Positions 1 through 64,000 of a stretch of 64,000 nucleotides of DNA are shown piece after piece. The notes under the pieces were generated by a model. The model did no database searches. It saw nothing but the letters and a program-made list of their open reading frames with translations, and was not told where the DNA came from. Numbering within the stretch: the stretch's first letter is position 1; each line of letters begins with the position of its first letter. A program made the translations under genes and the position numbers. Source of the stretch: Marasmius tenuissimus (lineage: Eukaryota > Basidiomycota > Agaricomycetes > Agaricales > Marasmiaceae); contig JAQOTA010000062.1 in assembly GCA_029532415.1 (NCBI GenBank), positions 372,001 through 436,000 of the forward strand, given 5' to 3'.

Positions 1-1
1 C

Positions 2-563
2 GCACCCATCATAACTACCCGCCATCCCGCCCATGCGATCCCTTCTGCTTATCGAGCTTTTATGGATAGTGATATCGGAGTGGACCTTTCGCATCCCGAT
101 TTCCCTGTTTTCACGAGCTATAAATGGGCGAGATTGGTTTTTGACTCCTTCAAGTCATATGGAGCCGCCGATGCAACCCTGCCGATTGTCGTAGACGGTG
201 AGAAGCTGGTGAAAGATCCACAAGGCCAGATGAAGAAGGTGTGCGATACATTAGGGTTGGACGGGGGAGGAATAAGATACAGTTGGGATAAACCCGAAAT
301 GTGGAAAGGTTCCAAGTTTGAAGCCACCTTTTTCAAGACTATAAACGAGTCGAGTGGAGTTGTTCCGGATCCGGTGAGTACGGTTGCTAACTCGAAGGCT
401 GCTACTGATCGGGTCTTGGAAGAAATATAATAAGCCTTTGGATATCGAGACGGAGGAAGAGAAATGGATGGAGGAATGGGATGAGGACACGGCTAAAGTT
501 TTGAGGGAGATGGTGGAGGAAGCGATGGAAGATTATCAGTATTTGCTTCAGTACAGCGTGTGA
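2..563 (+). CDS. Sulfotransferase-like P-loop protein, C-terminal part (5' end outside window)
   Basis: The frame is open from base 2, so the gene begins before the window. The first residues (ITTRHPAHAIPSAYRAFMD) resemble the Arg-x-Pro stretch of sulfotransferases that contacts the PAPS cofactor. Further on, LPIVVDGEKLVKDP and VCDTLGL match the usual C-terminal part of that fold. The frame seems to stop at 428, but a 49-nt intron (374-422, GTGAGT donor, TTGCTAAC branch site, AAG acceptor) joins it to KYNKPLDIETEEEKW and a stop at 561-563. I therefore read the gene as intact here. Substrate and sulfate donor cannot be inferred. Transposon A begins five bases after the stop codon, so it now replaces the original 3' UTR. 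Confidence 0.6.
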
Positions 564-567
564 GAAA

Positions 568-2178
568 CATCAGCAAAATACCGGAAAGGTTGAGACCTAG
601 GTACAACGGATCGGCGTAAGTAAAATATGCCGATCCGATAGTAGTGAATTTGAAGAGTGTTGTGCCTTGGTACAAGTCCCGCAACGCGTTTACACGATTG
701 CGGGTGGCTGTAAGAGTATCAGACCACAGTTAGGATATGGTTGAAACTTACCCAAAACCCGTTAGAACCCCCAAAAACCATATCCGGGGTTGTGCCCTAC
801 CGAACTCGTCATGACGAGCGAAAGGCGTTGTGACTGGTTTCGGGGGTCCTCATGGGTTTTGAAGGATTTTAACATGTTGTCAAGGGATTGAGCAATGATA
901 ATTGTCCAAAAGATGTTGGAAATGATATCTAGGGGTTCCATGTGTATTCTATCCGCCTAAGTGAGGACTGTGGACGAGTGGGTTTGATTGGAGCCATCGT
1001 GCCAACTTGAACCAGTGTGAGTACCGGAGTAGGTGTCCCGGCAAGAACCGAACGCACGTGCCCTCGGGGCGCTTGCGCTGGATTCTTGTCGGAGTCTCAA
1101 ATATATCCCTGGCCTGTCCGCGCGTCAAAATCTTTTCCCCTCTTGACTCTCAACCAGCATTATCATCGCTCAATCTCCTCTGAATTTTTACTCATGGATT
1201 CGACAATCGATAACCCTCACCCAAAACTGAGAAGACTGTTCAGCCTTATACCCAGTGGGATGAAATAGATTTGTGGTCCAGGTGCGTACAACATTGTGGT
1301 TTTTCATTCCTGTAGTTGTACTGACGACTTGTAATGTCATTATGATCTAGTTTTCTGGTTTTACGACTTCCATACATCGTCACCGACGTCATCATCCCAA
1401 CCTTTTGACCGTTATCACAAAGGCGCACGGACCACCTCGAGGGTATATAAACGCGACACTTTTCAAATGATCAATCCCATCTTTTTTCCTTCCCCCATCA
1501 CCACCGATTCACCCGTCCCCTCACTGTCTATTATATTTGTTTTGCACGACCAGCTACTCAACATGTTGTCTCCGTTGCCCATCCTGTTTCTCTGATCACA
1601 ACCATGAGGAATTGCATTCAGGCATGTGTTCACCTGTTCGTCAGTCGCCTTTTGTATACTGATTGAGCCTTGCATTTCTTAGTACCTACTACCAACAAAC
1701 TGAACATGGGATGCACAGATATGTGAGCTGCGCTACCTGTGAGTCCTGGTCCTGTAATTCCGATGATATACCCACTCTTCATTACACCTCCTACAATTTA
1801 TGACCTTCCCCATTATCCGTTACTTTCTCTACCATCTGATGGTACTCGTAATACCCTCTGCTATTTGCCGCGACCTCCCCTATCCGGCATTCTGCCTGAA
1901 ACTGGTTAAAACCTCTCGAAACCCGGTGCATTCTGCGCAACTCGCAGCAAGCTTCGCTCTTCAGTATCATCCTCAATACTCGTTAGAAGGTACTCGAATT
2001 TGTTATTTTCTACTGGTTTCGTGCTCACGGATTCTTGCTCTTTTTCCAGATTTCGGAAAAGTTTTAATACTATTATATAGTCTGTTCCTGCTCGCAACCA
2101 GGTACAGCGGGTTTCGTACTACCTAACGGGTATTGAGGTATGAAATGGCCTTACAACTGTTTGGGTATTTTGCTGATG
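568..2178 (+). mobile_element. TIR transposon A (CATCAGC family), 1611 bp
   Basis: The left end reads CATCAGCAAAATACC and the right end GGTATTTTGCTGATG, with AA at 566-567 and again at 2179-2180. The subterminal parts match element B in reverse order: the left 330 bases resemble the right part of B, and the right 390 bases resemble the left part of B. A and B are therefore two diverged copies of one element in opposite orientation. A TATA-like GGTATATAAACGCG lies near 1441. No transposase motif is visible in any frame, so it looks non-autonomous. Short open frames inside are not recognisable. Confidence 0.8.
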
Positions 2179-2367
2179 AACCGGCGGAGGTGGAATTTGG
2201 GTTTGCACACGGCGTTTTATGCGACTCACGAATAATTTTTACATAGTATTTGTGCCATATTTGTGCCATAACTCTGAAGCAACTCTTATACTATTGAGAC
2301 AGCAGCGAAAGACTCGAGATAAGATGTAAAGCCCGGATCAATAACGTCCTCGGTCTCAGTCTCTGAA

Positions 2368-4161
2368 TCAAGCCCAGTTGTTAACACCATACTCAGTATC
2401 GGCAGCCTTCAACTCGTTCGTCCCCCCAATTTCTAAGTAATCTGTTCCGGCTCGGCTCGCCGTAACGTCAGCGTCTCGAAGTTCGTAAGACTCAATGTTG
2501 ACGTTCACGACCATCTCTTGTGGCCGCTTGAGTTCTACACGGATAAATCTGTTGGCCTGAGAAGGAGGAGGAGGAGGGAGAGGCTTCGGATCAGCGGGGA
2601 ATGAAACCGATCAAATAACGATGAAACAAACTGATGGGGGAGTCTTTTTCAATTTACGGCTGTTACCGCCGGCAGTCCTGCGAGCCATGTCTTCGCTCGG
2701 GCCGTCAGTGTATCCCCATCCTCGACGGGAGTTGAGGCTGCTCAAGAGCGCATTGGTGTATAGCTTGGCTAAAGCATAGTTGAAGGTGAGGTAGAGAGCG
2801 GTGGGCTAGTCACATGGAATGAAAATGCAAGCCGTCAACTGCTGGTGGCCTGAACTCTTGTTGAGTCCCAACTCACATCGACGAGAAACAGTACAAGATC
2901 TATGATTGCGCAAACAGACGTTAATCCCCCAGTTTGGATGGTCGCTAAAGGAGAATGACTAAGCCAATTATCGGCGAGGAGAAGAGCCACCGGAAGCTCA
3001 CAGCGTATGATACGGTTGACAAGCATATCGGACGCTTCCCACCCAGTCTTATGCTTGCGCTGTAGGTATGTGGTCCATCAATGCCCATTCCTGCTTTATA
3101 CTAGTGAACGAGAGTTCTCACCCTGGAAAGAATGACATCCGACTGAATCAGCTCATGCTAAAGCGACAAGAGCTGAAGAAAACTCACAGGTAAGCCACTA
3201 ACATCACTGTAATCGACAAATCTGCAAGAGCCTGACTTATGAGCCACACAAGAACGACAGCCTAACCAAAGTTGTTGAAGTCAAACAATGCACAATACCC
3301 GCCGGGAACCACGGTGAACGCCAAAAAGAAACAGACCTTATATTTTTGTAACTCGGGGAAATTGATATCGAGGACAAAAACCGTCGACGCCGCCGCACCG
3401 GCCAACCCAGTCATACTGAGCACGATAACGATTATAGCCAGCCAAATACTCCCCGTCAACACCTTAACACGCCAGGCGAAGAACAGCTGGACTTGTGTTG
3501 CGATCAGTCCCTGTTCATTGCCGATAGTCAAGGTCAGGGAGAACGCTATATACCGTACGGAGTCGCATAACGACTCACAGTAAGCAAGGGGTCGGTCACG
3601 GCGACTATGAAATAAAAGCTTCTTGTCAATTTGAACGAGAAAACCGAAACCAAGGCGGCTTACCCCAGTCGGACTGTATCAAGTGGAGCACGCCGCCTGT
3701 GTTCATGGGACCTAAGTTGGACGTAAAACGTGTTTGATTGTCCTCAGACTACGTACTAAATTGATTGATTGAAGTTTCGTAGAGGTACACCAGGAGGAAG
3801 ACCGTGTGCAAAACATTGACGAGGTATAGAATACAGACCTGTCTTGCGTATTTGCGTGTTGGCCACCGCATTCCGGAAAATGAGACTCGGACGCACGAAA
3901 TATTTCATCCATAGCTTGTCCCTAGATGAGAGTGGAGTACCATCAGGTCCTCGATGTATTGATATGAGGGGGAAACAAAGACACACTTTCTGCAGGTGGT
4001 GCCGTAGATGTAACACTGTAGAGTGATAAAACCGAGCAAGAACAAGTTGAACGCAATTCCGATGAACATGGGCCCTTGTCTGGTTTGCAAGGAATCAGTT
4101 GATTTCCTAGCTGCTTCAAAAGAGATACCTACATGAGCACTGCGGGACCAGGCGGTGCCAT
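2368..4161 (-). CDS. DUF6534 seven-TM protein, tandem copy 1
   Basis: About twelve exons join to a roughly 341-residue membrane protein. It starts MAPPGPAVLI across a first intron at 4132-4080 and ends EYGVNNWA with a stop at 2368-2370. Visible landmarks are QGPMFIGIAFNLFLLGF (TM1), WMKYFVCILYLVNVLHTVF (TM2), VTDPLLTGLIATQVQLFFAW (TM3), an IQTGGLTSVCAIIDLVLFLV helix and LAKLYTNALLSSLNSRRGW before a charged tail. These match the DUF6534 family of agaricomycete membrane proteins; its function is not known to me. An apparent frameshift near 3850 disappears when a GTGCGT...ACAG intron (3896-3839) is removed. It is one of three tandem paralogues spaced about 3.3 kb apart. Confidence 0.82.
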
Positions 4162-4268
4162 ACTGTCCTTGTTATGAGAGACGAGAGACTCGGGGCGTAG
4201 GCCTTACGGACAAGGGGAGGAAGGAAGGAAGGAACCTGGAAGATGAATCAGAAAGAGTGACTGCGCCG

Positions 4269-4276
4269 TTTATAAA
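4269..4276 (-). promoter_or_regulatory. TATA box of DUF6534 copy 1
   Basis: The palindrome TTTATAAA lies 108 bases upstream of the ATG at 4161. A TATAAA-type motif occurs at nearly the same distance upstream of copies 2 and 3. Confidence 0.55.
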
Positions 4277-5650
4277 CTGAAAAACTTAGGGATAACGAAT
4301 AGGACGTACAGGTCTGGTAGCCAAGGGGAATTTCTCAAATCTTCTCTCTTCTCACCTTCGAACGGGTAAACTCAAACTCATCCTTAACGTTCTGATCCGC
4401 TGACTATAGAGAGCCCCTTTATACATTGGGACGAACAGGGTGAGCAATCACGCACCCGATTTTTACATACCCAACCTCAACGTCCGCCGACATCACCCTC
4501 ATGACCCAACCTTTGCGCGAAAAGATGGGGCATTTACATGATTTTAAGGTAGCAACCATCTTCTCGTACCATTAGTTAGGGTCGCGACGACCGCTGTGTC
4601 TATCGCTGAGCTTTGGTCATACTTAGTAGCTGAGTAGATGAGTCAGATGTGAGGATAAGCACGAGCAACGAGACTGAAACTTGAGTATGGTTGGCCGCGA
4701 TGCATGGTGGCAGAAGAAAATAATGGTTTAGTCGATCATGGTCAGCTAGGTTCGGAGAACGTAGCTCGGTTTCTTTGTAACTCCGGTCTTACTAGGCGTC
4801 GCTGGGCATATTGGTTGCTTCCGACACCTGAGAGACGAATGTTGGGATCTGGAATTTAGAGCCTGGCAGTCGTCCGTGGTTGCTAGATGAAACTACTAGT
4901 ATTGAAACCTTGGTGGCGTCCGTGAAGAGAAGGTCATTGTGCAGTGAGGGAGTCTGCAGCTCAGAGTCACGGTAGTCAGGGTTGAGCACCAATTTAAGCG
5001 CCCATTTCATATTGTCATGCCAAATAGCGAGCAAACAACACGCCATGACCTCAAGATGACCTGTAACCACGACCATTGTATTCATTACTTCCATCTCGTT
5101 CTATCTTTCGACTCCTCTGGAATCGGACTCAGAATGAGTAAACTGCCAGAAGGCTCGGCTTCGTCACTCTCGATTCAACGTGACCTCAGAAACTTCAAAT
5201 AATCATAACGCCGTTTAACGTCACGATTCGATGAGTAAGTCCATCATCTACCTCGCGTTGGAGTCTGGGTAATTTAGCGGGGGATAATTTTGGGAAGGTA
5301 TAGAGTAATATTGTACCATTCGGTGCGAGTCTAAAAGGGTGAGCTTCGTTTATAACCCTATCATGATGCTTTGTGCTTGCCACACTGACATTCGCCGCGA
5401 TCGCAATAGATACTGTGGAACGCTTGGGCAATTGCTTTGTTCGACATCCATGACTCTCGTCGTGCATTATGGGGCCCTATTCTATTTTTTCTTCCCTATT
5501 CGAATCGTGTTTGCTGTCTTGTCGCTTTGTGTGCTGTCCGTAAATGTAATACTGTATACTCTAGATCGACTTTTGTGCTATCGAAACAGCAGTAAGAGAC
5601 TCAGGTTAAGCTGTAAATTCCGAATCAATCATGCCCTCAGCCTCTCTGAG
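4277..5650. repeat. Intergenic spacer of the DUF6534 array with repeat R copy 1 (about 4830-5320)
   Basis: No gene is visible. From about 4830 the sequence matches other R copies: GAGGGAGTCTGCAGCTCAG near 4945, TTTAAGCGCCCAT near 4995 and TAACCACGACCAT near 5070 recur at 7990-8357, 11540-12620, 18010-18420 and 32880-33906. Bases 5440-5650 resemble the 3' flank of copy 1 at 2230-2367, so they belong to the next tandem unit. Confidence 0.6.
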
Positions 5651-7475
5651 TCAAACACAATCGCTGGCATCATACTCAGTATTGGTGGCCTTCAACTCGT
5701 TCGTTCCTCCAATTGCCAAGTGATTGGTATCGGTTCTGGTTCGGCTCGCCATAACGTCAACGTCTTGAAGTTCGTGAGACTCAAGGTCGACGTTTATGAG
5801 CACCTCTTGCGGTCGCTGAAGTGCTACACGAACAAATCTGTTGGCCTGAGGAAGAGGAAGCTTCGAATCAGCGGGGAATAAAGCCGATCAGAAAATGATA
5901 CAACTCACCGATGAGGGAGTCTTTTGCAATCTACGGTTGTTACCGCCAAGAGTCCCACCAATTATCTGTGTGGAGGCCATTCCTTCGGTTCCTGTCCTCT
6001 GCGAATTGAAATTGGAGCCGTTACTGTATCCCCATCCTCGACGGGAGTTGAGACTGCTCATGAGCGCGTTGGTGTATAGCTTGGCCAGAGTAAAATTGAA
6101 GATGAGGTGGAGAGCGGTGGGCTGTTCGCACGGAATAGAAAGCAAGCCATCAACTGCTGGTGGCTTGAAGTCTTATTTAGTCTCGACTCACATTGACGAG
6201 GAACAGTATAAGATCGATAATTGCGCAAATAGATGTTAATGCCCCTGTTTGGATGGTCGCTAAAGGAGGTTGACTGAGCCAATTATTGGCGAGGGAAAGA
6301 GTCACCAGAAGAGGCTCACAGCGGATGACACGGTCAACAAGCATGTCGGACGCTTCCCACCCAGTCTTGCGCTTGCTCTGTAGTTATATAGGGTGTTAAA
6401 ACCCATCTCTGCCTCATACTAAGAGACGGACACGCTCACCCTAGAAGAAGAAGGTCTTGAATAAGCACATCTCAAAATGACGAGAGCTGAAGAACACTCA
6501 CAGATACGCCACTAATATCACTGTGATCGCCACATCCGCAAGAGTCTGCCCTACGAGCCACAAAATACCAATAGCCTATTCAGATTGTTTGGAGTTGAAC
6601 GTTGAACAATATCCGCCGTATCCACCGACGAACAGCAAAAAACAGACCTTATAGTTCTGTAACTCGGGAAAGGTAATATCGGCGATAAAAACCGTCAACG
6701 CCACTGCACCACCCAGTCCAATCATACTGAACATAGCGACGATTATAGCTAGCCAGATACTTCCCGTCAATAGTAAGATACGCCTGGCGAAAAACAGCTG
6801 GACTTGCGTGGCGATCAGCCCCTGCACATCGCCCAAGGTCAGGGTCAGGTGGAACGCTATATTTCGTACGAGGGCACGCAACGACTCACAGTGAGCAAGG
6901 GTTCGGTCGCGAGGACTGTGAAGGGGAAGCTTGTTGTCAGTTTGAATGGATAGACCGAGACGAAGGCGGCTTACCCCAGTTGGATTGTAGCAAGTTTATA
7001 ATGTCACCTGGGTTTGCAGACCGTAAGCTGAACGCAGAACGCGTGATGGTTTTCTCAAGAGCACGCACCGAAGTTTGTAATCAAAGTCTGATAGAGGTAT
7101 ACCAAGAGAAGAACCGTGTGCGCAATGTTGACGAGGTATATAATCCCGACCTGTCTTGCGTATCGTATGTTGGCTACCGGTTTCCGAAAGGTAAGACTTG
7201 GACGCACGAAGTATTTCATCCATAGCTTGTCCCTAGATAAAAGGAAAGTGCCATCAGGACCTCAATGTATTGATATGAGGGGGGAATGAAGAACACACTT
7301 TCTGTAGGTGGTGCCGTAGATGTAACACTGCAAAGTGATACAACCGAGCAAGAACAAGTTGAACGCGATTCCAATGAACATGGGCCCTTGTCTGGTTCGC
7401 AAGAGATCAATTGGTTCCCTAACTGTGCTCCAAAGCAAATACCTACATGAGCACCGCAAAACCAGGTGGTGCCAT
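5651..7475 (-). CDS. DUF6534 seven-TM protein, tandem copy 2
   Basis: The exon plan is the same as in copy 1. The ATG at 7473-7475 begins MAPPGFAVL, followed by an intron at the same place. Later exons give QGPMFIGIAFNLFLLGCITL, VGIIYLVNIAHTVLLLVYLY, a TEPLLT segment, IATQVQLFFARR, and ALHLIFNFTLAKLYTNALMS. The tail carries an insertion rich in Ser, Asn and Gly (YSNGSNFNSQRTGTEG) that copy 1 lacks. The last exon ends NTEYDASDCV with a stop at 5651-5653. All splice sites needed are present and no internal stop remains, so I read it as functional. Role unknown; probably in a cell or organelle membrane. Confidence 0.82.
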
Positions 7476-7582
7476 ACTGTCCTTTTTTGTGAGGCGAGAG
7501 AAAGTTCGAGGCGTAGGCCTCACAAAGAGGGGGGAAAGAAGTCTGGAACCTGGAGGATCAATCAGAGGCGGTAGCTAAACTG

Positions 7583-7589
7583 TTTATAA
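7583..7589 (-). promoter_or_regulatory. TATA box of DUF6534 copy 2
   Basis: CTTATAAACA on the minus strand, about 110 bases before the ATG at 7475, matches the position seen in copies 1 and 3. Confidence 0.5.
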
Positions 7590-7989
7590 GTTTGGCAACT
7601 CAGGGATAACGTCAATGCTGCATGATGCGTAAGTTACTACGACCAAAGCTTAGAGACAGATAAAGCAGCAACCGCGACCCAAACTACCACGATAACTGCC
7701 ACGATACGACGATACGGTTACTACTCCCCAAATGCCTCGAAAAAATTCTCCGTAAAGGCTACCAGACCATGAGGGTGGCATCGGCGGACGTTGAACGTTG
7801 AACGCCGAGATTGGGTATGTGAAAACCGGGTGCATAATTGCTTAAATAAATAGCCAGCGGAACAGAAGGTCAAGAACAGGTTTAAAGCCGCCCACTCGAA
7901 GATGAGAAGACGAGAAGACTGGAGATCTTCCTTGACTATTGAAATAGTACGTCCTATTGAGTACACGAGTCAGACATGAGCCCAAGCAC

Positions 7990-8357
7990 AAAGGATGAGA
8001 CTGAAACTCAAGCGCCTTGGTAGTCAGGGAAGAAGCCAGTTTAAGCGCCCATACTACCATGTCAAACAGCGCGCAAACAACGCGTCTTGAATCTTGACGT
8101 GTAACCACGACTATCGCACTCGATGCCTCCATCTCATTCTTTCTTTCGACTTCTCTAGACTCGAATTCAGAGATGAGTACATCGAAAGGCTCGGCTCTGT
8201 CACTCTCGACCCAACATGACCTAAAAAATTTCAAATGACCGTATCGCTGTTACGACTCGATGAGCAAAGCCCCTCTGCGTACCTCGGTTCGGCATATGGG
8301 TTACTCGGTGGAGGACAAAAAGCTCGGTGAGTAGTCGAGCTTTTCTTAGCATTCACC
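7990..8357 (+). repeat. Repeat R copy 2
   Basis: This segment aligns with 33560-33906 almost end to end. Shared landmarks are GTCAGGGAAGAAG or close variants, GTAACCACGACTATCGCACTC and a right end with AAAAGCTCGGTGAGTAGTCGAG. The shared right boundary near 8357 and 33906 marks one edge of the repeat. It carries no coding potential I can recognise. Confidence 0.6.
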
Positions 8358-8992
8358 TGTACCACAACAACACCCAAACGACTCAACAAAAGAGTTTGTG
8401 CTAGTGTGGTCTACGTAGACGAGACTAAGGAATGCCACAAGGCCCAGCAATGCGACACTCCAATGCAAACACAACGCGCGCGAAGGGATTGTTGTTCGCA
8501 TCTCATTGTGATCTACCATTTAGGCTCAAACTCGGGTTGTATTGGGCGCCTGAAATTCGCTGTTCTCGATTTGAGGCTCGAGGCGCGCTCCGGATCTTGC
8601 CGTTCGAACGTCAAGGTTCGAGACACTAAAGATACGAGATAGAGGACTGGCGTCATACAGTGTACCCTACTGAATGCCAGGTGTTACCGTTACGAGATCA
8701 AACTGGAGGCGAGACTGAAAATAGAAGCCGTTGCAGAGAGACAAGAGAGAGAAAGGAGAAAATCGCAAAGAAGGGTGATCTGCTACTGAGGTAGTGAGTG
8801 ACCTAGGTCGAATTCGATGGCCTCAGGTCCCAACAAGGTCATGCAGAGTTCGAAAAGCAAGAAGTTCCCGGTGCGATACTTTAGTGTCTTGGTGAATGAA
8901 GTAAGAGCACGAAAGTCGACTCAGTAGGAGGATAGCCACTCTTGTACAGATAAACATAAATAAAGTTCGACTTAATTATGCCCTCCTGTAAA
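8358..8992. other. Intergenic, no recognisable gene
   Basis: Only short open frames occur (for example 8406-8642) and none resembles a known family. The last 70 bases are the 3' flank of DUF6534 copy 3. Confidence 0.5.
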
Positions 8993-10817
8993 TCAAATCC
9001 AGTGGCTAGCATCATACTCGGTATTGCCAGTCTTCAACCCATTCGTTCCTCCATTTTCCAAGTCATTAGCATCGGCTCTGGTTCGACTCGAAATGACGTT
9101 CATGTCTTGAAGTTCGTGAGACTCAACGGCGACGTTTACAAACACTTCTTGTGGCCGCTGGAGCGCTACACGAACGACTCCGCTGGTCTGGGAAGAAGAT
9201 TTGAAATCAGCGGATAATGGAACCGATCAGAGAATGATACAACTCACTGATGAGAGAGTCTTTTTCGATCTACCGATGCCACCGCCAATGGGAGTCCCTC
9301 CAATCGTATGAGTGGGGGTGATTCCTTCACTTCCTGTCCTCTGCGAACTGGAATTAGAGCTGCCGCTGTTGTATCCCCATCCTCGACGGGAGTTAAGACT
9401 GCTCAATAGGGTGTTGGTGTATAACTTGGCAAGAGTAAAGTTGAAGGTGAGGTGCAGAGCGGTGGGCTACGAGTCGTACGAACAATGAACCAAGCCGTCA
9501 ACCGTCAGGTAGATTACAGTCTGATGATTCTCAACTCACAATGAGGAGGAACAGTATAAGATCGATAATTGCGCAAACAGACGTTAATGCCCCTGTTTGG
9601 ATGGTCGCTAGAAGAATTGAAGTGAGCCATTCATCAAGGAGGGGAAGAGCCGCCGGAAGAGGCTCACAACGGATGATACGGTCGACAAGCATATCGGATG
9701 CTTCCCACCCGGTCTTTCGTCTGGTCTAGAGTCATGTGGGCCGGATGAATACTTTGACTACTTTCGAGCTCGGAAATACTCACCCTGCACGAGTGACGTG
9801 CGGAATCAGCGAATGTTGGAGCGGGGAGGGCTGGAGAGCACTCACAGGTACGCCACTAGTATTACCGTGATCGCCACATCTGCAACAGTATGCCCTATGA
9901 GCCACACAAGAACAACGGCCTGTGGTATTGGAATCGGAGTTGAACAATCGGGACCTTCATGCCCGGAAACGAGATTGAAAACAGACCTGAAATTCCTGCA
10001 ACTCGGGAAACGTGATACGAATATTGACAGTAAGAGCTGTCGACGCCACCGCGCCAGCCAACCCGGCCATACTGATCGCGGCGACGGCCAATGCCAGCCA
10101 AATACTCCCGGTCAGTACTTTGATACGCCAGGCGAAAAACAGCTGGACTTGTGTGGCGATCAACCCCTGTGCATTGCCCAAGGTCAGGGTCAAGGTCAGG
10201 GGAAACGCTATGTATCGCGCGGGAGCATATAATGACTCACGGTGAGCAAAGGGTCGGTCGTGACAACTATGAATGGGAAGCTTGTTGTGAGTCTAAAGGA
10301 GAAAAACCGAGACAAAGGCGGCTTACACCAGTTGGCTTGTAATAAACCTGCAACGTCGCCTTGATTTGCGGACCGTGAGTTGAACGCAAAACTCGTTATT
10401 ATTTTCCCGAGAACACGTACCAAAGTTATTGATCAAAGTTTCGTAGAGGTACACTAGGAGGAGGACCGTGTGCACAATATTGACGAGGTATAGAATGCCG
10501 ACCTGTCTTGCGTATGTTATCTACCGTACTCCGGAAATGGGACTCGGACGCACGTAGTATTTCATCCATAACTTATCCCTAGACGAGAGGGAACTGTCAG
10601 GGGTCCAACCTATCGATGTAAGGGATACCAAGAACACACTTCTTGTAGGTGGTGCCGTAGATATAACACTGTAAAGTGATAAAACCAAGCAGGAACAAGT
10701 TGAATATGAATCCTATGAACATGGGTCCTTGTCTGAATGGAAAGCATTTAGTCAATATTTGCCCACTTGTTCTCCAAGAGACACTTACATGAGCGCTGCG
10801 GGACCAGGTGGTGCCAT
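8993..10817 (-). CDS. DUF6534 seven-TM protein, tandem copy 3
   Basis: The ATG at 10815-10817 begins MAPPGPAAL, and an intron (GTAAGTGTCT...CATTCAG) leads to QGPMFIGFIFNLFLLGFITL. Later exons give DKLWMKYY, VGILYLVNIVHTVLLLVYLY, GLIATQVQLFFAWRIKVLTG and a tail ending NTEYDASHWI at 8993. An in-frame TAG near 10525 falls inside the fourth-exon intron that also exists in copies 1 and 2, so it does not break the protein. Copy 3 has MNVISSRTRA where copy 2 has VDVMASRTRT in the tail, so the cytoplasmic ends have diverged more than the helices. Function unknown. Confidence 0.8.
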
Positions 10818-10917
10818 AATGTCCTTTGTTGTGAAACGAGAAATTCAGGGCGTAGGCCTCGCAGTCGAGGGGGGGTAAAGAAGTCTAAAAGATGATTTGG
10901 AAACAATAGCTATGATG

Positions 10918-10925
10918 TTTATAAA
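10918..10925 (-). promoter_or_regulatory. TATA box of DUF6534 copy 3
   Basis: TTTATAAA lies just over 100 bases upstream of the ATG at 10817, in the same place as in the other two copies. Confidence 0.55.
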
Positions 10926-11539
10926 CATAACGACTTGGGAATAACTATAACAGGACGTACTAGTTAGATAGTCAAGGGGGAACATCTTCCATCTTGGTTT
11001 CCTCGAACGGAAAACTTCGAGCTCATTCTTGACGTTCTGATCCGCTAGTTATAGGGAGCTCCTCCATACGATGAAACGAACTGGTTGAGTAATCATAATG
11101 CCGATCTTCACATACCCAACCTCAACATTCAACCTTCAACGTTAATCAACATCCGCCGGTACCACTCTCGTGGCTTCATTGACGGTTTGTGCGGGAAGAT
11201 GAGACGGGCATATTCAGGGGGTAAGTGTCTCGTCATACCGCAGTGACTAGGGTCGCGGTTACTGCTTTGTCTAGTCAGTGTGAGTTCTTGAGACTCGGTC
11301 GGTATCAGCCGCATTGAGCAAATGAGTCAAACTTGAGTACAAGGGATTTGCAAGGGATGGGACTGGAACTCACCTTGAACATCGTGCCGGCAATGACGGT
11401 GGTTTCCGTGGCCACAGCGTATGATAGTCGGACCAAAAGAAAAGAACGTTTTGAGTCGCGGTCTGCCAGCTTCGTTCAGGACTCAGGAGGAGGGTTTCTG
11501 AGTCTCCCTCTGGCTTCGCTCTCAGGTACAACTCGCACG

Positions 11540-12660
11540 TGTCGGTTCCGATTCCCGAAAGATGAATGTTCCATGTTGAGATTAGCTGTCGGCGGTTGCT
11601 AGGTTGTGCTACCGGTATTAACCCCCCTTAGTGGCGGCTGCGAAGAGAAGGTCATTTCCACATTTCAGCGCTCATTGCGGACTGTACATACCGTCCGGTC
11701 CCAGAATCAGAACATTTCTCGTGGGGTATTCTCGTGTGGGCCATGTTCATTTAATGGCTCCCTCCTCGCCTCCTCGACCCCCTAACAGTTTCACAGAGAG
11801 CGCGAGATGGACTTGAAGGAAACGAATATAACCAAGCATCGTCTAATTCCAAGACAGCCGCAAGAAGAAACATATGTCTCGATAGTCCTTTTAAAGTGCA
11901 AGACCCGAGGATTCTGGAGTTATTGACCCATGTCTGTATCCTTGAGCATATAAAACACCATACATTTCGACTATCGGTTAATGCCGAGTCCAGAAGCGGG
12001 AGGTCCCCATTGCTCGTACGAGGATAACATGGGGCTTTGTCAAATGTCGCCCTCCCGGAGTTAGCAACGGAGGAGGCAAGGTCGCATTCCGTTGTTAGGC
12101 ACGCAAGGTGTCGGCGAGGACTTGTCTTCCCCTGTCGTTTCTAATGCGAGACTGGAAGAGGAAGGGAATGAAACCGAGAGAGGTAGAACGGAGTTCAACC
12201 ATTTGGTTAAAGAGCATGGAGTGGATACCGACAGAAGCACAGGTATTAAAGTAACAAGCACGTATAGGCGGGTCGGGTGGCTTTCATACCATTGGTGACG
12301 CCGAAGGACGAGCGGTTGTGTAGATGATAGTCCTATTCCACCATGAATGGAGTAATGCGAGCCTCCTGGGCCGCGTAAGGAGACGGATCGATGCAATTTT
12401 GCCAGCTACCGGTTACTGGTGTATTTCGAGGGTGTTCAGTCCTAGAAGGGGGTATGGAGTCGACCCTTCGTAGGATGTCTCACAGAGGATGACGGATCAA
12501 AAATCTCAGGAAACGTACTGGGCTGAGAGAGTCTGCGGCTCAAAAAGCAGGTTGTGGTCGTCAGGGAAGAAGCGCCAGATAAGCGCTAGAACTCGTGGCA
12601 AACAGAATTGTATCGGGCCGAATTGCAAGGGGCCGGGCATTCACCACCACCACCACCATT
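11540..12660 (+). repeat. Repeat R copy 3 (longest uninterrupted copy), ending in a CAC microsatellite
   Basis: Bases 11810-12290 match 31530-31635 plus 32881-33250: GACTTGAAGGA, CCAGAAGCGGGAGGT, CTCGTACGAGGAT and TTAAAGAGCATG are shared. Bases 12340-12620 match 18010-18280 and 33335-33600. The copy is uninterrupted where the 33-kb copy holds a Mutator-like insertion, so it acts as the empty-site reference. A CAC microsatellite (12642-12659) follows. Confidence 0.6.
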
Positions 12661-12778
12661 CCTCTAACGAATCTTTTGCCCTGATTTATTCTACCATTTG
12701 CCTATTCTATTCTATGTTTCATCAACTACAGTACTTTTCAGAAGATAATGCCCAATCGAAATTCACCATTCCAGTCAT

Positions 12779-13822
12779 GACTCGTCGAAGATCGCAGTTC
12801 GAACATCATTTCTCCCTCGGAAACTCCTTCGACGCCGGCTCATGGCCCAGTGGCCAGGATTCGATTGTACTACTACCCGCCATGGCTTCTTCCTTATGGA
12901 TGGTGACCGTTACGTGGACCGTGTTGGAGCAAGAGTTACGCCGAGAATCCCCTTCTTCAGCACACAGGAGACCTCTGGCTTTGTTGGTGTTAGGGTTGCG
13001 GCAGACTTGATGCATAGAGAAGATGTGGCTAGGCTTAGGGCGACTCTCCTCAAAGTTGGGCAGTGGATTCTTCGTCCGACCCGGCACGATACATTCAACC
13101 TCAATGGGGGTGGGATATTATTGCTGTGAGTGATGCTGTCATCGACAATCGCCAGTTGCCACTCAATAACTACATTTTCAGCGGCTTCAATGGCCCAGAA
13201 ATAGCTTCGTGCAGTGCAATTCACGATCAAACGTATGACGTCATCCTGAGAACCTTTGGCGCGATATGCGACTTCCTTAAGACCACCAAAGTCGAGATCC
13301 CCTGAGTTACTTGAATTTTCTCAGAAGAGCGACAACTGTCCCGCATCATACCGCTATCTTGTACAATCCAACGACACACCACCTAGTACCTTTCAGAAAC
13401 AGATCGACCTCATCCGTGACCAGGGAAATGAGTCTATCAGCTGGCTCGTGCGACACCAGAGGTCCATCATTGAGAAGTTTTGAGAAGAGTACCAGCTCAG
13501 CTATCAACGTATGGCACGCATACATTAGAGCCAGATTGCCCTCCACACGCCCATGTTGGCAGAGATGGTGCTCAACCGTCTTCGCTAGGAGAAGGGCACA
13601 AGGGAGACAGTCCAAGTCTACGACACGAACCAAGACTGGTGTCATACTGACCTCTTTACCATGGATGGTCGAGAGAGACAAATATCCGAACGGCACATAA
13701 TCATCGACCTCGCCCGCAAGAGCTTCACCTCCATCCAAACCTCCAAGGCGTTGCCAGCACCTCCCACCGATCCCAGCGTGCCACCTGGGTTACCGCCTGA
13801 TCAGCCGCCGACAGCGTCTTGA
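12779..13822 (+). pseudogene. Decayed gene of unknown family
   Basis: Several adjacent frames look protein-like but do not join cleanly. They include FVGVRVAADLMHREDVARL near 12980, DIIAVSDAVIDNRQLPLNNY near 13120 and ESISWLVRHQRSIIEKF near 13430. The last continues in frame past TGA (13481) and two TAG codons to HIIIDLARKSFTSIQTSKAL and a Pro-rich end at 13822. Splicing could explain one break, but three stops in one exon-like stretch suggest decay. I do not recognise the family. A short part near 13495-13550 resembles 25045-25095. Confidence 0.35.
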
Positions 13823-15360
13823 CTCTAGAACTCGCCGGCGGGCGACGATGATGGCGAAAGCTTGTCCAAGTTTCAACAGTGACGAGAACTTGACTACAAG
13901 CCAATTAGCAAATTCCTAACTCGGGATGGATATGGTCCGTCCACAACTCTTCCCAAACCACTCTCCGCTTACACACCCCCACAGTCGTCTGGTTGATCAC
14001 CCAATCTGAGGGTCGAGGGCTCTCAGTCGGAATCTTCAAAGGACCCCACATTCGATCCACGTTTGTCGCCTCTATTCTCTCAGCTGATATGTATACTGAT
14101 TCGATGCTTGATCCCATGTGCTTGGGCATTTCCTCTTTCCACGTTAGCCATTAACAAGAACGGTATATTGGAGTAGCGTTCCATGCGACGGCGGCCAGCT
14201 TGGCCAACCTACCCACGACCAAGATCGATAAGCCACCTAGACCAGGGCTCATACGTTCATTTCTGGTACCCGTATGTCTCCCAGCTTCCAATTCTTGACG
14301 CGAGAGCTCCACTAAAGTCATACTGGTTCAGATCTATGGAGACATGACCTCTTTTGGCTAAGTACCATATTCCAAGTCTTCGTCTTCCCGTGGACCGCAA
14401 CTTCATTCCCATAACTCTCCAGGAATTCCATACTGATCGTCACATCGATGAACGATATGCTTATGAAGCGAAGGGAACGTTCATCCAGAGACACTCAGAG
14501 TGCTCTCACGGCGGTCATGAACACCAATCGAAACGCGTACAGCCCGGTTGACGAATGCGTCGAGTTCATCGAGATATCAGCTAGAGATACCACCTATGGA
14601 TAGTAAAAACCGTAACGTCAAGGCCCGTGGCGAGGAAAGAATGCACAAATGGCCCGGGACGACGACGCTTGGCGAGTTGGAGGATAGCTTGACCATGGTA
14701 CACCCACTCTCAACAGAGTGTTCAAACGTTCACTACCTCCACCACCTTTTTCTCTCCAGGTATCATCTGAACACGCATTAAGAATATCCCATATCACTCC
14801 TCATTACATTCAGGCTTGGGTTGAACGTTTAGCAGGACAATATTCCCCGCGAATACCGAGAATTCTCAATGTCAAAGTTTGTATTACGTCCTCCTTGTAT
14901 CTCAGCGTGAAGCAACTGATGATGCTCAAGATAGATTCTCATGTACCGAACATAACGAGGCGGTATGACGCCGTCCGGAAAGGTGATCAAGGTGAATAGC
15001 CTCATGAGCCCTTTCACTCGGTGAAAACTTCTCTCCGCTTTCTTTTCTTAGTTTCGGTGTTCTATGGAGTTTCGCAAGCGCCACTCACGGGGGTGGGGTG
15101 TGTTGACTGACAAGTAAGTGGAGGTGGCGCACCGTGACGTGATAGTTACCCAAAACACCTGTGATCTCGTTGGATTCTTCCCCGATTTGAGAATATGGGG
15201 TTCTACCATGTAGCTTGGCACTTGCGCTCACTTTTGCTATCTCGAGGATCGGTGGAGTACGGGAATATCGATTGAACTTGGAATGGAAGTCCTAAAAAGG
15301 GTTGAAAGTTGGACACTTGTAGACGCGTCTTATCACCACCTACTGGGTCATTTGAGGACA
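13823..15360. other. Intergenic or relic sequence, no recognisable gene
   Basis: Short frames around 14230-14550 (for example WYPYVSQLPILDARAPLKSY, then a stop, then HIPSLRLPVDRNFIPITLQE) look protein-like and may continue the decayed gene upstream. No domain can be named. Confidence 0.3.
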
Positions 15361-16106
15361 ATCAACCTTAATCGTGGCACATCGTGTGCCAGGTGATCAC
15401 CCTACGACTTGTTTTCTCGAAAGCTCTGTGTAATTGTAGCGGCAGTCAAATCTCAAACGCCATGACATGCGGCCGGTTTGCCAATCATTCTGGTGGGGAA
15501 AACTCCATACTGTGTGAACGGGTGGCACACTCACCGCCTGCTTCGCACACAGATGTAGGCAAGCAAGGTCTTGGAATAGGATGCTATCGTAACGGAACCC
15601 TTAGAGTGACAGGTGGACGACAAGGCCCTCCACCGTACATTCAAATTGCGCCCTTGGATCGATTGTGATGCAATCCGGGCTTGGATGACCTACGGTAAAA
15701 GAAGTGGAGAACCTTCGAATATGTACCAGGCGATTTACAAGGTGTCGTGCCACTGTATACTCCACCCTCGATCAACTGCTATCGTCCGTTCACATTTGGT
15801 ACCACTGCGGCCACCAGAGCAAGTCTCGTCAATCTTCACACGCTCGAATCGACACAATCATGCCAGATGACAATCTGGCGCGTGCATGATTTGGATTGAA
15901 TGCAAACACCACCTTCCGCCGCGCTTCTGGCTTGTGCAAGGTTTCGCGTTCGTATAAAGGAGAACACTAGAGTCGACACATCGATCTTTACCAGTCCCTT
16001 CGATTCTCCCCACCACTGCACAAACAAAAGGAATAAGAACTGTCAAGTCATGTAAGTCTGTCGATGTGTCACGGTCGAGCTTCGCCTTAATACATGTCCA
16101 AGTATC
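15361..16106 (+). promoter_or_regulatory. Upstream region of the decarboxylase pseudogene, also present decayed near 56.1-56.95 kb
   Basis: Segments such as GAGAACCTTCGAATATGTAC near 15710, GGCTTGTGCAAGGTTTCGCG near 15930 and GGAGAACACTAGAGTCGACA near 15960 recur in the same order near 56670-56850 with many C-to-T and G-to-A differences. The region ends at the ATG at 16107. Confidence 0.55.
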
Positions 16107-17741
16107 ATGGCGAACGAGCCGGCATTTCACTATCGCAAGGAAGTCAGTCGCGAGGAGAGAGGTCCTACCCCCTACTTGCGCGCTGATGGCGCGTTGCCAC
16201 CCTTACTGCACCACGCCGGATATCTTCCAGAGTATGGCCAGGTTTACCTCGCGTTCTTTGCCGAGGTAGCTGAGGAAGCCGCCAAGTTGAAAGCTGAAGG
16301 CGAAGTCCATTTGAAGCCCGTACAGGAGTCCAAGCAGGCTATTGAGGACAACAATCTCTTGTACGGTCTGTTTCAGGAGATCTTCGTTCAAATCAATCCG
16401 AAGTACCAATACAGAGGCCAAGTACGATTTCAGTTCCACTGCCCGACATCCGACCCATACTCATTGATATTTCCTAGGTTCAAGACTGGGAAGACTTGCT
16501 TCGTAAGCTCGACGTCGTCTTGCGCGGTCCTCCAAAGTTCTTTATCGCCAAGAACGACCAGCAGCAACCAATCGGTGAACCCGTCGGGGTTCCCATCTAT
16601 CTCATTCTCGACTTCCTCATCAACACGTTAGCTGGCTACGATCTAATCCGAAACCGTGATTTCAATAACGCCATGCGTAAATTACTTAACGCCTGGGGCG
16701 AATATCTTATCACCCAGGACTCCAGTAAGACCCTGAACACAACCGAATCGGGTTGGTTTTAATAACGAATCCGTGATCAAACTCCAGGAGAAGGGTCGCG
16801 GTATATTCACCGAAACCTACACCGTCCCCAGTGACGATCCGGACATGGGCTATGGGTTCATGTCCTGGGACCACTTCTTCGTGAGGCATTTGAAGGAAGA
16901 CGCTCGTCCAATTCATGACCTTCGCGACTTGCCCATCTCTGTTGGCGTGCCGCGGTACATCGATTCGGGTCTCGTCATTCATCACGCATGCGAATCCACT
17001 GTCGTTCGCATTACCGAGAATGTTCGACTTTATCGTTTCTGGCTCAAGGCTCAAGGCCCAGCCATACTCCTTGCACGAAATGCTCAACCACGATCCCTTG
17101 GCCGAGGAGTTCGTCGGTGGGTCGGTCTACCAAACATTCCTCAGCCCCAGGACTACCACCGCTGACATAGCCCTGTAGATGGCACCATCGTCAAGGCAGA
17201 AGTGGTGGAAGGGATCTATTATTCTGCTTTACCGGACAAAGGTGCTCCCGCCGGGTCAAATCTCAAACCAGGTGTTCCCTTTGGCGCTTACCTTCGATCT
17301 CAGCCTTGGTTGACGTTCGTCGCCACTCCTGCCTTGATCTGGATTCGCGCGAAGGATCCAAGGATCGGGTTGTTATGCTTCATTGGGATTGGGATGGTGG
17401 AGGTCTCGACGTGTGACATAAAAGCTGCACAGGACTTGGTAGGGAAGGAGGTAAAGACTGGGCAGGAGATTGGGATGTTCCACTTCGGAGGCTCGGGTCA
17501 TTGTCTCGTCTTCCGTAAGGACGCCCAAATCAGATTCTTCTTCCCAGAACTCCACCCGGGCGCGGGTCCAGGCAGTGATAAGATCGAGATCCCTGTCGAA
17601 AATTTGCCTCCCACCGAGCCTGGACAGGGATTGGTGCAAGAGAGGGAAGACGAGGAACCCGTGGAACAATACAAATACATTTATGGCTGGCACGTCAACG
17701 TCAACTCTATCATCGGTTGGTCAAAGACCGGCGAGCAGTGA
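16107..17741 (+). pseudogene. Phosphatidylserine decarboxylase/PsiD-like pyruvoyl decarboxylase, pseudogene
   Basis: Exon 1 starts MANEPAFHYRKEVSREERGP; an intron at about 16422-16479 joins it to VQDWEDLLRKLDVV. Family landmarks follow in order: GYGFMSWDHFF, ACESTVVRITENV, QPYSLHEMLNHDP, FVGGSVYQTFLS, SPVDGTIVKAEVVEGIYY, IGIGMVEVSTCD and MFHFGGSGHCLVF, whose GGS matches the self-cleavage site that forms the pyruvoyl cofactor. Four lesions break the frame: an extra T in the TTTT run near 16760, a 7-bp tandem duplication CTCAAGG near 17043, loss of one C in the run near 17147, and TGA where the family has TGG in YHRWHSP near 17163. Relatives include PSD and the tryptophan decarboxylase PsiD of psilocybin fungi. 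The substrate of this copy cannot be told. Confidence 0.85.
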
Positions 17742-18869
17742 TCTGGTTTGCTGAGTGGCACGAAGTGAGTTTCCATCTTCCTTGTCGTGCCATCCTTTCG
17801 CTGACTTCGTAGCCATAACCTACAGATCATCCCTTTCCAGGGCTTTCCAGAATTCGAAAGCGCGCGATTCAATATGGTACCAATTTCTGTTTTCGTATGT
17901 CTTCTACGATAAATCACAAAACCAAGATCAGCCACGGACACCTGTACAATACTTGCCTGTCGTGTACTGCGTACCTTTGTTAAATCAAATTCGTCGTCTG
18001 TCTGTAGTTCCATTCCACTTTGGATGGAATAATATGAGGTCCCGCATAAGGAAATGGATCAATAGATCCTGGCTACATGCCAAGCGAACACCTTCGCCAC
18101 CCAGTGGTGTATCGTTTTCAGAGCGTCGAGCCCCAGTGTCGAGCCCCAGAATGGAGGATCGAGTCGACCCTTTGTACGATTTCCCACAGATTCTGAGGGT
18201 TTGAGAGTCTTGGAGAGCGTACTGAACTGAGGGATTCTGCAGCTCAGAAAGCGGCTGTGGCCGTCAGGGAACGAAGAGCATGGAGGAAGCGCCGAGAATT
18301 GCCCACCAAACAGCGACCAAACAACGCGTCTCGCCTCTTTTTGACCCGTAAGAGTATCGCCTCGATTACATGCATCTCTCCATCAAACTGTCTGGACTAG
18401 AACTCATGGGAATGATCGTATTGGAGGTACAGCTGCTTCGAGATGTGGGCTGAAAGCTGTGTGTCACAATGTGAGCTCTGCCTTTATTCGTAAAGTGATT
18501 GGCATTGACTGATACAGAATCCAGATGCTATGAACATCTTTATCGCTGCCATGAATGGTCGACTTTCGGCGGTTTACAGTATGGTAGTCGAGCTGTTTCT
18601 GCCCTTGGAACTTTTTGGTTGCGAAATCAGGTGGTCAATGGTTGTCGGAGGCTCGACATGTGGGAGCTTCATAGAACCACCGACGACCGCAAAGACCGAT
18701 CATTCCCGCGACGGTATACCTGCAACATCACTCAAAGAAATTGTAGCAGAGACACCATCACGGTGCGTGTTGTGGAGGTGAGTCAAAGCTGTGTTTGACC
18801 TTGATCAACACTCCGTTCCTTCCGACCTTTTCCTATACACATTTGTCTCCTTCTCTTCTCTCTAAGCCC
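17742..18869. repeat. Intergenic with repeat R copy 4 (about 18010-18420)
   Basis: The R copy is recognised by CGAGTCGACCCTTTGTA near 18168, GAGGGATTCTGCAGCTCAGAAAG near 18232 and GCGACCAAACAACGCGTCTCG near 18315. An open frame at 18530-18781 (MNIFIAAMNGRLSAVYSMVV) shows no recognisable domain. Confidence 0.5.
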
Positions 18870-20863
18870 ATGGCTGCTTACTTCTCCAACGCTCGGCACA
18901 CGACCTTAGGGGATCACGCCAGTTTTCAGACCGTAGTCGGGAATGCAATCACGTACAATTACAACAGCCCTGAGAGAGAGGATAGGGTAGTTCTGGTTCG
19001 TATGGCGCTGTCTATCGTCTGTCGCAGTTCTGACCAGTATTGAGTTCAGAATGGAAGGACTTTCAGGAGAATACTCGATGGCGACATAATCTTTCGACAG
19101 CTTCTGTCGTCCAAAGTGCTCCACGTTCTTACCGAGCCTGATGAGCATACACCATCTCGGTCACGATGGAATCTGCCTCAGGCTAGGGTTGTAAAAGTGA
19201 CAAAAACCGTACAAACTGCTGAGTTGTTCGGGTACCAAGGAAAATTTACCGCTACTATCCTTGAGCCCATCGGTGAGAATGATCCAGACAAGTTCGAAGC
19301 GGTGAGTGTCGAATTTCAAATTGAATGAAGTGGCCTAATGAATGGTTGGCTCAGATAGCAACATGCGTTCTCCAAGCAGCGTCACCCCGGAGGTACGTTT
19401 GCAAGCCATTCATCATGCTCTATGCGTCGCGATAACGACGTATCATATATTATAGGTCGATGCTGCTCCCTCAACTCTTCGCTTTGGCTGATTCGAACGT
19501 GTTAACAATTTTGACCCATGGGGGTGCGTTCAATCGCGTCGCGGGTCTGACTATGGATGCTGACAGATTGGCAATGTTAGAGCTTGTGATTGGACAGAAA
19601 CTTGTCAAACGACAAAGCCGGAAACGGAACTGGATTGTATACCACTACCTCGTATACACAAACGTAAGTAAGTTCAGGCTTTGCGGACCTGTCCCAGCCG
19701 ACTCTGTCAATTAGTGGGCTGCGGTGGAATCTTTACGAGCTGATAAAACCTTCACAATGCCAGTGAGTTAGCTACTGTTGGCGTTGACTGGCTAATCATG
19801 CTGCATGCCAGGTAGCGCGTCGGTGGAGCAACTGGTCCTTCAACCTCAAAACTTTATCTTGGCAGTACGACATCACTTCCGGATCGCTCTCACCGCCAGG
19901 GGAAGAAGACGACAAATCACTGAGCTGCAATCACCGAACTCCACTTCGCCAAGAAACCCTGCCTCAACTCAACGCTACCGAGATTGTTGCCTGCGTCGAA
20001 GAAGATCTCGGTGACTTTCTCTACTTAATTGCGTCGTGGGGAGGGAGACGGGGTGTCGACATGTGCCATCACCATGCGCGGCATGGCGCTTTGACCTTTG
20101 GGACTGTCGTCAAACGGAGTAAACCTGGAATTGCTGCACACTTCTCTACCACTCCCAGTCCCGAGTGGTTTTGCGAGAGCCTCAATCCAAATCTCACAGT
20201 GTGTTACTCCAAGTCAGGTGTGTCCATATGATAACTTTATCGTCTATGTACTGACCAAGTTAGTGCCAAAACGAGTCGATCTTTCGTTCCGCAAGTCTAC
20301 CTCAAATGTCCGAGTTCAAAGTCTTCGCTTCGGTTTGCGTATTCCAGAAGGGGCTCGCGTCCGGTTTCGTTGCGCCTATCTCTGCCAATCGCTCCAGTTG
20401 CGCGCAGACTGCGATGAACTGGAGGACGTTCGTAAGTGCCTCTTGATATCATCTTCACTCTTCCTCTTGTTGATGTTTCGTTCCCTCAGTTTATCTAGAT
20501 CAAGTGGGATTCTCCCTCACAGGTACCTTCCCCGATGACCTCACCACACGTCCACGGCCAGTATACCTCTTCGTCCCGCCTCTACAAGCGGAGCATTTGA
20601 ACAACATACACCGTATAAGATATCCACTCCCTCCAGTATTATTCTACTGGTCTCAGGATCCAGAAGGAGGGGATTGCATTGCTCCGGAGAGTTGGAGCAA
20701 GTATGGAGTCCCAAAACTAGACGTCGACATGTGGATTGGTTCGTGCTGGCGACTTAAACAATACAACGTAGTTCGAGATTATCTCCGTTTGAAGAAGTAC
20801 AATTTAGATGGGAAACGATACGCACTCGAGTACGGGTATCCCAAGTTGTTCCATGGCAAGTAA
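18870..20863 (+). CDS. Agaricomycete protein of unknown function, nine exons
   Basis: Nine exons join without a stop to about 520 residues. Exon 1 (18870-18995) encodes MAAYFSNARHTTLGDHASFQ, a Gly/Asn/His-rich start seen in many agaricomycete proteins, some of which carry NTPase domains downstream. Exon 2 (19050-19301) gives RTFRRILDGDIIFRQLLSSK and KVTKTVQTAELFGYQGKF. Later exons give WIVYHYLVYTN, RWSNWSFNLKTLSWQYDI, HGALTFGTVVKRSKPGI and a C-terminal block LFYWSQDPEGGDCIAPESWS...LDGKRYALEYGYPKL. I recognise this architecture as a widespread lineage-specific family but know no function or Pfam name for it. No catalytic motif or membrane segment is evident. Confidence 0.7.
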
Positions 20864-21389
20864 TCTTTACATCGAATTTGGCATGAAATTGACACACTTC
20901 CTCAGCCAATCCTCATGATACTATACGGATGCAGAACCGCTCAAAGCTACCCGAAACCCATTGTTCTGCTTTGCGACTGAATATTAGCATTGAAGCATTC
21001 ATCTTGACTTGTGCATTCATTCTCTGCATTCTCTTTTACTCCGCTACTATTCTTTTGGCTCTTTGACTTACGAACACAGGCTCAAGTCCGCCGAATTTTG
21101 GTTATTCATCAACTTTTACTTTACCGAGACAATAAATATTTTTTGATTTCATTACATTCTATCTCCTGTTGCACGTGGAATTGGGAGCCCACTTGGATGT
21201 GGCATAGTAAGGCTTTCATGGTGATCGGATGCAAAGAGCCCCAAGAATTGCCATTGACATGATCTGGGTTTAAGCCTGGCCGAAACGGAACGGGAAGTAG
21301 TCACGTCCCAGAAATTTGAGTTTGTCCAGCGAGGCAAGATGGTTCACCGAAATCTTAAAGGCTGCAAGACCGTGCCACGGCGTCATTTA
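20864..21389. other. Intergenic between convergent genes, no feature seen
   Basis: This 526-base spacer holds the 3' ends of the unknown-function gene (plus strand) and of the haloperoxidase-like gene (minus strand). No other open frame is convincing. Confidence 0.5.
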
Positions 21390-24300
21390 CTAGATTTGTG
21401 AATGGCTAATTGCTTCTACCTTCCTTTGTATTGCTTGACTCCTCGCGACAACGTCCCAGAGACCCTGCACATGATCCGGTTTCCATCCCGCTGGAAGGCG
21501 CTCCTCCGCCAACCAAGTCAGCAGATACGGTAATGGGATTCCCTTCTTCTCCTTCCCATTCTCTTTTACAACTACCCTCTCCCACACGCCTAGAATGATT
21601 GCCATCTCCCAGCTTTCAATATCTCGAGGAAGGGCTGGTGCTACCTCCCCCTCAAGTGCCTGCTTTCGCATGGCGCTCATGCGACCCACATCGTCCGTTG
21701 AAACGAGCGTATCCTCGTATTCTCTAGTCGCGAATAGCTTCCATACCTCCTCAGTATCATCACCAGTTTTAAGAAGACGCGTCGAGCCCTCCGGCCGAGA
21801 TATAATCGCGCTTGAGTGGTCGTCCCATGAAGAAGTTTCTGCGATCGTCTCTAAGCGAGACAGAATCGAGGGCGCCTCATCTTCCTCCCCCTCTTCCGCG
21901 TCTTTAGTATGCCATGAGCATGAGGATGCAGATACAACGTCCTCAAGGGGATTGAAGACGTCTCGAACGGTCTCTCCAACTGGAGAAAGCAAGTCACGGA
22001 CGAGGTAACCCACCCAGGCTCGCCGGATTTTTAGAGAATAACTCGGATAATTCGATCCGACATCACTATTTCCTTCAAACAAACCTTCGTGATGTAGTGA
22101 GCTACGGTCACGTTTCAAGTTGAAAACGCCAGGCTGGCTTGTTGATCCATCAGGGTTGCGAATAGCAAACCAATCTGGAACGGTGAACGGTAGGCGGATG
22201 GGGCTTCTACCCATCAGGAAGAACCCAACGAGCGTGGAAGCAATAGCGAGAAGTGTGGAGAGACCGAAGCATTCCCTGAGTCCGTTGACGATAGTGAAAA
22301 ATGTCAGACCGTGACCATCGCGCGGGCTAACATAGGGAAGAAAGCGATGAGTACCCCTTCGGAAGCCAAACAGTAGCAGGATAGATCGTCACGCACATGT
22401 ATCCGTGATTAGCCATTGCGTTCAGCGCTGGACAGACAGAACGGACGTCGCCTTGTCTGGGAGGGGAGTATTCGTGGCCGCTTGGAGGGGATTGTTCATC
22501 AGCAAAATACCTGAACAGCTATATGGTCATTAGTATCCCCAATATACGTTGGGTAGAACGAAACCCGCTGTACCCAGTTGAGAGCAGGAACAGGGTTTAT
22601 AACCGTATTAAAACTTTTCCGAAATCCGTGAGAATAGCGAGATTCCGTGAGCACGATACTGGTAGAAGACAATGAATTGAGTACCTTTTAACAAGTTTTG
22701 AAGATGATACCGGAGAGCAAAGGTTGTCGCTGATTGCAAAGATTGTACTGGTTTCGGGAGGTTTTAACCGGTTGTGGGAGGGTGCACCGCATAGCAGAGG
22801 TGGTGGTGAGTAGCAGGTGGTATAAAGAGTACCAGCGAGTGGTGGAAGGAGCAACAAGTAACAGAGAAGATGACAAGCTGTAGAGGACGTAACAAATAGG
22901 AGATATTCTATGGGATCTATGTGATTGGGGAGATAGGTGGTGCAGGTAATCAAGGACCTCTCATGGTTTGCACGCTGGACAATGAGAGGCAAGTGATGGC
23001 ATTGAAATTGTATGTAGATAACACGAACGAGGCCGCAAAAGCCATCGAGCTATAGTAGACATAACCACAACTAATCAATACAGAGAGGCAATACATATGA
23101 CTCCAGTAAAACGACGGTGACCAGGACCTGTATGTCGGTATAAGCACGTGTAACATTGGCAGGAAAACATACCAGCGTGCAACGATGTGTGTAGTAGAAT
23201 CTCCAACTCGAACAAAACTGGCTCACCCACGTCTGGACTTCGTCAATATCAAGCGTCGCTGAGAAATACTATGTAAGTTGACATACCAATAGTATGAGGG
23301 AAGAAGCATACGCATGTTATACGGCGCATATATGCAGCCGGATCGTTGGCAAGGGCTCGTAGAGTGTTGCCGACAATGAGCGGGAGGGTGACAAAGGCCA
23401 ATACGCTATTGACGGGACAGGAGAGTCAACAAGATATCAAGGGGGGCGATACCAAGCTCACCTCCATGCGCATCTCAACTCCCACCCCAACAAGCTATGC
23501 TTCTGTTACGCGTCCTGGCCCAAACCTAGTCAGTAATATCCGGAGTAAGGACAACGAGGGACTCAACTCACCTCACCATGAGGAGAGCAAAGAGAGCAGA
23601 GAGGACGTCGGGTTGAGTGGTGTCGAGAGGCTGGACTGCTGGGAATGGTGGTGGTTGAAGGGGGGAAAGAGGGAATTGTCAACTGGTTGATCACATCGGG
23701 TTTATATAGCTGGTAGGTGGTCCGTGCGGCCGTTGTAAAAGGAGTCAAGAATCCGATAGGATGACGTCGGTGACGACTTGGTGACGACTTGGGTGAAGAT
23801 GAACAAAAGTTGTCACTAACACTGTCCAAGGGACCGCGAGAGCACCCAGACAGCCGCCTATATCACAAGCGTTAGTATAAGAACGAGAATGATGAATTTT
23901 CCACGCACCTGAGCTAGAAATTCAATGTATTCTCTCAAAAGAAATCCCAGATGGTCTTCTTAGTGTCATTTGAGGGTTGTTGACCACCGGCTCCCTGAAA
24001 AACAAGTGTCGAACGACGACAGTGGTGGTGGTTGAGAGTCAAAGGGGGAACGGGCCGCTCACGTGCAGGCAAGTCAAGATATATTTGACACTCCGACCAG
24101 AATCTGGCACAAGCGCTCAGCGGGAGCGCCCAGGCTCAGACCTTCGCCTGCCTTGACTCTGACCACGATGTTTAAGGTGAGTGGTCACTGCTATAGATCT
24201 AACATATCTAGAATCCTACAATATGCTATCTACTGTATTCTAGACAATTATGCTTATTTAAAACTACCACAACGCGTCAAAACTATCCAAAACTAGTTAA

Positions 24301-24749
24301 AACCTCCTTAGAACATCCCGAAATCAGCTACAACGTGTTTCACTCATCACGACGAGTTTGGTGGGGCACAACCCCGACAATTAATCTCGCAGATTTTTAC
24401 ATATTTCAGATGAGTTTTAACCATGTTTGAACAGTGTTGCAAAAGTCTTACAGCCCTCCGAAATCGTGCGTACAGATTTCGGGACCACTAACAAGGTATA
24501 AGTCTATCAGAATGTATCAATACCATATCAGAGTGTTTCATTGACTGGATTCCGTTGTAGCTAAGTTCTAAACCTTCAGGTATTTTGCTGATGTTGGGAT
24601 GCCGAGCGAAGACTCGGCTGGAATTCGTGATCCCATGACACTGGGCATGGTTTTTCGAACGAATTGATCGGTTGTGAGTGGCCATCTGGTAGCTCATGTT
24701 CAGTATGTGTTTCAAGAGGAGTCGAGTGGAACGTACCGGAGGTTACCAT
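21390..24749 (-). pseudogene. Heme haloperoxidase (peroxidase family 2)-like gene split by transposon B
   Basis: The exon at 22496-22397 encodes HEYSPPRQGDVRSVCPALNAMANHGY, with the family's Cys-Pro heme-ligand motif followed by Asn-His-Gly. An intron (GTGCGT...GTTAG, 22396-22327) leads to PRDGHGLTFFTIVNGL, a hydrophobic segment STLLAIASTLVGFFL and FTVPDWFAIRNPDGSTSQPG. The C-terminal end has LPYLLTWLAEERLPAGW and stops at 21390. The EHD-type acid-base motif is not clear; LHHEGLFEG sits near its expected place. The N-terminal exon (24749-24597, ending FQPSLRSASQ) is separated by transposon B, and removing B plus one AA copy gives one frame. The start codon is uncertain; an upstream GTG at 24803 is also in frame. 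As it stands the gene is interrupted. Confidence 0.7.
22497..24594 (-). mobile_element. TIR transposon B (CATCAGC family), 2098 bp
   Basis: The ends are a perfect 19-bp inverted repeat, CATCAGCAAAATACCTGAA on the left and its complement on the right. TT lies at 22495-22496 and again at 24595-24596. On the minus strand a TATA-like GCTATATAAACCCG near 23705 precedes a CT-rich stretch and a short open frame. Frames at 22597-23156 (minus) are hydrophobic and match nothing I know. The ends match element A in reverse order. No transposase motif is visible. It sits in the first preserved exon of the haloperoxidase-like gene. Confidence 0.85.
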
Positions 24750-25281
24750 GAAGGAGGTCGACGTGGCCGATAAGGTGATGGAAAGAAGACAGGACCCTTG
24801 CACGACTAGAAAGGCCTGGTATCAATCAATCGGAGCGCTGTTGATGATCAAAAAGACATTCAGATGGGACTAGCTTGCCGAGCGTCCCTGTATGATGGAG
24901 GATAAACATCATACGAGTAACTTGATCAAGAAAAATGGTTGAAACTTGGTACATCAGAGTACACGAGCGATATCTTGATGAACAGCCATTGTATTGCCCT
25001 TGAGGTACCCTTTGAAGATCAATTTTGGTGTTGAATAGCGCCTCTCAGCTGTCAACACATGGCACACATGCATCCGAGCCAGATCCCCCTCCACCGTAGG
25101 TCATGATATACAGATATTTCCAGATCTTGGCTTCACACTGATGGCCTTTGGGTGTCGCTCAGCGTTCATGAAGTCGGAGCATATCAATGTTACATTGGCG
25201 AGCGCAGCGACTTGCTGCCTGGGTTTCTCTCAGCCTTCATGTATACTCTACAATAGCATCCATTTTTCTCTCTTTATCACC

Positions 25282-27562
25282 ATGCCTCCTCGTTTGAAAT
25301 GGACCGACCCAGACGCTCTTTCTGCCATCACCCTCGCAGTATCCCGATGCATTCCACAGTGGCCCAACGGCCTTCGAGATTATCAGCGAGAATACATCCC
25401 AGCGGTCCTAAATGGCGACAATCTCGCAGTTTTTGCAGCGACTGGAGAGGGAAAATCAGCATTCTTCTGTGTTCCTATCGCGATTCACAATGAGCTCTCG
25501 AAGAGTTCAGAACTCTATCCGGATTTACCTTGGAAGGAATATGCAAGAGGAATTGTAGTGACACCTACAAAAGGCCTCGCAGCGAGTATCGTGCGTGGTT
25601 GTGTTTTATTGTGTTTCAACTCTTCTCATGATTCTTTAGGTTTCTGAGCTAAAGCTGTTCAGAATCGAAGCGTTTGCTTATACGCACGAGAACCTGACAA
25701 AGTGCCGAATTGAAGGAATTGACGTTGTCGACAAAATTTGCGAATCTCGGACGTGGCAGGTCATTTGTGTGGACCCGGAGCACTTGCAGCAGAAGGAATG
25801 GCGTCGTATTATGAAGAACGACACGTTCATCAAGAGCCTCGTATACTTTTGCTGCGAGGAAGTCCATCTCATTCGAGACTGGGGTGCTGCCTTTCGACCT
25901 TCGTTCAAATTCATTGGTTCTACTGCTTGCGGTGAACTCCCGGACCATATCCCTATCATTGCTCTCTCTGCTACATGTCCTCCCGGCCTTGTCACCGACT
26001 CTGTCTGCAAATCCCTTGGGCTCATAGGAAATAACTTCCACACCATCCGACGTTCCAATGAGCGGCTCAACATGCAGCTCGTTGTTGAACCCTACAAGCG
26101 AGTCCACGGTTTCTCCAAGTACCACCAGATCTACCCATATGTCTGCAGTGGACGTAAGCTCGTCATTCACGTCAATACAATACCCGAGGCCTACGACATT
26201 TACCTCTTCCTATTCAACCTCCTCCCCGAATCATGTAATCGGCTACGACGTGTTCGGATGTACCATTCGCTCTGTACTGACGACTACAATAACAAGACGC
26301 TGGAGCTCATTGACGATGACCCATACCTCCAGGTTGTTATTGCAACGATCGGATTCGCAAATGGGATCAACCGTCAGGCGATACGAGACTGTATCTCATG
26401 GAAGCTTCCAGCAACGTTGGATCAGTTGCTCCAACAGCTAGGTCGAGGGGGTCGTTTGCCAGAGGTACTATGCCGAGGTATTGCCATTGCATCGCCGGAG
26501 GATATCAAGAAAGCAAGGGCTTTCGTCTCAGGTATGAATGCATTGGCCTCCATTCAGACGGCGAGTTAATCTATCTCAGGTACAGCCCTGCCAGCAGACA
26601 CCTCAAGAACAAGTCGTGCGAAGAAGAAATCAAAATCAACCACGCAGGATGCACAGTCACTCGATGGTGGAAAGGCGCAACTCCTTGCCGAAGACTGGTG
26701 TATAACTCAGGCCTGCAACGTGTACTACCAAAACCCCCCCATCGAGGTTTCCTCTCTTGACTGCTATCAGGCAGAACGCAGTGTCTACTGTAGTCTCTGT
26801 GCCGCCAGACATGGTGTCGAGTACGACTTCGCTTCAGCTCCCTACCCCGATGACTTCACCGATATTCCCCCGAGTTGGCTTCCGCTTCCACCGCCCAAGA
26901 AGAAGTCAAAGCGGCACAAGTCGAAGACATGGCTGGGGAAGAGCGAGCGTAAAAGCATGCGGTTATGGCTGCTGGACTTTCGAAAGGTTGTCTGGTCTGA
27001 AGTCGACACTGCAAAGTATCCTGACGCTATCTTTTATCCCTCCGACCTATTCCTCTCCCATACCGTCATTGAAACGATTCTTGACAAATTTCTCGTTATC
27101 ACTGAACCCTACGAGCTCGCAGCAATCATCAAATCTAACAGCTGGCCCATCACAGAAGCTCAATCTACCCGCCTCTTCGTACTGATCCAAAATTTCCAGA
27201 ACCTCGTTCGGGAGTGGCGAAGACTGGAGGAGAAGGAGCGGTTGGAGGCCAAGAAGGGCAAGGCAGTGAAGGCGGCCGTACAGCTCAAGATAGCAGATGA
27301 CTCTGACGAATCTGATGAGGATGTTGACATGTCTAGTGATGGAGGTGTCGCGGCAGTCAGGGCGAATGAACTGCAGCCTTTGGCTACTACCTCTACGAGG
27401 CACAACATCCCAGCTTCTAGACCAGCCCCCAGGAAGCGAGTCCCGCAGCCTACGATGGCCCAAGTTACAGAGGAATACGGGCCAAAAAGAACCAACAACC
27501 GGCGAAGGCAAGGTGTGATTCCCGATTTCCCTATCAGACATCCACTAACTAATGTTTTCTAA
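25282..27562 (+). CDS. RecQ-like superfamily 2 DNA helicase
   Basis: Three exons (25282-25590, 25640-26531, 26580-27562) encode about 727 residues. Helicase motifs are in order: motif 0-like LRDYQREYIPAVL, Walker A ATGEGKS, motif Ia TPTKGLAAS, a variant motif II CEEVHLIRDWG in place of DEAH, motif III ALSATCPPG, motif V ATIGFANGIN and motif VI QLLQQLGRGGR. The core is followed by a Cys-rich DCYQAERSVYCSLC segment that may bind zinc, then a basic and acidic tail. Related agaricomycete genes are often multicopy and some fungal relatives are subtelomeric. No intact HRDC domain is seen. The first acidic residue of motif II is Glu, so ATPase activity needs testing. Its stop overlaps that of the DUF6589 gene. 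Confidence 0.85.
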
Positions 27563-30500
27563 GTGTCCGAGCCAGACCATTGACCCTCATCATCATCGGT
27601 GTTCAGCCCGCCATCCTTGTTTTCCTTATCACTTTCGTCCTGTTCGTCGGAGCTTGCAGTGTATCCAAACATGTCCTCTCTATCCTCTCCATCGGTTTCC
27701 CTTTCGTTCTGTTCGTGCTCTCTCTCACTTCCACTATCGCTATCGTCGCTTCCGTCACTTCCTTCTGATGTTGAATCCTCATCCTCCTTGGAGCTGTTAT
27801 TCCTGCTTTCATCCTCTTCACTTTCATGTATCGCACAATCCAAATTGCTCGTGATGTTAACTTGCGTATCAGTACTGGAATTGATATTGACCTTGTTCTT
27901 CTCGCGTTCGATGGCAGTGATAAACTTCGATTTCGCGGATGACTTCCCAAGATAGTTGTCCATCTTTCCCCCTTCTTCGAGTGCTCGATATCCTGCACCA
28001 AGGAGATTGACTGCCACATGGCCGTAATGACGGGCCTTTCGAAAGTAAGCGTGTTCGTAATTCTTCAGATCTTGAAGGAGTACTCGGAGTTCTGGCTTCA
28101 TGTGCGGGGACGTGTGTTTATTGGAGCGATGATAGAGGTCGAAAGCTGTTTCGAAGGTACCACGAAGCTCAACAAAGCGGTGGACATTGGGAGATATGAT
28201 TGTCCGGTAGTATGGGTCGTCAAAGTTGCCGCCTGCCTTGGTAACCATCGCCTCGAGCTTTTTGTTATGATCCTCTTGCATCAAATCGCGCTCCTTGGCT
28301 CGGAGACCAAACTTGACCAGATAGTTGTTGAGAATCGCTGTTCTCAGTGCTGGAGAAGACTCATGCTCGAGCAGGCAGTGAAGTTCAAGGAGATATTGGA
28401 AGTATTGCTGGTGTGTCGAGCCTGCGAACATAAAGATCCAGATCTACATGGAATGAGTACAGCCGTGCATTCCATTTCTACGGTTTAACTTACTTTGAGC
28501 TGTTCCATGACCCGGCCAATGTCTCCATCGTGAATAGCAAAGTCAAGGGCCAGCCACGAGCCAAATTGGAACTTGAACAGAATCGAATTTGCGAGGGACT
28601 GGTCTCCATCGAACTGCTGATCATTCTCCGAGTCTTTCCCTTTCGCTTTCCCGGGATCATTCGTACCACTGGTAGATGTTGAGATAACTGTATTGGATGT
28701 CCAAGGTGTGCCGTTCGGAACATGCAGAGAGGGAGTGGCCTTTTGATGAAGCTCGGCTGATAACGCATGCTCGTGGGCACGAATTGATGTATACCGCTCG
28801 ACTAGAAGACATGCTTTGGACAACAAATCTTCGAAGGATGGAATCTTGTTATCCTTTTCGAGGGATTCGAAGTAAACCTCGAGATCATCAACACCGTACA
28901 GGACTCTGGAGGTTATCCCAGAGGAAAAGATCAAAGTTTGATCGTACTTAGCTGAGATGAGAACGTACCGCCAGCAATCAAGAACTTGACCAATCCATAT
29001 CAAGGTTAATCCATCCGCTGTTGGATAATGATCACACTTCTTGAGGTCTGCGGGCCTCTTGAAGTTGATAGATGCGTAGAGCTTTGACATCGAAGAGGGA
29101 TCCGAACATGTAGCTGGCCCAAAGTGATTTTCGCTACATGCTATAAGTGCTGTATGCTTCGCGTGCCAAGCTTCGGGTGTAGCTATTTTGTTCCTCAGCG
29201 TGTCGCGGTTGTTATGTGATGTCGGAGCAAGATATTTCTGGAGACGTTGGAACGTGGCAAAGGTCGCGCCATCTCCACCCACCCACTCCAGTACCTCTTC
29301 GTCATCTCCTGTCGTTAACCCTGCTTGCTCATCAAAATCAATGATGCAGCGCTTTAGCCCCTGCGTCTCAACCTCTCGCTCAGCATTTGTCCCTAAAGGC
29401 TGGATTACACTCCGATGATCATCTGGGATGCGATAGATTGCAATAGGTGGGGAACGGAAGCGGTCCATCAACACGGATTCGTATAAAGAGCCGAGAACTG
29501 GAATGAATTTAATAAGGGCATGGGCAACGTGAAGGGCAGAGACATCGTAGTGGTGCTTCCAGTCAATGCTAAAGAAGAGCTTGCTTGTGGTGAGTGTAGA
29601 GCGCTCATTCTTCGCAACCCGGCTAAGGTGATCAGGTAGACTCCAAGCACCGGGGGGAGAGTCGTGAACCTTGAGTGATGTACATGCCGTCCCAGTTTTG
29701 AGCTCATTCTGTCGGAAAAGACCACCTTCTCGTGCTTCGATCTGCCGCTGAGTATTATCAATGATTTGAATGCTTCCCAGTTTTCCCTCCGCAGCGGCCT
29801 CCGCGTTCATATTCCGCCATACCTCGAGGTCACGACCAGTCATCGTAGCGAGAGCCTGCCGGGTCGTATTGTCCGAAACTGAGAGTCCCAAGCGACAGGT
29901 AAGCCGTTTTATGTCCATGTGAGTCTGTGTCGCAAACTCATGAATACCGAGAGGCATTGACAGGTACCCGGTTGCTCGTTCGTTCCGGGCAATGATGAGC
30001 GGGTTCATTGAGGCAAGCAAGACCTTTGCAGAATAGACTTTAGCAAAAGAATCAGAGAGAACAGAGTTTTAATCTCACCATATCTGTGGGCCGATTTCCC
30101 CTTTCTGTCTCTTCTTCTGTCCTCAGTGTACCATTGTTGACCAGCTGTTCCATAAACGTAGACAGAAACTTTCCCCGCCGTCTAAATGTATCGACCGAGC
30201 GCTTTGGGCTGAAGTTCCCAATATCCTCCCACGTCACATCTTTTGCTGGCATCCGGACCCGGGCAGCATCCTCAGGGCGCGTCTCCTCGCACTCCTCCTT
30301 CACCAGGGTGTCAAGGTCGCAGGACGCACGGTTCACACACAGCTGAGCACTCCAAGATGACATTGCAACACGTGCATAGTGTAGCTTCATAGGGTCCCCG
30401 GAAACAGAGAAGGACTGTGCTCGTTCAGATTTGTACCGTGATCTATGAGATGGGTAGGCATTGCGATGGTTATAGGCCGCCTTTAGAATTTCAAGGAACT

Positions 30501-31188
30501 TGACGACGTCTTGACCCTGTAGCAAGCGCATTGAGAGTTTCTTGTGAAGCGATGACCGTAGATTATCCTTTGGATTTGACACGAAAAGCAGAAAGAAGCG
30601 GCCAACGGTCAGGTTTGTTTTGGAGATGAACTCTAGAATTTTGGTGACGGTGGCATATTCCTCGACGAGTTTTTCGTAGTCCCGTTCGGACTTTGACTTC
30701 CTGGGAAGTACGAGCCGTGTCGGATGATCTGGAACGTCAATAGAGAGGTCGTGAAGTGGTGTGAAGGGTGGTGGTGATTGTTGAAGGCTTATTGGACTTC
30801 CGAGCATCTGCTGGGACAGGATAGGGAGGGAGAACGAAGCATTTGACATGGATGATGGTGTAGGCAGGCTTGTAGTACCGTTCAATGGTGTTTGGTGCGA
30901 AAAGAGCGACCCATTATCCCTTAAACCACCCAGCAACTGACTCGTCTGACCCCCCAAACCAGACTCTCCATCCTCCATCATGACATCAGGCCCATCCTGC
31001 TTCCATAGATCATTCATATGGGAGCCTGAAGCTGCGGAGCAGCGCTCAAGAGACTCTGGTGTTGCTGGCCGATAGGATTCATCGTATGACCGGGGCAAAG
31101 ATGGGATAGTAGGGGTAGGATCCGGTATTTTCATCCAGTTTCGACGTGGCTTTGGGCCTGATTTTCTCTGAGGGGGGTCCTTAGGCAT
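27559..31188 (-). CDS. DUF6589 domain protein
   Basis: Four exons (31188-30079, 30023-28969, 28905-28494, 28443-27559) join to about 1153 residues with normal GT..AG introns. The first exon is a Pro/Ser-rich leader with RKSGPKPRRNWMK and then a folded part containing TVGRFFLLFVSNPKDNLRSS. Later exons carry FFSIDWKHHYDVSALHVAHA, EWVGGDGATFATFQRLQKYL, QYFQYLLELHCLLEHE, AILNNYLVKFGL, ISPNVHRFVELRG and an acidic tail. These match the DUF6589 family, which I know only from agaricomycete genomes and which has no assigned function to my knowledge. The start at 31188 (MPKDPPQRKSG) is preferred; 31290 is also in frame. The tail-to-tail position with the helicase suggests the two are inherited as a unit. 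Confidence 0.78.
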
Positions 31189-31499
31189 TGAACGCGAATC
31201 GGGCAAGCAGAATATGGGAAGATAATTGGTATATTTCGAGGAAAGAGGCAAATCACAGTCGACGCGTCGCAATGGTCGAGAGGCAAGCACACATGATTAG
31301 CTAATCAAAAATCAAGCCGCTGAGACCCCCTGGAAAAGCACCAGACTACATATCAACACATCACTTGTGATCGTCAGTTGGTATCGTCAGTCTGGTTACT
31401 CGAGACTACTTGCTGCCCGGGACTTTGGTTTCCGGCACCGATGAGTCAATGACACTCTCCTTGTACCCCGGTACCAATCTATTCCGGTATGCCATGTAA

Positions 31500-33906
31500 T
31501 AAACTCCTCCTTCCGTCCTCGTTCAACAAATGCAAAGTCGACTTGAAGGAGGCGAACCATATAGCCATGCAGTGTTGTAAGATCCGGCTGCAAGAAGTAG
31601 AATTCATCTCGATGGTCCCCTTGAAGTGCCAGGGCGGGATTGACCACTTGCACCGTCCACCCCCTCTCGACCACTTACACCACCCACCCTTACTTACACC
31701 ATCTGGGCTTCAGATGCACCCGAATTCCCCAGATACACCACCTAAAAAGACCATGTGTTAAGGCGGTGGTGGTGTAAGTAGTCTCTGAAGATGGGGCGAG
31801 ATAAATCAGACGATGTGCCCGGCGACGTGTCTACTTTCCAATCTGGGAACTCTCCGAGTCGTTTCTATGTGCTTGGGCTGTCACTTCGCGTGATCATCAC
31901 TAAGTTTCAAAAATTATTCACCTGTCAGCAATGCAGCGTTGGGAGTGAAGATAGTCTAACTCTGAGCTCAGGTGTCATCACCGTATAACGCAAGGTAATT
32001 ATAGAAGTATAGTATGTAATACCTTGAAGATGCTGCAAGCTTTTGGATCGCCCAAAATGGTTTTCGAAAAAAACCCATGGAGGTGTGGTGGGGAGTTGAA
32101 CTTGACGCTCAAGCAACCGTCGTTGAAGGGAAGGTTTGGCAGACGCGCTCCTGCTGGACTATAAGACGATATAACCGTGCATCCAGTTTATACGCTATAT
32201 GCCCATCGCATATTAGCGCAGCATTCCCGTGAAAAGCACGAATTCATAACTCGTTTCAAAACTTAGTAGATATTGGCAAATGTATAATCGAGACCTTACA
32301 GTGATCTTACTGGGCCGTCCGGGACTGGCGTTGCTCAACGATCCTCGTCGTTCTTAACATCTCGGTCGCGCCACAATTTAGTATAGGTGAATTGCTTGAA
32401 GAGGACGTTGGCCATCGTATTGGATAATAATCCAAATGAATTTCGCGGATAATGTAATAACGTATACACCGTTGTGTGAAGTGGCTACAGTAAATACTAC
32501 TATACTAACTATGATCAACGCCGTAGCCTCCACATGTTGGCAGTATGGCATAGTGGTGAGCTCCAGGTCGAAGTCTAGGCTAAAACATATACGTACATGA
32601 TTTTTTCGCACCGTGACGAGTGCTGGCAACGGGGGGAAAGGGAGACGTTGAACACTGTCGAACTAGGGTCTATTTAAAATGAGCCGGTTCGAGCCTTGGT
32701 TCCGCTTCGGCTACATTCCTGAATCAGCAACCACCATCTTACACCACCTTTCCCGAAGTCAAGGTGGTGCATCTTGAGAAATCGGGTGCATCTAAACCTC
32801 ATGTGGTGTAAGTAGAGGTGGGTGGTGTAAATGGTCGAGAGGGGGTAGACGGTGCAAGTGGTATATCCTCGTGCCAGGGCCGAGGACTCTAGAGTAATCA
32901 ATCCATGTTTAAATACATGAGGATCGAAAAGATATCATATACCTCGACTAGTGGTGAATGTCGAGCCCAGAAGCGGGAGGTCGCCATCGCTCGTACGAGG
33001 ATGACATGACACTTTGTCAATTGTCGCCCTCCCGGTGTCAGAAACGGAGGAGGCGGGGTCGTATTTCCGTCGCTAGGCAGTAGAATGACGCAAAGTGCCG
33101 GTGCAGACTTGTCTTGTGGTCTGTGATGTGGGACTGGAGGAAAGAAGGGGGTAAAAATGTCGAGAGAGAGGCAGAACGGATCTCGACGGCGAACCATCTG
33201 TTCAGAGCGATAATTCAGTGGTTAAAGAGCATGAAGGAATGAATACCGAGAGAAGCAAAGACACCAAAGTATCAAGCTCGTCTTCCGTATTGTTGGCCTC
33301 GCAACGCAACAAGAGTTAAGGCTGTGCAAGGAGTCTCATTCCACCATAGATAGATTGATGTGTGACGGAAGTCCTGCATAAGGGAACGAATGGAAATTTT
33401 CCTAGAGAGCGGAACCGAACGGCCTATTTACCAGCTACCAGTGTGTTTTGAGAGTGTCCGGGGATAGAGTAAAGCATGGAGTAGGCGCATCGTAGATTAC
33501 TCCACATACTTTGGCGGATCGAGAGCCTCAGGAAGCTCAGTAGACTGAGGGATTCTGTAGCTCAGAAGGCAGCCGTGGTAGTCATGGAAGAAGCGCCAAG
33601 TAAGCGCTCATTTCACCCATATCATTTTCGCGCCAAACAACGCGTCTTGCCCTGTAACCACGACCATCGCACTCATTGCTTTCATCTAGCTCTCTCTTTC
33701 GACTTTTATGGGCTCAAACTCAGGTATGAGTATAATGAAAGGCTCGGCTCCGTCACCTTCGACTTCAACATGACCTCAACAACCTCAAACGACCATATTG
33801 CTGTTTCGACTCGTTGAGCAAGTCCATCTACCTCGATTCGGTTTCTGGGTCGTTCAGTGAAGGATAAAAAGCTCGGTAAGTAGTCGAGATTTCCTCAGCA
33901 CTCACC
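31500..33906 (+). repeat. Repeat R copy 5, split by a Mutator-like element
   Basis: The left part (31500-31635) and right part (32871-33906) together match R copy 3 at 11800-12620 and R copy 2 at 7990-8357. The right edge lies about 55 bases before the ATG of the glycine-rich protein gene, so this copy now supplies part of that gene's upstream region. Confidence 0.65.
31636..32870. mobile_element. Mutator-like (MULE-type) non-autonomous TIR element, 1235 bp
   Basis: Terminal inverted repeats of about 105 bp are visible: the left end has ACCACTTGCACCGTCCACC then CTCTCGACCACTTACACCAC, and the right end carries the complement with few changes. GTGCCAGGGC flanks it at 31626-31635 and 32871-32880, a 9- or 10-bp target duplication. 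Long TIRs with a 9-11 bp duplication are typical of Mutator-like elements. No transposase frame is present; the longest internal frame (minus, 32378-32629) is unrecognised. Confidence 0.8.
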
Positions 33907-33961
33907 CGCTCTTACATTGTGTTTCGTCCTTAGTCTCTTCTCTCCAGCCAAAGCCAACAGA

Positions 33962-34837
33962 ATGCGTTTCTCAGCTTCCCAGCTCATTGCTCTTTTCTTG
34001 CTCGCGACGACGAGCGTTCAAGCTCTCAACGTTGAAGCTAGGGTATGTCTTTCGTTAGTTTTCCTCGATAATTTTTCCAGCACTGAATCTATCTTTCAGT
34101 CACCCGAGCCTGACGTCGCCGAGCGTGACGAACAAGGACTCTGGAAACCGCCTTCTCATTACCCCAAGCCTCCTCACTACCCTCCTAAGCCACCTCACTA
34201 TCCACCCAAGCCACCTCATCATCAGAACTACGCTCGTGATGAGGCAGCTGCTGCCGATAACTATGGCGGCGACAAGGGCAATAACGGTGGAAAAGACAAC
34301 AATGGTGGTTACGGCAATGGTGGCAAGGACAACCAGGGAGGGAAAGACAACAACGGCGGCTACGGAAACGGTGGCAAGGACAACAATGGAGGATATGGGA
34401 ACGGAGGGAAGGACAACAACCACGGAGGTGGCTACGGCAATGGCGGAAAGGACAACCATGGCGGGTATGGAAATGGCGGCAAAGATAATCACGGTGGCTA
34501 CGGTGGTAAAGGCGGCTATGGCGGAGGGAAGGGTGGCTACGGCGGAGGATATGGTGGACACGGCGGGTACGGCGGCGGGTACGGTGGTGGATACGGAGGA
34601 GGACGTGGTGGCTACGGCGGAAACTACCGTCGTGAAGAGCAAGGTGGTTATGGTGGTGGCTACGGCCACAATGGAGGATACGGCGGAGGATACGGTGGCG
34701 GATACGGAGGAGGATACGGAGGCCATGGTGGGTATGGAGGGTATGGTGGGTATGGAGGTCATGGAGGTTATGGAGGCCATGGAGGCTACGGAGGCGGTTA
34801 CGGTCATGGTGGATATGGCGGTGGAAAGGGATACTAA
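33962..34837 (+). CDS. Secreted glycine-rich repeat protein
   Basis: Exon 1 (33962-34042) encodes a signal peptide, MRFSASQLIALFLLATTSVQ, followed by ALNVEAR. A 57-nt intron (34043-34099, GTATGT..TTTCAG) keeps frame even if unspliced. Exon 2 encodes an acidic start, three Pro/His/Tyr repeats of the type PPKPPHY, about seven KDNxGGYGNGG repeats, then GGYGGG repeats to the stop at 34835-34837. The composition suggests a secreted, disordered wall or matrix protein; no enzyme domain is present. The matching long open frame on the minus strand is a shadow of the repeats. Because the DNA is a minisatellite, allele length may vary. Confidence 0.8.
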   Translation: MRFSASQLIALFLLATTSVQALNVEARVCLSLVFLDNFSSTESIFQSPEPDVAERDEQGLWKPPSHYPKPPHYPPKPPHYPPKPPHHQNYARDEAAAADNYGGDKGNNGGKDNNGGYGNGGKDNQGGKDNNGGYGNGGKDNNGGYGNGGKDNNHGGGYGNGGKDNHGGYGNGGKDNHGGYGGKGGYGGGKGGYGGGYGGHGGYGGGYGGGYGGGRGGYGGNYRREEQGGYGGGYGHNGGYGGGYGGGYGGGYGGHGGYGGYGGYGGHGGYGGHGGYGGGYGHGGYGGGKGY

Positions 34838-37800
34838 ACGCTCGAGTTACCTCCCACCCAATCTTTCTTTACGGACACCCCTATCTCTGATACTTTCTCT
34901 TCGTCTCGGTCTGCCTGTGTCTGCGATTAATCTTGGCGGTTGCATACGCGTTCGCAAGTTTTCCCTTCTTGTAATGGTACTAAATAGGCTTGAAACTGTA
35001 ATAATCATGTGGTTCAACTTGCAGAAACTCCAATTAGAAAGGCAACTCGCTTTTTCGCTGATTCGATCGGATTTGAAGAAGTCTAGATCTTGTGGATCCT
35101 TGTGGGCGTAAGGTACAATGAACGATTGAGGATTCGGGGAGTCCCCGCTACTTCCTACGACACTTCGTCAGCTCTCCTTGGCTCAAAACGGTTTCAGTCA
35201 TCCTCAATTTTGGGGCTATAACGCGGCGAAAAGCTTAGAGGAGGGAGCCACAAGGAGTTGCGAGCACACTGGTTCGAATGACGGGTCGTTTCGGACGTTC
35301 GATCTTGTTTTAGACGTGCATAGAGTAGTCGTTAAAGGCCTGAGAAATAATCTTCAATCAAGGGCTTACAAAAAGAAGGGATAAGGAATAGACCATCCAT
35401 CCGTTGCGCCGATGTACAACTGATCCTCATTCCGTTTCATGCTACGGATAATTCTCCCAACGCAAGTTCATGCTGCTAAGCGAGTTGATAAGGTGGCTGG
35501 GATCGTCACCAAGATCTCTTCAAGAAACGGGGAATGGTTGCCTCACGAGTACGAGATGAGGTTTCAAAAAGGCTCTAATAGCGGCCAAGAAGCGGGTATT
35601 GAGTAGGTGACCAATTCGAAGTATTATGCGGGTCTGGGAGGTGGCGCAGTTGGCCGACAATTTGGAGCCAAAGCTTCTTTACCCGGGATTGACATTTGCT
35701 CGACTTCGCCCATCCTGAGGTTTTGCAGTCACTGATTGAAATTCCTTATACCCTACTATAACTTTGAACGACTTCGCCCAAGGCAATCAAACCAGAAACA
35801 AGTACGTTTGGGTATCTATCTGAGATCTCTCGATATGATTACGCCGTATGGGACTCGCCTCCGCCCATGCAGCACAAATATGAATTCCGCCTGATGGCGT
35901 ACCCTTGCACCCTCATAATACCTGCACAAAGCGAATTTTGATCAGCCCGAAAAATTTCAGAGTCGTCAAGAGAACGCACGTACTATGCACCGAATGATCA
36001 GGCCCAATTGTCGAACATTTCTACAGCAGGAAACGAACCGGAGCGCTAACACCTGCCTAGGTACTCAGGCCTTGAGGGGCGTATACCCAGTTCGTGGGTT
36101 TGAGCGATACCTGGACAAGGAGCGCCCAGGTTCGAGCGGATGAAAACGGTCAAAGAAACACATACCCTCAGCCCGTTGGTACCCAGCGAGTTGTCCGAGT
36201 CTACTCGCCTGATAGGTGTCTCTAACCGTTCTTGACGGGTATGACGGAGTAGTGTAAGCGAAATGGAGGCAAAGAATCACAAGTGCGGCCCATCGAAGTC
36301 GTGTGTTGACTGTTGTGAGGGCGAAGGCGAGCTGAGACCGAACGTGCTTTAGATAATGTCTTCGAGAAATCGATATGCATTCCTGAATCCCCGTAAGCCA
36401 AAAAAGAGATTGAGAGGGGATTGGTAGCACACACTCATTCAGTACGTGGACCGCCAGGACATTCCTCCTTTAGAGTCTACAGGCTCGCCAAAAATGGGAG
36501 ACACGGACACCATAGCATGATGTGACAGAGCATGAACTATTGATGGAGGCAAAGAATCACAAGTGCGGCCCATCGAAGTAACTGTCGAAGATCCGAACGA
36601 TCGTCGGATGTGAATCTTGAATCTTCTATCCTCTCGTTCGCTCGGGACTGAAGCCTGAGTTCATGCCTTGTCCGATATGAATGACCTTGAGCATTGCTCG
36701 CTACTTGTTGATACTGACGAGTGGAGGCTTCGAGTAGCGGCCCAGCGAGAGAACATATAAGAGCGTATTCATAGTAAAAGAAAATCAAAGTAAGAAGATA
36801 CGCACCGTTCTTCTATTCCCCACAAATTGTCTCCATGGTGCGTCCGTTTAGAGAATCGGATTGCGATCAGTCAGACGAGTCTTTCGAGTATATAGCGTGA
36901 GTCCTATACAAGTAGAATTCAAAACAATGAGCGACTAAACACGAAGAGTAAAAGTGGCATACCTAGGGCAACGGAGGCCATACCGGTTTCTTCTACTAAT
37001 TTCGATCGAGCAGAGACCGTGAGTCCAGGGTAGTTGAGAATGGCCATGGCGGTGGAAGGTAAGAACGGACGCATCCATGTCGGTGCGCTAAAGGTCGACA
37101 TGATGATGGAAAGGTGCTAGAGCGCCATCGGCCGAGCGTGTTCGATAATTGAGACCATCTTTGTTGAATAGCGTCGATCGGGGTCCCATCAGCGTTGGCT
37201 CTACTCCACCAACAGGGATAAGTACGAGCGCAAGGAATCAATATAGAGAAAACGTACGGACTGATTTTCCCGTCTAAAGACGTGGACGGTGGCATCTGAA
37301 GATCTCATAGACTAGACGACCGTCTCATTATTATCCCAACGCTGAACACGACGAGGAGGGTTTTGATCAATCTCGATAAGTGTTCTGGCGTCGCGAGATG
37401 GGATTGAAAACACGCACCTCCGCTTGTTGGGTCCCAGTGTACGAGACCATATCTGGTACCAGAGGTTCGAAGTATCATCGAAATGACGAGACAGGAGAGC
37501 TTGAGATGATGAACAGAAATTAGGTTCGAGCGGAGTATGAAAAGCAGCGCCGTCTTGGACGTCAACGTTGGATAGCCTATCGGGGGGTTAACGCCGTGGG
37601 CGCCATTCTTCCAGACACGATGCATGAGCCTCAACACGCGTGGTGGGTTGCTTGCTCGTTGCTGGACCTAACAAGCTCGAGGCCAAGCTCAGCCTCGCTG
37701 GTAAGCTTGACTCAGTGAGCTAACAATGGAATATCGAATATATTTCTCAGAAAAGCTGCGAACCGAGTCCCTATCGATCCAGCAAAGTCCGGCTTTCCCT

Positions 37801-39566
37801 CAATCTTCCAACGTTCACCAAGTCTTGCAATGCACTCGTGGCCTCCGGTGTCGAGACCTATTTGGCCCTTGCAGCACAGCCTGTATCCCCCCTTCCATGT
37901 TCCCAGAGAAGCCTAAGAACCCGCAAAACGTTATAATACGCAATTCCAACGTTTCGGCCTATCCCACGTATCAGCACGAACCAATGCTCAATATTCAGCC
38001 TGGCGGCCAGCTAGAGTCTTACGACGCTTGGCTTTACCTATGACGGACGCTTGTTGACAGCTTAAGAACCTTGCAGAGATTCGCGATTCACGATTCGCGG
38101 ACTTTTAGTGAGTCTACCAGCTCGAGCAGGGAGACAGTGAGACTGGTATGAGTGAAGGTAATGGAGATTGCGTCTAAAAGATCAATTCGGTTCCGATTCA
38201 CCAACGAGCTTCAATGCTGTCGTTAGAGTAGTGCGTGTAAGAGCGAGAAACAAGAATAGAGCAAGTTGGAATGTCCATACTGTACCTTCATTCTGCGCTC
38301 AATGTATGCGAGCATTGAGATCGCACCCTACGACCTCATAAGACTGCCTAAAACTGGTCTGTGCCATCCCAAACTGTCAGATTCTCTCAAAGTACGCGAA
38401 ACCACTCTTACGCACCTTCCACCGCTCAAAGTCCCTTGGCGTTGGAATAGCATCAGCAGTTCGGGACCGCTTGAGTCCATAGAAACGTCAAATTTCTAGT
38501 CGAAATGAAGCTAAAGTTCGCTTGGGTAAACTGGCAGACAGGACGAAATTCAAAGATTAGTGGGATACGGGGATGCAAGAATGCGGGTACACTTGACGTA
38601 CCGTAGTGACAGCAAGCAGCTCTATCTAAGCTGGAGGGCTATGATGGACTGTTAGCTAAAAAAAGTCGAGTACTGAGGGTGTTGGTATCAGTAGTCAAAG
38701 TGCAGAGTCAAAGACATTGAGATGATGTTCGATTTTGGAGAATTGACTCAGTTTGGACAAGCTTCGAAGGAATGAATCACAGACCTTAATATACCCATAA
38801 TATTAGACTTAATCCGTCGATTATTCGCATCTCTTGAGGTCCTGGGCGTCGTAGAACGAGTGAATTGAGTAGCGATGGTGGTGGTTGTGAGGAAAGCGTT
38901 AAACGTTAAACACCGGTCCGAGCGCTTGTTCCTGAGGACCGAGTGCCGGTCCGAACTCCAGCTCGAGGGTCTCCCCTCGACGTCCATGTTAATAATTAGT
39001 GTCACCCTTTCGAGCTCGCCACCCCAGAGCAACACAGACCCCTCAGAATGTTCAAACTCATTTTTGAATCACAAGATCAGCGTACAAAAACCCTATGCTA
39101 TTAGCAAATGTTCCGTTCGAACGAAACAACTCAAATACTTGGCTCACTCGTCTTTCTCGGTACGAGGTCGACACTCAAAAACGGCACATTTCGGTTACCC
39201 ATTCGACTAGGTCCTTCTTTTTGCTCTTTCTCGCGGACCGCGAGGCTCCTAAGGACTCAAAAAGCATCTCACAAGTATTCGGGGCTCACCGTCACTGCCG
39301 TCATTCACCATGTCCCGCCGATCCTTGCTCTTGTTCTTACTCACGTCCCTCTCTCTCTCTCTGGTCATTGCTACAAGCCTTCTGCTCGATGAGGCTCAGT
39401 AGAACCAGGAGTTGAGGGGAATTGCGTTGGGTGAAAGCGACTCAGTTCATATACACTTAGATTCTCGAGATATACAGAGAAAATCGGGCCTGCCGACGAG
39501 CCGGCTGATAAAACATGCAACTACTGTACCAACACCCATCGTAACAACTGCTCCAAATGGTGCGTC
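34838..39566. other. Long intergenic region without a recognisable gene; holds a 37-bp direct repeat
   Basis: No open frame matches a family. A perfect 37-bp direct repeat occurs at 36263-36299 and 36543-36579; on the minus strand both copies read LRWAALVILCLH. Minus-strand frames near 36919-37101 and 37305-37637 are hydrophobic in part and could be relics of a membrane protein gene, but no exon chain can be supported. Confidence 0.4.
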
Positions 39567-42500
39567 TCAGTAAAAATTCTGTGGTGTTCTACTTGGATTT
39601 CCTGCAGGTTTTTCCGCAGCTTTGACTGCTAGAAGGGCACCTAGAGCAGCTGCGATTCATGCATTGTGAGGAACGCGGAAATGCAAACGAGTAGAAATCA
39701 CGTACCACCAACGCAACTACCACCGGCGACGCCACTACCATCGACCCCATTATCCTTTTTAGGCTGGATGAATTTCACATCCTTTGCGATGTCCTCGCCA
39801 ACTAGATGACGGAGAGATTCTTTCATTATCTCTTTAAAGTTGGGGTAAAACTGGATAAGACTGGGTGGGGAGTAAGCCTAAGGAAACGGAGGGATATAAG
39901 GAGAGGCACAACGAACCTGCCATCGACACCGACATTTATGTCCTTCCCTGCGGAATGGCTTGCATGACCGGTCTGCAGGAGTACGGCCGCGACAGCAACA
40001 CCACTCAAAAGCGCTGCTCGACAGGCGACAAGGTGGCACACCCATCCTACAATCTGGGTGTTGTGGTGGTATCCTGAGACACGACGCGGACAACATATAG
40101 GTCATCGACTCACGTCTGCATCCAATGGCGAAACATTTTGGTCGGCAAATTCAAGTCCCTCAACATTTTGGTCGGGAAATCCAAGTTCCTCAACAACTAC
40201 CTTGCACACGTCGTCCAACTTGTCCTTATTGTTACGGAAACGTTCCGAAGTGTAGAATGCTCGAACTTTCGGAGGGTCGAGGTCGAGGTCGAGGTTGGCG
40301 TCCTTGTTCCAAGCCTCGTCAACCCTGCTCAAAACTCTAGTTTCCAGCCCCCATTGATTAGTTATAGCCGAGCCGAACTTTCCTCGGAATCCTTGAAAGA
40401 TGAGCGGTTTCCATCAGCAAAACGGCAAACGCATGGGAGGCATGGGACGCATAAATGTATGGGAAAATGGCCAATTCACCCTCGATAACCCATACATTCC
40501 CCGCGTATAAATGTATGGACATATGGGACGCAAAATCCTGTCCTTTTCCTCAGCCAGCCAATTTTATTTACAAAGTGTTCATTGTACGAAAGCTACGCTA
40601 GCTTGTAATCTGAAGTACAATAAGGTCTAGTAAATACTTGGATCGAAACACAAGTTAAACTTGTGTTGTAAAATATTTGTCGGTGTGTTTACTTATAAGG
40701 GAGTGTGGGAACAGCTATGCAGTTCCTCGGAAACACCCGAGTGGCTTGAACACGGACACAGACTAGACACAGACACAGTGATTAGTCATACAAATCCCCG
40801 AGCTTTAATCTTCCCTCCCTATATTGCATCGCGCGCTCGCCGCTGAGCCTCTTCCCTGGACCCTCTCTCAATTATTGCAACAATGAAAACTCACTAACAG
40901 TGTTCGGTGACCGGTCATGGCAGTTTGGAAGGGATCAGGTTGATGGTGCGTGATAGTTCTCTCGTCTTGGAACTTCTGCTAACTCAGTGTCCCAGATTTT
41001 CAATGTGCTATTCGTCTGACAACGACGCGGATAAGCAAAAGCAATAACACAGTCGTAGTCCCGGATTTCCCGGTGCAAATACTTTTGGTCTGTGGTCCAC
41101 CTGCTTTCAATGAATCAAGTAAGAATTTTCAAGTCTATCTCATTAAATGCGAGTGTTCCTCAATCCTCTCCAAAGTTCCGTGTTTGTCCCTGGCTACGCC
41201 AATGTGTTCTGAGTGCTGGTCTGACTGGTGGGAAATGGTGATACGGGGCTTTTCTGATGTGTTATTCTATACTTTTATCACTGCATGTATACATTTGGTA
41301 CACCTGTCCTATGTTATGAATACAGTTTTTCTGCTGCACTTACTTGCTCAATTGAGCTTTAGCTCTGGATTCCGTCTATCATAAAATTGATATAGCATGC
41401 AAAAGATACCAGAATACATGAATCAGACTGTGATGTATATATGTATGGATGTATGGCGGTCCTGGATGGCAGGAAAATTTCCTCCATACAGGTACCCTGT
41501 ATCCATGCATGTATGGAGAGGCATGGAGAGGCATGGTCCATGCGTTCCATACGTGTGCCGTTTCGCTGATGTCGGAGCAGCATCAATGAGGGAAAGCAGA
41601 ATCAGTCGGGTGATTTCGCCTCGGTACATCCCTGATATGATTTTCTCGAAAGCTTGGGATCGAGGATTGATGCTCATTCGATCTAGAGTGTTTTCGAACG
41701 GTGTTGAAGGCAAGTGCAAACGCTGGTATAATCTGATTTAGTCACAGGGTAAATATCTGGCGAGAAGAGACCCACGGCGTTGTCGAAGGCACCCCATTCC
41801 GTGTTCACAATCATTTCACCTCCCTCCGCAGCCACGTACTCGCCAGGCTTAAGGAGATCCTTTATGTTGTCTATGAGGCTCGTCAGAGACTAAACAGGTA
41901 GATAGGCGGAGCTACTTCTCACCAACATTCTCGACATACGCGCTGTTGGTACCCGTTCCAAATATGGAGCCCATTTTACATACTTCGGCCGTGTAGGAGC
42001 TTGTAAGGAGTACACCAACTGCCTACAAAGTTTCGAACAAGGTTATCTGAGCCAATGAGTATTGAAGATATCCAGTATAACAACTCACGTCATTGACAAG
42101 AGCGGCACATTTGACGCGCATTGCGCTGACTTTGGGAGCATCTTCATCTTCATCTTTGTCGAGAGCATCTTGTAGCAATTTGACGACATCCTGTCCAATA
42201 GCATCCTTCACATTAAATCCTTTCGTCCACTCCTGGAGTAACCCGCAATTAGGACCGATCTGTTTCACTGGGAACGAAAAGGTTAGGCCGAGGTTCACCG
42301 GCTGGGATTCGAAGTCATTAGCGTTATCCCCCTCCGTCAAAAAGGTCTTAATTTCATTCGCCAAAAAGCCTGGGATGGAGTAGATTGAGATTGATAGTGA
42401 AAGACGAGAAACGGACGAGTACCGAATAAGTCCTTCGCTTTCCCAATCTTCAGCCCTTCCGAAATCTCGATTTTTTTGCCAGTAGCAGAGTATTTGTTTT

Positions 42501-42916
42501 TGCCCTGAAAATTGACTTTACAGACGCGGCTGACGATCGAGGCTATGAGCACATATCCAATCAACCGCTAGAAGCCTGAGTGAATACGTACAGGTTCGTT
42601 CCGCCAAGATCAAGCGCAAGGAATTGTCTGGTGGATTGTTCGAGACTTCGTTTTCTCTTCTTGTTTCTATAGACTCACTGTGTGTCAGTCTCCTTTCCAT
42701 TGGGAACATTGGTAATGTAGGATGGGCTAGACCCTGGGTTAGATGAGATGAGATCCATGACTCGATGGCTACGCACATCGCCATAGGATGGTCTTTTTTT
42801 CCCAATGCCGCCCCGAACTCATCGCGGAATGCCTTTACCAATCCCGAGAGCGTCCAGTGCTTCAATGTCATCTGAGCATTGATATCATCGAGGACTGCTT
42901 GAGAGGGTAACTCGTT
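39567..42916 (-). pseudogene. Hexokinase-family gene split by transposon C
   Basis: Exons give AVLDDINAQMTLKHWTL, the phosphate-binding motif LALDLGGTNLRVCKV (42627-42592 joined to 42529-42423), LGLTFSFPVKQ, LLQEWTKGFNVKDAIGQDVV, IFGTGTNSAYVENV, MIVNTEWGAFDNA and SINPRSQAFEKIISGMYRGEITR. That exon (from 41722) is cut at 41574 by transposon C and resumes at 40411. Removing C with one TC copy gives DAAPKPLIFQGF in frame. The end encodes AVLLQTG, INVGVDG, FYPNFKEIMKESLRHLVGED and a stop at 39567-39569. Glucokinase/hexokinase activity is expected of the family, but this allele is interrupted. The true start upstream of 42916 is unclear because repeat sequence begins near 43028. Confidence 0.82.
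40412..41571. mobile_element. TIR transposon C (CATCAGC family), 1160 bp
   Basis: The left end CATCAGCAAAACGGCAAACG is mirrored by CGTGTGCCGTTTCGCTGATG on the right. TC lies at 40410-40411 and at 41572-41573. Both subterminal regions are crowded with short CCATAC/GTATGG and CATGG motifs in both orientations, possibly transposase-binding sites. The interior is AT-rich with no recognisable protein. It interrupts a hexokinase exon. Confidence 0.87.
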
Positions 42917-43027
42917 CTGTTTTTCGACCCAGTGCGCAATACCTTGCGAATAGACCTTCCAAGTCAAGCCAGTTTCGGTGGGACAGTCGTTTACGACGAC
43001 GACTCCTGCATGAAGTTGAGCAACAAG

Positions 43028-43167
43028 GCGACGCTATAGCGATGCCAGCGGCTGGTCCGGCTCGGCTCCAGCTCGGCTCCAGCGGTCCGGCTTCAGAATG
43101 GCTTCCCAAGCTGTGAATCACGTGCAGCTCAGCTCAGCTCAGCTCGAAGCTGGCTCAGCCACGGCTT
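43028..43167 (+). repeat. AGCTC/GGCTC-rich repeat S, copy 1
   Basis: A GC-rich block built of GGCTCGGCTCC and GCTCAGCTCAGC ends GGCTCAGCCACGGCTT at a solo LTR. The complement of the same ending occurs at 52485-52505 in copy 2. In the inferred order before inversion it continues into GAGCC at 53277-53281. Confidence 0.5.
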
Positions 43168-43623
43168 TGTTGAGCCAGCATAGTTAAAGTGCACAGTGGG
43201 TATAACAAAGTAAACCTCACATGGGTAATACACAGAGTGTTCTTGTAGACTTGAGATGCTTGTGAAGAGGTGATAATCGAGTAGATTGTCCTAAGGCTTA
43301 AGGCCTTGGAATACCAGCTTTTATACACAAGTTTCTGTACATGTAAGAGTAATTACAATACTATGAAACTACTACTAGAAGTAGGTATTTAGCCAATACT
43401 AATGAGTCTTTCGTCCATTGTGCCTCGCACTTTGGACTATGAGCATCATACTTGATGCAACTACATACGTAGTAAATATCTACAGTGTCATTTGTGAAGC
43501 AATAACTATGTAGATATATTCTTGCATGAGAGCGCAAGTGTTCCTAGAGGCGTAGCTCTATAAATAGTGTGACGCGTAAACAACACGTCAATATGTATCA
43601 CATGATATCCATCATGTTCAACA
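43168..43623 (+). repeat. Solo LTR X, left copy (456 bp)
   Basis: It runs from TGTTGAGCC to TTCAACA and is a near-identical inverted copy of 53287-53742. The flanks differ: GGCTT on the left (43163-43167), TGCGG on the right (43624-43628). No internal retroelement sequence adjoins it. Confidence 0.8.
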
Positions 43624-46600
43624 TGCGGCTGCTTCCTCTTCCTCCCTTAAGCATCGTATTGATGGTCCCTCCTCCACTGCTCCACCTGCAAAGCATGCTA
43701 AGAGCATCGAGAAGGTTTACAACCTCTATGATTTTTTCTATAAGGACTCTGACTCTGAATGTGAGGATCATACTGCATTGAACGCTGTTAACAATTCTTC
43801 GCGTACGGAGATTGCGAGTGGAAGTACCATGGACGTTGACAGTGAGATTGCAGATGCTGCTGGTTTTTCCGACAATGTTGAGTACAATTCGGTCTCCATT
43901 GGATCTGAGGAATCTGATGATGACAGGCAAGTGCCTTATCTCAGTCTTTCTTCTAACACTGATACAAACCTACAGTGCGCTGCTCTATTAGCCGCTTCTA
44001 AATGTAGTAGTTCGGATATTGTGTCCTGTATGAAATTTGTGCAATATATTGGTGATCACTTTGCCACATGTGCCAATTGTAAGGGAAAGAAGGCGACTGG
44101 AAGCTTGCAAGAGTGGATTGTTGATTGGGGTGCTTCATCACACTTTACTTATGATCTCGAAGATTTTGCCGAGTATGAACCCATGAACAATGGACCACCG
44201 CTAAATACTGCACAGAAGGACAACCCTATCCAAATCAAGGGAAAAGGGACTGTCTTCATCTCATTCTGTTGAAGGATCTGACGGTCGTATGGAGGAATGC
44301 ATTACGCGACTCTATCTTGTCTATTATGTTCTGCTTCTGTCAATTCGACTTCTCTCGCTTGGAGAATTGTTGCAAGGTGGTCTGCAAGTACGCGGATTGT
44401 CTAGCAAATTGGCTTTTTATAACAAGGGTCGATGCCAATCATTGGTATCTTACCCGCTCATGCCTGGTCAAACCATTTTTTGGGTTAGCTCGCAGAAAGC
44501 CTCTGCTCGTAGCTTAATGGCCAAGTCAACGATGGATAAAGTTGACTACAAGGTTCTACACAGATGTTTCAGACATTGTTCAGACAAGGCTCTGGATAAA
44601 GCTCGGAAGCATACTAAGAACTTCCCGGAATTCGACCGAAAACTGAAGAAAACCCATTTATGCCAAGGATGTGCAGAAGGAAAGATGCACTCCAGATCGT
44701 TCCCTGACTCCACTACCTGTGCCTCGAAACCCTTCGAAAAAATCCACTCCGACCTCAAACAATTCCCCACTGAGTTGTACCACAAATACAAATGGTATAT
44801 GTTGTTTGTTGACGACTGTACTTCACATGGCTGGACAATGCTCATGTGATGCAAATCTGATTCTTTCAAGATGCTCTTTGACTTTATTGCTATGGTGAAG
44901 GTGCAATTTGGTGTTGATATTAAGGAATGGATGTCCAATGGAGGGGGAGAGTACAAATTGGATGCCTTCGATGATGTACTGAAGGAGCACGGTATCAAAA
45001 TTCTGACCAGCATTCTATATACGCTGGAACAGAATGGTCGTGCAGAACAGTTCAATCAGACAATTGTCGAGAAAGCTCAAGCTCTTCATTTTGATGCTTG
45101 TCTTCCACCTTCTTGGTGGGAATTCTGTGTGTTGCACGCTGTTGCACTTCACAATTGGACGCCGTCCCAGCGTTTACATTGGTTGACCCTGCATGAGAAG
45201 TTGCATGGCAGTGCACCGGATGTTTCAGATCTTCGAGTCTTCAGATGTGCAGTGTATGTGTTTATTCCGGAAAAGTGTCAAGTTAATAAATTATCTCTGT
45301 GCTTGGAACTGATGACCTTTATCAGTTTTCAGGAAGGCATGAAAGGATATGTCTTCATGAAGATGGCCAATAATGCTATCTTCAAAAGCACTACTGCTCT
45401 GTTCAATGAAAACTTGTTCCTGAAGTGTTCTGATAAGAAACCACATGGCTTTACCCCGGTGAGTGAAATCCCTGAAATACTGCCGGTATTGGGTGAAATC
45501 CCAACTTCTCTTCAGATAGTGATGATGATTCGTCTGATGATGATCTTTATCCTCCCAACAACCTTCCAAAGCGATCAGAATCTCCACATGACGATGATGG
45601 AGATGGTCCTGTACCTCAGGGTGAACATCAACATCCTCATCCTGATCCTCCGTTCCAGCCTCCCAGGCCACCTACACCTGTGGGTGGACAAGAGCAGACT
45701 CCGCCGCTAAGGCGCTCAGGCAGGAAATGGACTGGTACTAAGCAACCTGATAATGTATTTGGTGAACAACAAGACCCAAATAATCCCTCGTGCATTGTGC
45801 GTGATATGGAGAAAAATTCTACATGGAGAGATGCCACAAGTGATAGAGAACCCATGGATCCACCTACTACTCGTAGGAGAGGCAGACCTAGAAAGGTTCC
45901 TGGGACTAATCGTGCCAGTCTGTCTACCATGTCTAACTCCAGGGGGAGTCAGCCCGATAGCTTAGTGCAACAATTATCCCAGGAAGGGGGAGTAGGTTTC
46001 ATGATTTATCTGTTTAATTGGGCAGTTCCTGTTCCCAATGACCTCACCGATATGTCTAACGTTTGAGAGTGGACTCTCCATGACATACTGAAGCTGCCAG
46101 CTGAGCAGCAGAGAGAATGGAAGGTCACTTGCTGCAATGAACTAGAGGCTCTTCGCAAGTGCAAGGTCTTCAAATTGGTTGACCTACCTAAAGGTCACAA
46201 GGCTGTCAAAAACAGATGGGTGTTTGACATTAAGTCAAATGGTTGAAAGAAAGCTCGACTTGTTGCCAAGGGTTTCCCTCAGGTCGAAGGTGTTGACTTT
46301 GATGAGATCTTCTCACCAGTTGTACAGTTTGAAACTGTACGGATGATGCTCACACTTGCAACTCATTGGATGTGAAGAATGCCTTTCTTTATGGTGAACT
46401 TGAAGAAGAGATCTATATGGATCAACCTGAAGGTTTCAAGGTTAAGGGTCAGGAAGGCAAAGTCTATCACCTTCGCCGTGCATTATATGGACTGAAGCAA
46501 GCCACTCTTGAGTGGTGGCATGCCCTCAGCTCATCCATGGAAGTAATGGGCTTCAAATGCTGAACTTCCAATGCAGGTCTCTTCATCTGCAAAGGTTGTG

Positions 46601-47380
46601 AGACTGGTGAAGAATGTATCGCTTTGATCTATGTTGACGATGCATTATTCCTTGGACCCAACAAAGCCTTTGTCGAAAAGAAGAAAGCTGAGTTTATGGC
46701 TCGTTGGGAATGCCGTGATCCTGGAGAAATCAGCGAGTTCTTGCGCATGCATATTCGTCGCAAAGGCTGAAAGATCCTTCTTGACCAGACCGACTATTTG
46801 AAGAAGGTCTTGAAGCGATTTGGCATGCAGAATGCAAAAGCAGCTGATACTCCTCTTCCTGCCAGTTATATTCCACAACCCAAAGAAGGTCCTGTTAATC
46901 CTGAACGTCACACTCAATATCAATCAGTGATTGGATCGCTTCTGTATATCATGCTTGGCACTCGTCCAGATATTACCTACGCTGTCACAAAGCTTTCTCA
47001 ATTCTCTGCTAATCCATTGGAGGATCACCTGAAGAAGGCACTTTATATTTGCCGCTATCTTGCAGGAACTCCAGACTATGCATTGGTCTATGATGGAGCC
47101 TCTGATGGAGGTTTATTAGCATTCACTGATTCTGATTGGGCTGCTGATCCTATCAAATGTTGGCCAATCATGGGTTATTTCTTCAAATTGGCAGGTGGCA
47201 TCTTCTGTTGGCAATCACGCACCCAGAAGACTGTTGCGCTTTCATCCACTGAAGCTGAATACATGGCACTATCTGACTGTAGTTGTCAGGCTGTGTGGAT
47301 TCGACAGTTACTCTCTGAACTTGGAATTGATATGACTCCCATACCTATATGTGGAGATAATCAAGGCTCAATTTACTTGT
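43624..47380 (+). pseudogene. Ty1/copia pol (protease, integrase, RT, RNase H), decayed
   Basis: Domains in order: protease WIVDWGASSHFT, where the active-site DSG is now DWG; GAG-pre-integrase VLHRCFRHCSDKALDKA and LCQGCAEGKMHSRS; integrase core KIHSDLKQFPTE, NGGGEYKLDAF and QNGRAEQFNQT; reverse transcriptase [22 protein letters not shown] and IYVDDALFLG; RNase H FTDSDWAADP and SSTEAEYMALSDC. In-frame TGA codons at 44847, 46064, 46244, 46561 and 46768 stand where the family usually has Arg, as if CGA became TGA. Frameshifts separate protease from integrase and integrase from RT. The 5' LTR and gag of the same element lie at 53743-55474 in opposite orientation. Confidence 0.88.
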
Positions 47381-47483
47381 AGGTCAAATCCTCCCAACAC
47401 TCAAGAGTGTAGCTGAAGGGTGTGGGAATCGGGGATCGGGAATTTTATTCGTCTCTACTTGTGCCGCACTTAGCGAGGGGGAG

Positions 47484-47740
47484 TGTTGAATCCGGACTCC
47501 CAGATATATGGACCGTTGTATCGGGCTGCATCTATGCTTCAATTGTTTCACTATGATCTATGCTATCCCTAGTCACTCCCGTTATAGTAGCTACAGCCAC
47601 CTCTGTATAGTATATAAGTAGCTCTGTATCTACATGCAATACCAGTACTTTTACTACTCTCATTGCTGCCTCTAAGCCTATCTCCAGGTGAGCTAGTCTG
47701 TCCCATGCTGCCACTGCGTGGGCAGGACCTCCGCCTCAAC
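47484..47740 (+). repeat. Copia 3' LTR (257 bp), preceded by polypurine tract
   Basis: It starts TGTTGAATCC directly after the purine run GCGAGGGGGAG (47473-47483) and ends CCGCCTCAAC. The inverted mate at 55217-55474 has the same ends. It holds a TATA-like GTATATAAGTAGC near 47609. Confidence 0.8.
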
Positions 47741-48170
47741 CATTCCAGGGTTATATAAGGGTATGAGCAGAATTACTTATTGGGCCAGTGAATCTTAATA
47801 GTTCTCGCATCTAGCTTCACAGGCGTGAAACCCTTCTGCGGTGATTGGAGTTGAGCAGCATACATGACCACCAACGGGAAAGGTCAACCCCAAATCCAAG
47901 CCTTGACTCTCCAAGCCAAACATGTCTTCAATATGAGCTTATCTTGGCGTATCTGGTGTTCTGAGGATATATTAACCTCAACCAGTATTGTGTACATCAA
48001 AGTGGGGTGCCACAGGAGGTTGGGCAGGCACTTGACCAGGAACTGCCAAAGTATGAATAGGAAGGTTCACTTGTTTGTAAGTAGCTTCCCAAGGCCTCTT
48101 AACCATCAACAGCTTCATACACCAAGAGCCACATCAAGTGCACGAGGCAGAGAAGGGATAGGATTCTCAC
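47741..48170. other. Spacer, no recognisable gene
   Basis: Flank of the copia 3' LTR. It begins CATTCC, comparable with CTTCC at the other end of the element, a likely mutated target repeat. Confidence 0.4.
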
Positions 48171-49110
48171 ATCAGCAATTTAACATCTGTATGGCTGTAT
48201 GGAACATATGGGGCCCATGCTCCCATACACCTCCATACAGTCCATAGTTCTTACCTACAATTTTTGTAGATCTCTTTTCGTGCTCTCTAGTGTATGGAAA
48301 CCTTAGGTGCATGGGTGTATGGGAGTGTATGTGACATATGCACTCCCCTGCTTGTTCAAGCAGCCCACACTCGACAGTACTGGACTTGTACTGATAGCTA
48401 TGTATTCAGTACACATATAGTAAATAAAACTACTTTCAAAGCACAAGCAGACTTCACACTTTTCATGCTTCAGAATTCCATGTATTACTTAAAGTAATTC
48501 CTGTGAGAAACTGTGCAGTTCCTTGGGAAATCCCAAGTGGCTTGCCATCACACAGCCTCATGCAACACATGTTTTACTCCGTCACTGTCCGCTTTACTGT
48601 TTTCCCTGCCCCTCTGCTGTTGGCTCAAAGCCTCAAATTATGCCTTTTGTTTGAAGATGGGTACGAACTGCATAAACCTCTCTTGTTTTACCTTTGGTTG
48701 AAACAATCTCCACAGTCCATGTCATCAATGGTGGAAGATGGATTGTCACCAAGTCAGGGTGGGATTTGTTTTGAAACTGCTGAGGTACATCGCTATATAA
48801 TGGTCACTTGTGATCCTCAATACTGATTATTCTTGCTACAAAGGCCCCAGAAGGTATCGATATTGCCATGATAAAGTTGAAGAGGGTCTCCAGTAGGGCT
48901 CCAATGTGCTGAGGGATTCTGGTCGGGGAGAATGCGCAGCAGGATACACAGATTAGTAGCCTCACTTTCTCCTGTATTTTGCTGTAGAGTCAAGTATAGT
49001 TGAATGATATGCTATTTATTATCCTTCTAACGGCGTGACTGGATAATTACTATCATACTCGAGTGTGTATAGAAGTGTATGGGAGGTATAGAGAAAAGCT
49101 GACAGTAGTT
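48171..49110 (+). mobile_element. Degenerate copy of a transposon C-like element (right end unclear)
   Basis: The left end CATCAGC at 48171 is followed by CTGTATGG, GCTGTATGG and CCATACA motifs as in element C. Internal CTGTGCAGTTCCTTGGGAAA...AAGTGGCTTG near 48510-48545 matches GCTATGCAGTTCCTCGGAAA...GAGTGGCTTG near 40712-40750. No clean GCTGATG end is found; GCTGAC near 49098 could be its remnant. Confidence 0.5.
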
Positions 49111-49657
49111 ACATTCAAAGTTACAAGTTTTTTCATAAGTCTATAAGTTTAAGAGCAATAAGTTGACCAAACATGACGGCCAACCAGTGCTTAGTCACGT
49201 ACCCGCTGCCGCAAGTCTGAATGAGTCCAGGCTTCCATTGACATCAATCATCTACCGCACTTCCTCGCCATGCGTCCACTACTTGCAGCTTGAAGGTGAC
49301 CAACAGCCTGAGTAATGGCTGAAAATATCCGCCCCGTTCTACTGGCTACCCCCACTCCACCTTGCCAATCCAGAGCCAAGCAGGCGTGTCGCCCTAACCA
49401 GCCCTCTGTATTACCTGCTCAATTCGATTGGGGCGGAAATGACGCTGCAAAACCTGGGCTCTGATCAACCTAATGGAAAGGGCTGAGAATGTCAAGGTTG
49501 TTAGGATCGTGTGGATAAGACAGCCCAGACAGAAGTCCAAGCAGAAGAGACAGAAGCCGACATGCCGGAATGGACTTGTTGGGACTAGAGAGGGATTCTG
49601 ATGACCGGAAGGCCGGTCAGATGGTTGGACAATAGTCGAAGGTTTCGCCAACGACAC

Positions 49658-50076
49658 TGTTGAGTTGAGTTGTCCTTGACTGGAAGGGAAAGAAAGATAA
49701 AGAGATGGAAGAGATAGAGATAAAGAGATAGAATGAGACGAATGAGATAAAATGGAAACCAAGTTGATTTTAATTCTGAGGAATACAAGTTGTGAAGTAT
49801 CTAGCTTATATATGTACCAATCTCTGAGACCTCTGAAGGGGTTCCGGCGATCGTAGTACCGGAGGTGAGTCAAGAGCAGGAGAGAATGTATGTACAGTAT
49901 GGAATCCAAGATGGAGGGCAAAGTCCCGGAGTCGGAGATGAATCGGAAATGAAGTGTCAGAATGGAATGTACAGGATGAGTCATGATGGAATGGAAAGCA
50001 GAATGTCGAAATGCAGAGCCTACAGACTACTCAGAAATGAACAGTGTATATGTATCTCCGATCTGTAAGTACTGGG
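49658..50076 (-). repeat. Probable solo LTR of an LTR retrotransposon
   Basis: On the minus strand the block has a TATA box (TATATAAGC near 49810) followed by a CT-rich leader and ends CTCAACA. The 5-mer GACAC flanks it at 49653-49657 and 50077-50081. No pol sequence adjoins it. Confidence 0.55.
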
Positions 50077-51627
50077 GACACAATGTTGGAATCCAAAGTC
50101 ATGTTCCGGAAAGGATCATGAAGTAAAGAGAAACATAAAGCAGATTCTGAGGCTTGGAATCTCCAGAAGGTGGATAGAAACCTTCGGAAAGCCCAGAACT
50201 GGCATGGATGTAGCACATGGCAACAGTATCCTCCTTACGCTTGTTTCGCACCTACACTCATTGATAGTGAATGTTCTGGTGTCCACCATGGATGATGGTG
50301 GGGCTCTTGAAAGAGCAGGGCCCTACTGCTGGATGACGTCCAATGATGCCTGTGGCCAACCAGCAGGCATGTAGCTGATCTGATCAGTGGCAAGCATGTA
50401 TATTCCAGCCTGTAAATGGTCACAGAAAGCTTGTGATGGAGCAGTCCTGCCTCGTGTTGCTCTATGAACACATTTTTTTTTTGTAAACCTATTCTTGAGT
50501 ATGATCATCCTCTCTCTCTCTCTCTCTCTCTCCAAGGGCCAGACTGGGGTAGGGAAGGGAATTCTGAGTTTAAGAAACAAGAGGTCGGTCTTTTCCACTG
50601 CAATCCAAATTCAGTGATGATCAAGTGAACGTCGCACATTTTAGGATGATAACCCTACTGACCATTTAAGGTATCTTTGAATGCAGAGTCACAAACAAAG
50701 TTTGAGCCTCAAGATTGGTCCCAGATTGGAGATCAGTACTCTGACAGCTAACTTCGCATTCATAGGCTGCCCTCAGAAATTGGCCACTAACAAACCCTTT
50801 TCCAACTCCACGCCTCCCCACTCACAAATGACCTTTCCTTCTCTCAGAGCTCACGCGTCAGATTGTGGTCCTCGGTGGGTGTCGTAGATAATATCACCGT
50901 GAGGTGGGAGTGGTTTTGTCTGCAGGCAAATTCTTGTACCGGCCCACAATTATGAAGTTAGCTGGGGAAAAGACTGTATGCTTTCAACAGAAGTTCGTGA
51001 TATATTCATAGGGTCCAATTTGCATGTTAGTGAGTTGATGTCTGTAAGCAATGATACGCTACAAGGGGAAGGTTCATGATTGGAACGTTGCAATCCTTTA
51101 GGAAACCCGCACAATCTCAGGGTATTTGGCAGTAAAAACGTTGGCTGATTGGTTTTATCTTTGGAATGTCTCATGATTATCCTTACCGCACACGCCAAAC
51201 AGTTTCAATGTATCAGTAAAGCCTGCCTTATGCACATGATTCTCTATCGATGAGGAATTCACCAAACTTACATCGATTCGAACGGATATGAAGTATCCTG
51301 CTTGATACGCTCAGATAGTAAACAAACCCCAAATAAAAGATGATTCTCATGGGCCCCTTCAACAGAGGCTCCAAACTCTTCAGTTCACCACCACTCCTCT
51401 TTGCTTGCATTTGTCGCTGTGACCCTTCTCGTACCGTGACTATTAGTCTCTAATACGGTTCAGGTCAATTCAATCATTTCGCCAGCTACTCCATTGTCAC
51501 ATCAGGAACTGACAGGCAGAAAGTTGAATCTTCTAGGTCGCAGACTTCACAATTTCCAACAGTATTATGTACCTATAACCTACATAGCACGCATTGTTCC
51601 ATATTGGTGCCAGGTCAGCCAATTAGT
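50077..51627. other. Intergenic, no recognisable gene; TC microsatellite at 50511-50532
   Basis: A run of eleven TC units is present, preceded by a T10 tract near 50473. Open frames are short and unconvincing. Confidence 0.5.
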
Positions 51628-51635
51628 TATATAAG
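51628..51635 (+). promoter_or_regulatory. TATA box of the MDP-1-like gene
   Basis: TATATAAG lies about 65 bases before the ATG at 51700, and AGCCAAT occurs ten bases further upstream. Confidence 0.55.
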
Positions 51636-51699
51636 GAGTCTTTTGCGGTTCAGAGCGTTCCTCATCTCAATTTTCTCAGTCCCACTGTAGTATCACGCA

Positions 51700-52433
51700 A
51701 TGCGGCCACCATTCCCAAAGCTCATTGCTCTCGACACAGAGTGAGGCTCTCAGACTTTTCTCTACAGCTGTTGGTTCTGATACTGATTTGCAGTGGTATG
51801 ATCTTCACTGGTCAGCTTGACCGAGCTGTTTGGGGAACAGATCTGGATAACATCATCTGCGTGGTTAACAAGCTCACCATTGAGGACAAAAAGTGAGTGT
51901 ACGCAGTAACTTTCCCTCCGTAAAAAATGACTGATAGCTCGTTTTTCCACTAGCAACCGCAACACCAAGATCAAAATGGGCTCTGATATTCCCAGGATTG
52001 TCAACAATATCCTCAACAACAGTGCCTCCCTTGTGATCATGTCACGAGGTACTAGCGAGGCCCTGTGCATACATTTTCAATGCGACACAAGGTGCCATCT
52101 GAACGGCATGTTGAACAGATGTAACCAGGCATTGTACTTTTTCCATGCCAAAGATCCCGAGTCCGGGAAAAGAAAACCAATCATCGAGCTAGTGTGCTAC
52201 AACGAAGCCGTTGATGGTTGGTGTGGACCTGTTGAAATTAAGGAGACTGATCACATATCCTCTGTAAATAGAACAAAAGTCGAACACCTTCAAGCAAATC
52301 CATGGGCAGTCCAACTACGACTACACCGACATGGTCAGCGCATCTATGATCTGGCTATCCTCAGGGAAACTGATCTGACCTGATTTACAGGTTCTCTTCG
52401 ACGACAAGGCTCCAAAAGATGTCAGCAATCTTA
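51700..52433 (+). CDS. Magnesium-dependent phosphatase-1-like (HAD acid phosphatase), 3' truncated
   Basis: Exons 51700-51740, 51794-51892, 51954-52216, 52272-52333 and 52391-52433 join in frame. The start is MRPPFPKLIALDTDG, where the first intron splits the HAD nucleophile motif DTDG. Then come IRMYNDI-like KIKMGSDIPRIVNNIL, the Ser motif IMSRGTSEAL, KPIIELVCYNEAVDE and the metal-binding VLFDDKAPKDVSNL. This order matches MDP-1 acid phosphatases (Acid_PPase family), which act on phosphotyrosine, glycated or small phosphates. The next donor GTATGT at 52434 is present, but the expected last exon (a conserved LGVT-type segment) is missing; repeat S starts within about 50 bases. It is therefore probably a truncated gene. 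Confidence 0.75.
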
Positions 52434-52477
52434 GTATGTGTCCTTTGTCTCATAGCATTGTAGCGTTGCCAACGGTC

Positions 52478-52945
52478 CAGCTCAAGCCGTGGCTGAGCTG
52501 CCCCCAAGCTGAGCCGAGCCAGACCGGACCTAAAAACAGCTCCACATAAGCTGTGTCAATGGCTCGGCCTGTTGAATCTGTGGACTATAATTAGATCCCA
52601 GTATATCTGAAGTCCTGGTTCATACTTCCCACCATTGCATTATGCAGGACAATGCATTCGCTATTGTTCTATTCTTCATTGTTCACTATGCTCATATGTA
52701 CAATTTCTATTGACGTCCTTATATGGTATTTACTATTGTCTCTACATGTATATAAGCTTGTAGTTCTCTACTTGAATCTACAGTGTGCTTGAGCTTCTAT
52801 GTCTCGCCTCTATCTCTCTAAACTCCTCTCTGGTAAGTAGTAGTGTAGCCATGTTGTAGTCCTCTGTGCTAGGTGTCATGCCAGCTCATCACGGCCTGGC
52901 TCAGCTCAGGAACCAGCTCAGCTGGCTTCAAGCTGTTGATTTTTC
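52478..52945 (-). repeat. Repeat S, copy 2
   Basis: It starts GCTCAAGCCGTGGCTGAGC and ends GCTCAGCTGGCTTCAAGCTG, with GGCTCGGCCTG and GAGCCGAGCCAG inside; the complement matches copy 1 at 43028-43167. It lies where the last exon of the phosphatase gene should be. Confidence 0.5.
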
Positions 52946-53286
52946 CTCAACTTTTTTTTTGTCCCCCAGTGGTTCTATTGTATTCTATTCACATATTTTG
53001 ACAATCTAGTGTTGTAATTACTGTTGTACATGTTGGTTTAGAGTGTAAAACACATGTGTTTCAGCCCAATTGTCAAATGCCTGCAGACAGTGCCTGCCTA
53101 TTCTCAACCCTAACCCAAACATATCTGGCCAGATATGACAGTGACAGCCGAGATGACAACAATAACAATGACCAGCATTCCTTTTTTCCTTTTTTCTACA
53201 CCCTGTGGTTCATAATCACCCTTTGTTTGATTTTTGAGAGTATATTAAGCATATGCAATTTTTACAATATTTTCATGGCTCAAGCC
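52946..53286. other. Spacer; last five bases (AAGCC) are a target repeat of solo LTR X
   Basis: No gene is visible. AAGCC at 53282-53286 is the complement of GGCTT at 43163-43167. Confidence 0.5.
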
Positions 53287-53742
53287 TGTTGAACATGATG
53301 GATATCATGTGATACATATTGACGTATTGTTTACGCATCACACTATTTATAGAGCTACGCCTCTAGGAACACTTGCGCTCTCATGCAAGAATATATCTAC
53401 GTAGTTATTGCTTCACAAATGACACTGTAGATATCTACTATGTATGTAGTTACATCAAGTATGATGCTTATAGTCCAAAGTGCAAGGCACAACGGACGAG
53501 AGACTCATTAGTATTGGCTAAATACCTACTTCTAGTAGTAGTTTCATAGTATTGTAATTACTCTTACATGTACAGAAACTTGTGTATAAAAGCTGGTATT
53601 CCAAGGCCTTAAGCCTTAGGACAATCTACTCGATTACCACCTCTTCACAAGCATCTCAAGTCTACAAGAACACTCTGTGTATTACCCATGTGAGGTTTAC
53701 TTTGTTATACCCACTGTGCACTTTAACTATGCTGGCTCAACA
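53287..53742 (-). repeat. Solo LTR X, right copy (456 bp)
   Basis: It is the inverted mate of 43168-43623, running TGTTGAACATG to GGCTCAACA on the plus strand. CCGCA follows at 53743-53747, the complement of TGCGG at 43624-43628, while AAGCC precedes it. The target repeats are thus exchanged between the two copies. Confidence 0.8.
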
Positions 53743-54888
53743 CCGCATATCCTTGTTCCATAGGTTCAAGGACGTGGGCATACTTGGGAACACCAAGACG
53801 GTTGGCAAGACATCCCAGGATCAGTCCACAGGATGTACAACGGATGGAGTATCAGGAACGATGGGGGGTGAGAAGATGGACAAATGAGAGAGGGACGCAA
53901 TATGAGGATGACCCTTGTGGGAGGAGTCACCCTTGTTGTCCTGAGAATCACCCTTCTTCTTCCTGCCATGTCGGTTGTTCTTCTTCTTCTGGTCGTTGTC
54001 ATTCTTAGACTGGTTTTTATTGTTAGACAACAACGAAGGAGGATTGGACTGCTGGTTAAACTTCGGGTTCTTGTCCTTCTTCTTGACAGAAGAGATGCAC
54101 GATGCGAGAGGAGCGGGTTTCTGGGCTTCGTAGTGGTTAATGAAGGCATCACAAGCCACTTCAAAAGTAAGTTCAGCTGGCGAGTTACCATTGGTAGCGA
54201 ATTCACGAGTGTTGGCTCATGACTGTGGAATGATTGAGAGGAGGAGCATGACTCTGACAAGCGTAGGAAGATCGATCTGAGCTTCAGTGAGCTGGCCGAA
54301 TAGGAGTTCGAGTTTGGCAATCTCAGGAACAGGGTTACCACCGGACAAACAAAACTCCATGACCAACTTGAAGTCAGCCCAAACAGACACAGAAGTCTGT
54401 TGACCATAACGAGCCTTGATCTTCTCCCAAGTGTTCCAAGCTGTATCATCATCCTCGATAATACTCTGCACGGCAATGGTAGTGGTGGCACGTAGTGCAC
54501 CCATGGCCTTGAATTCATACTTCTTCCAACGTCGATTATCCTTTTCATACCTGATAAGATTCTTCTCATACCTCTCCAAAGCGTTAGCATACTGCTCCAG
54601 GTCCTTAGCATACTGCTGCATCTGAGCGTCAGTAGGAGAGACCGTCTCCGTACGTGTAGTTGCTTCAGTTGTAGTTGTAGCAGCAACAGTGACAGTGCGA
54701 GTAGTTGCTTTCGGTTCAGTTGGTTCAGTAGGTTTCTCAGGTTCATCAGGTTCAGGATCGTTGTTGGTGTAGTGGTCGTAGAAATCGTTGATTATGGCAT
54801 AGGTACCAAGACCCTTGGACCACTTGTGCCAGTTGACACCGCTAAAGACCTCAACGGTGGGGATAAGGGTGGACATAACAGGAGCCAT
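53743..54888 (-). pseudogene. Ty1/copia gag, separated from its pol
   Basis: From ATG at 54888 the frame reads MAPVMSTLIPTVEVFSGVNW, then a long Glu/Lys/Tyr-rich coil, QSIIEDDDTAWNTWEKIKAR and SVWADFKLVMEFCLSGG, typical of copia Gag (UBN2-like). An in-frame TGA at 54217 follows SIIPQ. The frame continues to ACDAFINHYEAQKPAP and a Lys/Asn-rich basic tail in place of a clear zinc knuckle, and ends at CCGCA beside solo LTR X. The matching pol start is at 43624. Confidence 0.78.
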
Positions 54889-55204
54889 AGCAATCTGGAG
54901 TAATAAAACAACAATTAGCATAGGTTCATCATCATAGGCAATGATAAAAGAAATCACTGCACGGTCAACGGCGATAGCCATCGATCGTTGTTGAGGACAC
55001 AGTCCACCATTGTCAAACATCAATGAAGATGTCAACTTCACAGGTCCAGAACCAGTGTTAACGGTCTGCCAATCACAACAGCGATTAAGCAGTCACGATG
55101 GTTATCAAGTGCAACGACCCCAATAGCGCATCATCATAGGCAGCACACAATAAAGGTGCACATCCTAGAGAGCTGCCATCGCAGGGCACATCAATAGGGC
55201 ACTG

Positions 55205-55216
55205 GGGCCCATAACC
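55205..55216 (-). promoter_or_regulatory. Copia primer-binding site, initiator-tRNA half type
   Basis: Directly inside the 5' LTR the minus strand reads GGTTATGGGCCC. This is complementary, with one mismatch, to the anticodon arm of initiator methionine tRNA (GGGCTCATAACC), the priming mode known for Drosophila copia. Confidence 0.6.
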
Positions 55217-55474
55217 TGTTGAGGCAGAGGTCCTGCCCACGCAGTGGCAGCATGGGACAGACTAGCTCACCTGGAGATAGGCTTAGAGGCAGCAACGAGA
55301 GTAGTAAAAGTACTGGTATCGCATGTAGATATAGAGCTACTTATATACTATACAGAGGTGGCTGTATCTTCTATAACAGGAGTGACTAGGAATAGCATAG
55401 ATCATAGTGAAATGATTGAAGCATATATGCAGCCCAATACAACAGTCCATATATCCGGTAGTCCAGATTCAACA
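55217..55474 (-). repeat. Copia 5' LTR (258 bp)
   Basis: On the minus strand it runs TGTTGAATC to CCTCAACA and matches 47484-47740 with scattered transitions. Confidence 0.8.
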
Positions 55475-55486
55475 GGAAGTCCATGG

Positions 55487-56037
55487 TGTAGTTAAAAGTA
55501 CACACGGAACAAAACCAGGAGCTCCGACCTTGACAGCCAGTTGCCTTTTTGAGCCATGATGACAATAAATGCTTACAAAGTGCGATTATAGCATTTTTGC
55601 TGCCAAACTGGCACTAATATAGTTTAATTACTACCATACAAAGTAATTCCAGTTGAATTGTGAAAGTCACATAGTTGAATTACATGCTATATACATGCCT
55701 TATGACCTCACTAACCCTAGGACCTATCGCACTATATAACCCTTGACCTCCGATCTGTACTATGTCATGCACAGTAGTTAATCTCCACTTTTACAATCTT
55801 ACTTACTCATTTCTCATGCCCTATGCCTCTATCTCCATTTCGTCATATGTACTTACAGATTAGATATCTGGACTCTGTAGTTCACTCTACAGTATATAAG
55901 TTCTCTCTCGTCCTGTATAATCATCATTCTACTTTTCTCTCTTCTATGTTGAGCCCTAGCTCCAACTTACTCTTCACTACTTGTCAACTCCGCTCTTCTG
56001 GTAAAACTCGATACTCTTCACCGTTACTCGCGACTCA
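55487..56037 (+). repeat. Candidate solo LTR (551 bp)
   Basis: The block starts TGTAGTT and ends GACTCA, has a TATA-like CTATATAACCC near 55733 followed by a CT-rich leader, and is flanked by CATGG (55482-55486) and CATGA (56038-56042). No second copy is in the window, so this is tentative. Confidence 0.35.
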
Positions 56038-56084
56038 CATGATGCAACATTATAAGTGTACCCATGGTGCAAGGATAAATGATG

Positions 56085-56960
56085 GATTTACGTCACAAGC
56101 TCCAAATCTGTAACCATGTGAAAGGGTGGCGCGTTCACCTCCTGCTTCACGGACAGATACATGTTACGAATCTACCCACTATTCTTCACTTTCCTGGTCC
56201 CTTGGTCAACATCCCTTTGTTTCCACTGCTTTTCACACAGATACAGGTCCCAGCATCACTGTATGATCCCCATTTCATTCTATGATGTTCCATATCATTC
56301 TTTCCTTGATACATTGCTACCTGTGTTCTTCACTGATGTGTACATGGTCCCCTTTGATCAAATCCATAGATACATCATTTATCCCTTTGCAGCTCATTCC
56401 CATGATCATTGTACAGCTTGGGACTGTCATATATACTCATGGTCACTTTTAGATAGTTCCCCAGCTTGTCCATTTCGTCCATACCGCTTGCCTAGCTTGT
56501 GCTATGTTGAGGGTGTACTTGCTCAATAACTATCTCTTTCACCCTTGATCCCTAGTCCCAGATTGGATGGCCTGAGAGGTTCCCAGTCACAGAGGCTGTT
56601 CATGACAATACAAGACCCTTCAATCAACTGTGATATGATGCAGCTGGGCTTGTATCACCCTTGGCAAAAGAAATGAAGAACCTTCGAATATGTATCAGGC
56701 AAGATACAAGGCACCGTGCCACTGTACTTCACTGAATTGACACAAGCTTGCCAGTTGACCGTAATCTGGCGCTACCACAATTTGGATTCAATCCAATCAC
56801 CATCTTCTGCCTAGCTTCTGACTTATGCAAGGTTTCGCACTTGTATCAAGGAGAAAACTTAAGTCGGCCCATCAATCTTGCTTTGACCACAGCATGCACA
56901 GGGCTGGTGCAGGAGTAGTCAAGACATGTGTGTGATGCATCACATTGGTATTGTCCATCA
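56085..56960 (+). repeat. Decayed copy of the decarboxylase upstream region
   Basis: GAACCTTCGAATATGTATCAGGCAAG near 56680 and CTTATGCAAGGTTTCGCACTTG near 56831 match the region before the decarboxylase pseudogene at 15705-15960, in the same order. About 400 bases of unrelated sequence (56150-56540) are inserted between the first two blocks. Most differences are C-to-T or G-to-A, often at former CpG. No decarboxylase coding part follows. Confidence 0.55.
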
Positions 56961-58250
56961 ATTGCAGTTTTCTGCAAGGCTAGCCACCAGCTTCATGATT
57001 CCACTGCATATGATGCATATAAGGGCATAGCTGCTTGCCCAGTGCTTGCTTGCAAAAGTGAAGACAAAACCGCTCCAGAGTTGAAGGTATGTTTAGCCAC
57101 TTGCAAGCTTGGATAGGTCCCAGGTGTGGTGTCCAGTATGTAGTGCAGGACACATCTACTCCTCCTTTGCCACACACAAGTTCTCCCGGAAAAGTAGGAC
57201 AAGCTATAATTAAACCACCCCAGGCTATACCTGGGCATAATTAAACAGGTTTAAACAAGCCCAGAGGCATTCTATGGCATTTGCTACCTACTATACACAC
57301 TATCTAGTTTATCAGTAGAATTAAACAAAGGTATTTAAAAACGAACGGGCAGAAAGATGTTACTGGTTTAGACCACCGCATTGTCAGGTTTAAACACAGT
57401 TGTTTAACCCGACACATGAGGCATTGAACCAGGTGTTTAAACCCGCCTGTAGCCTATAAAACAAAACGAATTGAGCTGCAGCTGTGGAGAAGGTTAAACT
57501 CTCACCAAATGTCAGCTGTAGGACAGCTGTTTAAACAGGCAACATATCCAGGCCGGGAGACCACTGTTAGTGACTCAAACATGAAAGACTACTAAGCCGA
57601 TATAGTCAGAGATCAGGCTAAGTGAACAAAACACAGGAGGAGACTGACTGTAGGTTGTTCCTGGAGCCACAAAGCTGTGGATATCTTCATGATGGGTTAA
57701 CAAATATAAGAGAAATAATTAGCCATAGTCTCACCAACATTGTAGGTATTCTCCGACCAGCCCAACACAGCCTAACCTATTACCCCAGCCTTTACGATAA
57801 TTGAGATGAAGGGACCTTTATACTGCCACAGTTAGCGGGACGCTGGAGAACCACTCACCAGTCAGCATACAGGACAGCACTTGATAACAGATGGAAGCTG
57901 ATAGGGAAAAGCTAGAAGATGCCGGTTACTGTTGCTATGCCTTGGATTTATGGTCAATGCTTGGTCGGAGGTTTCTCAAAGCTGGGTGATTTCGGTGGTG
58001 GTGGTTTTGGAGTGAGCTGGCATAATTTGCTTCTGTTTGCCCGTCAGTTGATGACATGTGAATTTTCTGGGAGTATGGGCGTCTATGAATCCATTCAAGT
58101 CAGGCGAGCAATGACACAACAAGAGAATCACAATTAATTGAGCTGAGTATTATCAAAAGAAAAGCTACTGTTAAGTTGGCTTCGGGGGAAAAATCTTGCT
58201 GGATCATCTGGTCGGAGTACAGACGCAGCCTAAGAGGGTCGGGGTGGGCA
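56961..58250. repeat. Non-coding tract with a GTTTAAAC motif cluster (57205-57545)
   Basis: GTTTAAAC occurs near 57247, 57390, 57436 and 57531, with several ATTAAACA and GTTTAACC variants between. A hairpin CCCAGGCTATACCTGGG lies near 57220. No gene is recognised; the motif crowding resembles subterminal regions of DNA transposons. Confidence 0.4.
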
Positions 58251-58269
58251 CATTCCTGTAGATTAGGAG

Positions 58270-59335
58270 TCTGATGACGCGTAGCACGATGGCGAGATTC
58301 CCGGGATGTGGGAGGGCATCACTACCCTGAGCACGTTTCTGTGTACTTGTGGATCTGCTTGCATGTATGGGGCCATTATTTGGGTGTGCTTGCGAAGGTA
58401 TAGGGTGAAGGCGTCACTCGCCCAGTGACCTTTAAATGACTTCTATGGGGATTCCTTGCACTAGGTATTCGAGAGTCGAACCGATTTGGATGCTGTGAAG
58501 TAGAAGTGGGTCAAGTTCTGCTTTGGTGAAAGCTTTCTTGAGCCGTTTCTGGAAGGCGTCTCTTGTAAGGGGTCAAAAGGAGTTCCAATGCTTGTAGGAG
58601 AACAGGTGGGAGTCTTGTGGAGGGTCGTTGACTGTGAAATGGTTGTTCAGGGCCGATTTGGGGTCCACATTGTGTTGCTGTTCCACCCAGTAGATGTTCT
58701 TGCTGTGAATGGAACACTTGGTGTGGGGTATGAAAATATTGGTCCGCGGTAGTCCGTTGCGGTCTAATGTTTCAGAGAGTCCGAGTGTTTGACATGTATG
58801 TTGGGGTCAAAGGAGGTTAGGTTTCGTATGGTGCATTCTCCAGTCCGTGCACAGCCCCAGAACAGACACAAAAGGCAAGCTCATACTGCTGCATTGAGTG
58901 GTGTGGAGAGGTCAAGGGTTGTTCTGATGGCCCTGAGTATGTCCATTGTGTAGGGGGCATGGGGCTTTTGAGAACTCATTGGAGGGGTGAGTTTCTCTGA
59001 TGCTCTAATGAGGGTGTCAATTTCGGATTGATTCACTCCCCAGCTGATTCTGTGGAGTATGTGCCACGCTCGAACACCTGCAACATAGTTGGATATTGTG
59101 GAGCTGGCGTATAGAGAGGCTAGAGTTGATATGAAAGAGGAGAGAAGGGTTTGGGATATAGGTGACTGTTGTTGTTTGGGGATGTCTTTGCTGTCGCAGT
59201 AGGAGTGGTATACAAGGAGTCCAGAACTGTAGACTTCCTTGGTCCCGTCGGTCCAAGCGTGGGCCATTGTACCGAGGATCTTCTTGAGGTTGTGGTGGGA
59301 TAGGGGGAGTGGGAGGTTGTGGTGGTCATTTGTGT
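58270..59335 (-). pseudogene. Tyrosine recombinase of a DIRS-type retroelement, decayed
   Basis: The N-terminal part reads MAHAWTDGTKEVYSSGLLVY, FISTLASLYASSTISNYVAG and VRAWHILHRISWGVN, the SAM-like core-binding domain of these recombinases. The catalytic part continues past a TGA near 58884 with WGCARTGECTIRNLTSFDP (first catalytic Arg) and, in shifted frames, HSIQIGSTLEYL, where the second Arg of the HxxR motif reads Gln, then GHWASDAFTLYLRKH. Several stops and frameshifts mark it as dead. It follows RT and RNase H on the same strand, the order of DIRS/Ngaro-type elements. Confidence 0.8.
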
Positions 59336-59439
59336 TTCTGGTCGTGTGATGTTTCCATTTGATGAGTCGTTCTTTGGCTTTGCAGAGCAGTCGTAGTTGT
59401 GTAACTCTTAGGGGGATTATGTTTCGGTTGGGGTGTATG

Positions 59440-59819
59440 TGTCAGCAATCACCAGTTCTGACCTGGTGACGTGTTGCACTAAGCTTTCAGACAACAAAGA
59501 ATGAGGCAAAGAATAGAGAACTCAATACTGGTGAGGAATAAACCAGCTCAAGACTGGGGAATACATGCAGAGTATCTACTTCTTATATTCTACTGAGAGG
59601 ACTACAGCGTGTGTCTACAGTGAGGTATGACATCAAGGTATGACATCGTGAAACAGTATCTGAAACAGGACCAACATGTGTCTACAGCATGTGGGTCCCT
59701 TCATGTATCTACCATGTGTCTATATGATAAGATATGAGTCATGTGAGGGATAAGATATAGATAAGATGGAAAATGATAAGATAAGGAGAAAAGATAAGAT
59801 AGGAGGGAAATTCATGACA
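59440..59819. mobile_element. Solo LTR inserted in the DIRS-type element (380 bp)
   Basis: It runs TGTCAGC to CATGACA and is flanked by GTATG at 59435-59439 and 59820-59824, a perfect 5-bp target duplication. It separates the RNase H part from the recombinase part. Many GATAAGATA units lie near its right end. Confidence 0.75.
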
Positions 59820-59824
59820 GTATG

Positions 59825-61375
59825 CGAGTCCTAGAGAGTATGTGATTTCTTCCACCACCAGTAGGTCTCGTCAATACCAAGCTTGGTTTGTGACTTGAAC
59901 TTGGTTTGGTGGTCAAGCTTCTCTTGTTGTCCGGCAAGATCTCATACTTTTGAGGGAGCTGATCGTCTAGAAAGGGCCAGAGCTTTGGGGGAGTTGTAGT
60001 TAGCAACAAGATTTCTGAGGGCAGCAGGGATCTCAATAGGGGGTAGGAGGAGGCGCTCAGGGGGGTATAAACCACGGGAGGGTGCATCTGCAGGGTTGGC
60101 TGAAGAGCAGACGTATCTGTGTGGGGGTTAGTATGACAGTGTAGAACAAAAGGGGGGGGGTTCATGCCTTGTATGAATGGAAGTGTTATTATCTTGGGAG
60201 GCGAGCAGATGGTGTATTCATTTGAAGCATGAGTTGACCTGTCTGTTCTTGCTTCTGAAGTTCCACCAGCCTTCAACAACCACCCAGTTGTCACTAAAAA
60301 CTTTGAATGATCTCGGAGTCCCTGGTAGCTGGGGGGAAGGATTGAGTTAGTTTCAGGCAGAGTAGTTGGTACTTGTACTGACATTGAGGATGGTAATGAG
60401 TAGAAATTCAAAGGCAACTGCTTCAGCCCAAGCAATGTCTCTGTGTTCCGCATTCCAGCCCGGTAGCAGGGTCCACACTCTTCACCTGTCTTTGATGACA
60501 ATTGCAAGGCCAGTGCCAGAGCTGGCGTCGGAGAAAGCATGGATGTCAAAGACTTGTTTGGGCCCTGGGATTGGTCTTGAGATGGATGGGAGTTGTAGGG
60601 TTGATTTCCACCAGTGAATGTTGTTGGGAGTGTCTTTAGGTGGTGTGCGGGAAAGAAAGGGGTTCTCTTGGAATATTCCAAGCATTGCCTTGAGGCAAGT
60701 GAGGTAGGCCCGACCTTCGGGAATGATGAGGGAGGTGTGAAGAAGCTTTCCATAGAGTTTCTGGACGTCAGGTAGGGTGTGGGTGCAGGAGTCTTCCCAT
60801 GTGATCACGGCAGCTAGGTATTTCTGTTGTTTCAATCTTTGGAGCGAGACAATCATCTGGGCTAGGTCCCAGTCGAAACCGGTGTAAGGGGCTTGTGAGG
60901 AGAAGTTTATATCCTTTGACAGCTCCCAGGGGAGCCCAAGTTTCGTGGAGATCCAGTTGATGTCGTCAAGGTTATACGTGAAACGTAGATCATGGGAGTT
61001 CCGTGGAGAGGAGAGTGAGAGGTCTTAGAGGGGGAAGGCCATGTCTTCATCAAATTCTTCAATTCTCCCATCCGGTAGGGTATTGCCTCTGAACCAGATC
61101 CAACCCCCTGAGTGGTGTTGACTGTGGATCACAATACAGGTATGGATGGCGGCTTGTAGCTCATTGAATTCTGCGAGAAATTGTTTGGGGATATGTGTGA
61201 AGATGTGATCATTGACCCACTTCGAGACAGGTCCCAGTCCAGATGCTCGGAAGATGTCGATGACAGCATCACCAATGGATCCATAGATACCTGCCCCCGA
61301 TGAAACTCTGAAGCAGACAGAAAAGTCAAGGTAAAACTCTGAGTCTGATGTGCGGACGACAGCCCCTGGCCACTG
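59825..61375 (-). pseudogene. DIRS-type reverse transcriptase (C-terminal part) and RNase H, decayed
   Basis: From 61375 downward: QWPGAVVRTSDSEFYLDFSV, SSGAGIYGSIGDAVIDIFRA and KWVNDHIFTHIP, where the family's VDDH catalytic pair now reads VNDH. Then LGLPWELSKDINF, LYGKLLHTSLIIPEGRAYL and the RNase H signature AFSDASSGTGLAI, followed by TGA where the family has Trp. The rest reads WAEAVAFEF, VFSDNWVVVEGWW and NPADAPSRGLYPPERLLLPP. Multiple stops make it non-functional. The upstream RT part is at 63868-64000. Confidence 0.8.
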
Positions 61376-63867
61376 CATCAGCAAACCCCCAAACTGTGGA
61401 ACATCAATGCGTAATCTTTACATTGTGGTTCAGGCTTTGTGGGACCATACATCCATGTGACTGTAGTTTACATGAATTTGTGCAAATGTAAAGGTGGTCA
61501 GGTCAATGTAAATGATGAACATACTGAAATCACAGGCACAGGGCTACACCCAATGTAATAAAGAATGTAGGTGAGGATCACCAATGTAATGACAATCTAC
61601 AAAGACCCACAGGATGCAATTGAGAGATCTAGTAAATTTATAGATGTTGATGGTTTCATGCCAGCCATACAGTAAATTGTGGGCTACACAAGGGCCACAT
61701 CTTGTCCCGTAGTCAAGACCTTGAAGAGGAAAGAGTTCATTCAACTTTGCAAGCGACTGGGTAGCAAGCGGCAGGCCAGTTGGCAGACCCTAAACATAGA
61801 TTAGTTACAGTATTGAATAATGACGTGTGATGGTGCGCACAACGTTGGAGATGGCGATCCACCTCTACAGACCTCTACTCGCCTTTTCAGTGTCTCCGAT
61901 ACCTCTAAATGTCACGGTAAGTCACTAAAAAATCTTAACTATCAGAATAATTTCTTACTTACAACAGAGGTCACTCTGTCTAGTACTTAATCAACAGGTG
62001 TCTCTAAAGTCCTATGAGCCATATCAAGACTCCTCGTCAACCCTTTGAACAACCTCACAACAGGCTCCCCCATCAAATTCTGTGGCGAGAGAAAGGATAC
62101 ATCTCATCTCTCTTCCCTCCAGAGACCAGACTCAGTCTCTTCTTTACCATTACCAGAGTTTTTTAAAGTCGATATGTCCTGAACACTACCAGACAGACCT
62201 CATAAAGGCACTGAAGAGCAAAGGAAGTTGAAGAGATGGGAGCACTGTTGATTTCGGGATAGCATTTGAGGCTTGTATAGGGGGTTCAGGCTCTGGATTT
62301 GAGCATGTGTTGTATAGGTGCATGATTGCTGTTACTTTGTAGATGGCACGTTTTAGATGGCACGTTTTAGATCCCCTCATTCCAACGTATGCACAGCATC
62401 AAGACATTAAAAAGGCTTACCAGTCGCCGGTGACTTGTGAGCAAGCACACCAAAGCGGAAAGCCGACCCTGGCAGATGGATTGGTGAAGCCAATGTGCAA
62501 TATTGACATAGAGGCAGTCGCAGCAACATGGCAGCTACAACTCGACACACGGAAGAGTCCTACGAAGATGACCTCATCAATGACGCCAGCTATGACATGC
62601 GCCCAAGCCTTACATCCCAGGTATATAAGTCAGGCTGGCCAGTCTGCCGCTTGTTGCTTCCCTTCCCCACTGCCACCACCACCACCCAGGCTCCCAAACA
62701 TCTCTCTCTCATTCTCTAATGCTCTCAACAACCTTAACAACAACACTGCCCGTAGCCATTGGCTTACCAGTCCTCGCCATCAAATCACTCTCATTCAAGA
62801 TTTTGGGACTATGACACTGGTAACAATTCTCGGGAGCCCTGGTCAGGGGAGAGTTTCTAGGAGCCGATGGTGGGATTCAGACTTCTTGAGCCCATCGCAA
62901 CCCTTCATTGAGTACAACGAGCCCAGCTTTGACTCACGCAGTGTGTATATGCATGCTAATTCTCAGACTATGACTAATGTGTCTCTATTCTCTGGCTCAA
63001 CAGTGATTGTTCCATCACCCCATACGTTCATTGAAGCAACAACCTTTGAAGTGGATCTTGGCTCAACAACGTGTGGTAGCTCAAGACATCTCTTTGCCAT
63101 CGAGTTCAACATCCTACAGTTAGCGGACCTTCCTCATTGCCTCTTCGTGCATCTGATTCAAAGCTTTGATACCTAGCCTCGTGAACTTATGCGTATAGAA
63201 GGCATGTCAATGTCACAAAACTGATTACTGCTAGTTCATTGAGGCTGTTAGTGTTGAGTAAGTAGCTGCTAGTCGCCCATTGTATTTCAACACTCACCAA
63301 GGGATTTAGTGTTCTCTATTTGCTCATTGACCATCATTTGGTAAGTTCTTGCTCATGTTTGCGTTAGTGTCACTGCTGATCTTGATGTCCAAGTTTCAGG
63401 CATCAATATTGTCATGCTGCTGATCTATTGGAACTATCATCTGGAAGCTCGAGTATGTTGTTTAGACCGTGTATCTTATCTAGGCTCCTGGCTATCAAAC
63501 ATTATCACCAAACTGTGACAATTTCTATGTTTGAGTTGGTTGAGAGTCTGTTCCCTAGGACGGCGTGTAGTGGGCATCTTGAAAGCGGCCGTGTACATGC
63601 TCAATACGGGAGGCTTGCGCAATGTACAGGTGCATGCCCATCATGTGCCGGGAATGTGCAGTAGCCTCCATTATGGTTTTCCACTACAGTATGCCTGGCA
63701 AATGTACATTGAATCTACATACTGGGGTTCATGTACAAACAAGGTCATAATGGGATATAAAATGTTTGACAAATACCTGTTGGGAACATTGTGGTACCCA
63801 AAGCCACCAGGTTGCATGGATGTAGGCCTGTTCCATTGATGGTCTACGATTTGGAGGTTTGCTGATG
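61376..63867. mobile_element. TIR transposon D (CATCAGC family), 2492 bp
   Basis: The left end CATCAGCAAACCCCCAAA is mirrored by TTTGGAGGTTTGCTGATG on the right. TG flanks at 61374-61375 and 63868-63869. Subterminal ATGTAC/GTACAT motifs are frequent. The longest internal frame (62343-63176 plus, 277 codons, Pro-rich near its middle) matches no transposase I know. It lies in the reverse transcriptase of the DIRS-type element. Confidence 0.87.
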
Positions 63868-64000
63868 TGAGAGGGGTGTAGGGGACATCGCCTGTAGGCT
63901 TTGGCAACGTCCCTTACTGCAGCTTCCAAACTGGGGGGGGGAGACGGTGGCATAGGAGGGATACAGTGTTGAATGTGCCCCATGTACAAGGGAAGTCGTT
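63868..64000 (-). pseudogene. DIRS-type reverse transcriptase, upstream part (continues outside window)
   Basis: The minus strand reads AAVRDVAKAYRRCPLHPS and is then cut by transposon D. The family has the catalytic DVAEAYRxxPLHPSQWPG here, and the missing QWPG is at 61375, on the other side of the transposon. Confidence 0.75.

Follow-up and report, generated by a model that had tools for sequence, protein, structure and literature searches.

Elements A to D of the window (the whole stretch of DNA analysed, 64 kb) are almost certainly non-autonomous PlavakaB-type members of the Plavaka superfamily of cut-and-paste DNA transposons, which would be mobilised by the transposase of longer elements elsewhere in the genome. 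Membership in this known kind is strongly supported for A, B and C and well supported for D. As far as the available part of the source goes, PlavakaB families have ends 5'-CATCA..TGATG-3' and duplications of 2 or 3 bp (Kojima 2025, PMC12730594). Because both the ends and the duplication rule were already published, A to D are not a new kind, and the terminal motif, treated as unassigned in an earlier sequence-only reading, is the published PlavakaB terminus. The same reading had hinted at CACTA-type (CMC) elements, which was the right direction: the available text assigns Plavaka, together with EnSpm, Mirage, Chapaev and Transib, to the CMCT clade, where CA..TG ends and duplications of 2–5 bp are usual (PMC12730594).

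A motif scan of the window located CATCAGC starts at 568, 22497, 40412 and 61376, and the final bases of GCTGATG at 2178, 24593, 41571 and 63867. The flank pairs were AA/AA, TT/TT, TC/TC and TG/TG for A, B, C and D, respectively. The earlier description of the ends and of their identical dinucleotide flanks was confirmed for all four elements, the sole slip being the right end of B, given as 24594 and lying one base earlier. Elsewhere in the window, outside the four pairs, the heptamer was present at three forward places and one reverse place. The features are as follows.

566–567, no strand: AA, target duplication on the left side of element A, repeated on the right at 2179–2180
568–2178, plus strand: element A, 1,611 bp, a non-autonomous PlavakaB-type copy, from its CATCAGC/GCTGATG ends, its siblings and the similarity of its ends to elements bearing a match to Plavaka (PF18759)
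22495–22496, no strand: TT, target duplication on the left side of element B, repeated on the right at 24594–24595
22497–24593, minus strand: element B, non-autonomous and in the opposite orientation to A, from its ends and homology to A
40410–40411, no strand: TC, target duplication on the left side of element C, repeated on the right at 41572–41573
40412–41571, plus strand: element C, non-autonomous, inside a minus-strand hexokinase gene, from its ends, a copy and a PF18759-bearing relative
61374–61375, no strand: TG, target duplication on the left side of element D, repeated on the right at 63868–63869
61376–63867, plus strand: element D, non-autonomous, inside an open frame, from its ends, a relative on C22 and an uninterrupted relative on C10

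Elements A and B were homologous at their ends and opposite in orientation, and genome searches with C and with D returned neither of them, in agreement with the earlier view that A and B are related and share little with the other two. That A to D form one family was not borne out. More than one family is present, A and B resembling elements of 11.7–15 kb, C a different 8-kb element, and D having no partner found. Three siblings of A were 98–99% identical to it, A being about 500 bp shorter with the gap at its position 1159–1160; siblings of B (C30:147497-149604) and C (C63:484117) were 98% and 99% identical, respectively. Since siblings are 98–99% identical, we infer that the elements probably moved recently.

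The window's own assembly (71 Mb, 70 contigs) was used for all genome-wide counts. The motif CATCAGCAAA occurred 420 times, against 86 for its letters read backwards, and the exact A/B 15-mer CATCAGCAAAATACC occurred 90 times, against 0 for the backward control. Seventy-eight of the 90 faced each other in 39 pairs at distances below 25 kb; A and B themselves were the only further neighbours at such distances. Twelve of the 90 were without a facing partner; three of these entered the sample through an altered second end and the rest were excluded, as were single ends without a found partner (e.g. in L037 and L038). The sample comprised 47 elements, namely the 39 pairs and eight others: C, D, the A/B-type elements e20, e21 and e34 (one altered end each), the copy of C, the C3 relative and the C22 relative.

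When the flanks of this larger sample were tabulated, the dinucleotide duplication described from four elements persisted. Identical 2-bp flanks were found in 42 of the 47 elements (35/39 15-mer pairs and 7/8 others), whereas 5000 trials with shuffled right flanks averaged 3.8 matches and reached at most 12; an earlier stage of the sample had given 29 among the first 32 elements. One element had a duplication of exactly 3 bp (CTG, at C10:5034117-5045527), and 4-, 5- or 6-bp duplications were absent from all 47, with none longer among the elements listed. Four elements (e32, e34, e41 and C63) had no duplication of 2 or 3 bp, which counts against the PlavakaB explanation. Boundaries were sharp: comparison of the 300-bp flanks of 11 copies gave no homology between different copies past CATCAGC/GCTGATG, the sole match being within L024, where 19 bp were common to its left and right flanks. 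The duplicated dinucleotides were of 14 kinds, TA accounting for 3 of the 42, and the claim of a target not restricted to TA is thereby upheld. Tc1/mariner, the target of which is TA, was rejected on these counts. The KDZ group was also rejected, duplications being 7 bp in Kyakuja and 8 bp in Zisupton according to the text available (PMC12730594).

A degenerate second end motif (e.g. CGTCAGTAAAATACG) was seen about 47 bp inside one end in L014, L017, L033, L034, L045, L048, L049 and L050; it is possibly a subterminal transposase site.

Transposase-bearing relatives were directly observed for the A/B-type and C-type ends. Relatives of A and B measuring 11,736, 11,761 and 15,198 bp each carried a PF18759 match and were 85–89% identical to the ends of A over the terminal 254–368 bp; in the C19 element the match was supported also by an exon test. 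Among the facing 15-mer pairs, a PF18759 match (one place counted per neighbourhood) was found in 8 of the 12 longer than 5 kb and in none of the 27 shorter ones. The four long pairs without a match (C7:5041700, C63:472919, and C37 and C28, the two that were read inside) count against the PlavakaB explanation. Only the terminal parts of the C37 and C28 pairs were common to PF18759-bearing elements, and both contained long inserts with LTR-like direct repeats. The A-type C37:272610-283852 held a nested element, which we take to be copia-like, between identical direct repeats of 520 bp, and the A-type C28:2007480-2014632 held a long insert between direct repeats of 187 bp. The relative of C (C3:2765542-2773607) was 8,066 bp long with TC/TC flanks and PF18759 pieces over nearly the whole profile, and its ends were 80% (90 bp) and 86% (35 bp) identical to those of C. 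The long copies with a transposase anticipated by the sequence-only reading were therefore present both as A/B-type elements of 11.7–15 kb and as the C-type element of 8,066 bp.

For D, a relative of 2.1 kb with TG/TG duplications was found (C22:163411-165566), and genome searches gave no PF18759-bearing element with D-type ends, one D-type end (C3:2251458) lying outside the region read. The expectation that the visible lack of a transposase implied an autonomous partner elsewhere thus stood for A, B and C, the window alone lacking one, and for D such a partner was not found. This last result would fit an origin of D in a third, different superfamily that shares the CATCAGC ends by chance. We consider such an origin improbable; D and its C22 relative have the same heptamer and a 2-bp duplication, as the PlavakaB rule would have it.

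A somewhat smaller probability still attaches to A to D being ordinary CACTA/EnSpm elements with drifted ends. CA..TG ends and duplications of 2–5 bp are usual within CMCT, as far as the consulted portion of the source goes, but the ends here are CATCAGC, CAC..GTG or CACTA termini being absent, and the transposase of the longer elements matches PF18759. Duplications were of 2 bp in 42 of the 47 elements and of 3 bp in only one, versus 3 bp in the fungal EnSpm families described there (PMC12730594).

At the insertion sites, flanks were joined on one copy of the dinucleotide and examined for open frames crossing the junction. Such frames were found for B (131 aa), for C (157 aa, with a second of 131 aa on the opposite strand) and for D (159 aa, truncated where the window ends); the A junction gave no crossing frame of at least 100 aa. 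The joined frame of C matched Hexokinase_2 (Pfam) and PDB hexokinases, and its alignment with a 511-aa paralogue (PM082_004983) was directly seen to run without a gap at the junction. In public records of this contig, the hexokinase halves around C are separate gene models, PM082_021294 and PM082_021293. Among the 120 listed of 1643 proteins, no other M. tenuissimus strain supplied a hexokinase allele free of the interruption, the support for the junction coming from the paralogue. For D, a paralogous empty site was directly observed, an uninterrupted relative of the open frame (C10:1392710-1393067, 74% identity) running through the junction with a single TG; this host frame may resemble a reverse transcriptase, but a Pfam scan of it gave nothing. 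B lies 7 residues ahead of a Peroxidase_2 match and is for this reason likely to be in a coding exon. Of the earlier proposal that B, C and D interrupt coding exons and that removal with one dinucleotide restores the frame, the part on C (hexokinase) and D (open frame with an uninterrupted relative) was confirmed, and for B a frame crosses the junction and the exon is only likely. That A to D are a chance set of unrelated inserts with a common heptamer has next to no probability: the interiors of A/B, C and D share almost nothing, but the idea is already contradicted for A, B and C by the 15-mer counts (90 versus 0, with 39 facing pairs), the 42 of 47 duplications versus a shuffled mean of 3.8 and PF18759 in both A/B-type and C-type elements; for D the case against it comes from its ends, duplication, C22 relative and empty site.

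The Plavaka transposase homologues were aligned (alignment A3, 30 of 38 homologues) and the expected catalytic columns were scored. Residues D182 (28/30), D297 (27/30), C315 (27/30), C318 (27/30) and E619 (25/30) were conserved, the exceptions being gaps apart from one N and one K. The CxxC stands between the second D and the E, in keeping with the PlavakaB feature; conserved histidines were present, and the published H(3-4)H between the second D and the E could not be clearly placed among them. Sequence searching of the PDB with the transposase profile returned no transposase. In the structure model of P0156, the only homologue modelled, the core had a RAG1/Transib-like fold (about 10% identity) and residues 703–905 a C-terminal BAH-like fold. 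By sequence, a profile of 19 domain pieces gave no match at all in the PDB at E values up to 10, and no BAH was found in a Pfam scan of the pieces (19 of the 30 rows of A3; four of the others had little or no sequence in this region, and a further seven were excluded). Two further Plavaka pieces were also without BAH in Pfam, and one of them without it in the PDB.

The BAH fold is used by ORC1 and DNMT1 to read histone marks, and the PHD finger of RAG2 offers a parallel for chromatin-guided steering. The model raises the possibility, which we offer tentatively, that Plavaka transposases are two-part proteins with a RAG1/Transib-like DDE core and a C-terminal BAH-like domain, that chromatin reading, if any, could steer excision or integration, and that a second gene, seen so far in Marasmius only, may act with the transposase in the A/B partners. 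If real, the BAH-like domain suggests a route for chromatin-guided transposition. This lead, from the one modelled homologue, may be new; a search of the literature outside subscription papers and supplements found nothing joining 'Plavaka' and 'BAH domain'.

The A/B partners carry the transposase gene on one strand and the second gene on the opposite strand. In the C19, C32 and C27 elements (L015/L016, L009/L010 and L011/L012, respectively) the second-gene open frames were of 463 aa (C19) and 497 aa (C32), and the two genes occur as consecutive public locus tags (AAF712_009273/009272 and PQX77_011262/011261). All 20 homologues listed for the second protein were from Marasmius, 3 of the 20 matching only 20–30% of the query, in a search that scored the 7,993 candidates sharing most words. 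No Pfam family was above the cut-off (one match, E 0.68, far below it). The structure model was poor (pLDDT 37.6), and a fold search with this model, too poor to use, gave nothing. Between the two divergent genes of the C32 element an inverted repeat was noted (6622–6726 and 7147–7247; about 107 columns, 82% alike).

Plavaka elements are an understudied group, abundant in a related mushroom; in the text available for Marasmius oreades, KDZ and Plavaka account for about half of its DNA elements and their TIR motif was characterised (PMC8290104). The window shows such elements interrupting a hexokinase gene and an open reading frame, with clean 2-bp duplications, and the 47-element sample serves as a quantitative test in Marasmius tenuissimus of the PlavakaB rule as published in the part of the source at hand, which does not name this species (PMC12730594). 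Under the PlavakaB assignment, longer elements elsewhere in the genome would make the Plavaka transposase, a DDE nuclease of the CMCT clade with a RAG1/Transib-like fold. The enzyme would recognise CATCAGC/GCTGATG and the sequence just inside, excise the element, and insert it into a target whose strands are cut 2 bp (rarely 3 bp) apart, leaving the flanking duplication; A to D would be mobilised in trans.

Among known systems, Transib/RAG1 has its core fold in common with the single Plavaka transposase that was modelled and differs in identity (about 10%), in its ends and in duplication length, which is 5 bp for Transib. CACTA/EnSpm (CMC) elements share CA..TG ends, short duplications and the wider clade, so far as the source seen extends (PMC12730594), but differ in terminal motif and transposase family. 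PlavakaA families, as described in the same text, have a Plavaka transposase and 2-bp duplications, whereas their termini are TGT..ACA (PMC12730594). A TET/JBP gene is present in some of the published PlavakaB families, whereas the six open frames of one A/B partner gave no such family, and the A/B partners here carry the second gene with its 20 listed homologues, all from Marasmius. The likeness to PlavakaB, within what the available text describes, extends to the 5'-CATCA..TGATG-3' termini, the 2 or 3 bp duplications, the Plavaka transposase and the mushroom host (PMC12730594).
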